Source: Aphrocallistes beatrix (lineage: Eukaryota; Porifera; Hexactinellida; Sceptrulophora; Aphrocallistidae). From it: a stretch of 64,000 nt of DNA. The stretch covers positions 1-64,000 of the forward strand of contig OY725502.1 of the NCBI GenBank assembly GCA_963281255.1, written 5' to 3'. Positions 1 through 64,000 of this stretch are shown here, piece after piece (the first letter of the stretch is position 1; each line of letters opens with the position of its first letter). Under the pieces are notes generated by a model that saw nothing but the letters and a program-made list of their open reading frames with translations, was not told where the DNA came from and made no database searches. The position numbers and the translations under genes are program-made.

Positions 1-3000
1 CCCCCCCACAGGGACTGCAAAATGCCTTAAATCACTTTCAATTTGCCATGGTTTCAAACTCAAAATGCTCACTTTCACTTTGCGCTTACAACGTTTCTTA
101 CAGAAAAGGCCTACTTTCTCGCTGATTTCGCCTCATTCCTTTCACAAAATGTCACTCTACCCCCCCACAGGGACTGCAAAATGCCTTAAATCACTTTCAA
201 TTTGCCATGGTTTCAAACTCAAAATGCTCACTTTCACTTTGCGCTTACAACGTTTCTTACAGAAAAGGCCTACTTTCTCGCTGATTTCGCCTCATTCCTT
301 TCACAAAATGTCACTCTACCCCCCCACAGGGACTGCAAAATGCCTTAAATCACTTTCAATTTGCCATGGTTTCAAACTCAAAATGCTCACTTTCACTTTG
401 CGCTTACAACGTTTCTTACAGAAAAGGCCTACTTTCTCGCTGATTTCGCCTCATTCCTTTCACAAAATGTCACTCTACCCCCCCACAGGGACTGCAAAAT
501 GCCTTAAATCACTTTCAATTTGCCATGGTTTCAAACTCAAAATGCTCACTTTCACTTTGCGCTTACAACGTTTCTTACAGAAAAGGCCTACTTTCTCGCT
601 GATTTCGCCTCATTCCTTTCACAAAATGTCACTCTACCCCCCCACAGGGACTGCAAAATGCCTTAAATCACTTTCAATTTGCCATGGTTTCAAACTCAAA
701 ATGCTCACTTTCACTTTGCGCTTACAACGTTTCTTACAGAAAAGGCCTACTTTCTCGCTGATTTCGCCTCATTCCTTTCACAAAATGTCACTCTACCCCC
801 CCACAGGGACTGCAAAATGCCTTAAATCACTTTCAATTTGCCATGGTTTCAAACTCAAAATGCTCACTTTCACTTTGCGCTTACAACGTTTCTTACAGAA
901 AAGGCCTACTTTCTCGCTGATTTCGCCTCATTCCTTTCACAAAATGTCACTCTACCCCCCCACAGGGACTGCAAAATGCCTTAAATCACTTTCAATTTGC
1001 CATGGTTTCAAACTCAAAATGCTCACTTTCACTTTGCGCTTACAACGTTTCTTACAGAAAAGGCCTACTTTCTCGCTGATTTCGCCTCATTCCTTTCACA
1101 AAATGTCACTCTACCCCCCCACAGGGACTGCAAAATGCCTTAAATCACTTTCAATTTGCCATGGTTTCAAACTCAAAATGCTCACTTTCACTTTGCGCTT
1201 ACAACGTTTCTTACAGAAAAGGCCTACTTTCTCGCTGATTTCGCCTCATTCCTTTCACAAAATGTCACTCTACCCCCCCACAGGGACTGCAAAATGCCTT
1301 AAATCACTTTCAATTTGCCATGGTTTCAAACTCAAAATGCTCACTTTCACTTTGCGCTTACAACGTTTCTTACAGAAAAGGCCTACTTTCTCGCTGATTT
1401 CGCCTCATTCCTTTCACAAAATGTCACTCTACCCCCCCACAGGGACTGCAAAATGCCTTAAATCACTTTCAATTTGCCATGGTTTCAAACTCAAAATGCT
1501 CACTTTCACTTTGCGCTTACAACGTTTCTTACAGAAAAGGCCTACTTTCTCGCTGATTTCGCCTCATTCCTTTCACAAAATGTCACTCTACCCCCCCACA
1601 GGGACTGCAAAATGCCTTAAATCACTTTCAATTTGCCATGGTTTCAAACTCAAAATGCTCACTTTCACTTTGCGCTTACAACGTTTCTTACAGAAAAGGC
1701 CTACTTTCTCGCTGATTTCGCCTCATTCCTTTCACAAAATGTCACTCTACCCCCCCACAGGGACTGCAAAATGCCTTAAATCACTTTCAATTTGCCATGG
1801 TTTCAAACTCAAAATGCTCACTTTCACTTTGCGCTTACAACGTTTCTTACAGAAAAGGCCTACTTTCTCGCTGATTTCGCCTCATTCCTTTCACAAAATG
1901 TCACTCTACCCCCCCACAGGGACTGCAAAATGCCTTAAATCACTTTCAATTTGCCATGGTTTCAAACTCAAAATGCTCACTTTCACTTTGCGCTTACAAC
2001 GTTTCTTACAGAAAAGGCCTACTTTCTCGCTGATTTCGCCTCATTCCTTTCACAAAATGTCACTCTACCCCCCCACAGGGACTGCAAAATGCCTTAAATC
2101 ACTTTCAATTTGCCATGGTTTCAAACTCAAAATGCTCACTTTCACTTTGCGCTTACAACGTTTCTTACAGAAAAGGCCTACTTTCTCGCTGATTTCGCCT
2201 CATTCCTTTCACAAAATGTCACTCTACCCCCCCACAGGGACTGCAAAATGCCTTAAATCACTTTCAATTTGCCATGGTTTCAAACTCAAAATGCTCACTT
2301 TCACTTTGCGCTTACAACGTTTCTTACAGAAAAGGCCTACTTTCTCGCTGATTTCGCCTCATTCCTTTCACAAAATGTCACTCTACCCCCCCACAGGGAC
2401 TGCAAAATGCCTTAAATCACTTTCAATTTGCCATGGTTTCAAACTCAAAATGCTCACTTTCACTTTGCGCTTACAACGTTTCTTACAGAAAAGGCCTACT
2501 TTCTCGCTGATTTCGCCTCATTCCTTTCACAAAATGTCACTCTACCCCCCCACAGGGACTGCAAAATGCCTTAAATCACTTTCAATTTGCCATGGTTTCA
2601 AACTCAAAATGCTCACTTTCACTTTGCGCTTACAACGTTTCTTACAGAAAAGGCCTACTTTCTCGCTGATTTCGCCTCATTCCTTTCACAAAATGTCACT
2701 CTACCCCCCCACAGGGACTGCAAAATGCCTTAAATCACTTTCAATTTGCCATGGTTTCAAACTCAAAATGCTCACTTTCACTTTGCGCTTACAACGTTTC
2801 TTACAGAAAAGGCCTACTTTCTCGCTGATTTCGCCTCATTCCTTTCACAAAATGTCACTCTACCCCCCCACAGGGACTGCAAAATGCCTTAAATCACTTT
2901 CAATTTGCCATGGTTTCAAACTCAAAATGCTCACTTTCACTTTGCGCTTACAACGTTTCTTACAGAAAAGGCCTACTTTCTCGCTGATTTCGCCTCATTC

Positions 3001-5726
3001 CTTTCACAAAATGTCACTCTACCCCCCCACAGGGACTGCAAAATGCCTTAAATCACTTTCAATTTGCCATGGTTTCAAACTCAAAATGCTCACTTTCACT
3101 TTGCGCTTACAACGTTTCTTACAGAAAAGGCCTACTTTCTCGCTGATTTCGCCTCATTCCTTTCACAAAATGTCACTCTACCCCCCCACAGGGACTGCAA
3201 AATGCCTTAAATCACTTTCAATTTGCCATGGTTTCAAACTCAAAATGCTCACTTTCACTTTGCGCTTACAACGTTTCTTACAGAAAAGGCCTACTTTCTC
3301 GCTGATTTCGCCTCATTCCTTTCACAAAATGTCACTCTACCCCCCCACAGGGACTGCAAAATGCCTTAAATCACTTTCAATTTGCCATGGTTTCAAACTC
3401 AAAATGCTCACTTTCACTTTGCGCTTACAACGTTTCTTACAGAAAAGGCCTACTTTCTCGCTGATTTCGCCTCATTCCTTTCACAAAATGTCACTCTACC
3501 CCCCCACAGGGACTGCAAAATGCCTTAAATCACTTTCAATTTGCCATGGTTTCAAACTCAAAATGCTCACTTTCACTTTGCGCTTACAACGTTTCTTACA
3601 GAAAAGGCCTACTTTCTCGCTGATTTCGCCTCATTCCTTTCACAAAATGTCACTCTACCCCCCCACAGGGACTGCAAAATGCCTTAAATCACTTTCAATT
3701 TGCCATGGTTTCAAACTCAAAATGCTCACTTTCACTTTGCGCTTACAACGTTTCTTACAGAAAAGGCCTACTTTCTCGCTGATTTCGCCTCATTCCTTTC
3801 ACAAAATGTCACTCTACCCCCCCACAGGGACTGCAAAATGCCTTAAATCACTTTCAATTTGCCATGGTTTCAAACTCAAAATGCTCACTTTCACTTTGCG
3901 CTTACAACGTTTCTTACAGAAAAGGCCTACTTTCTCGCTGATTTCGCCTCATTCCTTTCACAAAATGTCACTCTACCCCCCCACAGGGACTGCAAAATGC
4001 CTTAAATCACTTTCAATTTGCCATGGTTTCAAACTCAAAATGCTCACTTTCACTTTGCGCTTACAACGTTTCTTACAGAAAAGGCCTACTTTCTCGCTGA
4101 TTTCGCCTCATTCCTTTCACAAAATGTCACTCTACCCCCCCACAGGGACTGCAAAATGCCTTAAATCACTTTCAATTTGCCATGGTTTCAAACTCAAAAT
4201 GCTCACTTTCACTTTGCGCTTACAACGTTTCTTACAGAAAAGGCCTACTTTCTCGCTGATTTCGCCTCATTCCTTTCACAAAATGTCACTCTACCCCCCC
4301 ACAGGGACTGCAAAATGCCTTAAATCACTTTCAATTTGCCATGGTTTCAAACTCAAAATGCTCACTTTCACTTTGCGCTTACAACGTTTCTTACAGAAAA
4401 GGCCTACTTTCTCGCTGATTTCGCCTCATTCCTTTCACAAAATGTCACTCTACCCCCCCACAGGGACTGCAAAATGCCTTAAATCACTTTCAATTTGCCA
4501 TGGTTTCAAACTCAAAATGCTCACTTTCACTTTGCGCTTACAACGTTTCTTACAGAAAAGGCCTACTTTCTCGCTGATTTCGCCTCATTCCTTTCACAAA
4601 ATGTCACTCTACCCCCCCACAGGGACTGCAAAATGCCTTAAATCACTTTCAATTTGCCATGGTTTCAAACTCAAAATGCTCACTTTCACTTTGCGCTTAC
4701 AACGTTTCTTACAGAAAAGGCCTACTTTCTCGCTGATTTCGCCTCATTCCTTTCACAAAATGTCACTCTACCCCCCCACAGGGACTGCAAAATGCCTTAA
4801 ATCACTTTCAATTTGCCATGGTTTCAAACTCAAAATGCTCACTTTCACTTTGCGCTTACAACGTTTCTTACAGAAAAGGCCTACTTTCTCGCTGATTTCG
4901 CCTCATTCCTTTCACAAAATGTCACTCTACCCCCCCACAGGGACTGCAAAATGCCTTAAATCACTTTCAATTTGCCATGGTTTCAAACTCAAAATGCTCA
5001 CTTTCACTTTGCGCTTACAACGTTTCTTACAGAAAAGGCCTACTTTCTCGCTGATTTCGCCTCATTCCTTTCACAAAATGTCACTCTACCCCCCCACAGG
5101 GACTGCAAAATGCCTTAAATCACTTTCAATTTGCCATGGTTTCAAACTCAAAATGCTCACTTTCACTTTGCGCTTACAACGTTTCTTACAGAAAAGGCCT
5201 ACTTTCTCGCTGATTTCGCCTCATTCCTTTCACAAAATGTCACTCTACCCCCCCACAGGGACTGCAAAATGCCTTAAATCACTTTCAATTTGCCATGGTT
5301 TCAAACTCAAAATGCTCACTTTCACTTTGCGCTTACAACGTTTCTTACAGAAAAGGCCTACTTTCTCGCTGATTTCGCCTCATTCCTTTCACAAAATGTC
5401 ACTCTACCCCCCCACAGGGACTGCAAAATGCCTTAAATCACTTTCAATTTGCCATGGTTTCAAACTCAAAATGCTCACTTTCACTTTGCGCTTACAACGT
5501 TTCTTACAGAAAAGGCCTACTTTCTCGCTGATTTCGCCTCATTCCTTTCACAAAATGTCACTCTACCCCCCCACAGGGACTGCAAAATGCCTTAAATCAC
5601 TTTCAATTTGCCATGGTTTCAAACTCAAAATGCTCACTTTCACTTTGCGCTTACAACGTTTCTTACAGAAAAGGCCTACTTTCTCGCTGATTTCGCCTCA
5701 TTCCTTTCACAAAATGTCACTCTACC
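1..5726. repeat. 159-bp satellite array, 36 copies
   Basis: Head-to-tail tandem repeat with period 159 bp (starts at 1, 160, 319 and so on); the array continues beyond the left edge. Every copy I compared is identical, including the run of seven C. The unit is itself composite: four diverged submonomers of about 43, 41, 43 and 32 bp, each opening with a version of CAAAATG or CAGAAAAGG followed by an ACTTTC-like segment. This is the layout of a higher-order satellite such as centromeric or heterochromatic DNA. Because 159 is a multiple of 3, one frame stays open for 1924 codons; this is a by-product of the period and I do not call it a gene. Confidence 0.97.
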
Positions 5727-5870
5727 GCTTACTTTCCCCCTCAATTCAAAACATTCCATTTGCAAAAGGTCACTCGACCCCCCACAGGGACGCCAAAATG
5801 CCCACATTCACTGTCCCTTCGCCATTATTCCGCACTTAAAATGCGTCCTTTCACTTTGTTCTTACACTGA
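5727..5870. repeat. Decayed satellite monomers at array edge
   Basis: Immediately after the last perfect copy the sequence still shows the submonomer pattern: AAAAGGTCACTCGACCCCCC, then CAAAATGCCC, then AAAATGCGTCCTTTCACTTTG. It has many substitutions and a different spacing. Diverged monomers at the edge of a homogeneous array are typical of satellite borders. Confidence 0.75.
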
Positions 5871-6690
5871 TTTTAAATCTTTCGTAGCCGGTGGAAACGG
5901 TTTAAGTCTCCGAACTCTGGATTGGCTGGAAAGAATCCGATTAGATTGGGCTCAAATATACAGAATGGACTGTTTTGATAGTTTAGAAAGGATTCTAAAT
6001 TGCCACGAAATCTTATTCAAAGACAACTTGTTAAATCTCGAAAATGAGCTGGGATACCTTCAGTATTAGACTTGGTAATCTAGCTTATTTTCGAGATTTA
6101 ACATCAAATATTGATGGCGGTTTGGCTCATATACCAAATTTCACTGCTAATAATGATGATGGTAATCTAACTCATAAAAGAAAAGGTTCATGATATTTTG
6201 GTTAATCTGCTTACTTATCTTTTGAGATGATTACGAACCCTTCCAAATAATGGGAACAGTGTCAGCAACACTTCAGTTTGGAACATTTTATAACAAAATA
6301 TAAAACATACACAAAATCAACTTTATACTTACATTGTGTCAATTATATAGTATACAACAATATTTATATATGTACATATATGAATACACAGCTCAAAACG
6401 TCTGATTAGGATCTTGATGAAGGTCTTCGGATCTTAATGGAATGAACATCTTAGGCTAAAAATAGCAACATTGTTTATACATCATAAACCCAACATTTTA
6501 TTTTAGTGTTTCCTATACTAATAATAATAGGATCCTACACAATAGCATAGGTGCAGAGTTCTAAATTAGTGATGTGCCATAACTTCACTCTGCCAACAGT
6601 TTAGAAGATAATGACTTTAAACATTTTTGTATTGATGGAACAGTATAAGTGGACTTGTACAAAATCATCAAGATTATGCAGCATTGTGAT
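5871..6690. other. Intergenic spacer, nothing recognised
   Basis: AT-rich spacer between the satellite and a dispersed repeat. A short open frame to 6069 is mostly read-through from the satellite frame. No splice-site pairs or protein similarity were recognised. Confidence 0.5.
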
Positions 6691-6694
6691 TTTT

Positions 6695-6905
6695 AGTGCA
6701 GCTCCTAGTATAGGAGATGCCTTATGTCATGATCAGTGTGCGACGTCCGTCTGCTCGCTCCTGGAAATTCTATTGGACCAAATTCACCAAATTTGGACCC
6801 CACATATTCCTTATATGGTGGAGATTTGAACCTGGGTCCAAATTACGAAATATTTTCACACCTTTCCACTTGCTCTCGAATAAGGTGATAAAAGTGGACA
6901 TATAA
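6695..6905 (+). mobile_element. Dispersed repeat, AGTGCAGCTC family, partial copy
   Basis: Starts with AGTGCAGCTCCTAGTATAGG and continues with CCGTCTGCTCGCTCCTGG, CTATTGGACCAAATT and GGAGATTTGAACCTGGGTCC. The same blocks in the same order lie at 41738-41880. The 3' terminus found in the fuller copy (GAGCTGCACT) is missing here. No coding capacity; likely a non-autonomous element. Confidence 0.75.
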
Positions 6906-9263
6906 TCACGAAATGTCTATTATGGATGACTCCTGAGAGGTACGATTACGCTAATAAGCTAAAAGTTCTGAGATCCGATTGGCTACTTACCATCTCCTGC
7001 ATGATAGACAGAATGGCGTCGAGGTGGTTCTCTTGTGTCACGGAATTCCTGCAATAGTCCATTATTGATTGGATTACGAACGCGTTACGGTCCCTCTCAT
7101 GCTCTAGCTCGAGCAGCTGGCCTTGCAGTTCTGCTCTCTGCACACAACAACAAATAAACAAGCAAACAAACAAAAACTTCTTCGGTTTCTAGGGCAACCA
7201 CCTCTTTTTCAAACTGTCTCTTCTGGAGCTCCTGGCTCCGCACGAGGGAGTTCTGCCCCTCAGTCACGGCAGCGGCGGTGGAGTTGTGAGAGGAGGGGCT
7301 GTGGGATCGGTAGTTTTGGATCGCCGCCAGTCTGCTCGGTTCGGGGCTTGCCGAGCAGTCCGGCGTTCGTCTCAGGCTGCTCGACGGAGGCCGTGCCAGT
7401 TTGGACTTTTCTAGAGAGGTGTGACATTTGAGACTCACAGAACCAACACCGCAGCTACCAATTCTAAGACGGCTTCATGTCCTACCTCGTTCTTCGGCCG
7501 GGTCGTAGTTGAGCGGCCACTCGGTGAAGTTCGCGTCGTAGAAGACTTTGAACCACATCAGGAACTCGAAGTTGTCCATGAACTTCCCTTTGCACAGCTT
7601 GTCGATCGGAACTTTCTAGAATTCAGATAAGTCACTCGGTTGCTTAGTAAGCTGCTTCTTGAGACTGCGAACTGGAATAGAGTCTCAAGAAATTTAATTT
7701 CAGTTCCAGCTAGCAGCGCTCAAGAATGGATACAGATTTAGCTGTCCAATCAGGAACTCAGAATTCGTCCGTTCGATTTATCTACACTACAAACGGAGTA
7801 TTCCTCGCAATTTCGATGCAAATTTGTTCACTAAAAAAAGACATTTTTGTGCAGATATTCCACTCAATTTTTCCAATTGTTAAATTACTTCTCAAATCTT
7901 CGAATAGGTATTACACATTGCCATAGGAGCATTCACCAATCAGATTCGAGGGAATCTCACCTTCTTAACTCTAACGTTAGAGAAGCAGTTTTGTAGGATT
8001 TTGAAATTGTCAATGTATTGATGCTCAGCAGTCGCGTCCCACTTCACAAATTTCAGAGAAATTTTATCTACAAAAGAACAAACAATAACAGAGCTGTGCC
8101 GTAAACAAGCCAACCTTTCCAGGAATTTGAGCGGCCATTAATCGCTATTCAGAAAGGATGAGAAATGTGAATAATATGTTTAAATATTTGAAAGAACCAA
8201 ACTGAATTTAGTTAGTATTGCTGCGTGAATTAGCGTGATATTTTGAGATATATCGTAGTATTCTGAGATTTTGTTTCGGATACTCAAATGGCCTTGTGGT
8301 TCAATCGGTTTCATCACAAGGCCATTTGAGCATCCGAAACAAAATCTCAGAATACTACGATATATCTCAAAATACCACGCAACAGTATTAACAAATAAAA
8401 TTGGGAAATTCTGCTAAAATCCAAGGATATCCGCTCTAAAAATAGAGAGAAGTTCCAACGGTGAGAATAGTCTATACTGACTTCCTGAGTCATTCAGTAG
8501 AATTAACCTGGAACTAACCTGGGAACAATATTTGCATAAACTGGCAGTAAGCAGCTCCTGTAAACAACAAAAACAAGAAATAATAACTATTTATATCACC
8601 CACTATAATGTAGACACGCACAGTTCTGAAATGAACTGAGGTCTCAGCCTGGAAAGGTTCGAGAGTTTAATAACTTTAATTTTTGCAGACACAAATTTGT
8701 TGTCACTCAATTCGTTGGACATTTCCTGATGAAACAAAATTTGCGGGAATTTATTTCGGAATGCTACCACATTCCTGCGTTGCTAGATTTGGCGCACAAC
8801 TATTTACAACTTAGTCGAAACTGTTTCAAAATGAAACTCAGTATTAACTAAGAACTTAAATAACTGCAACAGGACTTGACCGAAGCGAATACTGAGTCTA
8901 AGTTAAGTGGATAAGGCCCAGGAGAATGGAACTTTTTCGTGCAACTCTATTGTTATATGTTCAGATTACTTCCAGCAGTTATAAGTAATTGGTAAGCCTA
9001 TTTATGCCATATTCTCCTTCAAGGATGTCTTGGACAATAAATAACTCAAATGCACATTGACATGGTATCGTAAACCAATCAAATTCAAGGCTAGCAGGAC
9101 AGAATGAATGCCATCCATCTCACTGACCTGTGCACATCTCCTCAATCTTCTTCATCTCCATCTTGAGGGAGCTGTTGATCCAGCTGAGGTACTCGTGCCG
9201 CCCAACCAGGGAGGAGTGAGGCGTGATTAGGTTGGAGGGGGGAGGGTTGACAGCATCTGCCAT
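6906..9263 (-). CDS. MAPRE: Microtubule plus-end-binding protein EB (EB1/MAPRE)
   Basis: Tracks growing microtubule plus ends and recruits partner proteins. Exons on the minus strand: 9263-9128, 8557-8519, 8067-7961, 7615-7486, 7410-7178, 7137-6991 and, less surely, 6950-6906; joined they give 278 aa, close to the usual ~270. The N-terminal calponin-homology domain is clear: [45 protein letters not shown] and [15 protein letters not shown] all match EB1 segment by segment. A Ser/Pro-rich linker follows, then the coiled-coil EB-homology domain (LELEHERD ... CRNS). The start ATG lies 8 nt after a 3' splice site, so a 5'UTR exon lies upstream. The 7138-7177 intron is only 40 nt. The proposed last exon gives a C-terminus without the EEY/F motif, so the true tail may be elsewhere. 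Confidence 0.93.
8233..8380. repeat. Long near-perfect hairpin in MAPRE intron
   Basis: Left arm 8241-8298 and right arm 8315-8372 are reverse complements over 58 nt with one mismatch, around a 16-nt loop. With one further mismatch the stem extends to 8233 and 8380. It lies in the intron between MAPRE exons 2 and 3. Candidates are a small foldback element or a hairpin-RNA (miRNA or endo-siRNA) precursor. Confidence 0.93.
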
Positions 9264-9271
9264 CGCGCTAT

Positions 9272-10249
9272 CTTGTAAACAAAAGAAAACAACAATTAAA
9301 CACTTCCTTTCAGGGTCCGTGAACTACAGCTGAATCTCATTCATCTTGTTTCACTCAACGAACGAATAATCGAGGCAAATACTATGCGGAGACATCTGAG
9401 GTATTATGTGCTGTGTATAAACAACCAAATCTACATATCTGAGAGAATGGAGGCAGTTAGCATTATTTATAGAGCAGAACTGCTGAGGTAAGGCAATAAA
9501 CAGAAACGTATTCCAGCTAAGCTGCACTAATCACGACTAAGGCTACTCTGCAATAACTGAGATGACGAAACCCGACTCAATACAAACGCTACACTCAGAT
9601 GTCAGCTTGCGAGTGATATTCATGTCTTTTGCTGAGAAAGTTGAATCAGTTCAAGATACGCCAACAGTTAACATTTCAAAATTTGAATCTCATTAGAAGT
9701 TTCAACCAAGAAACTAAGGCCACTGTTAATAGTAAACTTATTTCAGTCCCAAAATTAGTGGGATGCGTGCGGTATTTCATTATCTCATCATTTGATAAGC
9801 AATCAAGGCTGATAATTTTAGATGTAACTGGATACAAACATTTAATTCACGCATTTAAGTCCCAATAACCATGGATATTCGTATATTGAAATGCTAGTGT
9901 AGCTGTTAACTCATTCAATAGTAAACACGCCTGCACCTGGATTATAACGGAATATTAATTGGAATAAGGACATACGCGATAGTTAATGTTGTGCGGACTG
10001 AAGAGCTGAAACAAGTCTAATCAACAGTGGCCTCAAAGTGGACTTCGCTATGTTTTTTAAAATCCTAAAATGATTCTGAATGACTAGAATGAGGCTTTGA
10101 CTCAGGCGTTGTGAAGTGAACTCTACGACTGGGACAGACAGGATGAGTATGGCGTGTTAATAGTGTAAATAGCTGGCATAGGATGGATAAGTAGAGGCCT
10201 AGGCTACAAATCTAACATAAAAATGTATAAAATGTCAGTCTAAAAGTTG
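9272..10249. other. Spacer between MAPRE 5' end and ERM 3' end
   Basis: About 1 kb that should contain the MAPRE promoter and first noncoding exon (minus strand) and the ERM 3'UTR. The short open frames show no recognisable protein. No repeat was seen. Confidence 0.5.
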
Positions 10250-13835
<3,586 letters not shown>

Positions 13836-14457
13836 CGGAATAAATAAGAAAATAAATAATCAGCTAATTGGAAGTGAAACCGAAATAAATTAGAGAAATG
13901 ATTTATATAAAAGTCGGCACAGAATCCTGCCTCAGGAAGATAATGCGAATTCAAATACGACCAATAAGAATCCACAATTTATAATTAGGTTTGAAACAAA
14001 AACGAATTCTAACAAAGTTAAATTTACCCGAAGATCGACCTTCACAAAATAAATACGAATCAATAGAAAAGTGGAACTGACCAATAGGATCAAAGCAGAA
14101 CAAATATATGTATATATATATTCCAATTCTGTCATAAAATCTCAGCATGGTACGAAACCAATGAACTTATCGAACAAACCATAATTGCAGATTAGAAGAT
14201 AAAAGCAGTCCTACAAGTGAAGATTACACTAGCCAATCAATTCGCTTCTCTAATCACAAATTATCGACCAATCAGAGAGCCTATTTCAAAGAGAAATCTC
14301 GCTAGTGCTGCGTGCGGTGTAAATGTGCGAAATTCTAATTTCGAGCTTAGGAATGTGAGAGTGACTAATCTTAATAATTACGTCATCTAACATTGCCCTA
14401 TTCGGAATAAAATAATTGGTGGAATCCGAGACATTCCAGCTCTTGGCTCCAGTCCAA
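13836..14457. other. ERM upstream region
   Basis: AT-rich spacer between the ERM start codon and MRPL34. It should hold the ERM promoter and 5'UTR and the MRPL34 3'UTR, but I can place no TATA box or splice site. The small open frames look spurious. Confidence 0.5.
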
Positions 14458-14682
14458 TCAGTGGTAGAGGTACCATCTGCCTTTCTTTCGTCTCCGCTCT
14501 ATGATCTTGCGTCCGCACTCAGTGCTCATCCTGGCCACGTAGCCGTACTTCTTCTTGCGTTTATACAGGTTCGGCTGGTAGTTGTTTCCGCGCGTGTTCT
14601 GGCGGACCAACTCGGGTATAAATAGCAGCGAGCGCATCGGCAGAGAGAGCGGACTTAGCGATAATAGGCGGGAAAGTGACAT
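14458..14682 (-). CDS. MRPL34: Mitochondrial ribosomal protein bL34m
   Basis: Structural protein of the large mitoribosomal subunit. A single 74-aa exon. The C-terminal ~40 residues carry the compact basic bL34 signature: [18 protein letters not shown], then the [13 protein letters not shown] block. Residues 1-35 are rich in L, S and R with almost no acidic residues, consistent with a mitochondrial targeting peptide, so I accept the first ATG. The family is normally this small and ends just after this basic block, so the gene is complete. Confidence 0.92.
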
Positions 14683-15028
14683 TAGGCCTAAGAGCTACTA
14701 TAAATAACAACTCTGACTTCGCAAGAATTATTTGTAAAGAATTTAGATTAAAACACGTCTCTGAAATGAAATTATTTAAATGGGCCATGCAAACTTTGCG
14801 TAAGGCTTCCAAGGGGGTAGGGTAGCATAGTGTGACAGTCCTATCGTTGTGTCACAAGATGGTCAGAAGTGTGACATAGGGAGGGGGGCTAAAATCAGTT
14901 TGGATATCCTGCTTAAACGCAGCCTCAAACTCTACACGTCATCACTCACACTCTGTGAAGGTGTTATATATCTCGTTACGTTGATACGCGAATGTAAAAA
15001 ATAAACAAACAGCTGTTAGAAAAATAAT
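14683..15028. other. Spacer, nothing recognised
   Basis: About 350 bp between MRPL34 and the NHL-repeat gene. It must hold the MRPL34 promoter and the NHL gene's 3'UTR. No coding or repeat signal was seen. Confidence 0.45.
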
Positions 15029-15898
15029 TTATAGCGATAAAGAAAATATTTGCAGTCCGTAGTTCTCGTTCTGAGAAACGACGACTAATTTGGAATTGCG
15101 AGTGAGTGCGACCCCGCGAGGTTGAGAGAACATCCCCACCCCGTGCCCACGACCCCCCAGGGTGTTGAGGAGCGCCCCACTCTTCGAGAACATTCTCACC
15201 TCGCCACCCAGGCAGTCAGAGAGGAACAGAGTCCCGTCGTCCATGTCGAAGAAGGAAGGGGTCCTGACCCGCACTTCCAGAGATCTGAGCTTGTCCCCCG
15301 CGTGAGAGAATACGTGCACACAGGAAGCGTCCGAATCGCTGAGTACGAACACTTCATTTGGCGCCAACTTAACATCGCAGGGGTGCGTCATGGAGTGGTG
15401 CGAGAAGTGTCGCTTGTAGCTAACGCCGCTGTCCAAGACCTGAATTCGATGGTTGTTACGGTCTGCGACGAAGATATGTCCGCCGGCGGAGACAGCGAGC
15501 TGCCGAGGAGCATCGAACTGTCCAACGCCAGACCCCCTGCCCCCTAGCCTAGCCAACAGACGGAAGTCTCCTGACAACGGGAAGTTCAGCACGGAATGCG
15601 TGCTTATGTCGGTGATGTACATGTTATTACAGTGCACGGCTATGCCCCATGGAACCTTCATGTGCTCCTGCTCCAAGGTGCCAAGGAATCCCCCCGCCTC
15701 TGAGAATATCGACACACGACACCCTTCCGCGATGTAAATGTGTCCCGAGATGGAATCAGAGGCGACACCTTTAGGTGACAAGAGTTCCCCTGGAAGGAAA
15801 CCCTTTCTCCCCACAGGTGTCAAGTGGTCGATTGAACAGCGGAGGTGTGATTCTATTGGTTCTAAGCAGTGAAATGTGTCAGGAGACCGAAACGCCAT
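15029..15898 (-). CDS. NHL-repeat beta-propeller protein
   Basis: Intronless CDS of 289 aa from the ATG at 15898; the frame is also open upstream to an ATG at 16015 (328 aa). I prefer 15898 because it sits just after AATAAATTTAG, a plausible 3' splice site for a 5'UTR intron, and because the added residues look like noncoding sequence. From about residue 45 the protein is a run of six NHL-like blades: PKGVASDSISGHIYIAEG, PWGIAVHCNNMYITD, APRQLAVSAGGHIFVADRNN (with HRIQVLD after it), PCDVKLAPNEVFVLSDSD, and two more. There is no RING, B-box or coiled coil, so it is not a full TRIM-NHL protein. NHL propellers bind RNA or protein; the partner here is unknown. The gene could be a derived relative of TRIM71/brat-type proteins. 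Confidence 0.85.
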   Translation of the reverse strand: MAFRSPDTFHCLEPIESHLRCSIDHLTPVGRKGFLPGELLSPKGVASDSISGHIYIAEGCRVSIFSEAGGFLGTLEQEHMKVPWGIAVHCNNMYITDISTHSVLNFPLSGDFRLLARLGGRGSGVGQFDAPRQLAVSAGGHIFVADRNNHRIQVLDSGVSYKRHFSHHSMTHPCDVKLAPNEVFVLSDSDASCVHVFSHAGDKLRSLEVRVRTPSFFDMDDGTLFLSDCLGGEVRMFSKSGALLNTLGGRGHGVGMFSQPRGVALTRNSKLVVVSQNENYGLQIFSLSL

Positions 15899-16109
15899 TT
15901 CTAAATTTATTAATCTGATCGTTAGAGATAAATCAGGTTGTAAGGAATGCGGTGTAAGGCGCCCTAGCACAGTTCTGAAACACAGGAATGTTCTCAATAA
16001 AGTTCTCTCAATCAAACAGAAATACAGAAGTGAATCTGGTTAAACTTCCATTAAATATACAAACATATATACTGCTCATTACAATAGCCAATCAAATTCT
16101 GGAATAAAG

Positions 16110-17442
16110 TCAGTACGTTTTGCTGCATCCGAACAGTTGTTTGAACTTGAAATCCATCGCTAAAATAAACAAATTTGAAAATAATAAAGGGAGGCACTCA
16201 TTTCAGGATTGGCCACTATTCTATCGCACAACTTAAAACCTCAGAAGGGATGGAAGTGTGCTTCAAACTTGTGAGAATTCACATGTCAAGTTAAGCTATT
16301 GAGTCACTGTACTTAAGCTATTGAGTCACTGTACATTGTAGAGTCATTCTTACTAATTTAACTGTTGTTAGGGAGACATTGCGGCCGGACACCAACACTC
16401 ATTTTAGGAATGTGCACCTATTCTAATATTAGGATCACAGATCTAATATTAGAATAGGAAGCCACTAACAACTCAAATCAGCGATTCAGAACACATTTCC
16501 ACTAATCGTCACCTAAACTTTTGATGAACGTCATCATCAGCTGGTAGTTCTGTCCGGAGTCGCACAGGTCTGTGGCGAGGGTAGAGATGGAGAAGCCCTA
16601 AGGAGAATTCATTCTGAACGCATACAGCACAGAACCAGGGATGAAGAATTTCCTCATTGAACTCACCCTAACTTTGCTGACGAGTGAGTAGTTGGAAGCG
16701 ATCGCGAACTGAATGCTGGCATTGGCGCTCAATCCCACGTATCCCGCCTACAGAGACAGCCAATCAGATGCCGCTATTCTCCCAAGCAGTCAGCTGACTC
16801 ACCTGAATGATGAACCTTACGCCCGACTGCCTCCGCTCTGTGGTGAGGTTGAGCAGCTTCACCAGAGAGAACTTCCCGTCCGGACCACCTAGAGACATTT
16901 CATTGGTCAGAATGGACAATCGAATGCAGGAGGCTTTCAGTGCTTTGGCAGTGAGAATCGTTTGGAAGCTAAGTTCAGATCTGAGGTTTTCTACATTCTA
17001 AGTTCTGACATAATTCCACTTTCTACCTCGCAGACATTGGCATAGTTTGGTGGAGCAAATCTGCTTGGTTGATTTTCCGGAGATAAGTTATAATTCTTGG
17101 TTCAGTTCATAAGAACAATTCTATAATTAGAATAATGTATCCATGGCTCAGCCAAATACCTTTGTTCAAGTTTGTCTCCATGATCTGTGTGAGGTCCTCG
17201 CTTTTCTGATCTAAAAAGGAAACAACAACAAACACGGTTTGCATATTTTCATTTCTTGTCTACTCACCGACTTCGAACTCCAGACTGCAGCAGGCATTGC
17301 CTATAAATAGAACAATAAACAAGTAAACTATAAATAGAACATCTGAGAACTCACCGCAACTCCCGCAGTCGGTCTGGGCTCCCAATTGACCAATCAGAAG
17401 ACAGGAAATCGAGATAAAAGTAAATATTTTAAAAGCTAACAT
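16110..17442 (-). CDS. Small secreted protein, family not recognised
   Basis: Seven short exons (minus): 17442-17355, 17300-17268, 17210-17160, 16888-16803, 16747-16667, 16597-16513 and 16159-16110. Every junction keeps frame and the chain runs from ATG to TGA, giving 157 aa. It starts with a clear signal peptide (MLAFKIFTFISISCLLIGQL), then a cysteine cluster CGSCGNACC and the segments GGPDGKFSLVKLLNLT, FIIQAGYVGLSANASIQF and FSISTLATDLCDSGQNY, ending GCSKTY. There is no second membrane segment, so it is probably secreted. Two N-glycosylation sequons (NLT, NAS) are visible. I recognise no domain family. The closed seven-exon chain argues for a real gene. Confidence 0.78.
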
Positions 17443-18367
17443 TTAAACTGAGCAGAACTGTCATTTTCCCAAACTGGAAGTGACCAATGAGAACAGAGTT
17501 TCAGATGTGAAACTAATCATTATAGTAATCCATCCAAATGTATCAAACTATATTTAGAATCGCAAATTGTTGACTCTTATCGAGACTCGTACAGATAAAC
17601 AACAACAAACTTAGGTCGTGTATGACCAATGAAAACCAGACTCAGACAAGTAAACATTATTCTAACTCGTTTCGTTGTATAAATAATAAAAACAAACTCG
17701 AATATTCGAGTAGAAGTGTGGACTTAGTTCCAATTCGAGTTGCAATAGGAACTAACTGCAGATCTAATTATAATAACTGAGCGCATAATGGCAGCACTCG
17801 TCTGATTCAACTGGCACGAATGGGTTCTCTGTGTCAAGTGGCACAAGACGAATTCCTCCAAGGCTGCCACTAATTACCCTTCTTATTTCTAAATCAACGT
17901 TTTTAATTACTAATAATATCACAAATAAGGAGATTCAAACCAACTAATTCAAGAAACCAACTTTAAAACTGAATTCCAATTAGGAACTTGCGTCTATCAG
18001 GCTACAAGTCTGATTGGTCAGATGTATGACAGTATTTCTGACATTTTCATAAATAGAGATGAAACCACTTCACACGTCTCATGACGCGCACATACCAAAG
18101 CACCACCTCGTGTCTATGCAGGTGCAGATTAATGGCGGATATTCCATGAATCGATTTCAGGCGCTAAAACAGAATCGCTCAACTCGAATTCTGCTAATCG
18201 ATAGAATAGAGTGATTAGTTCATCATCCAGAGCATTCCAATCAGAACTATGCGTATCCAGGAGAGCAAGCATGGCAACGCTAGGAATGTGCTCAGTTAGG
18301 CCTAGTGCGGACTCTCGGGTATATATATGTGTGTGTAATTCGATTCGTGGATATAATTACAGCCGAG
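17443..18367. promoter_or_regulatory. Divergent intergenic region, secreted gene / EYA
   Basis: 925 bp between the start codons of the minus-strand secreted-protein gene and plus-strand EYA, so it should carry both promoters. No TATA box could be assigned with confidence. A possible isolated exon (18107-18169, minus) is described separately. Confidence 0.45.
18107..18169 (-). other. Possible orphan exon (weak)
   Basis: On the minus strand CTGTTTTAG is followed by an open segment encoding LKSIHGISAINLHLHRHEVV and then a GTATGT donor. The pattern faintly recalls the second half of a heavy-metal-associated (HMA) domain. No neighbouring exons were found on either side, so this may be chance. Confidence 0.2.
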
Positions 18368-21300
18368 ATGAACGCAAGTAAGTTATAGTTTCAGTTCCAT
18401 ATACCTACAAGTACTCAGATTCAGTTCCGAAATATTGGATTCCTTCTCTAGGCTATAAATAGGAAATTATTTATAGGAACAAATCATATTTAGAGAAAAC
18501 ACAATTGGACATCCGTTCTGATCGATGTTACTAAAAATATCATGAATTGTTTCTATTTATAGCACTACGAGGAGAGAATGAGAACAACAGCAACAACCAC
18601 ACGGGGGGCTTGTCGCCTCCTCGGGGCTACAGAGACGTGAGCCACTCGCCGGAGATAACGGACGATGTGTTCAGTCCGGACGCCAACTCCACTGGGCTCC
18701 TCCCGGAGACGCAGAGTGAGTTAGGAATGCGAGATTGCGCAATCGAGCTAAGTATGACGTAATCGGAACTAACTGAGTTTGGTTTCATATTACATATGTA
18801 TTTGAATAATGAAGTGTATTGCATAGCAACCAAACTGGAACCAAATATTGCAATGTTTCCATTTCTTATGCCAGCATACTCACTCATGTTTACACTGTTT
18901 ACTCATATTTGTTTACTCATACTTGTTTTGTTTACTCTAGAAGTGAGCTACTCCTACAACGAAGGTTCCATTCCCAACTCTCCTCCAGACAAACGCAGCG
19001 ACTACCAGTTCTACCCCAGCTCCTTCCCAGCCAATCAGATTGAGGGGAGGAGTGAGAATGGGGAGGAGTCTACTGCTCCAGCTCACTGCCAGGAATTCGA
19101 CGCCATGATGAAAAAGGTCAGTCATCGCGTGTGGCTATTTTTAGTACTCTGAAGTAGAATGAATTCCTGTAAGTTTAAGTTTAGAGGGAATCGACCAATC
19201 ATTATGATAGTGCACTCTTGTTCTCTTGTGACGCACTTACTAGTGGCTGTCCCTGGGCAGAAACAAATAGTTTATTTAACCTAAATACGCCACCAACAAT
19301 TATCTATGTGTCCGTTTGCCATGTGGCATGGAGCTCTCGGAAATCTGACCAATCAGAAATCCGGAAAGAATTGAATGATGCAGGATAAGGAATAAGGAAT
19401 GACCAATCTTAATTCACAAAAATAATGTAAAAATTAAATTCTGTAACTAAAGCACATGATTGGCTGAATAGAGTTGAAGTTTGTAAGCTGAGACGCTAAT
19501 TGCATTCTGAACTAAACTCCCGACAGACGGAATTATGCTGATTCTATAGGCGCAATGTTCGGCCATCTGGATTTCATTGTTAATGAAACTGACTGTGTTG
19601 CAAAAATTGATTAATCATATTTTAACACCTATGTTCGATGAGTTGTCCGAAGTCAACAGTTGCAGGAAGTAATTCCAAACTCAGATTTATCACCTCAGCA
19701 AATTCCTGAATTAATATTTGTAACCAACGAAACACTTGCTCTACGTATGTCAGTGGTTCCCCCAGAATGTTTTGGAACTTTCTGTGTCCCTCAACAGTTA
19801 ACTCATGCAATCACTAATAATATTTTGAGATTAAGTCGGCTCCGCTTAATAGGGTCACATCTGTCAGAGGACATTTTACCCCGATTAAGCGGAGAACCCA
19901 ATTAACCGAAAATATTTTTTATTAGCTTCTGTGTGAGAGATATTCCGGTCCTACCAAAAGTGGCCTGATTAAAAACAGTGACTCTATTAAGCGGAGTCGA
20001 CTGTATAATGTTGAGAAGTCTGTGTACTCCGGTTTGAATGCACCGCTCTATGCTCTGTAATGTTATTGGAAAGTTGTTCATTGACCAATCAGCATTTCAA
20101 ATGTCTTGAAAAGATAAATTTATTGCCAGTTGAGTCTATTTGTTTGCTTTTTTGTTGGTTTGTTTGTTGTTGGATGTTTGTTACTGTGGATCGTCACTTC
20201 TTTCTACAAATATTTTGAACTCAATTCATAGATACCATATAGCATCTGAGGAATGTAATGATACTATTACTATCAATTAAAAATATAATTAGATTACGTC
20301 TGATGATTAATGAATTAATTGTAACCTTACACTCCTCAGCAACCAATCAAGGCAATGGAATGCTTACACATGATATTCCTGTTTTGGGTTGTCACCATAG
20401 TGACAGGTGTTACGTAAACAAGCGAGAAATTGATTGGTTAAACCCATTATAAACAGAATTCCATAGCGCGCTCTCGTTACCAAGCAGAATACCACTTGCT
20501 ACTATAAATATCACAAAACAGATAAAATAATAATTATAATATTTAACTATTTTTGGAAGATTAACAATGTTAATGGTAAGAACCTTCCACCCTTTCAGTT
20601 CTATAATTAGACGCAATATTAATCTCATTTCGCAGGTAGAGCAGCGGAACAGCCAATCAGAGAGCGTGTTCAGCGAGGGCGCCAGTGCGCCATACGCGGC
20701 CGGGGACGAGCAGCATTCCTTGTCGTCATTCACGCAACTAATGAGCGAGTCCTTCACCACCTCTTTCGACCTCACGAGCATCTCCGAGAACCCCGCCTAC
20801 ATGGACTCCCTCAAGTCCGATTCCCCGCCCGCGTACCCCCCTCAGGAGACCGACGCCCCCGGGGACAAGCCGGCCTCCGCGACGCCGGGGTACTACCCGG
20901 CCGCCATGGACCCCGCCTGCATGTACTACTCAGGTATGAGCCACTTCACACCTCTCCCGGCCAATCAGCTGCTTACTAGCTCCCGTAGGTTACTGGGCGC
21001 CATACTCCGGGAAGGAGTACCTGAACAGACTCTACTACGCGCAGAGGTACGCGCCCTACCAGAAGTCCTCCTCCACCTCGACGCACCCCTACTTGTCCAA
21101 GGGGCACGCCCCCTCCTCCTCCACCTCCTCCTTCCCGGGCTACGGGACCACCCCCGCTCTCTACCCCGCCTCCCTCAACGGGTAAGTTCTCCTTTGTAGC
21201 GCCCCAGGCAAACCCTTACGTCCCATTGGTCAGGTCGAGCAGCTCCTTCGAAGGGACGATTCCGTCGGGACACAAGTACTTCAGCAGCGCCAGCAGCCTC

Positions 21301-21460
21301 AGCCCGCCGGACACGCCGGCGCCCGGATTCCTCAGCAAGCGCAAGTCCGGCCGAAGGAAGAAGCGCGCCCAGCAGACCGGATCCAGCTCAGAGCCGCACT
21401 TCACGGTTAGTTCCGGTACTTAATTCCGGTTTCTTTCTGGCCCGATCCAGTCAGAAGCAA

Positions 21461-21497
<37 letters not shown>

Positions 21498-22731
21498 ATT
21501 GTTGTTGTTTACTCTAGCGCGTGTTCGTGTGGGACCTGGACGAGACGAGCATCATCCTCCTGTCGCTGCTGAACGGGGTTTACGCGGGGAAGTTCAGACA
21601 GGATTCGGCTGCCCTGAGCGACATCGGTTTCCAGATGAACGAAATAATCTTCAACCTCGTCAACTCCCACTTCTTCCAGGCCCAGCTAGAGGTGAGAAGG
21701 TAGCGACACTCTGGCGACACATTTTTAATTTGCGTTTGTGTCTAGGAATGCGATCAGGTGCACTTCGAAGACGTGGCTATCGAGGACAACGGAATTGACC
21801 TCAGGTATGTACCTCATCTCACTCGTAATCTGATTGGCTGTTTAAGAGCGTCTTTATAGCTCGTACGACTTCACCACAGACGGATTCTCATTGGCTGAGC
21901 TGCAAACCGCTCCGATGCACAAGAACTCCACTTCCACCGCCACTCCCGCCACCAGTGCCACTCCGTGCGCCACCAACACCTCTCCCTGTGTGGGTGGTCC
22001 CAGTGTCGGCGGCAGGACTACCCAGGACTGGTGCAAGAAGCTGGCCTATCGCTACCGCCGCATCCAGGAGATCTACACCAAGTACGGATGCTGCGACCTG
22101 GAGAGTGAGTGCTAATTTTAGAATTGCAATATCCTAGCGACAGCTTCCACTCAATGGAATTCTCCAAGTGAGTAACGGAGGGTAGAGTTCTATATTTAGC
22201 ATGGTCCCTAGGTCTGCTGGGGCAGGAGCAGTACACGGCGTGGTACAAGCTGCTGTGCAAGCTGGAGGGGATCACGGACCAATGGGTCAGCCAGGCGCGC
22301 AAGTGCCTACTCCACATCCAATCAACGCCCGGCTACGCGAACATCCTCGTGAGCAGCTCCCCGCTCGTTCTGACGCTCGGGAAGTGTCTGCTGTTCGGAC
22401 TGAGCAACGTCTTCCACATCCAGAACATCTACTCCGCGCACAAGGCGGGCAAGTCCGCCGTCTTCGAGCGCCTAATCTCCAGATTCGGGACCAAGTGCAC
22501 CTACGTCAGCATCGGACACTCTCCAGAGGACGAAGAGGCCTCCAAAAAGGTAAGCACTGCTAAAAATAGAACTCTGTACATACACCTGTAGAGAATAGAA
22601 CTTCCGGAGCTAACACCTCTCCCGTACTAACGTAATAATTCTAAATATAGCACAACTTCCCGTTCTGGCGCGTGACGTCACAGAGCGACCTGATCGCGCT
22701 GGAGAGAGCTCTGCAGCTGCAGCACCTGTGA
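18368..22731 (+). CDS. EYA: Eyes absent transcriptional coactivator / HAD phosphatase
   Basis: EYA partners SIX proteins and dephosphorylates tyrosine substrates. Exons: 18368-18377, 18563-18715, 18941-19116, 20636-20933, 20989-21181, 21234-21405, 21518-21691, 21746-21804, 21860-22104, 22212-22549 and 22651-22731; in frame, 632 aa. Residues 1-334 are Ser/Pro/Tyr-rich and poorly conserved, as in the EYA transactivation region. The EYA domain fills residues 335-632 and opens with RVFVWDLDETSII; the catalytic DxDxT motif is intact (Asp340, Asp342, Thr344). Further matches are EECDQVHFEDV, SSYDFTTDGFS, LAYRYRRIQEIY and HNFPFWRV, with the stop just after, as in the family. Two oddities: a roughly 40-residue Thr/Ala/Pro-rich insertion after TTDGFS, and GHSPEDEE where bilaterian EYAs have GDG followed by acidic residues. 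A poly(A) signal AATAAA lies at 22836. Confidence 0.96.
19833..20003 (-). mobile_element. pogo/Tigger-like MITE, TCGACTCCGCTTAAT family (copy 1)
   Basis: Ends TTAAGCGGAGTCGACTG next to TA; the left end is eroded (GTCGGCTCCGCTTAAT). The interior (ATCTGTCAGAGGACATTTTA, ATTAACCGAAAATATT, CCGGTCCTACCAAAAGTGGC) is the reverse complement of the element at 58209-58363. It lies in the long EYA intron 3. Inverted repeats starting CAG with a TA target site point to the Tc1/mariner-pogo group. Confidence 0.85.
21461..21510. repeat. (TTG)n microsatellite in EYA intron
   Basis: About 16 TTG repeats immediately before the 3' splice site of the EYA catalytic exon. The poly-leucine frame it creates is not coding. 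Confidence 0.9.
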
Positions 22732-25302
22732 AGTGACGTTCTATTTTTAGCAACCGACCTTGTACTGTACAGATCGGTGGATTCTATTTATATATTTCTA
22801 TTCCATTTGTACATATATCGAATGCTCATTTTGTAAATAAATTAGAATATATTTTCATCTTTGACTCAGTTACTGTTTACGGGGTGGGAGAGATAGATGT
22901 GTCGCTAGACCACTTGACACCTCTGTCAATATGCTAGAGTCATAATTATACCTTAAACGCGAACTTGTGATTGGCCAATAAGCACTTCTCACTGTAGTGC
23001 TAGAAGTACGAGTGTGATTGCGCAATCTGAACTAATTAAGCGAGGCGGTGTCTTAGACCTAGCAACTAGATGCTAGATAGGAATGTTACGGATTATGCTG
23101 AGAATTGAGTAAAGATAATAGTCACTAAGTATCATGCCACTTAATATGCCATGCATTGCATAGCAACAGTAATTCAAGCTCGGAATGTATGAAATCGATT
23201 CACGAGATAAGCAGCCAATCAACCTGCAGATTCGTTGAGTAAATCATCAGCTAATCGAATATATCGTATGCACATAGGGGCCATTGGTGAGAATCAATTA
23301 TAGAATTCTCCAAATTTCACTTCCAGAGCTAAACGGAATTCGCTCTCCGAGTTAATCAACCAATCAATGATAAGCTAACCGTAAGGGCACTCATTATGGG
23401 AGCTAACGAGATTCAAATTTGAAACTCAATCTCCATTAATTCAATCTGAAACAGAATCCACTCTCTAAGGACTCCGCCGTGAGCATTGATTGTGTTGCTA
23501 ATTATTCAGGATTGAGAAATTCAATACATTTTTGTGCAAACAAAAAATCAGCAAAAACTTAAGGTTTTATGTTTCAGTGGTCAGCCAATCAAATGCTTAG
23601 TTAACCCACTGGTGCAACAGGAGAGCGAGGTGCTGCGGAGTATAAATAGGAGCGCGGAGAGGACGAATTTCGAATTTCGAATTAACTCATTTCCTCCGTT
23701 GTTTCCTCACAGAGAAAGGCAGGTGTCCTGGCTAGCATGTAGAATGCCTAGCACGGAGCTCCCGCTAATTAGCCAATCACAGGCTAGCTCTCCTATAGAA
23801 GAGCAGCAGTGTCACAGCTCATTGGCCCGCCCTCTACACGGGGTAGGAGGTCCACTGCTCTCTGCAACTGGTGCGATGGAATGCTAAGCTAGTAGGAGTT
23901 GTTTCATTGAGTAAGCAGCAGCAGGTAATTAAGGAAGAATTCCAGTGCTGCTCTCACGTAACTAAGATAAGTCTGCTAGTCGTGAGCTCATTAAATCTCC
24001 GCTTTATAACCTTAACGACCAATAACTCAACAAAAATGTGTCGCTCTACTACCAAAAGATGTCACAAACATTTGAACCTTTTATAACCTAAGTTGCTTAA
24101 TTAACTTGCTAAGAATTCCTTTGGACCAAATGGTATCCAATCTGCGTTAATAGTAGAAATTATAAATTCTGTTCAATGAGTCTAATCTCTAAATATAGAA
24201 GATGGCTATAAATGAAATATTTAAATTCATTTCGGGGCTTCTAATAAATGGTCAAATCTTAAGATGGATGCTTCATGACAACATCCAGGATTTCAGGAAT
24301 GTGGTGTTGTTCTAATCGGAAATAATGTAGTCGACCAATCACATTTAATTTGGACTGGGCACTGCTTGTATATATGATTTGCACAGCTGGAAAGGATTCG
24401 TAAATTCCAGCCAATCAATTGCCTGTAAATCAAAGTATAAAATTTTGAGCTAAATCTACAGTAGATATTGGAAATAGTGATAATTTGACCAAAATTCCTG
24501 TCCCCAGCACCATCACTATATCCAATATATCCTGTACTCTGTGTCAATCGCAGAAGCCAATTACGTATATTCTAAATCTATAAACCATGCTTCAATATCA
24601 AATTATAAGTGAGAGTTCCAATTGATTCGTAATTGCTCATTCTGACATCTAAAAAACTGAAGATTAATTGGCGGAGAATCTTACTTAATTCCAAGAATGA
24701 ATGGCAGATGGGTGGGCAGTTACTGGCTGTGTCTTATCTCTGAGATAAAGTCCGTCTAACATGATTCGTGTCGTGTTTCAAAAATTCCTAATTCGTCTGT
24801 CTTAACCAAATCTAAACTTAACACTAACAGAGCTGTTCTAATAATAGCATATTTACATCTGTGCAGTTAACACATGCGATTGGACAGCTGACTTTCTCAC
24901 AGAAATATGCAAGATTAGAACCGCCACCAAGCACCGCTATGGATAGTAACTTAAGGACAAATACCTTTGCTCCACATCCGTATCTAGTCAGTGGGCGGCG
25001 GAACAGTGGACACTAACACAAATTCCAAACTTTTTCCTAGCAACCTACTCGGATTCTGCAAATGGATTCAAATTATATATTCTAAAATTAGCACTTTCTG
25101 CTACCATCATAGGATTACCATATTCAGATAGTTTACAATCCTTCCTGGAACTAAGCTAGGATCAAATATTTCCTGTGGGAAGTGGATCTGTTCCTGGAAC
25201 AAGTGTGTAACGTCACAGCTAATACGAGTATACCCCACTTCTTGGTATTAATTGAACATACAGAACTAGGGACTCTTACAGTTCTGTAATAATCCACCGA
25301 TG
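22732..25302. other. Gene-poor spacer downstream of EYA
   Basis: Begins with the EYA 3'UTR (AATAAA at 22836). After that I see no exon series. At 23640 a GC-flanked TATAAATAG resembles a core promoter on the plus strand, but the open frame around it (23534-23887) has no recognisable protein. The motifs CCAATCA and GGAATG are frequent. Confidence 0.45.
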
Positions 25303-25460
25303 TGTTTCTCTAGGATCTTCCACCCCGACACTTTTTTGAAGGTGATAAAAGCTATATGGCACCCACACAGGGGTTTATCTGTAATTACAGAGATGGTGGC
25401 ACATTGGCTCTTCGGACGATGCCAGACCGCCACTATAAGTGCCCTAGCTAGATACACCCT
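25303..25460 (-). mobile_element. MITE-like element, GGGTTATCTAG family (copy 2)
   Basis: Contains TCTAGGATCTTCCACCCCG, ACTTTTTTGAAGGTGATAAA, GGGTTTATCTGTAATTACAG and GACCGCCACTATAAGTGCCC. These are shared, in the opposite orientation, with 12811-12974 and also with 38271-38447. The terminal repeats are worn. Confidence 0.75.
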
Positions 25461-26011
25461 TGAGTCTATCTAGAATAGGAGTTGAACTTACAAGGAGCAA
25501 TGACGTCACAACTCACTTTGTTCTACTCTAAAGTCAGGGTTCATGAAAGAATTTAGTCTCAGAGTTCTGACTAGATTCTGGAGGTGCATTCCTTAGAATG
25601 GGCGCCAGATACTTCCTAGAGCTGTGATAGACACTAAGTGGCAGTACTCTGTAGATGGCAGGTCATGCCACTTCACACTCATCCATTCCGAGGGCCTGTC
25701 TAACTGGAATATATTCCGAATAAAACAGTGGATATGGAACTGCAGATAATCCAGTGCAGTTTAGCTGTTCGTAAGACTGTGGAGAGCCAATGCTATTTTC
25801 TCGTCTTAAACTCATTTCCATATAAGGAGTTATCTGAAGTATCCCCGTAGTATTCTCTCGCATCACATTACATAGCTTAATACTGCATCAACATACTGAC
25901 AGTAACGCAGATCCAGGCCTCTAACATATACAACAGGCCTCAAAATGAATAACAGGAAACAGGAACTAACACTATATATACATATTCTAAAAATAGTATC
26001 AAAGGCGCCGA
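25461..26011. other. Spacer downstream of RAB10
   Basis: No gene recognised. It should contain the 3'UTR of the distal RAB10 tail. The minus-strand frame 25663-25866 shows no known motif. Confidence 0.4.
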
Positions 26012-26086
26012 TTATTTGCAGCAGCCGCCCTTCTCTTTCTTGTTTAGGACCAGCTCCACACTTTGTTCCGTCTCCTTGACAGGGGT
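26012..26086 (-). CDS. RAB10: RAB10 alternative distal terminal exon
   Basis: 75 bp preceded by a 3' splice site (CCCTGTAG) and starting in the same phase as the proximal terminal exon. It encodes TPVKETEQSVELVLNKKEKG followed by GCCK and a stop. TPVKE directly after the last helix (ARAILQK) is the Rab10 consensus, and the CC pair is a standard Rab geranylgeranylation site. Splicing exon 7 (26594-26559) directly to it gives 197 aa. The proximal exon also has an in-frame internal donor (AACTCG before GTGAGT), so an 18-nt cassette joined to this exon is possible too. Confidence 0.85.
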   Translation of the reverse strand, partial: TPVKETEQSVELVLNKKEKGGCCK

Positions 26087-26368
26087 CTACAGGGATAGTT
26101 CCGGTAAATCGGAACCAAGCGAGATTACTCCCAAACTCATTTACTCACAACTAAACCGAAATAGAATATTTGCTATAAATAGACGCGCGTGGATGCCGCA
26201 CTTCCGGAACAAAGCGTGAGGTGAGCTAACCAATCAGAATCTAGCTAATATCACACATACATTCCAAACAGAATTCCAGCTGCGACCAATAAATACAGAG
26301 CCAACAGTACAAAAGATACATAAAAACAAAAACAGCTGTTCAGTCCCAATAGGCACAGCCTCAGCCAA

Positions 26369-27527
26369 TCAGTTGCACTTGCAGCCTTTGCTCTTGCCAG
26401 CCGCGTCTCCATTCTGGATGGGGAAGGTGGGGCTACTCACCGAGTTCGCCTCTGGAGTCTGAATGAGAGAAATGACGTCATCCACGCGGCTATTTATAGC
26501 AACCGTTCTATTTTTAGATTTTATAGCTCCCTTATTGCTCTATTTATAGTACACTCACCTTCTGAAGGATTGCCCTGGCCAGACTCTCGAATGTCTACGG
26601 ATAAAAATAGGTGTTAACATACTATATATAGTATCACATTCCTTTGACAACTCACGGTATCTATGTTGATGTTAGACTTGGCGGAGGTTTCGTAGAAGCG
26701 AATGCTGTACTCTCCGGCGATCTAAAAATAGACACAGACATCAGACACGCAGATGTGTCGCGTGGCACAGGACACAATTTCTCACCTTCTGTCCCTGGTC
26801 CTTCGAGACGACTCGCTTCGCCTCCATGTCGCACTTGTTCCCGATCAGCGTCCTCTCTACGTCTGGAGACGCGTGCTACATAGAGGTATAAGCTCACATT
26901 CCAATCACACAGACCGGTCACTAGGGTGCTTTTTGGCGCTATTTATATATATTTGAATTTCCACATCTCATTTTCCTAAAAGATTGGATCCGCGCAACTC
27001 ACAGTTTCGATGTTAGCCAACCATTTGGCGATGTTGTCAAACGATTTCTGTTGCGTTATGTCGTACACTAGGATGATACCCTAACAGAGTAACCAGATCG
27101 GTTAGATGGAATGTTGCTAATATGACAAACGAATAGACAAAAGCATACCATTGCTCCTCTATAGTAGCTAGTCGTGATGGTGTGAAATCTCTCCTGACCA
27201 GCTGTGTCCCTATATTTAGAATGAGACGCAGTTGATACTATATTTAGAATAAATTAGTTATAACAGAAACATACCATATTTGTAACTTTATTTTCTTTCC
27301 GTCCAACTCAATTGTTTTGATTTTGAAATCAATACCTTTGAAAGTAGAATAAACAATAAACAATAAACAGTGAAGTAAACAAACAACAACACAAGCTTAC
27401 CTATCGTGGAGATGAAGGTGGTGTTGAAGGCATCGTCTGAGAATCTGAAGAGGACGGAAGTCTTTCCCACTCCGGAGTCTCCGATCAGGAGAATCTTGAA
27501 TAACAGGTCGTAAGCCTTCTTTGCCAT
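26369..27527 (-). CDS. RAB10: Rab10 GTPase, proximal-tail form
   Basis: Small GTPase of the secretory/recycling pathway. Exons (minus): 27527-27401, 27335-27275, 27209-27149, 27080-27003, 26875-26786, 26721-26656, 26594-26559 and terminal exon 26458-26369; 202 aa. The protein begins [19 protein letters not shown]. The G motifs are intact: GDSGVGKT (16-23), effector region [21 protein letters not shown] (from 63), NKCD (122-125) and ETSAK (150-154). The N-terminus and [20 protein letters not shown] are diagnostic of the Rab8/10/13 group and closest to Rab10. This tail ends GKSKGCKCN, giving a CxC-type prenylation site one residue from the end. The distal alternative tail is listed separately; it fits Rab10 better. 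Confidence 0.95.
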
Positions 27528-28868
27528 TCTAGTACAGCTGAAGATTACAATGTTAATGGACTAGGGATATCAGATAACAATGCAGGATTAAATGAGAGAT
27601 ATATTTAGGAACTCTTGTCCGTAAGACAATAATAGAACGCAGCTATTTATATCTCATGGGACGGAGATACAAAACTGGATGTTAGGAATTCGTAGCGCAG
27701 CATGAGCATTGGTAGAATCTTACATTTACTCAAGATTATGTTATGAAACTGAAATACATAACAACGCAAGGACGTGATTGGATTGTAATAATAAAATATA
27801 GAACTTCTAAGGAACTAGACATAGAGTTCGCATATCAGAAATCGGAAATAAACAAATCATGTGTCAACAACAACAACTCTACTCTACACAAGCAATCTAA
27901 TTATAAATACTCACGCCATAGTGTCTAATAATAGCCACAGATCACTAATATTAGCTTCAATCACTAATATTAGCTCCTCCATCAATGGAGTTATATAGTA
28001 GCGGTGTATGCATACTTGTAACAGAAACCATCACGCATGTGATACAATGGCAGAGTATGGAGATTAGCGTAAGCAGTGAAACGATTCAGATTTGCACACC
28101 CGTGCTAAAAATATTCAGAAGCGATACTATTTATAGCTGACGGGTTAATGTAGGCCTAATAGAGCTGTTCGGGATTTGTGTCATATTGCAACTATTCATG
28201 TCAAATGGAGCAGTGAAGCAAATCAGAGAACAAATTTCTTAAAAAGCTCAACGTGACTGTACGAATCAATTGATTACGCCTACGATATATTTACACAATT
28301 CTGTGTAGACTGAACACGTGACTTCACTTGCACTCTAGAAGTTAGCCATAGCGCCATTGAACATCAACACGACAAGCTCTGTAGCACTGAATGAAGCTAT
28401 GTGCAGAAATGGATAATGGCAGTATTTGTTAATGGTTTAAGTTCAAGCCTCTGACTGAATTGTGACGTCATCGTCACTCTAAAACTAGAAATTCCAGTTT
28501 TCGAGCATAACTCTGTCAGTCAAGAGAGTATCCAAATGCTCACTTGAATAATCAAATTAATTACAAGTACTAAACCATGAAATGTACCACGGACATGCAG
28601 AATAACGATGACGTCATCATTACCTTCAACGTTGACAACGTATTTAACCATAAAAGGCACCCGTAGGCTTCTGACGCAAAGTATTGGTCAGTGACACACT
28701 TCAAGCGCGCCTGTTTACATTTAAAATATATGTTTATTTACAATATACGTGTGAAATGTCAATAAAAGATGAATATACACAGCTCTAAATCAGTAGTTCT
28801 ACATGCGATAAAGAATTGCACAGCACTGAAAGAATAAATAAATATAAACATGCGATGAGCGGAACATT
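27528..28868. promoter_or_regulatory. RAB10 upstream / TRPA 3'UTR region
   Basis: Head-to-tail spacer on the minus strand. It should carry the RAB10 promoter and the TRPA 3'UTR, whose likely poly(A) signal is AATAAA on the minus strand at 28738-28733. Two TGACGTCA sites occur at about 28462 and 28611. No exon or repeat was recognised. Confidence 0.5.
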
Positions 28869-31800
28869 TCACTGAGGAGGCTCTGTTCTCCTCCTCAGCT
28901 GGGGGGACCGTGGCAGCGTCTTCTTGTCGTCTTCTGATTGGGTAGAAGTGGACTCCAGCCTTCTATCCAGCTTCTGCACCATGGCGAAGATCTGAGTGAG
29001 GCTGTTCTCCACTCCGGAGATCTTGTCACTGGCGTGCTGGAGCCTAACAGGAATGACTGAATACTTCGCATTGTTTACGTTGCTATGGAGACTGTGGCTA
29101 TTAATAGCGCAGCTCCTGTTATTGAAGCTGCGCTATTATAATGGAGGTATATGGCGTCTGTACGTCTGTACATCTGTACGTCCTTACGTCTGTACATCTG
29201 TACGTTTGTACATTTATACGTCCTTACGTCTGTACGCCTGTCCAATGTCCATTCTTGAGAAAGTTACTAGACCTAGGTTTACCAAAATTGGAAAGGACAG
29301 CCCTTATAAGGAGTAGTTTTGCACCTGAGGTACAATATTCATTTTTCACACCTTACCTCAAAACGTGACAAAAACAGCTGACCAATGAAATTGCTACTGT
29401 ATTTACTGATAGAGCTCTCCGTGAAAATTGCTCAAATGCCCATTGGTAGAAAAGTGTTCGGAGAGTATTAACTAGATTTTAATAATTTTGTTCTGTTGGA
29501 AATAGATTCAATGTAGCATCAGAAGAGAGATAAGTGCCAACCGAGTTCTGCCATAATTAGCTATTGACAATTAGTCTAAGGAGTAAGAAACATTAACACC
29601 TTTTTGGGGAGGTGATTACACCACATATCTTCACCCGTTAAATGCTCAATTAGTGCCGGTCATTCAATCCAATCAGATTTAAGGATTAGTTAAAGTTAAA
29701 TTCACTCAAATAATTGAGGATTATACGCATCTTTGACCCGCTAGGCTATAGGCTAGCAACGCAATGAACACACAGGAATGCATGCTATTTATAGAGCAGG
29801 ACTGACTGTATCTTGAGGTTGTTGTTCTCCTCTTTGAGGTTGATCAGGAAGAGGAGGTTTGGGTCTGAGATGTCTGAGTTCAGTTTGTCGTGTGTCGTGT
29901 TCAGCTGACTCCAGAACCCAAACACGTCGATGGGCGCGACCACCTACAACGTTCTATAATTAGATACAGCTGCTACAAATATCCGATTCAACCAATCAAA
30001 GAAGAGGATTCACTTGCTTTTCTATTCACAGAATATCATAAAGATTAAACCAGGGATATTCAACAACAACTTCCCATCTACAATCCACTAGTAAAGGTGT
30101 GAAAATATGAATAATCCCTCACCTTAGATAAGAGGTATCGTTTCCGGTTTGGGTAGACTGTGACCTGGTCCGAGTAGATCCACTTCTTGAAGATTGGGTA
30201 GATGTAGCCCAGTTCGAACTCTGTCAGCCAATTAACTTGCTCGATGGCCTTGGAGACCACGGCCTGTCTCAGAATGTTGTCAATGTCTCCCACCGCCAAA
30301 CCGATCTAGGAACACACCTGTCTAAACCCAGGATTCTAAACTTAGAACTTGTTCTATTTATAGTGAGAACATTTTAGCTGACCAGGAAGAAAGGAAGTGA
30401 GTGAGTGTTAGAACAGAATATAACCAATGGATTATCTCGAGACTCCTTTAGGCGAATGATTTTAAGCCCGAAAGTATTAAGAGCTAAGAATTTAGAAAAT
30501 GACCCGATTAATTATAAGCCATTAGTGATTTATACGTATGGAAATGTATGGGTTTGAGGCAGGAGCTTATCTGAGGCTCTGAGATTGGCTGTGCCTACTA
30601 TGCACTGTCTCAACTCACGAGGAGATTGGCCAGGGAGATGGTGATCCCGAACGTGAAGAGGATGAGCAGGACGTACACCAGCTCCTTGTTCCGGTAGCAC
30701 CCGGACTCCACCAGGAAACTATCGTAGAAGTCCAGTTCCCCCACCAGCATGATGGGGATACGGACGAAGGAGACGAAGAGGTCTCCGAACCCCCTCCCAG
30801 GGCTGATGGTGAGGAAGAAGATGATGATGTACGCGAACAGAATGGGGAGGAACACCAGGATGGTCTAAAGGTGTGAACAGAAGTAAACAACAACAATAAT
30901 GTAAACAGCAAATCGTTTAATTACATCATTTGAGCATTGCCAATCAATTCATCCAATCACAATGGACAAGGCACAAACTACCGAAGCATATTATAGCCAA
31001 TCAAATCAGCCGTTTGGACTCGAACAAAATCCTCCTCAATGATGGGTGGATTTGAGTTTAATCGACATTCCTCACCTTCACCATGGACGTGATGACCTCG
31101 ATGAACATGGTGACGTAGAGTCCACTCCAGGAGTACCTCCTCAGGTACAGAAATAGGGCGCCACATCCTAAAAATAGCGCAAGAGCAGCTCTGTCCAGAT
31201 TCACACTCATCTCCTCTCTGATGGTGAGCGTCACAATCAGCGTTCCCAGCTCCATCAGATGGAGGATGTTAAACCAGAAGAGGATTGGCTGAAACATAAA
31301 CATAAACACAAACACAATCTGAACATATAAACAAGTAAACAAGAATAAAAACCTGTTTGAGAATCTTGAATAAGTGAACGAGGAGGAGAACTCCCACGTT
31401 GATGTAGAGAGGAACTAGAATCAAGAATTCTTGTGCATCCTCTGGATTCCTACTCGGATCCTAGAGGAGTGATGTTAAGATTTCATATTTTCACACCTTG
31501 TATCAAATTGTGACAAAAAGTGAAAGAATTGAATATAATTGGTTGATAGGAACTGGACAATGACTCACTGAGCTCGAAATCTGATTGGTGGAAATGAAAG
31601 AAAATATTGCCGAACGACATTTTGATTATTGTTCTAAATTAACCTGCATTAATGTACATATTTATAGCGCCAATCGCACATTTTCTAAGGCTACCAATCC
31701 ATTGGCTAACTCACCAGCAGCTGTATAGGATGGCAATTGCAAGCGAAGTTGTCTGCTTCCTCGCGAAGAATCACTCTTGAGTTCTCTGTGAGTTGAGTGG

Positions 31801-34800
31801 AAAACGTGAAGAAGTTAGTGCTGGCATATGTGGCATTCACGTATCCCTCTCTCTCCAGGAACGTCTGGTTGTACTGGAAGAAGGAGTGGCAAGCAGTATC
31901 ACTCTTCCCGACCATTCCAGACTCCTCGAACCGTATCTTGGTGATGTAGAAGGTGTAGAAGACTTCGGTTATTAGCAGTAGCATGAAGAGGAAGAACGGA
32001 GAGATGCTGATTGTGTAGTAGAGACGTCCGTAAGTCCTCCTAGAGAGCTCAGTTCAATCTTACAACTAACATGTGCAGTCCTATCAAGCAATCAAAACCT
32101 AATTATAGATCTCCTCAAAAAGGTTAATTCGAGATCTCGTCTGGCCAATGAGGAGTCAGTCTTATCATCACACATGCCAGTGTACGAGAAGGAATTTTCA
32201 TTGGACAAAGCGGGCAATCAAATACATCAAAAATATAAAATTCGCTGAGGATTTGCTTTTTTTATTGTTTACAACCTAATAGATTTATTCAAGAATATAC
32301 ACAAACAAACAAACAAACAAACACTTCCGTACCATTTGTAGTCGAGGTATCGCTTGGTGACTGGGTGAGTCAGCAGATTGATGCGGTAGTTGTCAATCAT
32401 CGTCTAACAAATATTAACTTGATAAGTGCTATTAATAGAATTTGACTACAAATCTGACTGGTCCGGATTCTTACGAGACCAAGAGGATTAGTCTCACTTC
32501 CAGTTGACATTGGAATGTGAATAATAAACACAAAATGACGTCACTCAAAAGCGTTCTAGTTCTCTGCTGCATCATCTTTTGTGCTATTTTTAGTAACAGT
32601 CCTAGTCTATTCGGAGATTTCGTGTTCGACGATTCCGAAGCGATTCAAGGCAACGAGGACGTGGCTGGCAACACTTCTATTCGAGAAGTGTTTGGGCACG
32701 ATTTCTGGGGAAACAACATCCGTTCTAAACGCAGCCACAAGTCCTATAGACCCCTGACTGTCCTCACATTCCGATTCGACGCCTGGTTATCAGGGGGACT
32801 GGACCCGACCGTGTTCCATGCCCACAACATTCTCCTCTACGTAGTGGTGGCACTTCTGTACAGACACGTGGTGGAGAGGTGAGAATAAGACAGCCACTTC
32901 CTCGTACGACGAACCCTCAGACATTATTCATGTATGACCTTAAAAGGATATTTGTACATCTGTAGCTATATTTAGATACGCGTGAGTTTGTATCTATGGA
33001 ATGTAAGGTTTCCCACAGAGTTAATTCTTATGCGACCAATCAAATTCATTTCTCTACAAATTCAGTTAAAATTAGAATTTGTTCTGAAGTGGCAAATGAA
33101 GATTTTAATCCGACTCTGACCTGAACGATGAGAAATATGTCTGATGCCGCTGTTCTATATTTAGACTAGGAATAATGGAAACAGCTGACTTAACTCCGTT
33201 CTATTTATAGACTGAGTGGCAGCAAGGAAACAGCTGATTGGTCTGCGCTTCTCTTCGCCGTGCATCCCATCCACACGGAGGTGGTGAGTGGCGTGGTGGG
33301 CAGGGCAGAGATGACGTCATCGCTCTGCTACCTGGTCTCCATTCTCAGCTGGAGGAACTCCTTAAAAGGAGATGTGAAGGGCATCACGTGGTTGCTAGGG
33401 GCAGGAGGAGTGGCAGGGATCGGAATGTTGTGCAAGGAACAGAGTGTGACAGTGCTAGGGGTGTGTGCATTATGGGAGTTGATGCTCCTGTGTGCGGGGA
33501 AGAAGGGTTGGGGTGTGAGGTGGAATTTGTGTCGATGTGTCGTGTATGGAGGCTGTGTCGTGTCCATTTTGTGGCTGAGGTGGACAATAATGGCCGGAAC
33601 CACCCCGACATTCCAGGTGAGAGTGGATCAGAGGTGTGAAAACATGCCATACCTATTTTACATATTCTCTCTAGAAAGGTGACAACCCAGCCTCCTTCGC
33701 AGCTGATTGGCTGACGCGGACAATGAACTACAGCTACATTTGGGCGCTGAATGCATACTTGCTGGCGCTCCCTTTCTGGCTCTGTTTTGATTGGTCAATG
33801 GGCTGCGTTCCCATCTTAGAGACAGTTTGGGATATCAGGAATGCAGCTACAGCCGTGCTCTGTCTATTCCTAGCGACTCTAGCTTGGAGATGCGCCAGGG
33901 AGCTCAGGAATGCTAGGAATGTGGAGCTGACAGCTGGAGTGGTGGCGGTGCTAGTTCCATTCTTTCCTGCCTCAAACGTTCTGTTCCGCGTCGGATTCGT
34001 GGTGGCGGAGAGGATTCTATTTTTAACCTCGATGGGCAGCTGCTTCTTGGTGGCACACAGCGCGCCACGTGTGAAGTGGTGCAGAGTGGGTCTGGTGTCG
34101 CTGTGTGTGCTATTTCTAGTCAGGTCTCATAGACGGAGTTCTGATTGGGTGGGCGAGGAGGCTCTGTACAGGAGTGGACTCGACGTCTGTCCTAGCAACG
34201 CCAAGGTGCATTACAATGTGGCTAACGTGGTGTCGCGGAGTGGCCAGGTGGCAGAGGCGGAGGAGAGGTACAGAGAAGCCGTGAGGTGAGTGATCAGCTG
34301 ACTGCAGTCACTGAGATATATTTAGCCACTCAGTGCATATTCACAATACATAGAGCACACTTCTGAAATTTAGGTTTCCCCAAAAAGAAAAGACTACGAA
34401 TGCATTTCCTGGACACTAATTGACCATTACGCTGATTCTGATTGGTTACAATTCAGTGATTGAGTATAGTTCTATATACTTGGTCCGTTGCATTAATAAC
34501 AACAAACAAATGCCCTAATCTAGTGGCCGGGATAATAATAGTATCAAGTTTCTAACCAATGATCTCACTGATGGAGAGTTTAACTTCTAAGAGGAAGGTC
34601 TTATGTTAACCACAGTAGTGACACAATAATGCACATTTCACACCTAGGCTGTCCCCCGAGTACGACCAGGCCCTGAACAACCTGGGGAACCTGCTGAGGG
34701 ACAAAGGGCAGTGGCAGGAGGCGCACGGGTGTCTCTCTGCAGCGGTTCGAGTCTCGCCGGAGTTCGCCGCCGGTTGGATGAACAAAGGAATCGTGGAACT

Positions 34801-36839
34801 GAATCTGAAACTCTACGACCAATCAGAGCAGAGCCTACTCAATGCCATCAGGTTCAGGAAGAAATACTCTGACGCCTACTACAACCTTGGTGAGTGGACG
34901 GATACATTGGAATGTTAGAAATAGACGCACCGTCTACGGAGATATTTATTGTTGTTACAACAGTCACGGAATGGATTCTATATTTAGAAAATACAAATTA
35001 GTCGTTAATTCCAAACTTCAGTTCATTGGCCAATCAATTGATTATACAAAAGTGTGAAATGAGTCAGCTGTTTCTAGGCAATCTGTACCTGGAGACGGGA
35101 GATATGCAGATGGCAGAGCGGGCATTCAGGGACACAATCCGACTGAAGAGAAGACACAAAGAGGCGTGGGTGAATTTGTGTCTAAATTTAGAAAACTCAG
35201 CTCAGCTGCAAGAAGCGGAGTCAGCTGTTGACGAGGCTATTTCCGTCTTCCCAGCTGACCCCCACTTCCTGTACAGCCGCGGGAACCTCCTGGGCAAGCA
35301 GAGGAGGTTCTCGGAGGCAGAAGAGGCCTACCTGGGCGCCATCCAGCTAGAGCCACTCAACCACAAATTCCACGGAAACCTAGGTCAGATAGCAACGCTG
35401 AGTTCTGATTGGTCAACCCCACTGAGTTATTGGGGCTGTGTATGGATAATTTCACACCTCTGTAGGTGTCCTGTACCACTTGTGGGGGCGGCTAGACCTG
35501 GCGGAGGAGAGCTACAAGCGGACACTGGAGTTGGAGCCCGGTGACCTCACGACATGGAAGAATCACAACAAACTAGCCAACAAGCGAAGAAGCGGCAGCC
35601 AATGAGAATGCAGCCTTCTGATAGTCTGTGTAGAGACACGTGACTGAACTGAGTATTGAATCTGACTGTTTGTTTATTCAGTAAATAAGTTTGTTGTAAC
35701 AACTCACGTGCAGGGCGTAGAGAGAGCTGCCCTCGTAGTCGTATCTGCTCCTGAGGAGGTTCCTCAGGGAGTAGTGCGACTTTATGCGAGACCATAAGCT
35801 AGGCTTTGGAGGCTTTGGCTCTTTCTCTGATCCCTTCCCTACGCGCCTATTCTCTTCCCTCGAGAATGTGGACAGCTTGAAGAGAGCTGCGAGAATGGAA
35901 GTGAATATTTATTTATTCCTTAATTCTTGAAATTATCCTCTTAAATTGCTCGCTCTAATTAGCAGAGTTGAAAGATGCTATTTTAAGACATAACCATTTT
36001 CAAGGTTTAAGCGTATTCTCACGAAATTTTGCAATAATTCATGCTTGAAAATCGTTTCAAATAATTTGTTAAGGAAATAAGATATGTCTATATTCAATTA
36101 TTCTTATTTATTATATATATATATAATTGAACTAACGTTTCTGGTCTGAGAAGTGTCGCTTGTGGCTGTTCGTGGTGGCAGAGCGGTACGGGCGAGTGGC
36201 TAGAGAGCTGGCTCTATGGAATTTATCCATCGAATCACAACCGCCAATCAGGAAACTGAACTCTACTCGCTCCTACAAATAAACAACAACAACAATAAAT
36301 ATAATCAAACAAACACACCGCATTCCGTCTACAGTAGAACCTCACCATGGCAACGGAATTCAAATTATTAGTGTTGAAGATTAACGCGGTTTCTCTAGAA
36401 GTGGCAGAAATTACGACACAATTTCTATCTCTAAGTGGACACAACACTGTATGCTATAAATAGGATTCAGTTCTAAATATAAACTCACGAAGTAGTCGTC
36501 GTGATCTATTGGCAGAGGAGACTTCTGAATCGCTCTTTCTAAGATTATCTAAAAATAGATATACAATCAGCTGTGTTGGTAAGAGGTGTTGAGTACTGGA
36601 ACTAAGGTTGGAACTAACTTTGGAGAGGTCAGGGAGGTGTTTGATGAGTGAGACGAACGGGGGGACAGTTGAGGAGGAACAGAACGTCATCACTTCGTTC
36701 CACCTGAACAACAAACAAACATCACATACACCAATCAATTCTAAATATAGCAACCAATAAGAACAACAAAAATCTGCCTTCACAACAATAGGAACAGACA
36801 AGATCAAGTATTTATCTAAATAACAACAACAACAACAAT

Positions 36840-36878
<39 letters not shown>

Positions 36879-39236
36879 AACAACAACAACAACAACAACA
36901 ACAACAATAACAACAATAACAACAACAACAACACAGTACACCCTCGATAGTCCGTACTTAGCCAATCCGAACACTTCATTCTTAAAATCTGAACACAAAA
37001 ATATAATTTTATTTGCTTTGAACGAATGTTTATAAACTTGAATCTATTTCAATAAGATTGAGAAACCTCGTTAACTAAGCAATCATAGCCAATAATATCC
37101 TTAATATTCTAACAATACAAATTTATTATAATTAATTTCCTATCGAATTAGTGTTATTTCACTAATCGATCATTGGAACAGGCTGTTCGGATTAGCGAGG
37201 ATGTACTGTAACAACAACACAGAACTGTACCTGTCATGGTCGAGGACCTCCAAGACGAGGATCTGCTCCTTCATCTCAATGGCGATGTCGAAGAAAGATT
37301 TCCCCGCGCAGTCCCACAGAAGGACGCTCCCGACGTTCAGCAGCCACAGGACTGTGTCCTTGTGTCCGCTCCGGGCGGACAAATGCAGCGCCGTTTCTCC
37401 GCCCGAGTTCTGCCAGTCCTTGATGGCGTTGTTGGCCTGAGGTGTGAACGGAAGTAAAAGTGTCAATCACCGCGGCATAGAAGCTATACACAGGCAATGC
37501 AGGCGTTTTATTTTTGGACCAGGGATGAGTACTCAAGCTTCTCACATCACAGAAAATAACTGTTTCCTGTGCAAGATAGGCATCGAAGTGGAAATAAGCA
37601 TAACAAAACGCCTGAATCTGGAGTCAAAATACGTCTCGTCATCATAATATTGCGCAACAAGCTATTCTTAGTACAAATCTACGCCGTTTAGGCATTGACG
37701 TGTACTATTAGTGAATGGGATTTGAGCAGTTCGATGCCCATATAAGGAAGAACCGAGGGAGTACCTTGTAAATGAGCTGAGCGCACTTGGTGTGTCCGAA
37801 CTGGCACGCGAGGGCGAAGGGAGAGTCGAGCGAGAGGGACTTCGTGATGTGGGCTCCTTTCTGGAGCAGCAGCCGCACGAGGTCGTAGTGCCCCTTGCTG
37901 GCGGACATGTGGAGGGAAGTGTGGCCTTTGTAGTCCACGTCATTCAGCATCGACCCCCAGACTCCCTCCTGCAGCAGCTGGTACCCCATCGCGTAGGACC
38001 CGTGGAAGCAGGCGTAGTGGAGTGGAATCTAAACACGTCAGCTGTGAATATCAGCTGTGAGTTATCAGCTGTTACTATCAGCTGTCAGTTGTGAACAGAT
38101 TGGTAGCGGAGTTCAGTGTTAGAATAATCTAACGAGACTGCTCTTAACAGCTGTGGAGAGTGGTCTTAAGTTAGCAGATACAGTCAGATGCTACTGGATA
38201 ATCTCATCTTACAAATCCTATTGGGCTTGTAGCCTCTTTCCTGGCAAAACCCGATTTCTACTCATGGGTTGGGTTTATCTAGGATTTTCCAGTCCGGCAC
38301 TTTTTTGAATGTGATAAGTTATATGCACCCAAACAGGGGCTCATCTTCTAATTTCAAGGGTCGTGGCAACCAAATCGAATCAGTCTTCGGCCTCGGACAA
38401 AACCAACTAGCACCTGTAAGTTCCGGACGGGCGCCTAGATAAACCCTGTGTGTACGGAACACTGCGATTCTATTGGCTGAGCTACTGACTCTGCGGTTTC
38501 TGTCGTGCATGTGCATATCCGCCTGGAAGGCTAGGAGCATCTGCATCGTCTTGAAGTCGCCCTGGCCCTTGCAGAGCACGTGCAGGGGGGTCTGTCCAAT
38601 GTCGTCGGGGATGCGGACCAGGACGGACTGAGTCTCATCCCGTCCGTAGCTGAGGAGAGCTCGCGCCGTCTTCCAGTGGCCCTCCTCGATCGCCACCACC
38701 AGCGCCGTCTGCCCCTTGTGGTTCTGGGCTGTGGCGTCTGCGTCCTATAAATAGCACAGCTGACATTCCATTGAGTCATATTCCTGGCTGGGACTTATCC
38801 AATGGAATAACTGATTCAGTCATGCGTCAGTCTCGTCTAAAATTCTGAGCTTTTCAGCGAAAAAAATGCCAGATGCACATCTACATCACTAAGGAGAACT
38901 GCATACCATATTTGGTAAGAATCGGACTGTCAGGTTTCTCGAGATGGCACGTACGGACTCACAAACAAGAAAGAATCTAAATTAAGAACAGATCAGCTGA
39001 TACCTGAGTGAGCAGGAGCTTGAGCACCTTGTTGGCGCCCTTGGAGGCGGCCACGATGAGCGGGGTGTTCCCGTCGCGGTCGATGGCGTCCAGGTTTGCG
39101 CCGTAGTTCTGCAGGATGGTGGCGGACTGCGCGTGGTCGTAAGTGGCGGCGTAGTGGAGCGGAGACTTGTCCTGCGCGTCTCTGATGTCCACCACTGACG
39201 GGTCGTAGCCTGGAGACGCAAATGTGAGAATGGAAT

Positions 39237-39272
<36 letters not shown>

Positions 39273-42200
39273 AGTTTGTTTGTTAGTTAGTTTAGTTTGT
39301 TTGTTTGTTTATTGGTTTGTTTGTTTGTTTGTTTGTTTGTTTGTTTGTTTGTTTGTTTGTTTGTTTGTTTGTTTGTTTACTGTGAACTCCTATTTGTTGA
39401 CATGAACAGAGGTGTTAAGATAGTGTCACCTTTCGCCCACTTGATGAGCTCATTGAGGACAGTGTTCAGGGAGTTGTCGGTCCAGCGGATGGAGGCCAGG
39501 TGGAGGGAGGAGACTTGCTGCTGTCGCGATGACGTCAGAGGAGAGGCTCCGTGTCTCAGGAACAGTTTCACGTTCTCGAGTCTGCCCGCGTCCACCGCGT
39601 AGTGGAGCGGCGTGAACCCTTCCTTGCTCTCCGTCAGCAGCATCGAGTCCTTCTGCCCCGCCTCATCCAGCTGGTGGAGCAGGCACTCCACGATCTACCA
39701 CGAGCAAATGTTAGTATTAGTAAGTACGAGTAAGTATTAGTATTAGTAAGTACGAGTAAGTATTAGTATTAGTAAGCACGAGCAAATGTTAGTATTAGTA
39801 AGTACGAGTAAATGTTAGTATTAGTAACCTCGAGCAAATGTTAGTATTAGTAAGCACGAGCAAATGTTAGTATTAGTAAGCACGAGCAAATGTTAGCATT
39901 AGTAAGCACGAGCAAATGTTAGTAAATATTAGCATTAGTAAGCACGAGCAAATGTTAGTAAGTATTAGCATTAGTAAGCACGAGTAAATGTTGGTAAGTA
40001 TTAGCAAGTACTATTCTAAGTATGAGTAAGAATATCAGTGGTAAAACCGATTCTGACAAACGCCAGTAAAGGAAATTCTGACTAATGACAACTTCAAGAT
40101 TCTGACTAATCAGCGTCTCAGTGTGAAACCAGTTTAGTTTCTAGCTCAGAAAAGATGCACAAAATCTGACTCACCGACGGGTCGCACTTCTTCGCGGCTG
40201 TGTGCAGAGGTGACAAGTTGTCGTTGTCCACTAGAGTCACAAGTGGCACGGTGAGGTCCAGAGCATCGCTTCCAAGGCGGCCTTTGGGGGAGACGCTGAG
40301 GATGAGCCGCACCATCTCCTTGCTGTTCTCCTCGCAGGCCAGGTGCAGGTAGTTCCTCCCCCGGAACGAGAACAGGATCTTGCTCTCCAGCCTCAAGCTA
40401 AGCAGGGCAGCTATAAATAGAACTGCCACGGAACTTACAACCGTTCTGATCCATGCTAAATCCAAGAATTTTCATTGGTCAATTCAATGGCTTTGTTCTC
40501 TACAGTTGGCTGAGGAGAGCCTATTGTTACTGAAGCACTTTCAGATAAACAGGAATACTCTAAGAGGATTCCTGTGATCCCATTGGATAAAATAGACTAT
40601 CAGGATAGACTTGCTCCTTCAAATGTTGATGACGTCACCTGACTGACCTGAATAATATCTTGGCAGATTCCGTTCTGCCCCCTTTGATGGCCAGGTGGAT
40701 AGGCGCCTCTTCTGATTGGTTGCAGATTGTGTCGTCCGCACCTCTGGAGATGAGGAACTCGATGTTCTCGAGGTGTGAGTGGTTCACTGCCCAGTGCAGC
40801 GGTGTGTCGCCGTCGTTGTCAGTGGAGTTAATATCTGGAATAGACCAGTAACATTTGCCACGAATTAAGTCTACAGCTGAGTTCCCATAACTCCAATGCT
40901 ATGGCGGTAACTCAGCCAATGGGAATTGAGATTCCTATTGGCATAGATCAGTATGCCTACACGGAGACAATGAAACACTTCTGTCTTATTCTTAACATTA
41001 AATGTCAACCAATACTCCCCACCGTTCTGAGGAATATATTCTATATTAAGAATAGCACATACAGCACCAACTCAGTCAGTTAAATGCACTTTCTTCCTTG
41101 GAAGGTTTATCTAAGCTTCCTTCCTTTTATAGGTAAGAGAGTGACGAACCTATCTGCTGTCCTGACAGAATGGCAGCGGACACCTGCGAGCAGAAGTTCC
41201 TACTGGTCTGAGCGTAGTGGAGACAGTTGGCGCCACTCGGGCTATTCTTAGACAACGCCGTTAGGTCCTTCACTATCATGTCCACGTCAACCTAAAAATA
41301 GAATCCTCGTTAAGGGAGGAGCACCAACAGGATTGAGTGAATGGAAATCCAGCGTTGCTAAGCAACACACTGGAAATATGTCAAATATTTTATATTGATA
41401 CGAAAAAGATTCTTATTTTAGCAAATTTCAAAATTATACTTTTAGGGAACTTCATTGAAATGTTCAATTTTTCTCTAAATTAATAATCACAGTTCAAGGC
41501 CAAGGAATGGACCAATAGAATTGCTCACATCTGCCATTCTCTTACCTCATTTGAGAGTTCATCCTTGACAGCTTGGCGGATGGTCTTGGAGGCAGATCGG
41601 TCCGTGCGTTTGCGAGTGGGAGAGAAGGAGGAGGGGACTGAGAGGTCTGCGCTTGGGGTTTGGAGCGACACAGAGGCAGCTGGCTTTCTGGGCTAAAAAT
41701 AGGTACAGTTAGAGTCTCTTATTCGCAGAATAATTTGAGTGCAGCTCTTAGCATAGCACATAACCTCCGTCTGCTCGCTCCTGGGAATTCTATTGGACAA
41801 ATTGTACCAAATTTGGACCATATATTCAGTATATGGTGGAGATTTGAACCTGGGTCCAAATCCTGAAAAATATAGACGTTCTCACAAAAGGTGTCAAAAT
41901 GTATTTGCCAATCAGAATCCAGGGATTTAACATTACAGTTGGCTTTGATTTTATTGACGAATAGGATTATATCTAACTCAGTGCAGATAAATGAATTACA
42001 AAGACTCCCTAAACTTGAAATCTGATTGGTTGACGTAGAGAAAATTGTATAAAACGCAATTAAGGCTGAATATTGTGCAAATGCCCTACTAGTCACTTAA
42101 TGGAGCTGCACTATCGGTCTTTCAGTGAACAGAACAGTGATTTGAGAAATGGAGTTTCCATGGATATCATTCTAAGGGCAGCTCAGGGAAGTAATTATTC

Positions 42201-42821
42201 GATGAGTCTTAACAACACACAAGCACGAATGGAATGCAGGTAAAACTGTGAATATAGGAATACCATATCAATGAGTCCGGCGATGGGAGTGTCGGACGTC
42301 CCCAGCTGAATGAGCTCTATGTCCCCCTTCTTGAAGGTGTAGAACTCCTTGCTCTCCCGCGCGGGGAACTCAGGGGAGGGGGACCTGGATCTGTACTCTG
42401 ATTGGAGGAAATGCATCTTCTCCAGGTCCGGGGAGCGAGATCTGCCCTCTTCATCGATTGTGGCGCCCTGCACGAGCAACCTAATGAAACACAGCTGTCA
42501 GCTGCTGCTATAAAAGCACCAGACGAGACTTCTGAAATTCATTTGGTTCCTGAATTTAATAGTTTTGTATGCACACTGCGTAGAATAATATTTTTGAAAT
42601 ATGATTTTTCAAATCTTGGGAATTGGAACTGTTTTGAGGAACTTGTGATTAATAAACAAAAAAAAAGAGCTGAAACATTTCAAAAACCGTAAACAAAATA
42701 CGAAGGTCATTGGCTCACAAACTACAAATGTAGATTATTGGTTTTGTAAACAGTGCGGGATAGTTCTCCTCAGAAATTCTAAAAATAGAAAAAGACTAAC
42801 TTTGGAGCTTTTAAACTCATT
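28869..42821 (-). CDS. TRPA1: TRPA-family ankyrin cation channel
   Basis: Chemo/thermosensory Ca2+-permeable channel. 23 exons (minus): 42821-42802, 42480-42264, 41692-41546, 41291-41150, 40834-40648, 40397-40175, 39694-39430, 39209-39004, 38744-38490, 38028-37765, 37436-37231, 36703-36619, 36548-36489, 36272-36137, 35886-35708, 32403-32333, 32039-31715, 31460-31353, 31288-31076, 30864-30619, 30305-30123, 29943-29807 and 29043-28869. They sum to 1349 aa in frame. Ankyrin repeats cover about 160-710 (e.g. GDTPLHWAVNHSHLENIEFL, DKSPLHYAAT). The pre-S1 motif NYRINLLTHPVTKRYL, six membrane segments (about 895-1190), the pore MLVGELDFYDSF (Glu1146 where human TRPA1 has Asp) and the S6/TRP helix ANLLIGLAVGDIDNI are diagnostic of TRPA. 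A basic, coiled tail follows. The length exceeds human TRPA1 (1119 aa). Intron 15 contains TMTC. Confidence 0.95.
29103..29137. repeat. Short perfect inverted repeat in TRPA intron
   Basis: 12-bp arms AATAGCGCAGCT and AGCTGCGCTATT around an 11-nt spacer. It may be a worn terminal fragment of the AGTGCAGCTC element family or a simple hairpin. Confidence 0.6.
29155..29250. repeat. Degenerate TACGTCTG tandem repeat
   Basis: Repeats of CTGTACGT, CTTACGTC and CTGTACAT with a period of about 8-10 bp, inside the last TRPA intron. Confidence 0.75.
32535..35605 (+). CDS. TMTC: TMTC O-mannosyltransferase (transmembrane + TPR)
   Basis: ER membrane enzyme family that O-mannosylates cadherin-type domains. 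Exons: 32535-32878, 33211-33616, 33675-34285, 34648-34889, 35078-35383 and 35466-35605; in frame, 682 aa. The N-terminal hydrophobic segment is followed by GDFVFDDSEAI; the paired acidic residues (Asp32-Asp33) match the GT-C catalytic loop. SHKSYRPLTVLTFR and HPIHTEVVSGVVGRAE are TMTC signatures. Multiple membrane helices extend to about residue 300, then TPR repeats (e.g. NLGNLLRDKGQWQEA, EAEEAYLGAIQLEPLN) run to the end. Which of TMTC1-4 it matches I cannot say. The whole gene sits inside TRPA intron 15 on the opposite strand. Its start codon overlaps a TGACGTCA motif, and its stop is 102 bp from a TRPA exon, so its 3'UTR is very short or overlaps that exon. Confidence 0.95.
36822..36932. 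repeat. (AAC)n microsatellite
   Basis: About 110 bp of AAC repeats with occasional AAT, in a TRPA intron, immediately followed by a MITE. Confidence 0.95.
36934..37208. mobile_element. pogo/Tigger-like MITE, CAGTACA-CCTCG family
   Basis: Terminal inverted repeats CAGTACACCCTCGATAGTCC and its near complement GGATTAGCGAGGATGTACTG, with TA at the right flank (the left flank is microsatellite). The interior is AT-rich and noncoding. The CAGT...CCTCG...TAxTCCG end is typical of Tigger/pogo elements. It inserted in a TRPA intron next to the (AAC)n tract. Confidence 0.85.
38271..38447 (-). mobile_element. MITE-like element, GGGTTATCTAG family (copy 3)
   Basis: Ends GGGTTTATCTAG and CTAGATAAACCC. 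It shares ACTTTTTTGAATGTGATAA, GCACCCAAACAGGGGCTCAT and TTCGG-C-TCGGAC blocks with the copy at 25303. It lies in a TRPA intron next to exon 9. Confidence 0.78.
39239..39377. repeat. GTTA / TTTG microsatellite
   Basis: GTTA repeats changing into about 25 TTTG repeats, in the TRPA intron between exons 7 and 8. The frame MFVCLLVCLF read from it is an artefact. Confidence 0.95.
39697..40015. repeat. 26-bp minisatellite in TRPA intron
   Basis: Degenerate copies of AGTATTAGTAAGCACGAGCA-AATGTT, about 12 in all with some shortened. The array begins at the 3' splice site of TRPA exon 7: the acceptor CTCGTGGTAG is part of the repeat pattern on the gene strand. Confidence 0.92.
41738..42112 (+). mobile_element. 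AGTGCAGCTC-family element, fullest copy
   Basis: 375 bp bounded by inverted AGTGCAGCTC and GAGCTGCACT, noncoding, in the TRPA intron before exon 3. Its left third matches 6695-6870; its middle (CCAATCAGAATCCAGGGATT, ACATTACAGTTGGC) matches 59383-59490 in reverse; its right third (CTTGAAATCTGATTGG ... GAGCTGCACT) matches 58140-58521. The short 44237-44291 element has the same ends. Confidence 0.85.
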
Positions 42822-43075
42822 CTCCAATCCCTGCGCTCCTTTGTTCGGTCTGGTGTCAGCTGTGATAAGAGCTATCTCTGTAAATATCTCAGAAAAACAA
42901 TAATTAAATTGCTTAGGAAGTCTAACGGTCGGCTGATAGCTAGAAAAGTATCCAAGAACAGATTTCCATTCGACCAATAGAATCAGGTCTTCCTTTATTA
43001 ACTACATTCCCCATGGTAACAGCTAACAGGAGGAATTCAGTTATACATTCATAGGTGTGCCATAATTTTGGAGAC

Positions 43076-43211
43076 TAAATTGTGTCTTTTGGTAAAAATC
43101 TGAAATATCATTATTTTGGCAAATAAATTCCAAACTTTGGCAAGAAGATAGGAGTTACAATGCAAACTGTTCGCCAAAATGATGTTATTAGCCAAAAAAA
43201 CACAATTTAAC
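43076..43211. mobile_element. Foldback element, TAAATTGTGT ends
   Basis: Inverted, imperfect arms TAAATTGTGTCTTTTGG ... ATCATTATTTTGGC and GCCAAAATGATGTTATTAG ... ACACAATTTA. No coding capacity. Next to two further foldbacks. Confidence 0.7.
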
Positions 43212-43217
43212 CGACAT

Positions 43218-43337
43218 ACCTAATTTACGGAATTTGACGGATTGGTTCCGGAATTTTAAATGCCTATTTTGCGGAATATTCTGTAAAATAGGCATTTAAA
43301 ATTCCGGAACCGCTCCGTCAAATTCCATAAATTAGGT
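43218..43337. mobile_element. Palindromic foldback, ACCTAATTTACGG family (copy 1)
   Basis: The two halves are nearly perfect reverse complements (about 55-nt arms): ACCTAATTTACGGAATTTGA ... TAAATGCCTATTTTGCGG, and the complement ending AATTAGGT. A related copy lies at 44078-44198. Confidence 0.85.
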
Positions 43338-43422
43338 ACCGTATTTCCCTGAATAAGTGCCGAGTCTAAAGGGTGCACGAAATAAATAAGCGCCCGGGCG
43401 CTTATTCGAAGCAATACGGTAT
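43337..43422. mobile_element. Small MITE, TACCGTATTT ends
   Basis: Inverted ends TACCGTATTTCCCTGAATAA (then GTGCC) and the complement GCGCTTATTCGAAGCAATAC (then GGTA), with an internal GCGCCCGGGCGC palindrome. It abuts the preceding foldback. Confidence 0.8.
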
Positions 43423-44077
43423 GTCCAATTTAACCGGCAGAATTAATTTGCATTCAAAAGTCTAATTTGCATTCAAAAGTCAACTAAAACACTCGTACAT
43501 TGAAAATAGTGAAAATTCAGTTTTGGGAGCTGGAGTGATAAAATAACAAAATTATGATAGAACCCGTTAATTAGGCGCCATATTTACGAAGTTATAATTT
43601 AAAGGATTATCCTAGAGATTTGAATATTTGAATGGAATGTTCAGATTTATAGCTGTGTGTAGTCCTTACAAATATCTACCACGCAATCAATAAGGTTAGA
43701 AGAACGCTGTAGGAGAGTCAATGTCAGCCATTTAAACTGTCGCGTATAAAAATAGACGAGTGCCACATGGGCACAAACACTGTTAGATAATATCACACAT
43801 TCCCCAATTTCATCGCATTTCAAACTAGAATATATTTAAATACGCATATAGCTTCGGGACTCTCAACCAATGAGATTTATCGATCTCACAATTTTTGCTG
43901 TCAGCAAATATAATCTGCTAATTTCGCCGTAGCATATTAATACAATCTCAAAATGCCATGCGACACTATCGTGTTAATATTTAATTGATCGAGGATTCGA
44001 AATCGCAACACAAATTATCTGATGCAAACGTGATTTGAAGTCCTAAGATTGAGCTCTTCTCGGTACATCTGGAACAT

Positions 44078-44198
44078 ACCTAATTTACGGAACTTTTCCG
44101 GAATTTTAAATGCCTATTTTGCAGAATATCCCATTCCGGATATTATAAATGCCTAGTTTACGAAATACTCCGTAAATTAGGCATTTATAATATTATGC
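44078..44198. mobile_element. Palindromic foldback, ACCTAATTTACGG family (copy 2)
   Basis: Starts ACCTAATTTACGG and shares CCGGAATTTTAAATGCCTAT with 43218-43337. Its right half contains a second inverted pair, TATTATAAATGCCTAGTTTA and CGTAAATTAGGCATTTATAA. Confidence 0.78.
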
Positions 44199-44236
44199 AT
44201 AACCAGAACTATATTGTGTTTGTTTGTTTGTTTGTC

Positions 44237-44291
44237 AGTGCAGCTCTGGACCGACTTCTACTCTGCTCGGCCTAATGGAGCTGCACTTGGT
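44237..44291. mobile_element. Minimal AGTGCAGCTC-family element
   Basis: 55 bp with inverted ends AGTGCAGCTC and GAGCTGCACT and almost no interior; probably an internally deleted copy. Confidence 0.65.
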
Positions 44292-45068
44292 TGATAGACA
44301 CATTTTATTTGTAGAATTATCACCGCAGATGGACAATGCAATTGTCAAGAGCTCTGTGAATCGTATACAAAGTTACGTACATTCGTACACGGTGTCGCTA
44401 TAGTAGATACTATACAGCTAAGTCTAATCTGCGATCTCAGATTAATTAATAAATTCTACTTTTCATGGCAGTTCACGATTGGATTTCAGTTCGTGTTGAA
44501 TCGCTACTTGATTGATGAAGTGGCACAATATTAATATTTCTAAAAATAGATCAGATGGTTTATAACAGGGCAAGGTACACAAAAATGAAAAAAATAGTTT
44601 CCGATAAAATCCTAAAGTTTTACGCATCATCTACAATCCATTTATCTCGATACAAGAGCTAGCCTGATGTTCGCAGAGATGCCTAAGGTCTGGTGGAAGC
44701 AGTCTGGCCTGTCACATTTTTGGTGGCGCTGACCTGACAACTCCACAGCTGTTCCCACTGACCTTATCTAACTTCCAGACTTCCATTCCCAGACACGTCA
44801 ACTGCTTTCGTGCCTCTTTTATGAGTTAATTTCGTGTCCCGTTTTTACATGAAATTTATCCATTATGTCCCGCCTTTTATCAAGGCTCAGGTTGGCATGT
44901 ATACACCCCAGTGCCTATATATATTATGGAATTCACTGCCTAATCCATGTAGACACTGGGTTTTTCCTGAGTTCCATTCGTTCTGGCTCTGGAAGTTAGT
45001 CCAGGCCTGTTTGTTTGATTCCATTTCAGATTATCAGATTAGGTCAATTCTCTTATTCTCATTCTTCT

Positions 45069-48000
45069 ATGTCTTTCAATCCGTACCAGATCGGTGATGT
45101 AAATGGTAAGCACACTACTTCACACCTCTGCGAGAGTTGTTATTTATTCCTTTCTAATTTTAGATATAAACTCAGCTGGTTATAAGTCTACAGGCCCACC
45201 CATAGCAACCACAAGAATGCAATCATCTTCTAACTATCCCCCACTTCAACCTACCAATCAGGTTCCATTCCATAACGTTAGTCAACCACACAACTCTTCT
45301 ACGCCTACCTTAAAACCCAAGTATCCTGCTGACGTAGGAGTGAGACAGAGTTTGACACCTCAGCTTCAACCCAAGCACTACCCACACTCTGTCCTGGACA
45401 ATCAGATGTCAGCCTTGTCTGTCTCTCCTCTAGCCAATCAAATTCCCACCTCCCAGCCAATGGCATTCCAACCTCCTCCCACCTCTCAACCAATGGCATT
45501 CCAACCTCCTCCCACCTCTCAACCAATGACATTCCAACCTCCTACCTCTCAACCAATGACATTCCAACCTCCGAACTCCCAACTAATGGCATTCCAACCT
45601 CCTCCTACCTCTCAACCAATGACATTCCAACCTCCTCCCACCTCTCAACCAATGACATTCCAACCTCCTACCTCTCAACCAATGGCATTCCAACCTCCTA
45701 CCTCCCAACCAATGACATTCCAACCTCCTACCTCCCAACCAATGACATTCCAACCTCCTACCTCCCAACCAATGATGTCTCAACGTCCACCCACCTCTCA
45801 ACCAATGACATTCCAACCTCCTCCTACCTCTCAACCAACGACATTTCAACCTATCGACTCTCAATCAGTATCATTTCAACAGCTTCCTTCACAACCAACG
45901 ACATTCCAAAATCTTCCAACCTCCCAACCAATGACTTTTCCATCTTCACAACCGACATTCCAACACCCTTCGTCACAACCAATGTCATTCCAACCTCCTC
46001 CATCTGCACAACCAACAGGATTCCAACCTCCTCCAACCCAACCAACAGGATTCCAACCTCCACCACCTACACAGACAATGCCCTTCCCACAATCGACCTT
46101 CCAATCCGTTCCTGCCCCACAACATTTCGGATCAAACCAGATTCCTCAGAACCAGCCAATGGGATCAGCTGCTCCGTTGGGTCAGTTCGGAGCGCCGCCA
46201 ATCACTTCTCAACCTAAAGTGACACCTGATTCCATTCCTAGCGTGGTGAGTGAGTGCAACTCATCTCTCTTATATATAAGTGCACTATCCCTACTAACCG
46301 GTTCCTTTCATTCAAACTTTTGTGCATACTTTATTAACCAATTACTTCGTTCTAAACTCAGCTCTGTTACAACGAATTCCATCTGTTCTTGACATGACTG
46401 AACACATGCCAACCGTCCCTATCTGTTGTCTAGGTTGAAATTCTTGAGACTGAGAAGGAGAGATGGGTATCGAACGAGTACCTCACTGGCTCTAGAACCC
46501 TGCCCCCTGGGTCTCTGATCCCCTGTCCGATCAGAGACACAGGGAACTGTTCCCCTCGGTTCATCCGCAGCTCTCTCTACACCCTCCCTACCTCGCCAGA
46601 CATGATCCAGGAATCCAAACTCATCCCAGGAATCATTGTGCAGCCTCTAGCTGCCGACCCTGACAACCCTAAGGTGATCATGGAATGTACACCTTAGTGT
46701 TTACAGCATACAGCGATAAAACTTTTCGTCCTATTTATAGTTACCACTGGTAGACCACGGCCCGTCCGGACCAATCAGATGCAAGCGTTGCAAGGCCTAC
46801 ATGAATCCATTCAACGCATTCACGGGCGGAGGCGCCAACTACGACTGTGTCTTTTGCGGAATAACCAATGAAGTGCCGAGTAGCTACATCCAGTACTGCG
46901 ACGCAGCAGGCAGGAGGATGGTAGGTATAAATAGGACTCATCTTCATTCGTTGCTTTCTTTCATTGGTCGACCAATGGAATTATTGGGAGTGTTGCAGGA
47001 CGCAGGAGAGAGACACGAGCTGAGTCTGGGCAGCTTCGAGATGTCCGTCACGAAGGAGTATAAAAGGAACCAGAGGGACGGGCTGCCTCCTGCCATCGTC
47101 CTGGTGCTGGACATCTCACAGCGCAGCTACAACAACGGCGTAGAGGGCTTCCTCTCTTCGCACGTAGCGGGTGAGTGATTGGATGAGTATAGGTGTCTGT
47201 CTGATATCAAACAGAGTCAGGTGACTGCTTAATCAGGACACTTTGGTCCCGGATATTTTGTCCCGATTAAGCGGAGTTCCCAATTAACCGATGAGTATTA
47301 GCTTCTATGTAAGGGAACCATTTCGTTCCTGAGACTTGTCCCGATTAAGAGTTCACTGTATCTAACTAGGTACAATGGAGAGTTTGCATAATTATGAACT
47401 TCTCCCCTATTAGCTATAACCCCGAGTTGCTAATAAGCGAATTCTACCGTAGTTATTTCCAATGTGCAGAACTGAATTTGATATCAGACTGGTCTGTGCG
47501 TGGATGCTTGTTGCCTCCACGCACAGACCCAATTGAACAACTTTTCGTAACGTTACCAACTGTGAGCATAACTCATGGAGACTGCTTATATACTTCCGCT
47601 GTAACTAACCGACCAATCAAATGCAGGACTGCTGGAAGCTCTGCCTAAGGACGAAGAGACCAGAGAATCTCCCATGGAAGTAGGCCTAATCGCCTACGAC
47701 ACTCAGGCATACTTCTTCAACCTTTCCGTTGCTACGCCGCTCGTGTACGTGCTCACCGACACGAGCGAGCCTTTCCTACCGGAACCTGCCGGCAGCTTGG
47801 TTCCGGTTGCCCAGGCTATAAATAGTATCAAGAGCATCCTGGAGCGGTTTCCAGTTCTGTTCCCTCAGCGCAAGAGTGGCGCCTGTTTGGGAATAGGCGC
47901 CAAAGCGGGCTTATCAATGCTGAGTGAGATGCGGCGCGTTGGTGAGTATAAATAGATCTCATTCCTGGATTTGATTGGCTAGTCACCGTGCGCTGTGTAG

Positions 48001-51000
48001 GCAAACTCTTGGTATTCCAGTCCGACATTCCTGAGGTGTACGGCCCCGGACAGCTGAAGCGGAGAACGGACAACTTTTTCAAACCTCAGAATTCCTTCTA
48101 CGAGAAACTGTCCGCGGAGTTCCAGCGGGCGGGAGTGAGCGTGGACTTGTTCCTGCTCCCTGGCGCATACGTGGACGTGTTCACTCTGGGACAGCTCTGC
48201 CACTTCACGGGCGGACAGGTCCACTACCACTACAACTTCTCAGGTGAGTCTCAGCTAAATCTCTTTATCCATGGTTCAGCAAGGCCGTAGCCACCGGTTC
48301 AGTTGGTCCGGTTTAACCTGACCACTTTTGACAAATTTAGCCTCAAAAGGGACCATTCTGTACTGTCGTACTGGTTTAACCGAACCACTTATTAGTCACA
48401 TCCGGACCACTTCACACCTGGTGGACTACAACCTTGTTGAGTGTAGCCATAGAAATGCCATTGCTCATATTAACACAAGAATTTACAAATTCAGCGTTTT
48501 ATCAGACATTTGATTGATATCAGAATACTGTTTGCTTAACACAGTGGATGATGGGTAGAGTTCTGTCCGTAATACCTCCCACTCATACATCGTATGCCAC
48601 CTCAATGTGCTACAACATTGTGGCTATTTGAACTGTCCACTTGAATCTTGTAAACAGATTCAGTTCAGTTTAGCTCGGATAAAGTATGCACACATGTTGG
48701 ACGTATCCTCGGGTTAACGTCTGTGATTCTCTCTTGTGCTACTCTGAATCTGACGAATGAATTCCTTGCGTCTAGCCTCCAAGCCCGCCTGCTACTCGCG
48801 GCTGCTGACAGAACTGCAGCAGTCGCTGAGCGCAGAGAAAGGATTCGACGCAGTGATGCGCATTCGCACCAGCGCAGGGATCTCCACCAATCAGTTCCAG
48901 GGCGCCATTAGGCTCAACGGCACTGAAGTGCAGCTGCCAGGCGTGGACGCAGGGAAGAGCTTAGCTGTGGTGCTCAAGTACGACGAGAAACTGAAGGAGA
49001 ACTCCCTCGTCTACATCCAGGTCAGAGTTGGTGTATAGGGCGGCTCCAGTTAGCGGCCATAACTAACACAGTGGTCCCTCCGGTGTCCATGGTGAGATAA
49101 ATTTAGATTTTAAACTAACCAATCATCTGGCTCGCACAGGTGGCGCTGCTCTACACTAACTTCAGAGGAGACCGCAGGCTGAGACTCCACAACCTCGCTC
49201 TATGCACCAGCTCCCACTTCGAAGATGTGAGTGATTTGATTGGCTTAGAGGAAGTGAATTGATTGGAGAGTAAATTCTGTAATTCAGGAGTGGCAGTTAC
49301 TTCCAATGTTTAGTTCCACCTTAATTATATTCGTTGTATGCCAGATTTAGAAATTTCCAAATGACTCCTCTTAATTTGAATCTGGCAGTACCCCTGTATC
49401 TAAATATATCCTAGGTCTACCTATCAGCTGATCAGGACGCGTTGGTGCAGCTGCTCTGTCGGCTGAACTTGCGCGCCTTCATGGAAGAGCCACTGGCAGG
49501 AGTGGCAGAGAGGATCCGACAGCAAGTGGCGCACATTCTCGCCACTTACAGGCGACACTGCAATCCCGGGTCTAACCGGGGACAGGTAACTGTTCTAAAT
49601 TTAGACATTCCACTCTGCTTGAGACGTCCTACGGGCGCCGTGAATCAATGCAATTAGTACTGCAACGCTGATACTTGATTGGTTGCTAGCTTTCTGCTAG
49701 GATATTCCTCATTTTATGTTTGTCAAGTCAGGAATGGAAAGTGCATGTAGTAGCGTATTTACATACAAATAAGATGACGTCATCACAATGCTAGGCAGGA
49801 AACTGTTTCAAATGGAATGTGTCGCTCTGTAGCTAATCCTCCCCGCCACCTTGAAGCTGCTGCCCTGCTACTCCAACTGCGTCCTCAAACTGTCCGTGTC
49901 TCCCCTGCACAACAGCCAGCCCAACTCCCCCGACACAAGAGCAGCTCAGTTCTACAGACTGCAGGTAGCGGACTATGCCGGTGCTCTAGCGGACACGCCG
50001 GAATCTTAATCCGGCAAACCTTTAAGACAAACTTAACACAAGCCTGAACTTGCGGATTTGGGACTAGGGATGCGGTAGTAGATGATTGAACTAATACATT
50101 GGCTGCCTTAAATCATTAACAAAGCACAATAGAGCTTAGGAATGTATTTGCAGCATATACGTATAAATATGGTGTCAAAGTACCCATATCCGTTGTAAAA
50201 AATAGATTAGTCACCATATGATTGCGCAATAGGTATATTTGTAGCAAATTTAGTGATTTTCAGAGGTCGTTTAAGGGCACTTCTAAGTGTTTTTATTAAA
50301 GATTTTTCAAAAAGAACTGACATGTGGATGGGTTGATACGGAAAGTTTTATCATGGAATGTTGCTAGATTCCAGTGTTGCTATGGAAACGTGTTTGGTCA
50401 GTCCAGATCATATCTTGAAACCGCAAGAGCCAGACATACAAATGTAATTCCATTTGATAGCCAATAGACTATTTCCTATTAAGCGATAATATAATTTATT
50501 TGTCTAAATTCAATGTTTTACGAATTATTTGACAATTTATCATATTTGGGCACATTTGGTGATTTGTCGAATATCTCGTAAACCTTGAATTTAGACGTCG
50601 AAGTAGTACGTATATTTGATATATCAAATGGAATTACATTTGAATGTCTCTTGCGGTTTCAAGATATGACCTGAACTGACCAAAACACGTTTCCATAGCA
50701 ACACTGGAATGTAGCAACATTCCATGAAAAAAATCCAAATTTTCCGAATCAACCCACCGATATCTCAGTTCTTTTTGAAAAAGATTATAATAAAAACACT
50801 TAGAAGTGCCCTTAAATGACCTCTGAAAATCACTAAATTTGTCACAAATATACCCTATTGCGCAACCATATGGTGACCTATATTAATTTTAACAACGGAT
50901 ATGGGTACTTTGACACCATATTTATATATGCTGATAATAGATTCCTAAGCTATATTGTGCTTTGTAAATGATTTAAGGCAGCTCATGTATTCGTTCAACC

Positions 51001-51860
51001 ATCTTCTACCGCATCCCTAGTCCCAAATCCGCAAGTTACTGTGAGGCCTTATATACAGTAGGCTATGACAAACTTAACACTAGTCTGATGCTGATTGATT
51101 GTTTGGACCAATCAGTTTCAATTGTATTAAGTTCAATTCTATATTTAGTAACAAATGAGTTATTAGACAAGTTAGGCTCTGTAAGAACACTGACATCTTG
51201 TTGTAGCATAAATACTCTAATCTGATTGGTTGACATGTAAAGCTGTTCCATTAGTGGCTCCCGACACGAGACTTCCTCCTGCAACTTTACCCGCGCATTT
51301 TCCCAGTGGAACCAGACGGCCACTCCCTCTCTCAGCCAATCAGATCCTCGCTGGAGCGGATCCAGGAGAGCAGAGTCTACTTGTCCACTGACGGCCAGCA
51401 GATGGTGCTGTGGCTGTGTGGCTCTCTCTCCGTGCAGCTAGTGGTAGAGGTGAGACAACCAATCAACCGCTGCCATCTGTTCTTCTTTGTCTTATTTAAG
51501 TCGAACCAAACCTTTCAGTCATTGGTCGTTCAAAGGTTGAATTCAAATTTAACTTAAAAGACTGCGGACTTTGATTTGATATTTTCGTAGCTCTTCGGAG
51601 TGTCGAGTGTCCACCAAGTGGACGCCTCCCTCTCCACACTCCCCAAACTGGACAACGACACATCTCGCTCTCTCCACCAATCAATTCAGTCCTTACAGTC
51701 CTGGACTGGAAGACCGCTGTCCCTGGTCCTCTCCAAGCAAGGAGACCCCTCGGAATCTATTTTTAGAAGCTTCCTGGTGGAGGATGGCGTGTCAGGTCGT
51801 GCCACCTACGTAGACGCCACTTGCATGCTCCACAGAGAAATCAAGAAACTGCTCAGCTAG
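45069..51860 (+). CDS. SEC24: SEC24 COPII cargo adaptor
   Basis: Selects cargo at ER exit sites as the SEC23 partner in COPII. Exons: 45069-45105, 45164-46245, 46434-46673, 46741-46920, 46999-47170, 47627-47941, 48001-48243, 48776-49020, 49140-49226, 49415-49585, 49833-49964, 51255-51449 and 51591-51860; in frame, 1122 aa. I chose the start MSFNPYQIGDVN because exon 1 joins exon 2 in frame. Residues 1-330 are a Pro/Gln-rich disordered head with a TSQPMTFQPP-like repeat. The zinc finger is CKRC at 467-470 and CVFC at 489-492. Trunk (VLVLDISQ), beta-sandwich, helical and gelsolin-like regions follow; FLVEDGVSGRATYVDATCML and HREIKKLL at the end match Sec24, nearest the C/D type. A 991-bp foldback lies in intron 11 and a decayed MITE in intron 5. 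Confidence 0.96.
45440..46080 (+). repeat. Coding minisatellite in SEC24 exon 2
   Basis: About 20 copies of a ~30-bp unit based on CCAACCTCCTACCTCTCAAC and CAATGACATT, encoding a TSQPMTFQPP decapeptide with M/T, F/M and spacing variants. The frame is kept throughout; units differ by whole codons. Confidence 0.93.
47213..47358 (-). mobile_element. pogo/Tigger-like MITE, TCGACTCCGCTTAAT family (decayed copy)
   Basis: In SEC24 intron 5. It shares TTTTGTCCCGATTAAGCGGA, CCCAATTAACCGATGAG and TATTAGCTTCTATGT with the copies at 19833 and 58209. The ends are eroded (GACTGCTTAATC and GATTAAGAGTTCACTG). Confidence 0.75.
48297..48420. mobile_element. Possible decayed MITE in SEC24 intron
   Basis: Two copies of a GGTTTAACC-GACCAC block and CACTTTTGACAAATTTAGCC resemble the terminal parts of the pogo-like elements elsewhere. 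Boundaries are unclear. Confidence 0.35.
50047..51037. mobile_element. 991-bp foldback element in SEC24 intron 11
   Basis: Two arms of about 415 bp (50047-50463 and 50621-51037) are reverse complements at roughly 90% identity, around a ~157-bp AT-rich centre. The termini are AACTTGCGGATTTGGGACTA and its complement. The outside is flanked by a 22-bp imperfect direct repeat starting GACAAACTTAACAC (50026 and 51067). No coding capacity. A foldback transposon or very large MITE. Confidence 0.9.
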
Positions 51861-52072
51861 GCTCCGATCTGAATTTAGGATTATTGTTTGCTGTTGTTTG
51901 TTTGTTATTATTATTATTATTGATGTGGAAAGTCTGTTTACATTATTTGGAATTCGCTTTGCCTCATCATCATGCTACGTTAACGACACTGAAAATGTCT
52001 GGTATTCATTCTAACAACAATAATCCCATAGATATGTATCTGCCTGCCGCATTTGATTGTCCGTTTTTGGGA
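51861..52072. other. SEC24 3' flank
   Basis: Presumed SEC24 3'UTR with an (ATT)n tract; no clear AATAAA before the minisatellite starts. Confidence 0.4.
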
Positions 52073-52800
52073 TTAGCTACAGCTGCCTTTCATTAGCTAC
52101 AGCTATCATTCATTAGCTACAGCTGTTATTCATTGGCTACAGTTGTCATTCATTAGCTACAGCTGTCATTCATTAGCTACAGCTGTTATTCATTAGCTAC
52201 AGCTGTCATTCATTAGCTACAGCTGTTATTCATTGGCTACAGCTGTCATTCATTAGCTACAGCTGTTATTCATTGGCTACAGCTGTTATTCATTGGCTAC
52301 AGTTGTCATTCATTAGCTACAGCTGTCATTCATTAGCTACAGCTGTTATTCATTGGCTACAGTTGTCATTCATTAGCTACAGCTGTCATTCATTAGCTAC
52401 AGCTGTTATTCATTAGCTACAGCTGTCATTCATTAGCTACAGCTGTCATTCATTAGCTACAGCTGTTATTCATTGGCTACAGCTGTTATTCATTGGCTAC
52501 AGTTGTCATTCATTAGCTACAGCTGTCATTCATTAGCTACAGCTGTTATTCATTGGCCACAGCTGTTGTTCATTGGCTACAGTTGTCATTCATTAGCTAC
52601 AGCTGTTATTCATTAGCTACAGCTATCATTCATTAGCTACAGCTGTCATTCATTGGCTACAGCTGTTATTCATTGGCTACAGTTGTCATTCATTACTACA
52701 GCTGTCATTCATTAGCTACAGCTGTTATTCATTGGCCACAGCTGTTGTTCATTGGCTACAGCTGTTATTCATTAGCTACAGCTGTTGTTCATTGGCTATA
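52073..52800. repeat. 20-bp E-box minisatellite downstream of SEC24
   Basis: About 36 tandem copies of a 20-bp unit, TTAGCTACAGCTGTCATTCA, with variants GG for AG (making ATTGGCTAC) and T/C changes. Nearly every copy keeps CAGCTG; copies with ATTGG also carry an inverted CCAAT box. Only occasional units lack a base, so the period is steady. Confidence 0.96.
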
Positions 52801-53693
52801 TATTTCGCAAACGATAGCCTTCAGAGGTAACCTTTCCTGTCAGTACCATTAGAACTGTTGCGTGAGAAAATGACTCCCTCAATAAAGGAACCATGGATTA
52901 GCAAAGGAGGGTCATTATTCTATGCTCAACGCGTTAGAAAATGACCTTATAGCGTAATTGACATTAAAATATTGAGATTTTTTCATGGGTACCAATTTCT
53001 TATGCAAATTCCATACAAACATTATATCAAACATATTCTATCTCATCTTATTCGCGGGATAGATCTAATTCGAAATAAGTACGCTGATTTCTATTATTTG
53101 GTTCTTCTTGACTCACAAAGCTAGCACCACATTCCATCTCAGCTAGAGCTAGGAGGCTCACTGGGATGATGGATGACTTCAGCAGAACTCAGTATTCTCA
53201 TTTCTAACTAGCATGCATTGTTCTAATTATAGAATAATTCATAGAATTGATACGATTTAAATTATGTGATCGGTACATGGCTGCTCGCGGACACTTTGTG
53301 TCGCTACTATTCAGACAGTGGAGTGGTTCTCTCAGTTTAGAGAGCAGTGTTTCAAACAGGATATTTATAGAAGAGAAATATTTATAGTTTATACTATCAC
53401 CAGCAAATAATATCAGAACCTTACTAGAATAATCCTATTTATAGTTCTTAGATATAACAATGAGGAATTCTAAATTTAGAATATTGAATGTAGAAGCTAG
53501 GGATGATTGATCGATTTACATTCCATTGGTTGTCAAGGTGTGAATATGAATATTTAAATCCTAACAACGAATATGTGTATTGAAATGTAACTTAATTGAA
53601 TAGGTTTGATAAACAAGTTCAAATCAAATGTAAACATAATGGATAAGTAAACAACAATAACATAGAGGTAACACTAATGTAAACAAACAAATT
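52801..53693. other. Spacer between SEC24 and the NLR gene
   Basis: AT-rich convergent spacer with no recognised exon; presumably the 3'UTR of the minus-strand NLR gene. Confidence 0.45.
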
Positions 53694-56600
53694 CTAATCA
53701 AGACCTCTATGCGTGACAGAGTACATGTCAGCTGTCTGTTCAAGAACCTTGACAGGTTCAGGATCAGGTTTGGAGAGGTTATTATAAAACATGTCAAGTG
53801 TCTTGAAATGTTTGAGTGTTGAGATGAGTCGAGTGAGATAGACACAAGAGTTGGAATTCAGTTTACAATCCCATACGTCTAAACGTCTCAAGGTAGGATG
53901 ACACAGCAGTCCTCTGCACAGACATGACATTCCTGATTCTGAGAGTGGAACACTATCTAGACACAAATAGAGTAACCTGAGTTTACTCACTGCAGTGCTC
54001 AATGGAATGACGTCATCAGGTTGTAGCTCAGTGTTGTATAGCTCAATCTGCACTAAGCTAGAACAGGAACTCAGAGATGAGAACACTTCTGCACAGCTGT
54101 TCAGTCCTATTCTATGTAAATAACGCAACCTCAACCCTCTGAGTGTGTCTGCACTAGCACTCAGCAGTTGTATGAGATGGAGCTTAAGCTCTGAGTCTCT
54201 AGGTTCTTCATATGTAGATAGATCCAAGTGTTTGAGGTTGGAGAGTTTGCTGATATAAGGTAGCAGTGAGTAGGTATTTGTACCAGCTATTAATACTATC
54301 TCCTGTATGTTGGATTGTTGAGTTAGGAGAGTTTCTAGCAGCTCTATAGAGTCAGTAGGAATACTGTAGAGGTGTAAACCTGTCAGCTGTGCAGTATTGA
54401 GACATGGAAGTAAGGTCTTGTACTCACTGGAGTCACTGGAGGCACTGGGATAAAAGTAAAGGTTGTCAGTAGAAATCAGCTGATTGGCTAAATATTGCAG
54501 ACTCTGAGGTGTTAAATTTGTATTAAATAAACACAAGCTTGAGAAAGGTGTGAAAATAGAAGTAGGTGACAAATCAGCTGATTCAGTGGTGGTGAGGTCA
54601 CATGAGAAAAGTTCTAAACTAATCTTAGTGTCAGATGGCGGCTGACACTCTCGGATGGCGTTACTGTACTCAGATAGAGTAGAATAGTCTTGATCATACA
54701 TCTCCACAGCTAAGTACCTGAGAGAACAGGAAGTCAGGCTAGCTAGCAGTGCTCTGAACTGAGTTAGTGGGACGTGTTTTATATCGAAGTATATCAGCTG
54801 TATAGAGTGGAGGAGTGGTAGAGATTTGAGGAAGCACTCCCACTCATTGGGAGGAGTGGCACTTTTGAGATAGAAACAAGGTGACTGAGGAAGGAATTTA
54901 TCGAAATCAGAAAATGATTTTGAGATAGAGGCACAGCTGGTTTCAAACAACAATTCGGACAATGACACGAATTTATCAGTGAAATTCGTCCATCCCATTA
55001 GCTCAGGCATATTTGTACCGAAGTAGTTGAGTTGGTAACACATCGGCATATCCTGCATAGACACAGGAGGTGTCGGGTGGTGCTTGTAGAGGATGGTGAG
55101 GACGTGACTCGAGTTCTCTGCCAACAGACCACACAAGAAGCGGATGACCATCTTGAAAATTGAAAAGTTGTCTGCGGAATTGGAGATATAGCGACAACTC
55201 AGACACTGGTCCCTCCACGATTCCTTCCTCAGCCAGACAGCACCCACGAACTCCTGAATGGTGAGGTGTGAAAAGGACCACACACGAGTAATGCCGCCCA
55301 GCTGATCCCTCTTGAAGTGCTCCTCCGCTAGACCCAAGCACTGGCAGGACCTCTCCTCCTTGTCCAGCTTGAGGAGGATGTCCTTGGAGGAGATCAGGTC
55401 TCTGCCGTAGACGCCCAGGTACGCCAGCTCCCCGATGCGGTGCAGGCACTCCAGCACGGACGCGTCCAGGAGTGTCAGCTCCTTCTTCTCCGCCATCTCC
55501 GTCAGTCCCATGCGCGACAGCTGCCGCCGGATCAGGTAGGCGATGAGGTGCGAGTAGAGGCGAGTCAGGGTTTGCGCGCTCAGCTCGTCGCTACCGCGGA
55601 TCAGGGCGGCGAAGAGAGAGGCGTTCACGGGCACCAGGGATAAGTGGCTCACTTCCTCGTGAAGGTAGAAGATCCTTTGGAGCTGCGCTAGCTTTCCCTT
55701 CCCGGGCAGCTGGATTCTGAAGTAGAGGTCTCTGTTCTCCGGAGAGAACCCCAGCACCTGGTAGAACCTGTCTATCCGCAGGTCGTGGGCGGAGGAGATG
55801 GAGGTGTAGGCCCCTGGACGGCTGGTGAGGACGATGGTGGACTGGGAGAGGGTCTTTCGGGTGAGCAGCAGGTGCAGGAGGGTTTGCTGGAAAGGAACCT
55901 CTTTGATGTATTCGTCCATGCTGTCAATGATCAGCAGCAGGCCCTCTCCGTCGGATTCGAGGAGGTGCTTTGCGAGTTCCTTCGGCCAACTCGGCCCGAC
56001 TGGCATTGACAGACACAGCCAGTCCTGGATGAAGTCTCCGTCCACGGCCTTCCCTTCCCTGTCCCGCTCCATCTGGTGCCAGTCCGCATCTCTGCAGGGA
56101 ACGGAAATGGAATACGAAAACTTGGCCAGTTCTCCCCTTCCGAATCGGAGCGAAGTCCTCTGACAGAGAAAACTCTTTCCACTCCCCGGGTTCCCGATCA
56201 GACACCATATCTCCGGTTGGGATGGATCGTATTCGGAAATCTCTTCGGTGAAATCGACTGGAGTTACGTCAATTTCTTTTTTGGCGATCTTGCGTAGGAA
56301 GGCAATCTCGCTGTATGTGGTTTCGTCCTGCGGATCGACTGGACGAGGTTTCTGCTTTATGATCGTTAGCGGGACGTAGACTGACTCGATCGAGACTTCC
56401 TCTTCGTCGTCCAAGTGCTGCTTCACTTTCTTGTGCTGAGTCACGAGGAACTTCCTCAGTCTCAAGTCCCAAGTCTGGAGTTCCTTATCGTCTGAGGGGA
56501 GCTCTTTCCTGAAATTCTCGCTGAATTCTTCATCGCTCATTTCTCTGAATGACGGTTCGAGCTTTCGTAGCTGTTCTGCGATATCGTTGCGCTTGACTGC

Positions 56601-57050
56601 TTCCATTAGCTTAGCCAGATTGGTGAGGTCTTTGCGTATGAATCCCTTTCCCGCTAGTTTCGAGATGTTCAGATCGATCGTGGCTTCTTTGCTGATGCCT
56701 TCAACGCTGGTTCCGATTATCTCCCATTGTGCAGTGCTGATGTCTGTTTTCAGGATTTTGAGGAGTTTCTGCATGGGAGTGGTTGGGCCTCGAGTGGCAA
56801 TGGACAGCCACCCAATCTTCCGAGAAATGGGCACGAGATCAGGCCGAGTGGCATGGATGCCTCGATAGATGGCATTGGGGTCTCTGTTCTCCCAATTTTT
56901 CATAGAGCTCAGGAATGTATGTCCGTCTCTGGCGTTTTGGAACAGAGCTGAAGGAGGATTAAGGTAGGACACGAGCTGTTTCACATCGTGAGTAGACAGC
57001 TTATCTGCAAGATCTGCAGTAGCTGCGATGTCAGACAGACTAGCTTCCAT
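53694..57050 (-). CDS. NLR-type receptor: death-fold, NACHT, LRR
   Basis: Cytosolic pattern-recognition receptor of the NLR class. One uninterrupted exon of 1118 aa; only a 5'UTR intron is suggested by CTATTTTTAG at 57061. Residues 1-90 and 95-170 are two helical segments resembling death-effector domains (second: DLTNLAKLMEAVKRNDIAEQ); which death-fold subfamily is uncertain. A short linker with VYVPLTIIKQKP precedes the NACHT domain: Walker A GNPGSGKS (286-293), Walker B LLLIIDSMDE (371-380), sensor VLTSRPG and the winged-helix motif FSHLTIQEF (593-601). Leucine-rich repeats run from about 760 to the end (LKHLDLSTYEE, LRRLDVWDCKLNSNSCVYLT). By family, ligand sensing by the LRRs releases NACHT oligomerisation and death-fold signalling. 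All motifs are intact. Confidence 0.92.
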   Translation of the reverse strand: MEASLSDIAATADLADKLSTHDVKQLVSYLNPPSALFQNARDGHTFLSSMKNWENRDPNAIYRGIHATRPDLVPISRKIGWLSIATRGPTTPMQKLLKILKTDISTAQWEIIGTSVEGISKEATIDLNISKLAGKGFIRKDLTNLAKLMEAVKRNDIAEQLRKLEPSFREMSDEEFSENFRKELPSDDKELQTWDLRLRKFLVTQHKKVKQHLDDEEEVSIESVYVPLTIIKQKPRPVDPQDETTYSEIAFLRKIAKKEIDVTPVDFTEEISEYDPSQPEIWCLIGNPGSGKSFLCQRTSLRFGRGELAKFSYSISVPCRDADWHQMERDREGKAVDGDFIQDWLCLSMPVGPSWPKELAKHLLESDGEGLLLIIDSMDEYIKEVPFQQTLLHLLLTRKTLSQSTIVLTSRPGAYTSISSAHDLRIDRFYQVLGFSPENRDLYFRIQLPGKGKLAQLQRIFYLHEEVSHLSLVPVNASLFAALIRGSDELSAQTLTRLYSHLIAYLIRRQLSRMGLTEMAEKKELTLLDASVLECLHRIGELAYLGVYGRDLISSKDILLKLDKEERSCQCLGLAEEHFKRDQLGGITRVWSFSHLTIQEFVGAVWLRKESWRDQCLSCRYISNSADNFSIFKMVIRFLCGLLAENSSHVLTILYKHHPTPPVSMQDMPMCYQLNYFGTNMPELMGWTNFTDKFVSLSELLFETSCASISKSFSDFDKFLPQSPCFYLKSATPPNEWECFLKSLPLLHSIQLIYFDIKHVPLTQFRALLASLTSCSLRYLAVEMYDQDYSTLSEYSNAIRECQPPSDTKISLELFSCDLTTTESADLSPTSIFTPFSSLCLFNTNLTPQSLQYLANQLISTDNLYFYPSASSDSSEYKTLLPCLNTAQLTGLHLYSIPTDSIELLETLLTQQSNIQEIVLIAGTNTYSLLPYISKLSNLKHLDLSTYEEPRDSELKLHLIQLLSASADTLRGLRLRYLHRIGLNSCAEVFSSLSSCSSLVQIELYNTELQPDDVIPLSTAVSKLRLLYLCLDSVPLSESGMSCLCRGLLCHPTLRRLDVWDCKLNSNSCVYLTRLISTLKHFKTLDMFYNNLSKPDPEPVKVLEQTADMYSVTHRGLD

Positions 57051-57096
57051 TCTATGTAGAATCTAAAAATAGAAACGAGAGTGAGTCATTGACATA

Positions 57097-57464
57097 CAGC
57101 GGAACCTGTGTATAACGGCCACCCAAGGGACTGGATAAAATTGGCCATTATACACAGGTGACCGTTATATACAGGTGATTCTCTTAATCCCCAAAAGGTA
57201 TCAACGTAGTGCAATAAATATCAAGTTTTTAGAAATCCATTACTTGAAGTCATTACATGAACTTGTTTATCGTTCGTAACAGATCCTGTAATAAACAAAT
57301 TAAAAGGTGAAAAGGTGATGGTCGTCATAGACAGTTTTAGGGTCAGTAAGGACTACAAACGGGTGGCCGCTGGATGCGTTGAGCAGTGACCGCTATAAAC
57401 AGGTCAATATTATGGAATTTCGGACGGGACTGTTCATTGGTGACCGTTACAGCAAGTTCGACTG
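57097..57464. mobile_element. pogo/Tigger-like MITE upstream of the NLR gene
   Basis: TA target site on both sides. The left end CAGCGGAACCTGTGTATAAC (then GG) is mirrored by ...CCGTTACAGCAAGTTCGACTG. Sub-terminal repeats (GTGACCGTTATA, TGACCGCTATAAACAGGT) recur inside. It lies 46 bp upstream of the NLR start codon, so it is in or next to the promoter or 5'UTR. Confidence 0.82.
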
Positions 57465-58009
57465 TATATGCTCGAATAATCATTTTCACAAAAACGGTAC
57501 AAATTAATGGTAATTCCTCTCTTATAACATTTCTGATTCGCTCGTGCGGTTATATCATCCAAAGTCTCATATACAAATATTCATTTCTCCAGCTAGTATG
57601 AATGTAGGTTCAATAGATTGGTCTATAACAGGGGTCAGGAACCTATATTGATGGCACGCGGAGTTGAAATTAAATGTGGATAGACAGAACGACATTTATG
57701 TAGACTCAGGTGTCGGTTGTCCTAGGCAGGCGTGTCACTGGCAAGTCTGCCTAGGGTTATGATGAATCTACGATTAAGTTCGAAGATCTCAGCCAAATTT
57801 CCACATTCTGCCAAAAAATGGAAAATAATTTTTCACACCTTTTCCATACAATACTATGTACGGCATCACTCTCACAATATAAATCATTCTACGACACTAT
57901 TGTAGGCTGTCATTGTTATTAATACTTCAAAGCAATAACTTATTTGTCTCAAATATATTATAGTGTATAGCAATGAAAAATGTTTTGTGTATTTTTTCAC
58001 ACCTTTATA

Positions 58010-58521
58010 TACATATTTCAACACCATTTGACGAATTTTGAAAAATATGCTAGAGACTAGCTTCCAACGGTTGACATAACTTTACATTTAGCTTTGATTT
58101 TCTTAAACTATACTTAACTCAACGAACATAAAAAATCACAATTGCTCCCTACACTTGAAATCTGATTGGCTGACATGGAAACAATGTTTATAACGGAATT
58201 ACGGAATACAGTCGACTCCGCTTAATCGGGCCACTTTTGGCAGGACCGGAATAGCTCTCACACATAGAAGCTAGTACAAAATATTTTCGGTTAATAGGGT
58301 CCTCCGCTTAATCGGGGCAAAATGTCCTCTGACAGATGTGGCCCTATTAAGCGGAGTCGACTGTATATTATGCAATTAGATCTCAATGATTACCATATGG
58401 TATTTCATTATATAGATTTGTAAGTTTAAAATTTCACAATTAAAAGCTCTAAAATAAAATATTCCAGACGTACTATAATATTCACATTTCGTGCCTTCGA
58501 GTCACTCAATGGAACTGCACT
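58010..58521 (+). mobile_element. AGTGCAGCTC-family element split by a MITE
   Basis: The right half of the element at 41738-42112 is recognisable (CACTTGAAATCTGATTGGCT ... GTCACTCAATGGAACTGCAC). It is interrupted at a TA by the MITE at 58209-58363, so the MITE is the younger insertion. The left boundary is approximate. Confidence 0.7.
58209..58363 (+). mobile_element. pogo/Tigger-like MITE, TCGACTCCGCTTAAT family (intact copy)
   Basis: 155 bp with near-perfect inverted ends CAGTCGACTCCGCTTAAT and ATTAAGCGGAGTCGACTG, flanked by TA on both sides. No coding capacity. The best preserved of the three copies. Confidence 0.93.
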
Positions 58522-58932
58522 ATCAGTCTGTGGACTGAGATATTTGTATTGCCTTTCTTCACCATTAATTAATTAATTAAAAAATAGTCTAAAATGGGCT
58601 TTCATAGAATTTTGTAAAAACTTTTCAAGTGAGCCAGTATTTCCTATAAACACCTGTATCGACACAGGAATGTGTTTCTAGAATATTTTGAGGTGTTATT
58701 AATTTATTATGATTTTTCAGAAAGAATAACTTCACCAAATAAGTGACAAGCTGACACTATAGTAATTAATTTTAACTCAAAAAACGCGGCAAGCGACACA
58801 AATTGCTGGATTTGTTGAGCTAAGCGAGCGGCGGTAAAGTGTCTGTGGAAATCCCAAAAGAATGCTTAAAATTTAACAATTAAATAATATTAAAATATAA
58901 ATAATTAATTAAACAATGATGAACTCACTGAA

Positions 58933-58933
<1 letters not shown>

Positions 58934-58971
<38 letters not shown>
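58934..58971. repeat. (GTT)n microsatellite
   Basis: About 12 GTT repeats. Confidence 0.9.
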
Positions 58972-58972
<1 letters not shown>

Positions 58973-59382
58973 CTTGGCTGTGTACTGTTGTAGAAGTATT
59001 GAATTGTTTGTTTATTATTGTTTGTTTGCGTTTGTTTGCGTGAAAATTTGTTGAAAGTCGATTTGCTTTGAGTTTTCTGAGTTGATTTGAAGTTTTAATT
59101 GAAACAGTTCTCTACCTTCCTCTTTTATAGAAGTGCAGAGCTACTGTGTAGTACAGCAGTGCACTGATCCATTACTGCAATGTTCTCTGAGCAGTCACCA
59201 GCATCTCCAATGATTGGACAGCTGCTGATTGCTGAGGTTGATTTCAGCTGGAAATATGTCGGTCGACAGACTAATAGTGCAGCCTCATTTAGTGAGTCGT
59301 AGAGTATTTGCATAATACACATCCTTAATTGAGTTTTAAACAATTTTTTTTTCGTTTCAGCTTATCAAATTTATAGTTTAGT

Positions 59383-59490
59383 GATTCTAACCTGTTTAAC
59401 TGCATTGAATTAGGTCTAATCCTTATTGGTCAATAAAATCAAGGCCAACTGTAATGTTAAATCCCTGGATTCTGATTGGCTAATACATTT
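59383..59490 (-). mobile_element. AGTGCAGCTC-family internal fragment
   Basis: Reverse complement of the middle of the element at 41738-42112 (GCCAACTGTAATGTTAAATC, then CCTGGATTCTGATTGGC). Confidence 0.75.
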
Positions 59491-60112
59491 GAGGTTCGAG
59501 ATAAGGACCGTAAACTCACACATGCAGAGACATAGCCAATTCAATTTCAACCTTAGCAGTAACCAGTAAGTACCACACCCTAGCTACACTCTGACACAAG
59601 GTTGATAGTACACTCCCTGGACAAAGTATTCGTAAATATATTAACCATCCAAATTCCTGCAATTCTAATCAATTTATGAAGTCAATAACATCTGATCAGT
59701 AACAAATACACCAAATCTCGGTTAAAATTCGCTTCCTTTACATTCAAATTACTCACTCTAAGCTTTCAACTTTACTCTCCTCCAAGATTGTATTTTTAGC
59801 ATTTGCTACCCGATGAAATATATCTTGAGTTACCACCATTGCATATGATGGCATTAGTGGTTCGAAATGGCACAGTTTGAGAATATTTAACCTTCTGGGA
59901 GACTAATTAAGTGGAAAGATTATAAAATGAGTAATTCGAATATGGAGAATTAACATTTTAATCTGTTGAGTCTTAGTTATGTTAATTTAGTTATGGGACA
60001 TCCCCCAACTCAAGGAAAGGGGATAAAAGAGGAGATCGGGGCTATAAAGGTTTTCAATGATATAATGCAGAATTATATATTGAGACTCAGGAAATGTTAC
60101 GAATACCCAAGA

Positions 60113-60960
60113 GAATACTCACAGATTCCCATTCCCACGGCGACTCTGCGAGATATACATTCAAAATCTTATCATAATTTGAAGTTGTTGGATTGGTTTC
60201 TCAGGAAACTTTGAGAGAAATCTAGCAACGATAAGTTCCACCAAACTACACAAACACACAATGGAATGTGGATCATTTGGCACAAACTATCCAAGTGAAC
60301 TAGTGTGAAGGATAAAATGTGAGATATCCTTACAAGTTACAATTACACAGCTCAGGAATTTAATGTTAGTAATTCCATATATAGTAATTACAAGTTTAGT
60401 GAGAATGATTACAGAAGAAGATTCAGATTTCACTGAAAAATAATCTAATACAGATAGAGAATCCAATTTATTTTGCAAGACAATCTCATTCCATCGATTG
60501 AATAATAATCAACAAATTTCTAATTATAATTTCAATTAATTCTAAAAATTTGCAACTACGATATTCTTAAAAATATTCGATTGTTTTGGCTCAATTTTAT
60601 TGCAACTAAATATCTGAAAAGAAAGCCATCTATATTGAAGCGTTAATCTCTTAAATAAATTAGTATTTACATTCCTCTACAGATCTGGTTGCTACACAGA
60701 TGTCTCAAGGAGAATGCTCCTCATCTCACTGCAGTCTCACAGCTGCTATCACAGAGCAGTGACTAACCACACACACAACCATCCTCCTGCTACACATGGT
60801 GTAGCTGTACTTTGCTGTGGTTAGTGGTTGAATATGATTATAGAACATCTGAGCTAGCAACTGATTGGTCCACGTGAATAGATCAGTGCAGTACCACACA
60901 GCTACCATTACAGATGTGGAGCTTACACTGCAGTCAGACTTCTAACTCTGAAATGGAAGG
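60113..60960. repeat. Duplicated segment, copy A
   Basis: About 850 bp repeated at 62287-63139 in the same orientation, offset about 2177 bp, roughly 95% identical by eye. A 60-codon frame on the minus strand (60908-60726) is kept in both copies, but most of the few differences inside it change amino acids, so coding is unsupported. Confidence 0.9.
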
Positions 60961-62049
60961 AAGGAATCAGAGAATTTTGTCTGTTTAATTCTGTTTTCAA
61001 CCTTGTTTCCAGTTGGTTCTTCTATCAACAGCAAGATGCCTCCATTGAGAGATATCGTCGAGTCTCAAGCATTGTAAAGAATGTATTAGCAAGCGCGGTT
61101 CGTACATTAGCGTCCTGGGGAACATTATGAACATGGACACAGGAAAGCTTCTGACAGACCAGTTAGGACTGAAGATGTGTCGTTTTGTGCTGTCTGCTCA
61201 TAAGTGTACATTGATTATGATGAAAGCAGCTTTTGACTGAATCCAGGAATTATCTAGGAGCTAGAGACTCCTATAGAAGTATGACTTTATCCCCGAAAGT
61301 GTTTAGGCGCGTGAAAATTCAGAATATTATCCAATTTGTCATATATTATAATGAAATTTACAGATTTAGGCGCGTGAAAGTGCATGTGTTTGTGAGTAGG
61401 CGTATCTCTGAGGGCTGTATGATACTAGGACTGAGACCTTGGCAGCATTCACACACGTAAATACTGTGACAACTCTTCACAGCAGAGCTGGGTTGGTTTG
61501 CAGATTTTAAAAGATCGGATGGAAGATCGAGATCTTCTTTCGACCAGATCATTCTCTGATACGTTTGGAATTTTGTATTTTCTTCTCTCCTCACCATCAT
61601 TAACTAAATCTATGCTTCCATGCTAGAACCATTTTGAGTATTTTCCACCACTAAAGACTGTTACATATTTGATAGCTAAGCTTGATTAGTGTTTAGAGTT
61701 TCATTTCCGATAAAGATGATGTGTTTAGTTACAAAGACGATCTGAAATGATCGGAATCGCCGATCAAATCTCAGCTAAGATCGAGATCTTCTTCTCCACT
61801 ATCGACTAATGTCCTAGTAATTGCACATCTTAAGTCCACATTCAAATCACTAATCTCATTCTGAACCATTGCTTGTAGAGTAAACGAGTATTGAGTATTG
61901 ACAGATAACTTTGATCTTAAAACTGATTCAACGTCCTTCGATCACTCAAACTAAACGTTTCGAACAATGTGAACTGGAATTGTTAGAGTGGCAGACTCTA
62001 GTTACAATATGTGACAACATTAACACGATAAAATGGCAGATATACTCTC

Positions 62050-62205
62050 ACTAGTTACCATAATGCAACTCAGGAATTTAATAGTTAATAATTCCACATA
62101 TCTAAATCAGTGAAGGTTACTATAATTACATTTTTCTAAGAATAGATTTCAAAGAGTTAGATTTCAGATTTCGCTGAAAATAATCTAATACGGATAGAAC
62201 AGATG
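62050..62205. repeat. Diverged partial third copy of the duplicated segment
   Basis: Resembles 60350-60460 with substitutions and indels: CTCAGGAATTTAATAGTTAA and AATAATCTAATACGGATAGA. Lies just upstream of copy B. Confidence 0.65.
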
Positions 62206-62286
62206 GAAAGTGATTTGCAGCATTTTTCCTTCCTACATGTGGAAATATCCATAGGCTTAAAGTTATTCACATTCTCATCCTATTTG

Positions 62287-63139
62287 AGAATACCCACAGA
62301 TTCCCTTTCCCACGGCGACCCTGCGAGATATACATTCAAGTCAGATCAAAATTTGAAATTGTCGGATTGGGTTTCTCAGGAAACTTTGAGAGAAATCTAG
62401 TAACGATAAGTTCGACCAAACTACACAACATACACAATGGAATGTGGATCATTTGTGCCAAACTATCCAAGTGAACTAGTGTGAAGGATAAAATGTGAGA
62501 TATCCTTACAAGTTACAATTACACAGCTCAGGAATTTAATGTTAGTAATTCCATATATAGTAATTACAAGTTTAGAGAGAATGATTACAGAAGAAGAGTC
62601 AGATTTCACTGAAAAATAATCTAATACAGATATAGAATCCAATTTATTTTGCAAGACAATCTCATTCCATCGATTGAATAATAATCAACAAATTTCTAAT
62701 TATAATTTCAATTAATTCTAAGAACTTGCAACTACGATTTTCTTAAAAATATTCGATTGTTTTGACTCAATTTTATTGCAACTAAATATCTGAAAAGAAA
62801 GCCATCTATATTGAAGCGTTAATCTCTTAAATAAATTAGTATTTACATTCCTCTACAGATCTGGTTGCTACACAGATGTCTCAAGGAGAAAGCTCCTCAT
62901 CTCACTGCAGTCTCACAGCTGCTATCACAGAGCAGTGACTAACCACACACACAACCATCTTCCTGCTACACATGGTGTAGCTGTACTTTGCTGTGGTTAG
63001 TGGTTGGATATGATTATAGAACATCTGAGCTAGCAACTGATTGGTCCACGTGAATAGATCAGTGCAGTAGCACACAACTACCATTACAGATGTGGAGCTT
63101 ACTCTGCAGTCAGACTTCTAACTCTGAAATGAAAGGAAG
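62287..63139. repeat. Duplicated segment, copy B
   Basis: Direct repeat of 60113-60960. Similarity ends exactly where a terminal-inverted-repeat element begins at 63141. Confidence 0.9.
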
Positions 63140-63140
63140 G

Positions 63141-63877
63141 AAACCGAGGGGCTGTTTTGTTGAATTAATCTCAAATCTCCTTGCATTCTAATCTGATACG
63201 TTGCTTGGTTTTATTGCAATCAGAGACTAAACCCGGCCTAACACAAGTACAATTATGAATATTTCCACAATTTCGTAGATATTTACTGCGCTTTTCGAGC
63301 TATTCTTTTTAATTTATTTTGCCATCCTTCTAGCTTATTATTGGTTCTAGGACAGTGTGTGTGTTCGTCGAATACATTCCACAAAATGAGTGAAAACTGC
63401 CCTACCAACCAAGTCTCTTCAAATTATTTTATAAATCCACATACAGTCAGGGTCGCTTATTGTGAACCATCAAGGGACAAAATAATCTGTTCATAATAGA
63501 GATACTTCATATTAAGCGAACTTGATTCCATACAAATCCTATCCTAAAATGAAATTGGGACCAGGAGGTTAGTTCACAATAAGCGACCCTGACTGTATTG
63601 AAAGATGAGAAGGAGCCAATGATTTGCCAGCCAAAAGAACTAGAATTCAGGTCTAAATGCGTGGGTTATAACTCACTTAAACCCAAAGCTTCTGGGTGAA
63701 AATGTTTCCAGTAATCTCGAAAACCAACACAATGTTTATTCTAATTCTTAATCTATTTTCGTGAAATTACTTGTGTTAGGCCGGGTTTTAGTCTCTGATT
63801 GCCATAAAACCAAGCAAAGTAACAGATTAGAATGCAAGGAGATTTGAGATTAATTCAGCAAAACAGACCCTCGGTTT
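63141..63877. mobile_element. 737-bp element with ~109-bp terminal inverted repeats
   Basis: Left end 63141-63249 (starting AAACCGAGG, containing GGCCTAACACAAGTA) is mirrored at about 63770-63877. No coding capacity in the centre, so non-autonomous. It contains a second MITE, which therefore inserted later. Confidence 0.88.
63444..63595. mobile_element. pogo/Tigger-like MITE nested in the 737-bp element
   Basis: Inverted ends CAGTCAGGGTCGCTTATTGT (then GAAC) and the exact complement, flanked by TA on both sides; 152 bp, noncoding. Confidence 0.92.
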
Positions 63878-64000
63878 GCAGAATTAGTGGCGATAACAAC
63901 ACCAAAAAGTTCCTCATTGACTATCTAGTTAGATATGCTACATGGCTAGCTTATTGAAATTTTTGATACAATACAACCTCAATTGGAGAAACCACATTCT

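What the first reader, a model, noticed from the sequence alone, without database searches (positions are those of the whole stretch)
6400..57070. Palindromic word CTAWWWWTAG scattered throughout and used as intron 3' ends
Reading by eye I find roughly 45 copies of CTA(A/T)4TAG (CTAAAAATAG, CTATTTATAG and similar) where two or three would be expected by chance. The word is the MEF2 consensus. It also forms the exact last ten bases of at least 12 of about 75 reconstructed introns (ERM, the secreted gene, EYA, RAB10, TMTC, TRPA, SEC24), plus the NLR 5'UTR intron. Either a splice-acceptor preference favours it, or a repetitive or regulatory word has been recruited at acceptors. I know of no description of this coupling.
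Basis: partly seen in the sequence, partly recalled or inferred. Interest (0 to 1): 0.72.

Follow-up and report, generated by a model that had tools for sequence, protein, structure and literature searches.

The report
Short DNA words mark chromosome ends
A ten-letter DNA word that looks like a binding site for a muscle-type gene regulator is packed into one end of nearly every chromosome of this unnamed small-genome animal, together with other regulator-like words, and its appearance at the ends of introns looks mostly like a side effect of that packing.

Summary
The word is real and commoner than reported: 67 copies of CTAW4TAG in the window, against 1.6 in dinucleotide shuffles and at most 3.5 under Markov models. 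Spacer length and half-sites are specific.

It is a local feature. The window is one end of contig C16 (4.16 Mb) in a 100.5 Mb assembly. Density is 3-18 per 10 kb up to about 134 kb, then mostly 0-2. Of 75 close word pairs mapped genome-wide, 69 lie within 600 kb of a contig end, on 17 of 19 large contigs and never at both ends of one. An unrelated pair, CCAATCAG-CAGCTG, falls 39 times at the same ends and twice at the opposite ends. On C16 the zone is also richer in GC and predicted introns.

Coupling to intron ends is weak. Word-blind gene models give 7 of 69 TAG acceptors against 72 of 789 other intronic TAGs. Reading by eye I support nine in the window, roughly a threefold excess, in a set that was not blind.

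Best reading: MEF2-type sites in a regulatory, intron-rich terminal domain, one per chromosome. A pairing-centre-like role is not excluded.

The parts
6456..57072 (.). 67 copies of CTAW4TAG, spread over introns and spacers
   Evidence: expectation 1.6-3.5
17301..17354 (-). 54-nt intron of the secreted/NHL gene with two copies of CTATTTATAG 27 bp apart, the second forming the acceptor
   Evidence: sequence; donor GTGAGT; frame only, no homology check
27210..27274 (-). 65-nt RAB10 intron with two copies of CTAAATATAG 28 bp apart, the second forming the acceptor before DTAGQERF
   Evidence: alignment to Rab10 runs across the junction
26722..26785 (-). RAB10 intron ending in CTATTTTTAG
   Evidence: downstream exon recognised from recall
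11921..12434 (-). ERM gene intron ending in CTATTTATAG
   Evidence: alignment to radixin across the junction
22105..22199 (+). EYA intron with CTAATTTTAG 7 bp after the donor and CTATATTTAG as acceptor
   Evidence: EYA2 alignment
38745..39003 (-). TRPA intron ending in CTATTTATAG
   Evidence: TRPA1 match
46674..46740 (+). SEC24 intron ending in CTATTTATAG
   Evidence: Sec24D alignment across the junction
33201..33210 (+). word at the probable TMTC acceptor
   Evidence: frame; the gene finder chose an AG 12 nt downstream
36549..36558 (-). word at a possible TRPA acceptor
   Evidence: frame only; the gene finder read it as coding
12550..12559 (-). copy inside a coding exon of ERM (CTAAAAATAG, reads LKIA)
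47816..47825 (+). copy inside a coding exon of SEC24
16423..16452 (.). two copies of CTAATATTAG 20 bp apart
27925..27973 (.). three copies 19-20 bp apart between the RAB10 and TRPA genes
57063..57072 (-). word directly upstream of the NACHT-LRR open frame; possible 5'UTR acceptor
   Evidence: not tested

Best explanation
CTAW4TAG here is a MEF2-type binding word. It is one of a set of regulator-like words (CCAATCAG, CAGCTG, ACATTCCA, AGGTGTGAA and others) that fill non-coding DNA of a special terminal domain, roughly 0.1-0.6 Mb long, at one end of nearly every chromosome of this animal. Shown: the enrichment, spacer and half-site specificity, symmetric TT...AA flanks without longer shared sequence, the inner boundary on C16, the one-ended distribution, co-localisation of an independent word pair, and higher GC and predicted intron density in the C16 zone. 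Inferred: that MEF2-type and other transcription factors bind these words, so that the domain is dense in enhancers and promoters, many of them inside introns of bystander genes such as RAB10 and SEC24. The coincidence with intron ends is mostly a by-product: the word ends in TAG, is dense in introns and near their edges, and predicted introns show only a weak pyrimidine tract, so some copies serve as acceptors, just as AGGTGTGAA overlaps some donors.
For: 67 copies vs 1.6 expected. In the C16 zone the word is 24 times Markov-3 expectation, outside it 2.1 times; W3 and W5 spacers 0.6 and 0.3 times; TTCTAW4TAGAA 185 times. 137 copies share only TT/AA flanks. Boundary near 134 kb. 69 of 75 word pairs within 600 kb of an end, 17 of 19 large contigs, never both ends; CCAATCAG-CAGCTG pairs 39 hot vs 2 cold ends. 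Zone vs cold C16: CCAATCAG 66/3, CAGCTG 135/33, ACATTCCA 51/16, AGGTGTGA 38/12. Copies in introns 16.7 and intergenic 10.5 per 10 kb, 4.2 in predicted CDS. Introns 2.65 vs 0.87 per kb CDS. MADS-box matches exist. AGGTGTGAA overlaps 6 of 146 predicted donors.
Against: Housekeeping genes (RAB10, SEC24, L22e) lie in the zone, and homeodomain matches avoid rather than prefer hot ends: 2 of 19 at hot ends, 7 of 19 within 600 kb of the opposite ends. Weaker MEF2 forms are only mildly raised (TTAW4TAG 2.3, TTAW4TAA 1.8 times), less than a graded binding preference might give. TGACGTCA is equal in zone and cold on C16 (21/19), though its thinned search leans to hot ends (8 hot, 1 cold, 9 elsewhere). 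TAAACAA is commoner in cold DNA (210 vs 83). Word pairs were found on C15 at 0.87 Mb, nearer the end opposite its hot end, and in the interior of C1, C3, C6 and C10. C1 shows no hot end. Eyeballed acceptors show a modest excess that a pure by-product does not need. No binding, expression or chromatin data.
Confidence: 0.5

Rival explanations
1. The words are an architectural or meiotic signal: a protein binds many dispersed copies at one end of each chromosome and so marks that end for pairing, nuclear-envelope attachment or compartment formation, as ZIM/HIM-8 motifs do in C. elegans.
For: One hot end on 17 of 19 large contigs, none with both; copies in introns and spacers of unrelated genes, housekeeping ones included; same broad layout as pairing centres (PMC9071541, passages).
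Against: Several unrelated words share the domain, and the zone differs in introns and GC too; one word serves nearly all chromosomes; C1 has no visible hot end; no meiotic data.
Confidence: 0.17
2. A regional by-product: high recombination or another mutation and selection regime at one end of each chromosome raises GC, keeps introns and lets many short words accumulate, without a dedicated function of CTAW4TAG.
For: GC, predicted introns and many words change together on C16.
Against: The word is AT-rich while the zone is GC-rich; the spacer and half-site specificity is hard to get from a mutation bias.
Confidence: 0.2
3. A splice-acceptor preference: the spliceosome favours CTAW4TAG as the intron's last ten bases, and this drives the excess.
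For: Nine supported acceptors in the window; about 9 of 39 TAG acceptors vs 72 of 789 other intronic TAGs, p about 0.01; density is highest in the last 10 nt of predicted introns.
Against: Word-blind models show no excess, 7 of 69; most copies are not acceptors, and 42 of 138 zone copies fall in predicted spacers; density is also raised after donors; 0 of 15 acceptors in adjoining cold DNA.
Confidence: 0.08
4. A dispersed or tandem repeat carries the word.
For: Some copies do lie in repeats elsewhere: a tandem array at C3:2.28 Mb and a dispersed element on C1, C2 and C27.
Against: Flanks beyond 2-3 bases are unlike among 137 zone copies, and ten W4 types occur.
Confidence: 0.03

Closest known systems
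MEF2 (MADS-box) binding sites, YTAWWWWTAR
   Same: Core, W4 spacer and flank preference as recalled; MADS-box genes in the genome; the YTAWWWWTAR consensus occurs with MEF2 in three listed papers (listing only)
   Different: Concentrated at one end of each chromosome and in housekeeping introns; degenerate forms barely enriched
C. elegans meiotic pairing centres (HIM-8/ZIM motifs)
   Same: Short motif dispersed over a terminal region at one end of each chromosome (PMC9071541, passages)
   Different: One shared word on nearly all chromosomes, with several other words, more introns and GC; no pairing evidence
Genomic regulatory blocks (recalled concept)
   Same: Regulator-like words in introns of housekeeping genes near EYA
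   Different: The domain follows chromosome position, not one target gene

Membership tests
MEF2 binding site | Core CTA(A/T)4TAG with fixed spacer | tested here: met
   W4 24 times expectation; W3 0.6, W5 0.3 times
MEF2 binding site | Tolerates T for C and A for G at the outer positions | tested here: inconclusive
   TTAW4TAG 2.3 times, TTAW4TAA 1.8 times in the zone, but ATAW4TAG 3.2 and GTAW4TAG 2.5
MEF2 binding site | A MADS-box factor encoded in the genome | tested here: met
   PF00319 at C18:343 kb and C10:4.54 Mb; MEF2 type vs SRF type not resolved
MEF2 binding site | Bound by MEF2 in vivo | not testable with these tools
   no binding data
C. elegans-type pairing centre | Motif enriched at one end of each chromosome | tested here: met
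   17 of 19 large contigs, none at both ends; C1 without, C7 weak
C. elegans-type pairing centre | Small set of motifs, each serving one or two chromosomes | tested here: not met
   the same word on 17 contigs
C. elegans-type pairing centre | Region required in cis for homologue pairing | not testable with these tools
   needs genetics or cytology
Splice-acceptor signal | Over-represented at acceptors relative to other TAGs | tested here: inconclusive
   none in word-blind models; about threefold in a set corrected by eye, not blind

The most novel reading that the evidence does not exclude
Each chromosome of this animal carries a single polar domain, written in one shared code of short words headed by CTAW4TAG, that tells the cell which end is which for pairing, anchoring or compartment formation. 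It would be a second, independently evolved system of the pairing-centre kind, built from transcription-factor words and shared by nearly all chromosomes.
Probability: 0.17. Interest if true: 0.9.

Novelty: new variant of a known kind. Interest (0 to 1): 0.63.

Why it matters
One-ended, motif-marked chromosome domains are familiar from C. elegans pairing centres. A one-end-per-chromosome domain seen on 17 contigs of another animal, dense in regulator-like words, is a clear pattern that binding assays, Hi-C, recombination maps and comparison with relatives can test directly. It also shows that words found at splice sites must be judged against regional word density.

Tried and rejected
Rejected: base composition. 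Repeat or mobile-element origin (flanks); ten repeat-borne pairs were dropped before the count (five tandem pairs at C3:2.28 Mb, five copies of one dispersed element on C1, C2 and C27), plus six pairs found by two searches. RNA stem between neighbouring copies: several close neighbours are identical rather than complementary. Hot zone as homeobox neighbourhood. Xenoturbella bocki as the species: the paper gives 43% GC and 18 large scaffolds (passages of PMC11521371), while most cold C16 samples have 30-38% GC and there are 19 large contigs. Dicyemid: minicircular mitochondrial genes and introns near 30-40 bp (passages of PMC6543705 and PMC6736024), unlike the 17,996-base contig with COX1 and a predicted median intron of 337.

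Led nowhere: thinned CCAATCAG search, dominated by one repeat-like family; thinned single-word search, noisy and with repeats; donor-anchored profile, too strict and then inconclusive. The gene finder missed four word acceptors that I read by eye and merged TRPA with the opposite-strand TMTC gene. Paper searches: (no hit); none of the papers listed was, by title and abstract start, about such a domain or about MEF2 words at acceptors. Only 10, 10 and 8 titles of 19, 502 and 385 were listed, so this is no proof that nothing is in print.
Full report
1. The observation. The window holds 67 copies of CTAW4TAG, all between 6456 and 57072. Dinucleotide shuffles give 1.57 (largest 6 in 100); Markov models of order 0-5 give 1.3-3.5. 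Outside the satellite CTAW3TAG occurs once and CTAW5TAG not at all. Over the wider C16 zone the word is 24 times its Markov-3 expectation, single-position variants lie between 0 and 3.2 times, and TTCTAW4TAGAA is 185 times. Flanks are T-rich before and A-rich after, with nothing shared further out (137 copies). So it is a short protein-site-like word, not a piece of a repeat.

2. Where it is. The window is the first 64 kb of contig C16 (4.16 Mb) in a 100.5 Mb assembly of 28 contigs. Genome-wide there are 11,838 copies against 4,740 of the reversed control, about one per 8.5 kb, far thinner than in the window. Seven consecutive 10-kb stretches from 64 to 134 kb hold 3-18 copies each. The next three and ten spaced samples hold 0-2 each, except one with 6. 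GC goes from 0.38-0.42 to 0.30-0.38.

3. One end per chromosome. I mapped close pairs of the word: N8 spacing (23 pairs), CTAAAAATAG followed after 2-14 bases (44) and CTATWWATAG pairs 18-26 apart (24). The reversed-pattern controls gave none. I dropped ten repeat-borne pairs and six found twice, which leaves 75. Of these, 69 lie within 600 kb of a contig end (23% expected by length); 17 of 19 large contigs have them and none has them at both ends. The six others are one each on C1, C3, C10 and C15 and two on C6; the one on C15 lies at 0.87 Mb, on the side opposite its hot end. Some pairs overlap or lie in local duplications, so the nominal probability (2e-16) is only indicative. The unrelated pair CCAATCAG-N0-14-CAGCTG (67 places, control 1) falls 39 times at the ends already called hot and 2 times at the opposite ends; the rest lie inland, or on C1 (2) and C7 (10), which have no pre-called hot end. 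Eight of the ten on C7 lie at its left end, seven of them near-identical in sequence. A thinned TGACGTCA search gave 8 hot, 1 cold and 9 elsewhere.

4. What else marks the zone. Comparing 126 kb of zone with 130 kb of cold stretches of C16: CCAATCAG 66 vs 3, CAGCTG 135 vs 33, ACATTCCA 51 vs 16, AGGTGTGA 38 vs 12, but TGACGTCA 21 vs 19 and TAAACAA 83 vs 210. I recall the first five as NF-Y, bHLH, TEAD, T-box and CREB words; no call names them. Microsatellite-like AAACAAAC is also higher in the zone (128 vs 13). Predicted intron density is 2.65 per kb of coding sequence in the zone (12 segments) and 0.87 outside (13 segments). Single-frame genes outside include a POT transporter and a queuine tRNA-ribosyltransferase. 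Animal-type genes occur in both parts, with Torsin genes in each (ten reading frames per call).

5. Introns. I wrote a small self-trained gene finder whose acceptor model sees only the base before AG. Its models give recognisable ERM, EYA, SEC24 and TRPA1 proteins; RAB10 needed an exon added by hand. Eight of 146 predicted zone acceptors end in the word, and 0 of 15 in the adjoining cold 30 kb. After removing overlapping genes, 7 of 69 TAG acceptors carry it, against 72 of 789 other sense TAGs in introns, 79 of 830 antisense TAGs and 85 of 1484 intergenic TAGs. Word density is highest in the last 40 nt of predicted introns and also raised in the first 20-30 nt. Reading by eye adds acceptors that the finder missed (17301, 27210, 33201, 36549), giving nine supported in the window. 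Against an estimated 39 TAG acceptors in those genes the excess is about threefold (p 0.01); the set was not blind and the 39 is my estimate. AGGTGTGAA likewise overlaps 6 of 146 predicted donors, so other words of the zone fall on splice sites too.

6. Reading. The best account is a regulatory, intron-rich terminal domain, one per chromosome, with CTAW4TAG as its MEF2-type word. The genome has MADS-box matches at two places, both at hot ends (C18 343 kb, C10 4.54 Mb). Against a simple developmental-gene domain: housekeeping genes lie in it, and of 19 homeodomain matches 2 are at hot ends and 7 within 600 kb of the opposite ends. The layout also resembles C. elegans pairing centres, where 12-base motifs bound by HIM-8/ZIM proteins mark one end of each chromosome (PMC9071541, passages). 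But one word serves nearly all chromosomes here, unrelated words share the zone, and no meiotic evidence exists. I keep that as the bold reading at 0.17.

7. Limits. The GC and intron contrast was seen on C16 alone. Gene models rest on a weak codon signal. Right-hand contig ends were not inspected.

Noticed in passing
window 1-5726: A 159-bp satellite, 36 copies at 100% match, forms the contig start; the first 120 bases of many other large contigs look related by eye.
   Followed up: partly
window 52072-52798, 10860-11319, 45446-46073: Tandem arrays: a 20-bp unit containing CAGCTG, a 42-bp unit in the ERM gene region, and a repeat coding for TSQPMTFQPP-like units in the SEC24 frame.
   Followed up: no
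C16 zone 5.7-134 kb, predicted introns: Strand-biased words in introns, sense/antisense: GTTGTTGTT 45/1, TGTTTGTTT 54/23, TGATTGG 44/23, GGAATGT 31/13, unlike CTAW4TAG subtypes.
   Followed up: no
C16 zone, predicted donors and acceptors: AGGTGTGAA overlaps 6 of 146 predicted donors, and TTCACACC lies at 3 predicted acceptors.
   Followed up: partly
L041-L048 (C16 250 kb to 2.0 Mb) and L001-L030 (C1): Long reading frames without introns, often in same-strand runs, suggest intron-poor, perhaps operon-like gene arrays.
   Followed up: partly
whole genome: Most of the 130 listed kinase matches cover nearly the whole domain in one open frame; only 127 of 460 candidates were scored, so this favours intronless genes.
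   Followed up: no
whole genome: Only 19 homeodomain matches (24 candidates), very few for a bilaterian; 7 lie within 600 kb of the ends opposite the hot ends.
   Followed up: no
window 53694-57062: Single-frame NACHT-type gene of 1122 residues next to the zone's last window words; another NACHT frame lies at L034:3-1208.
   Followed up: no
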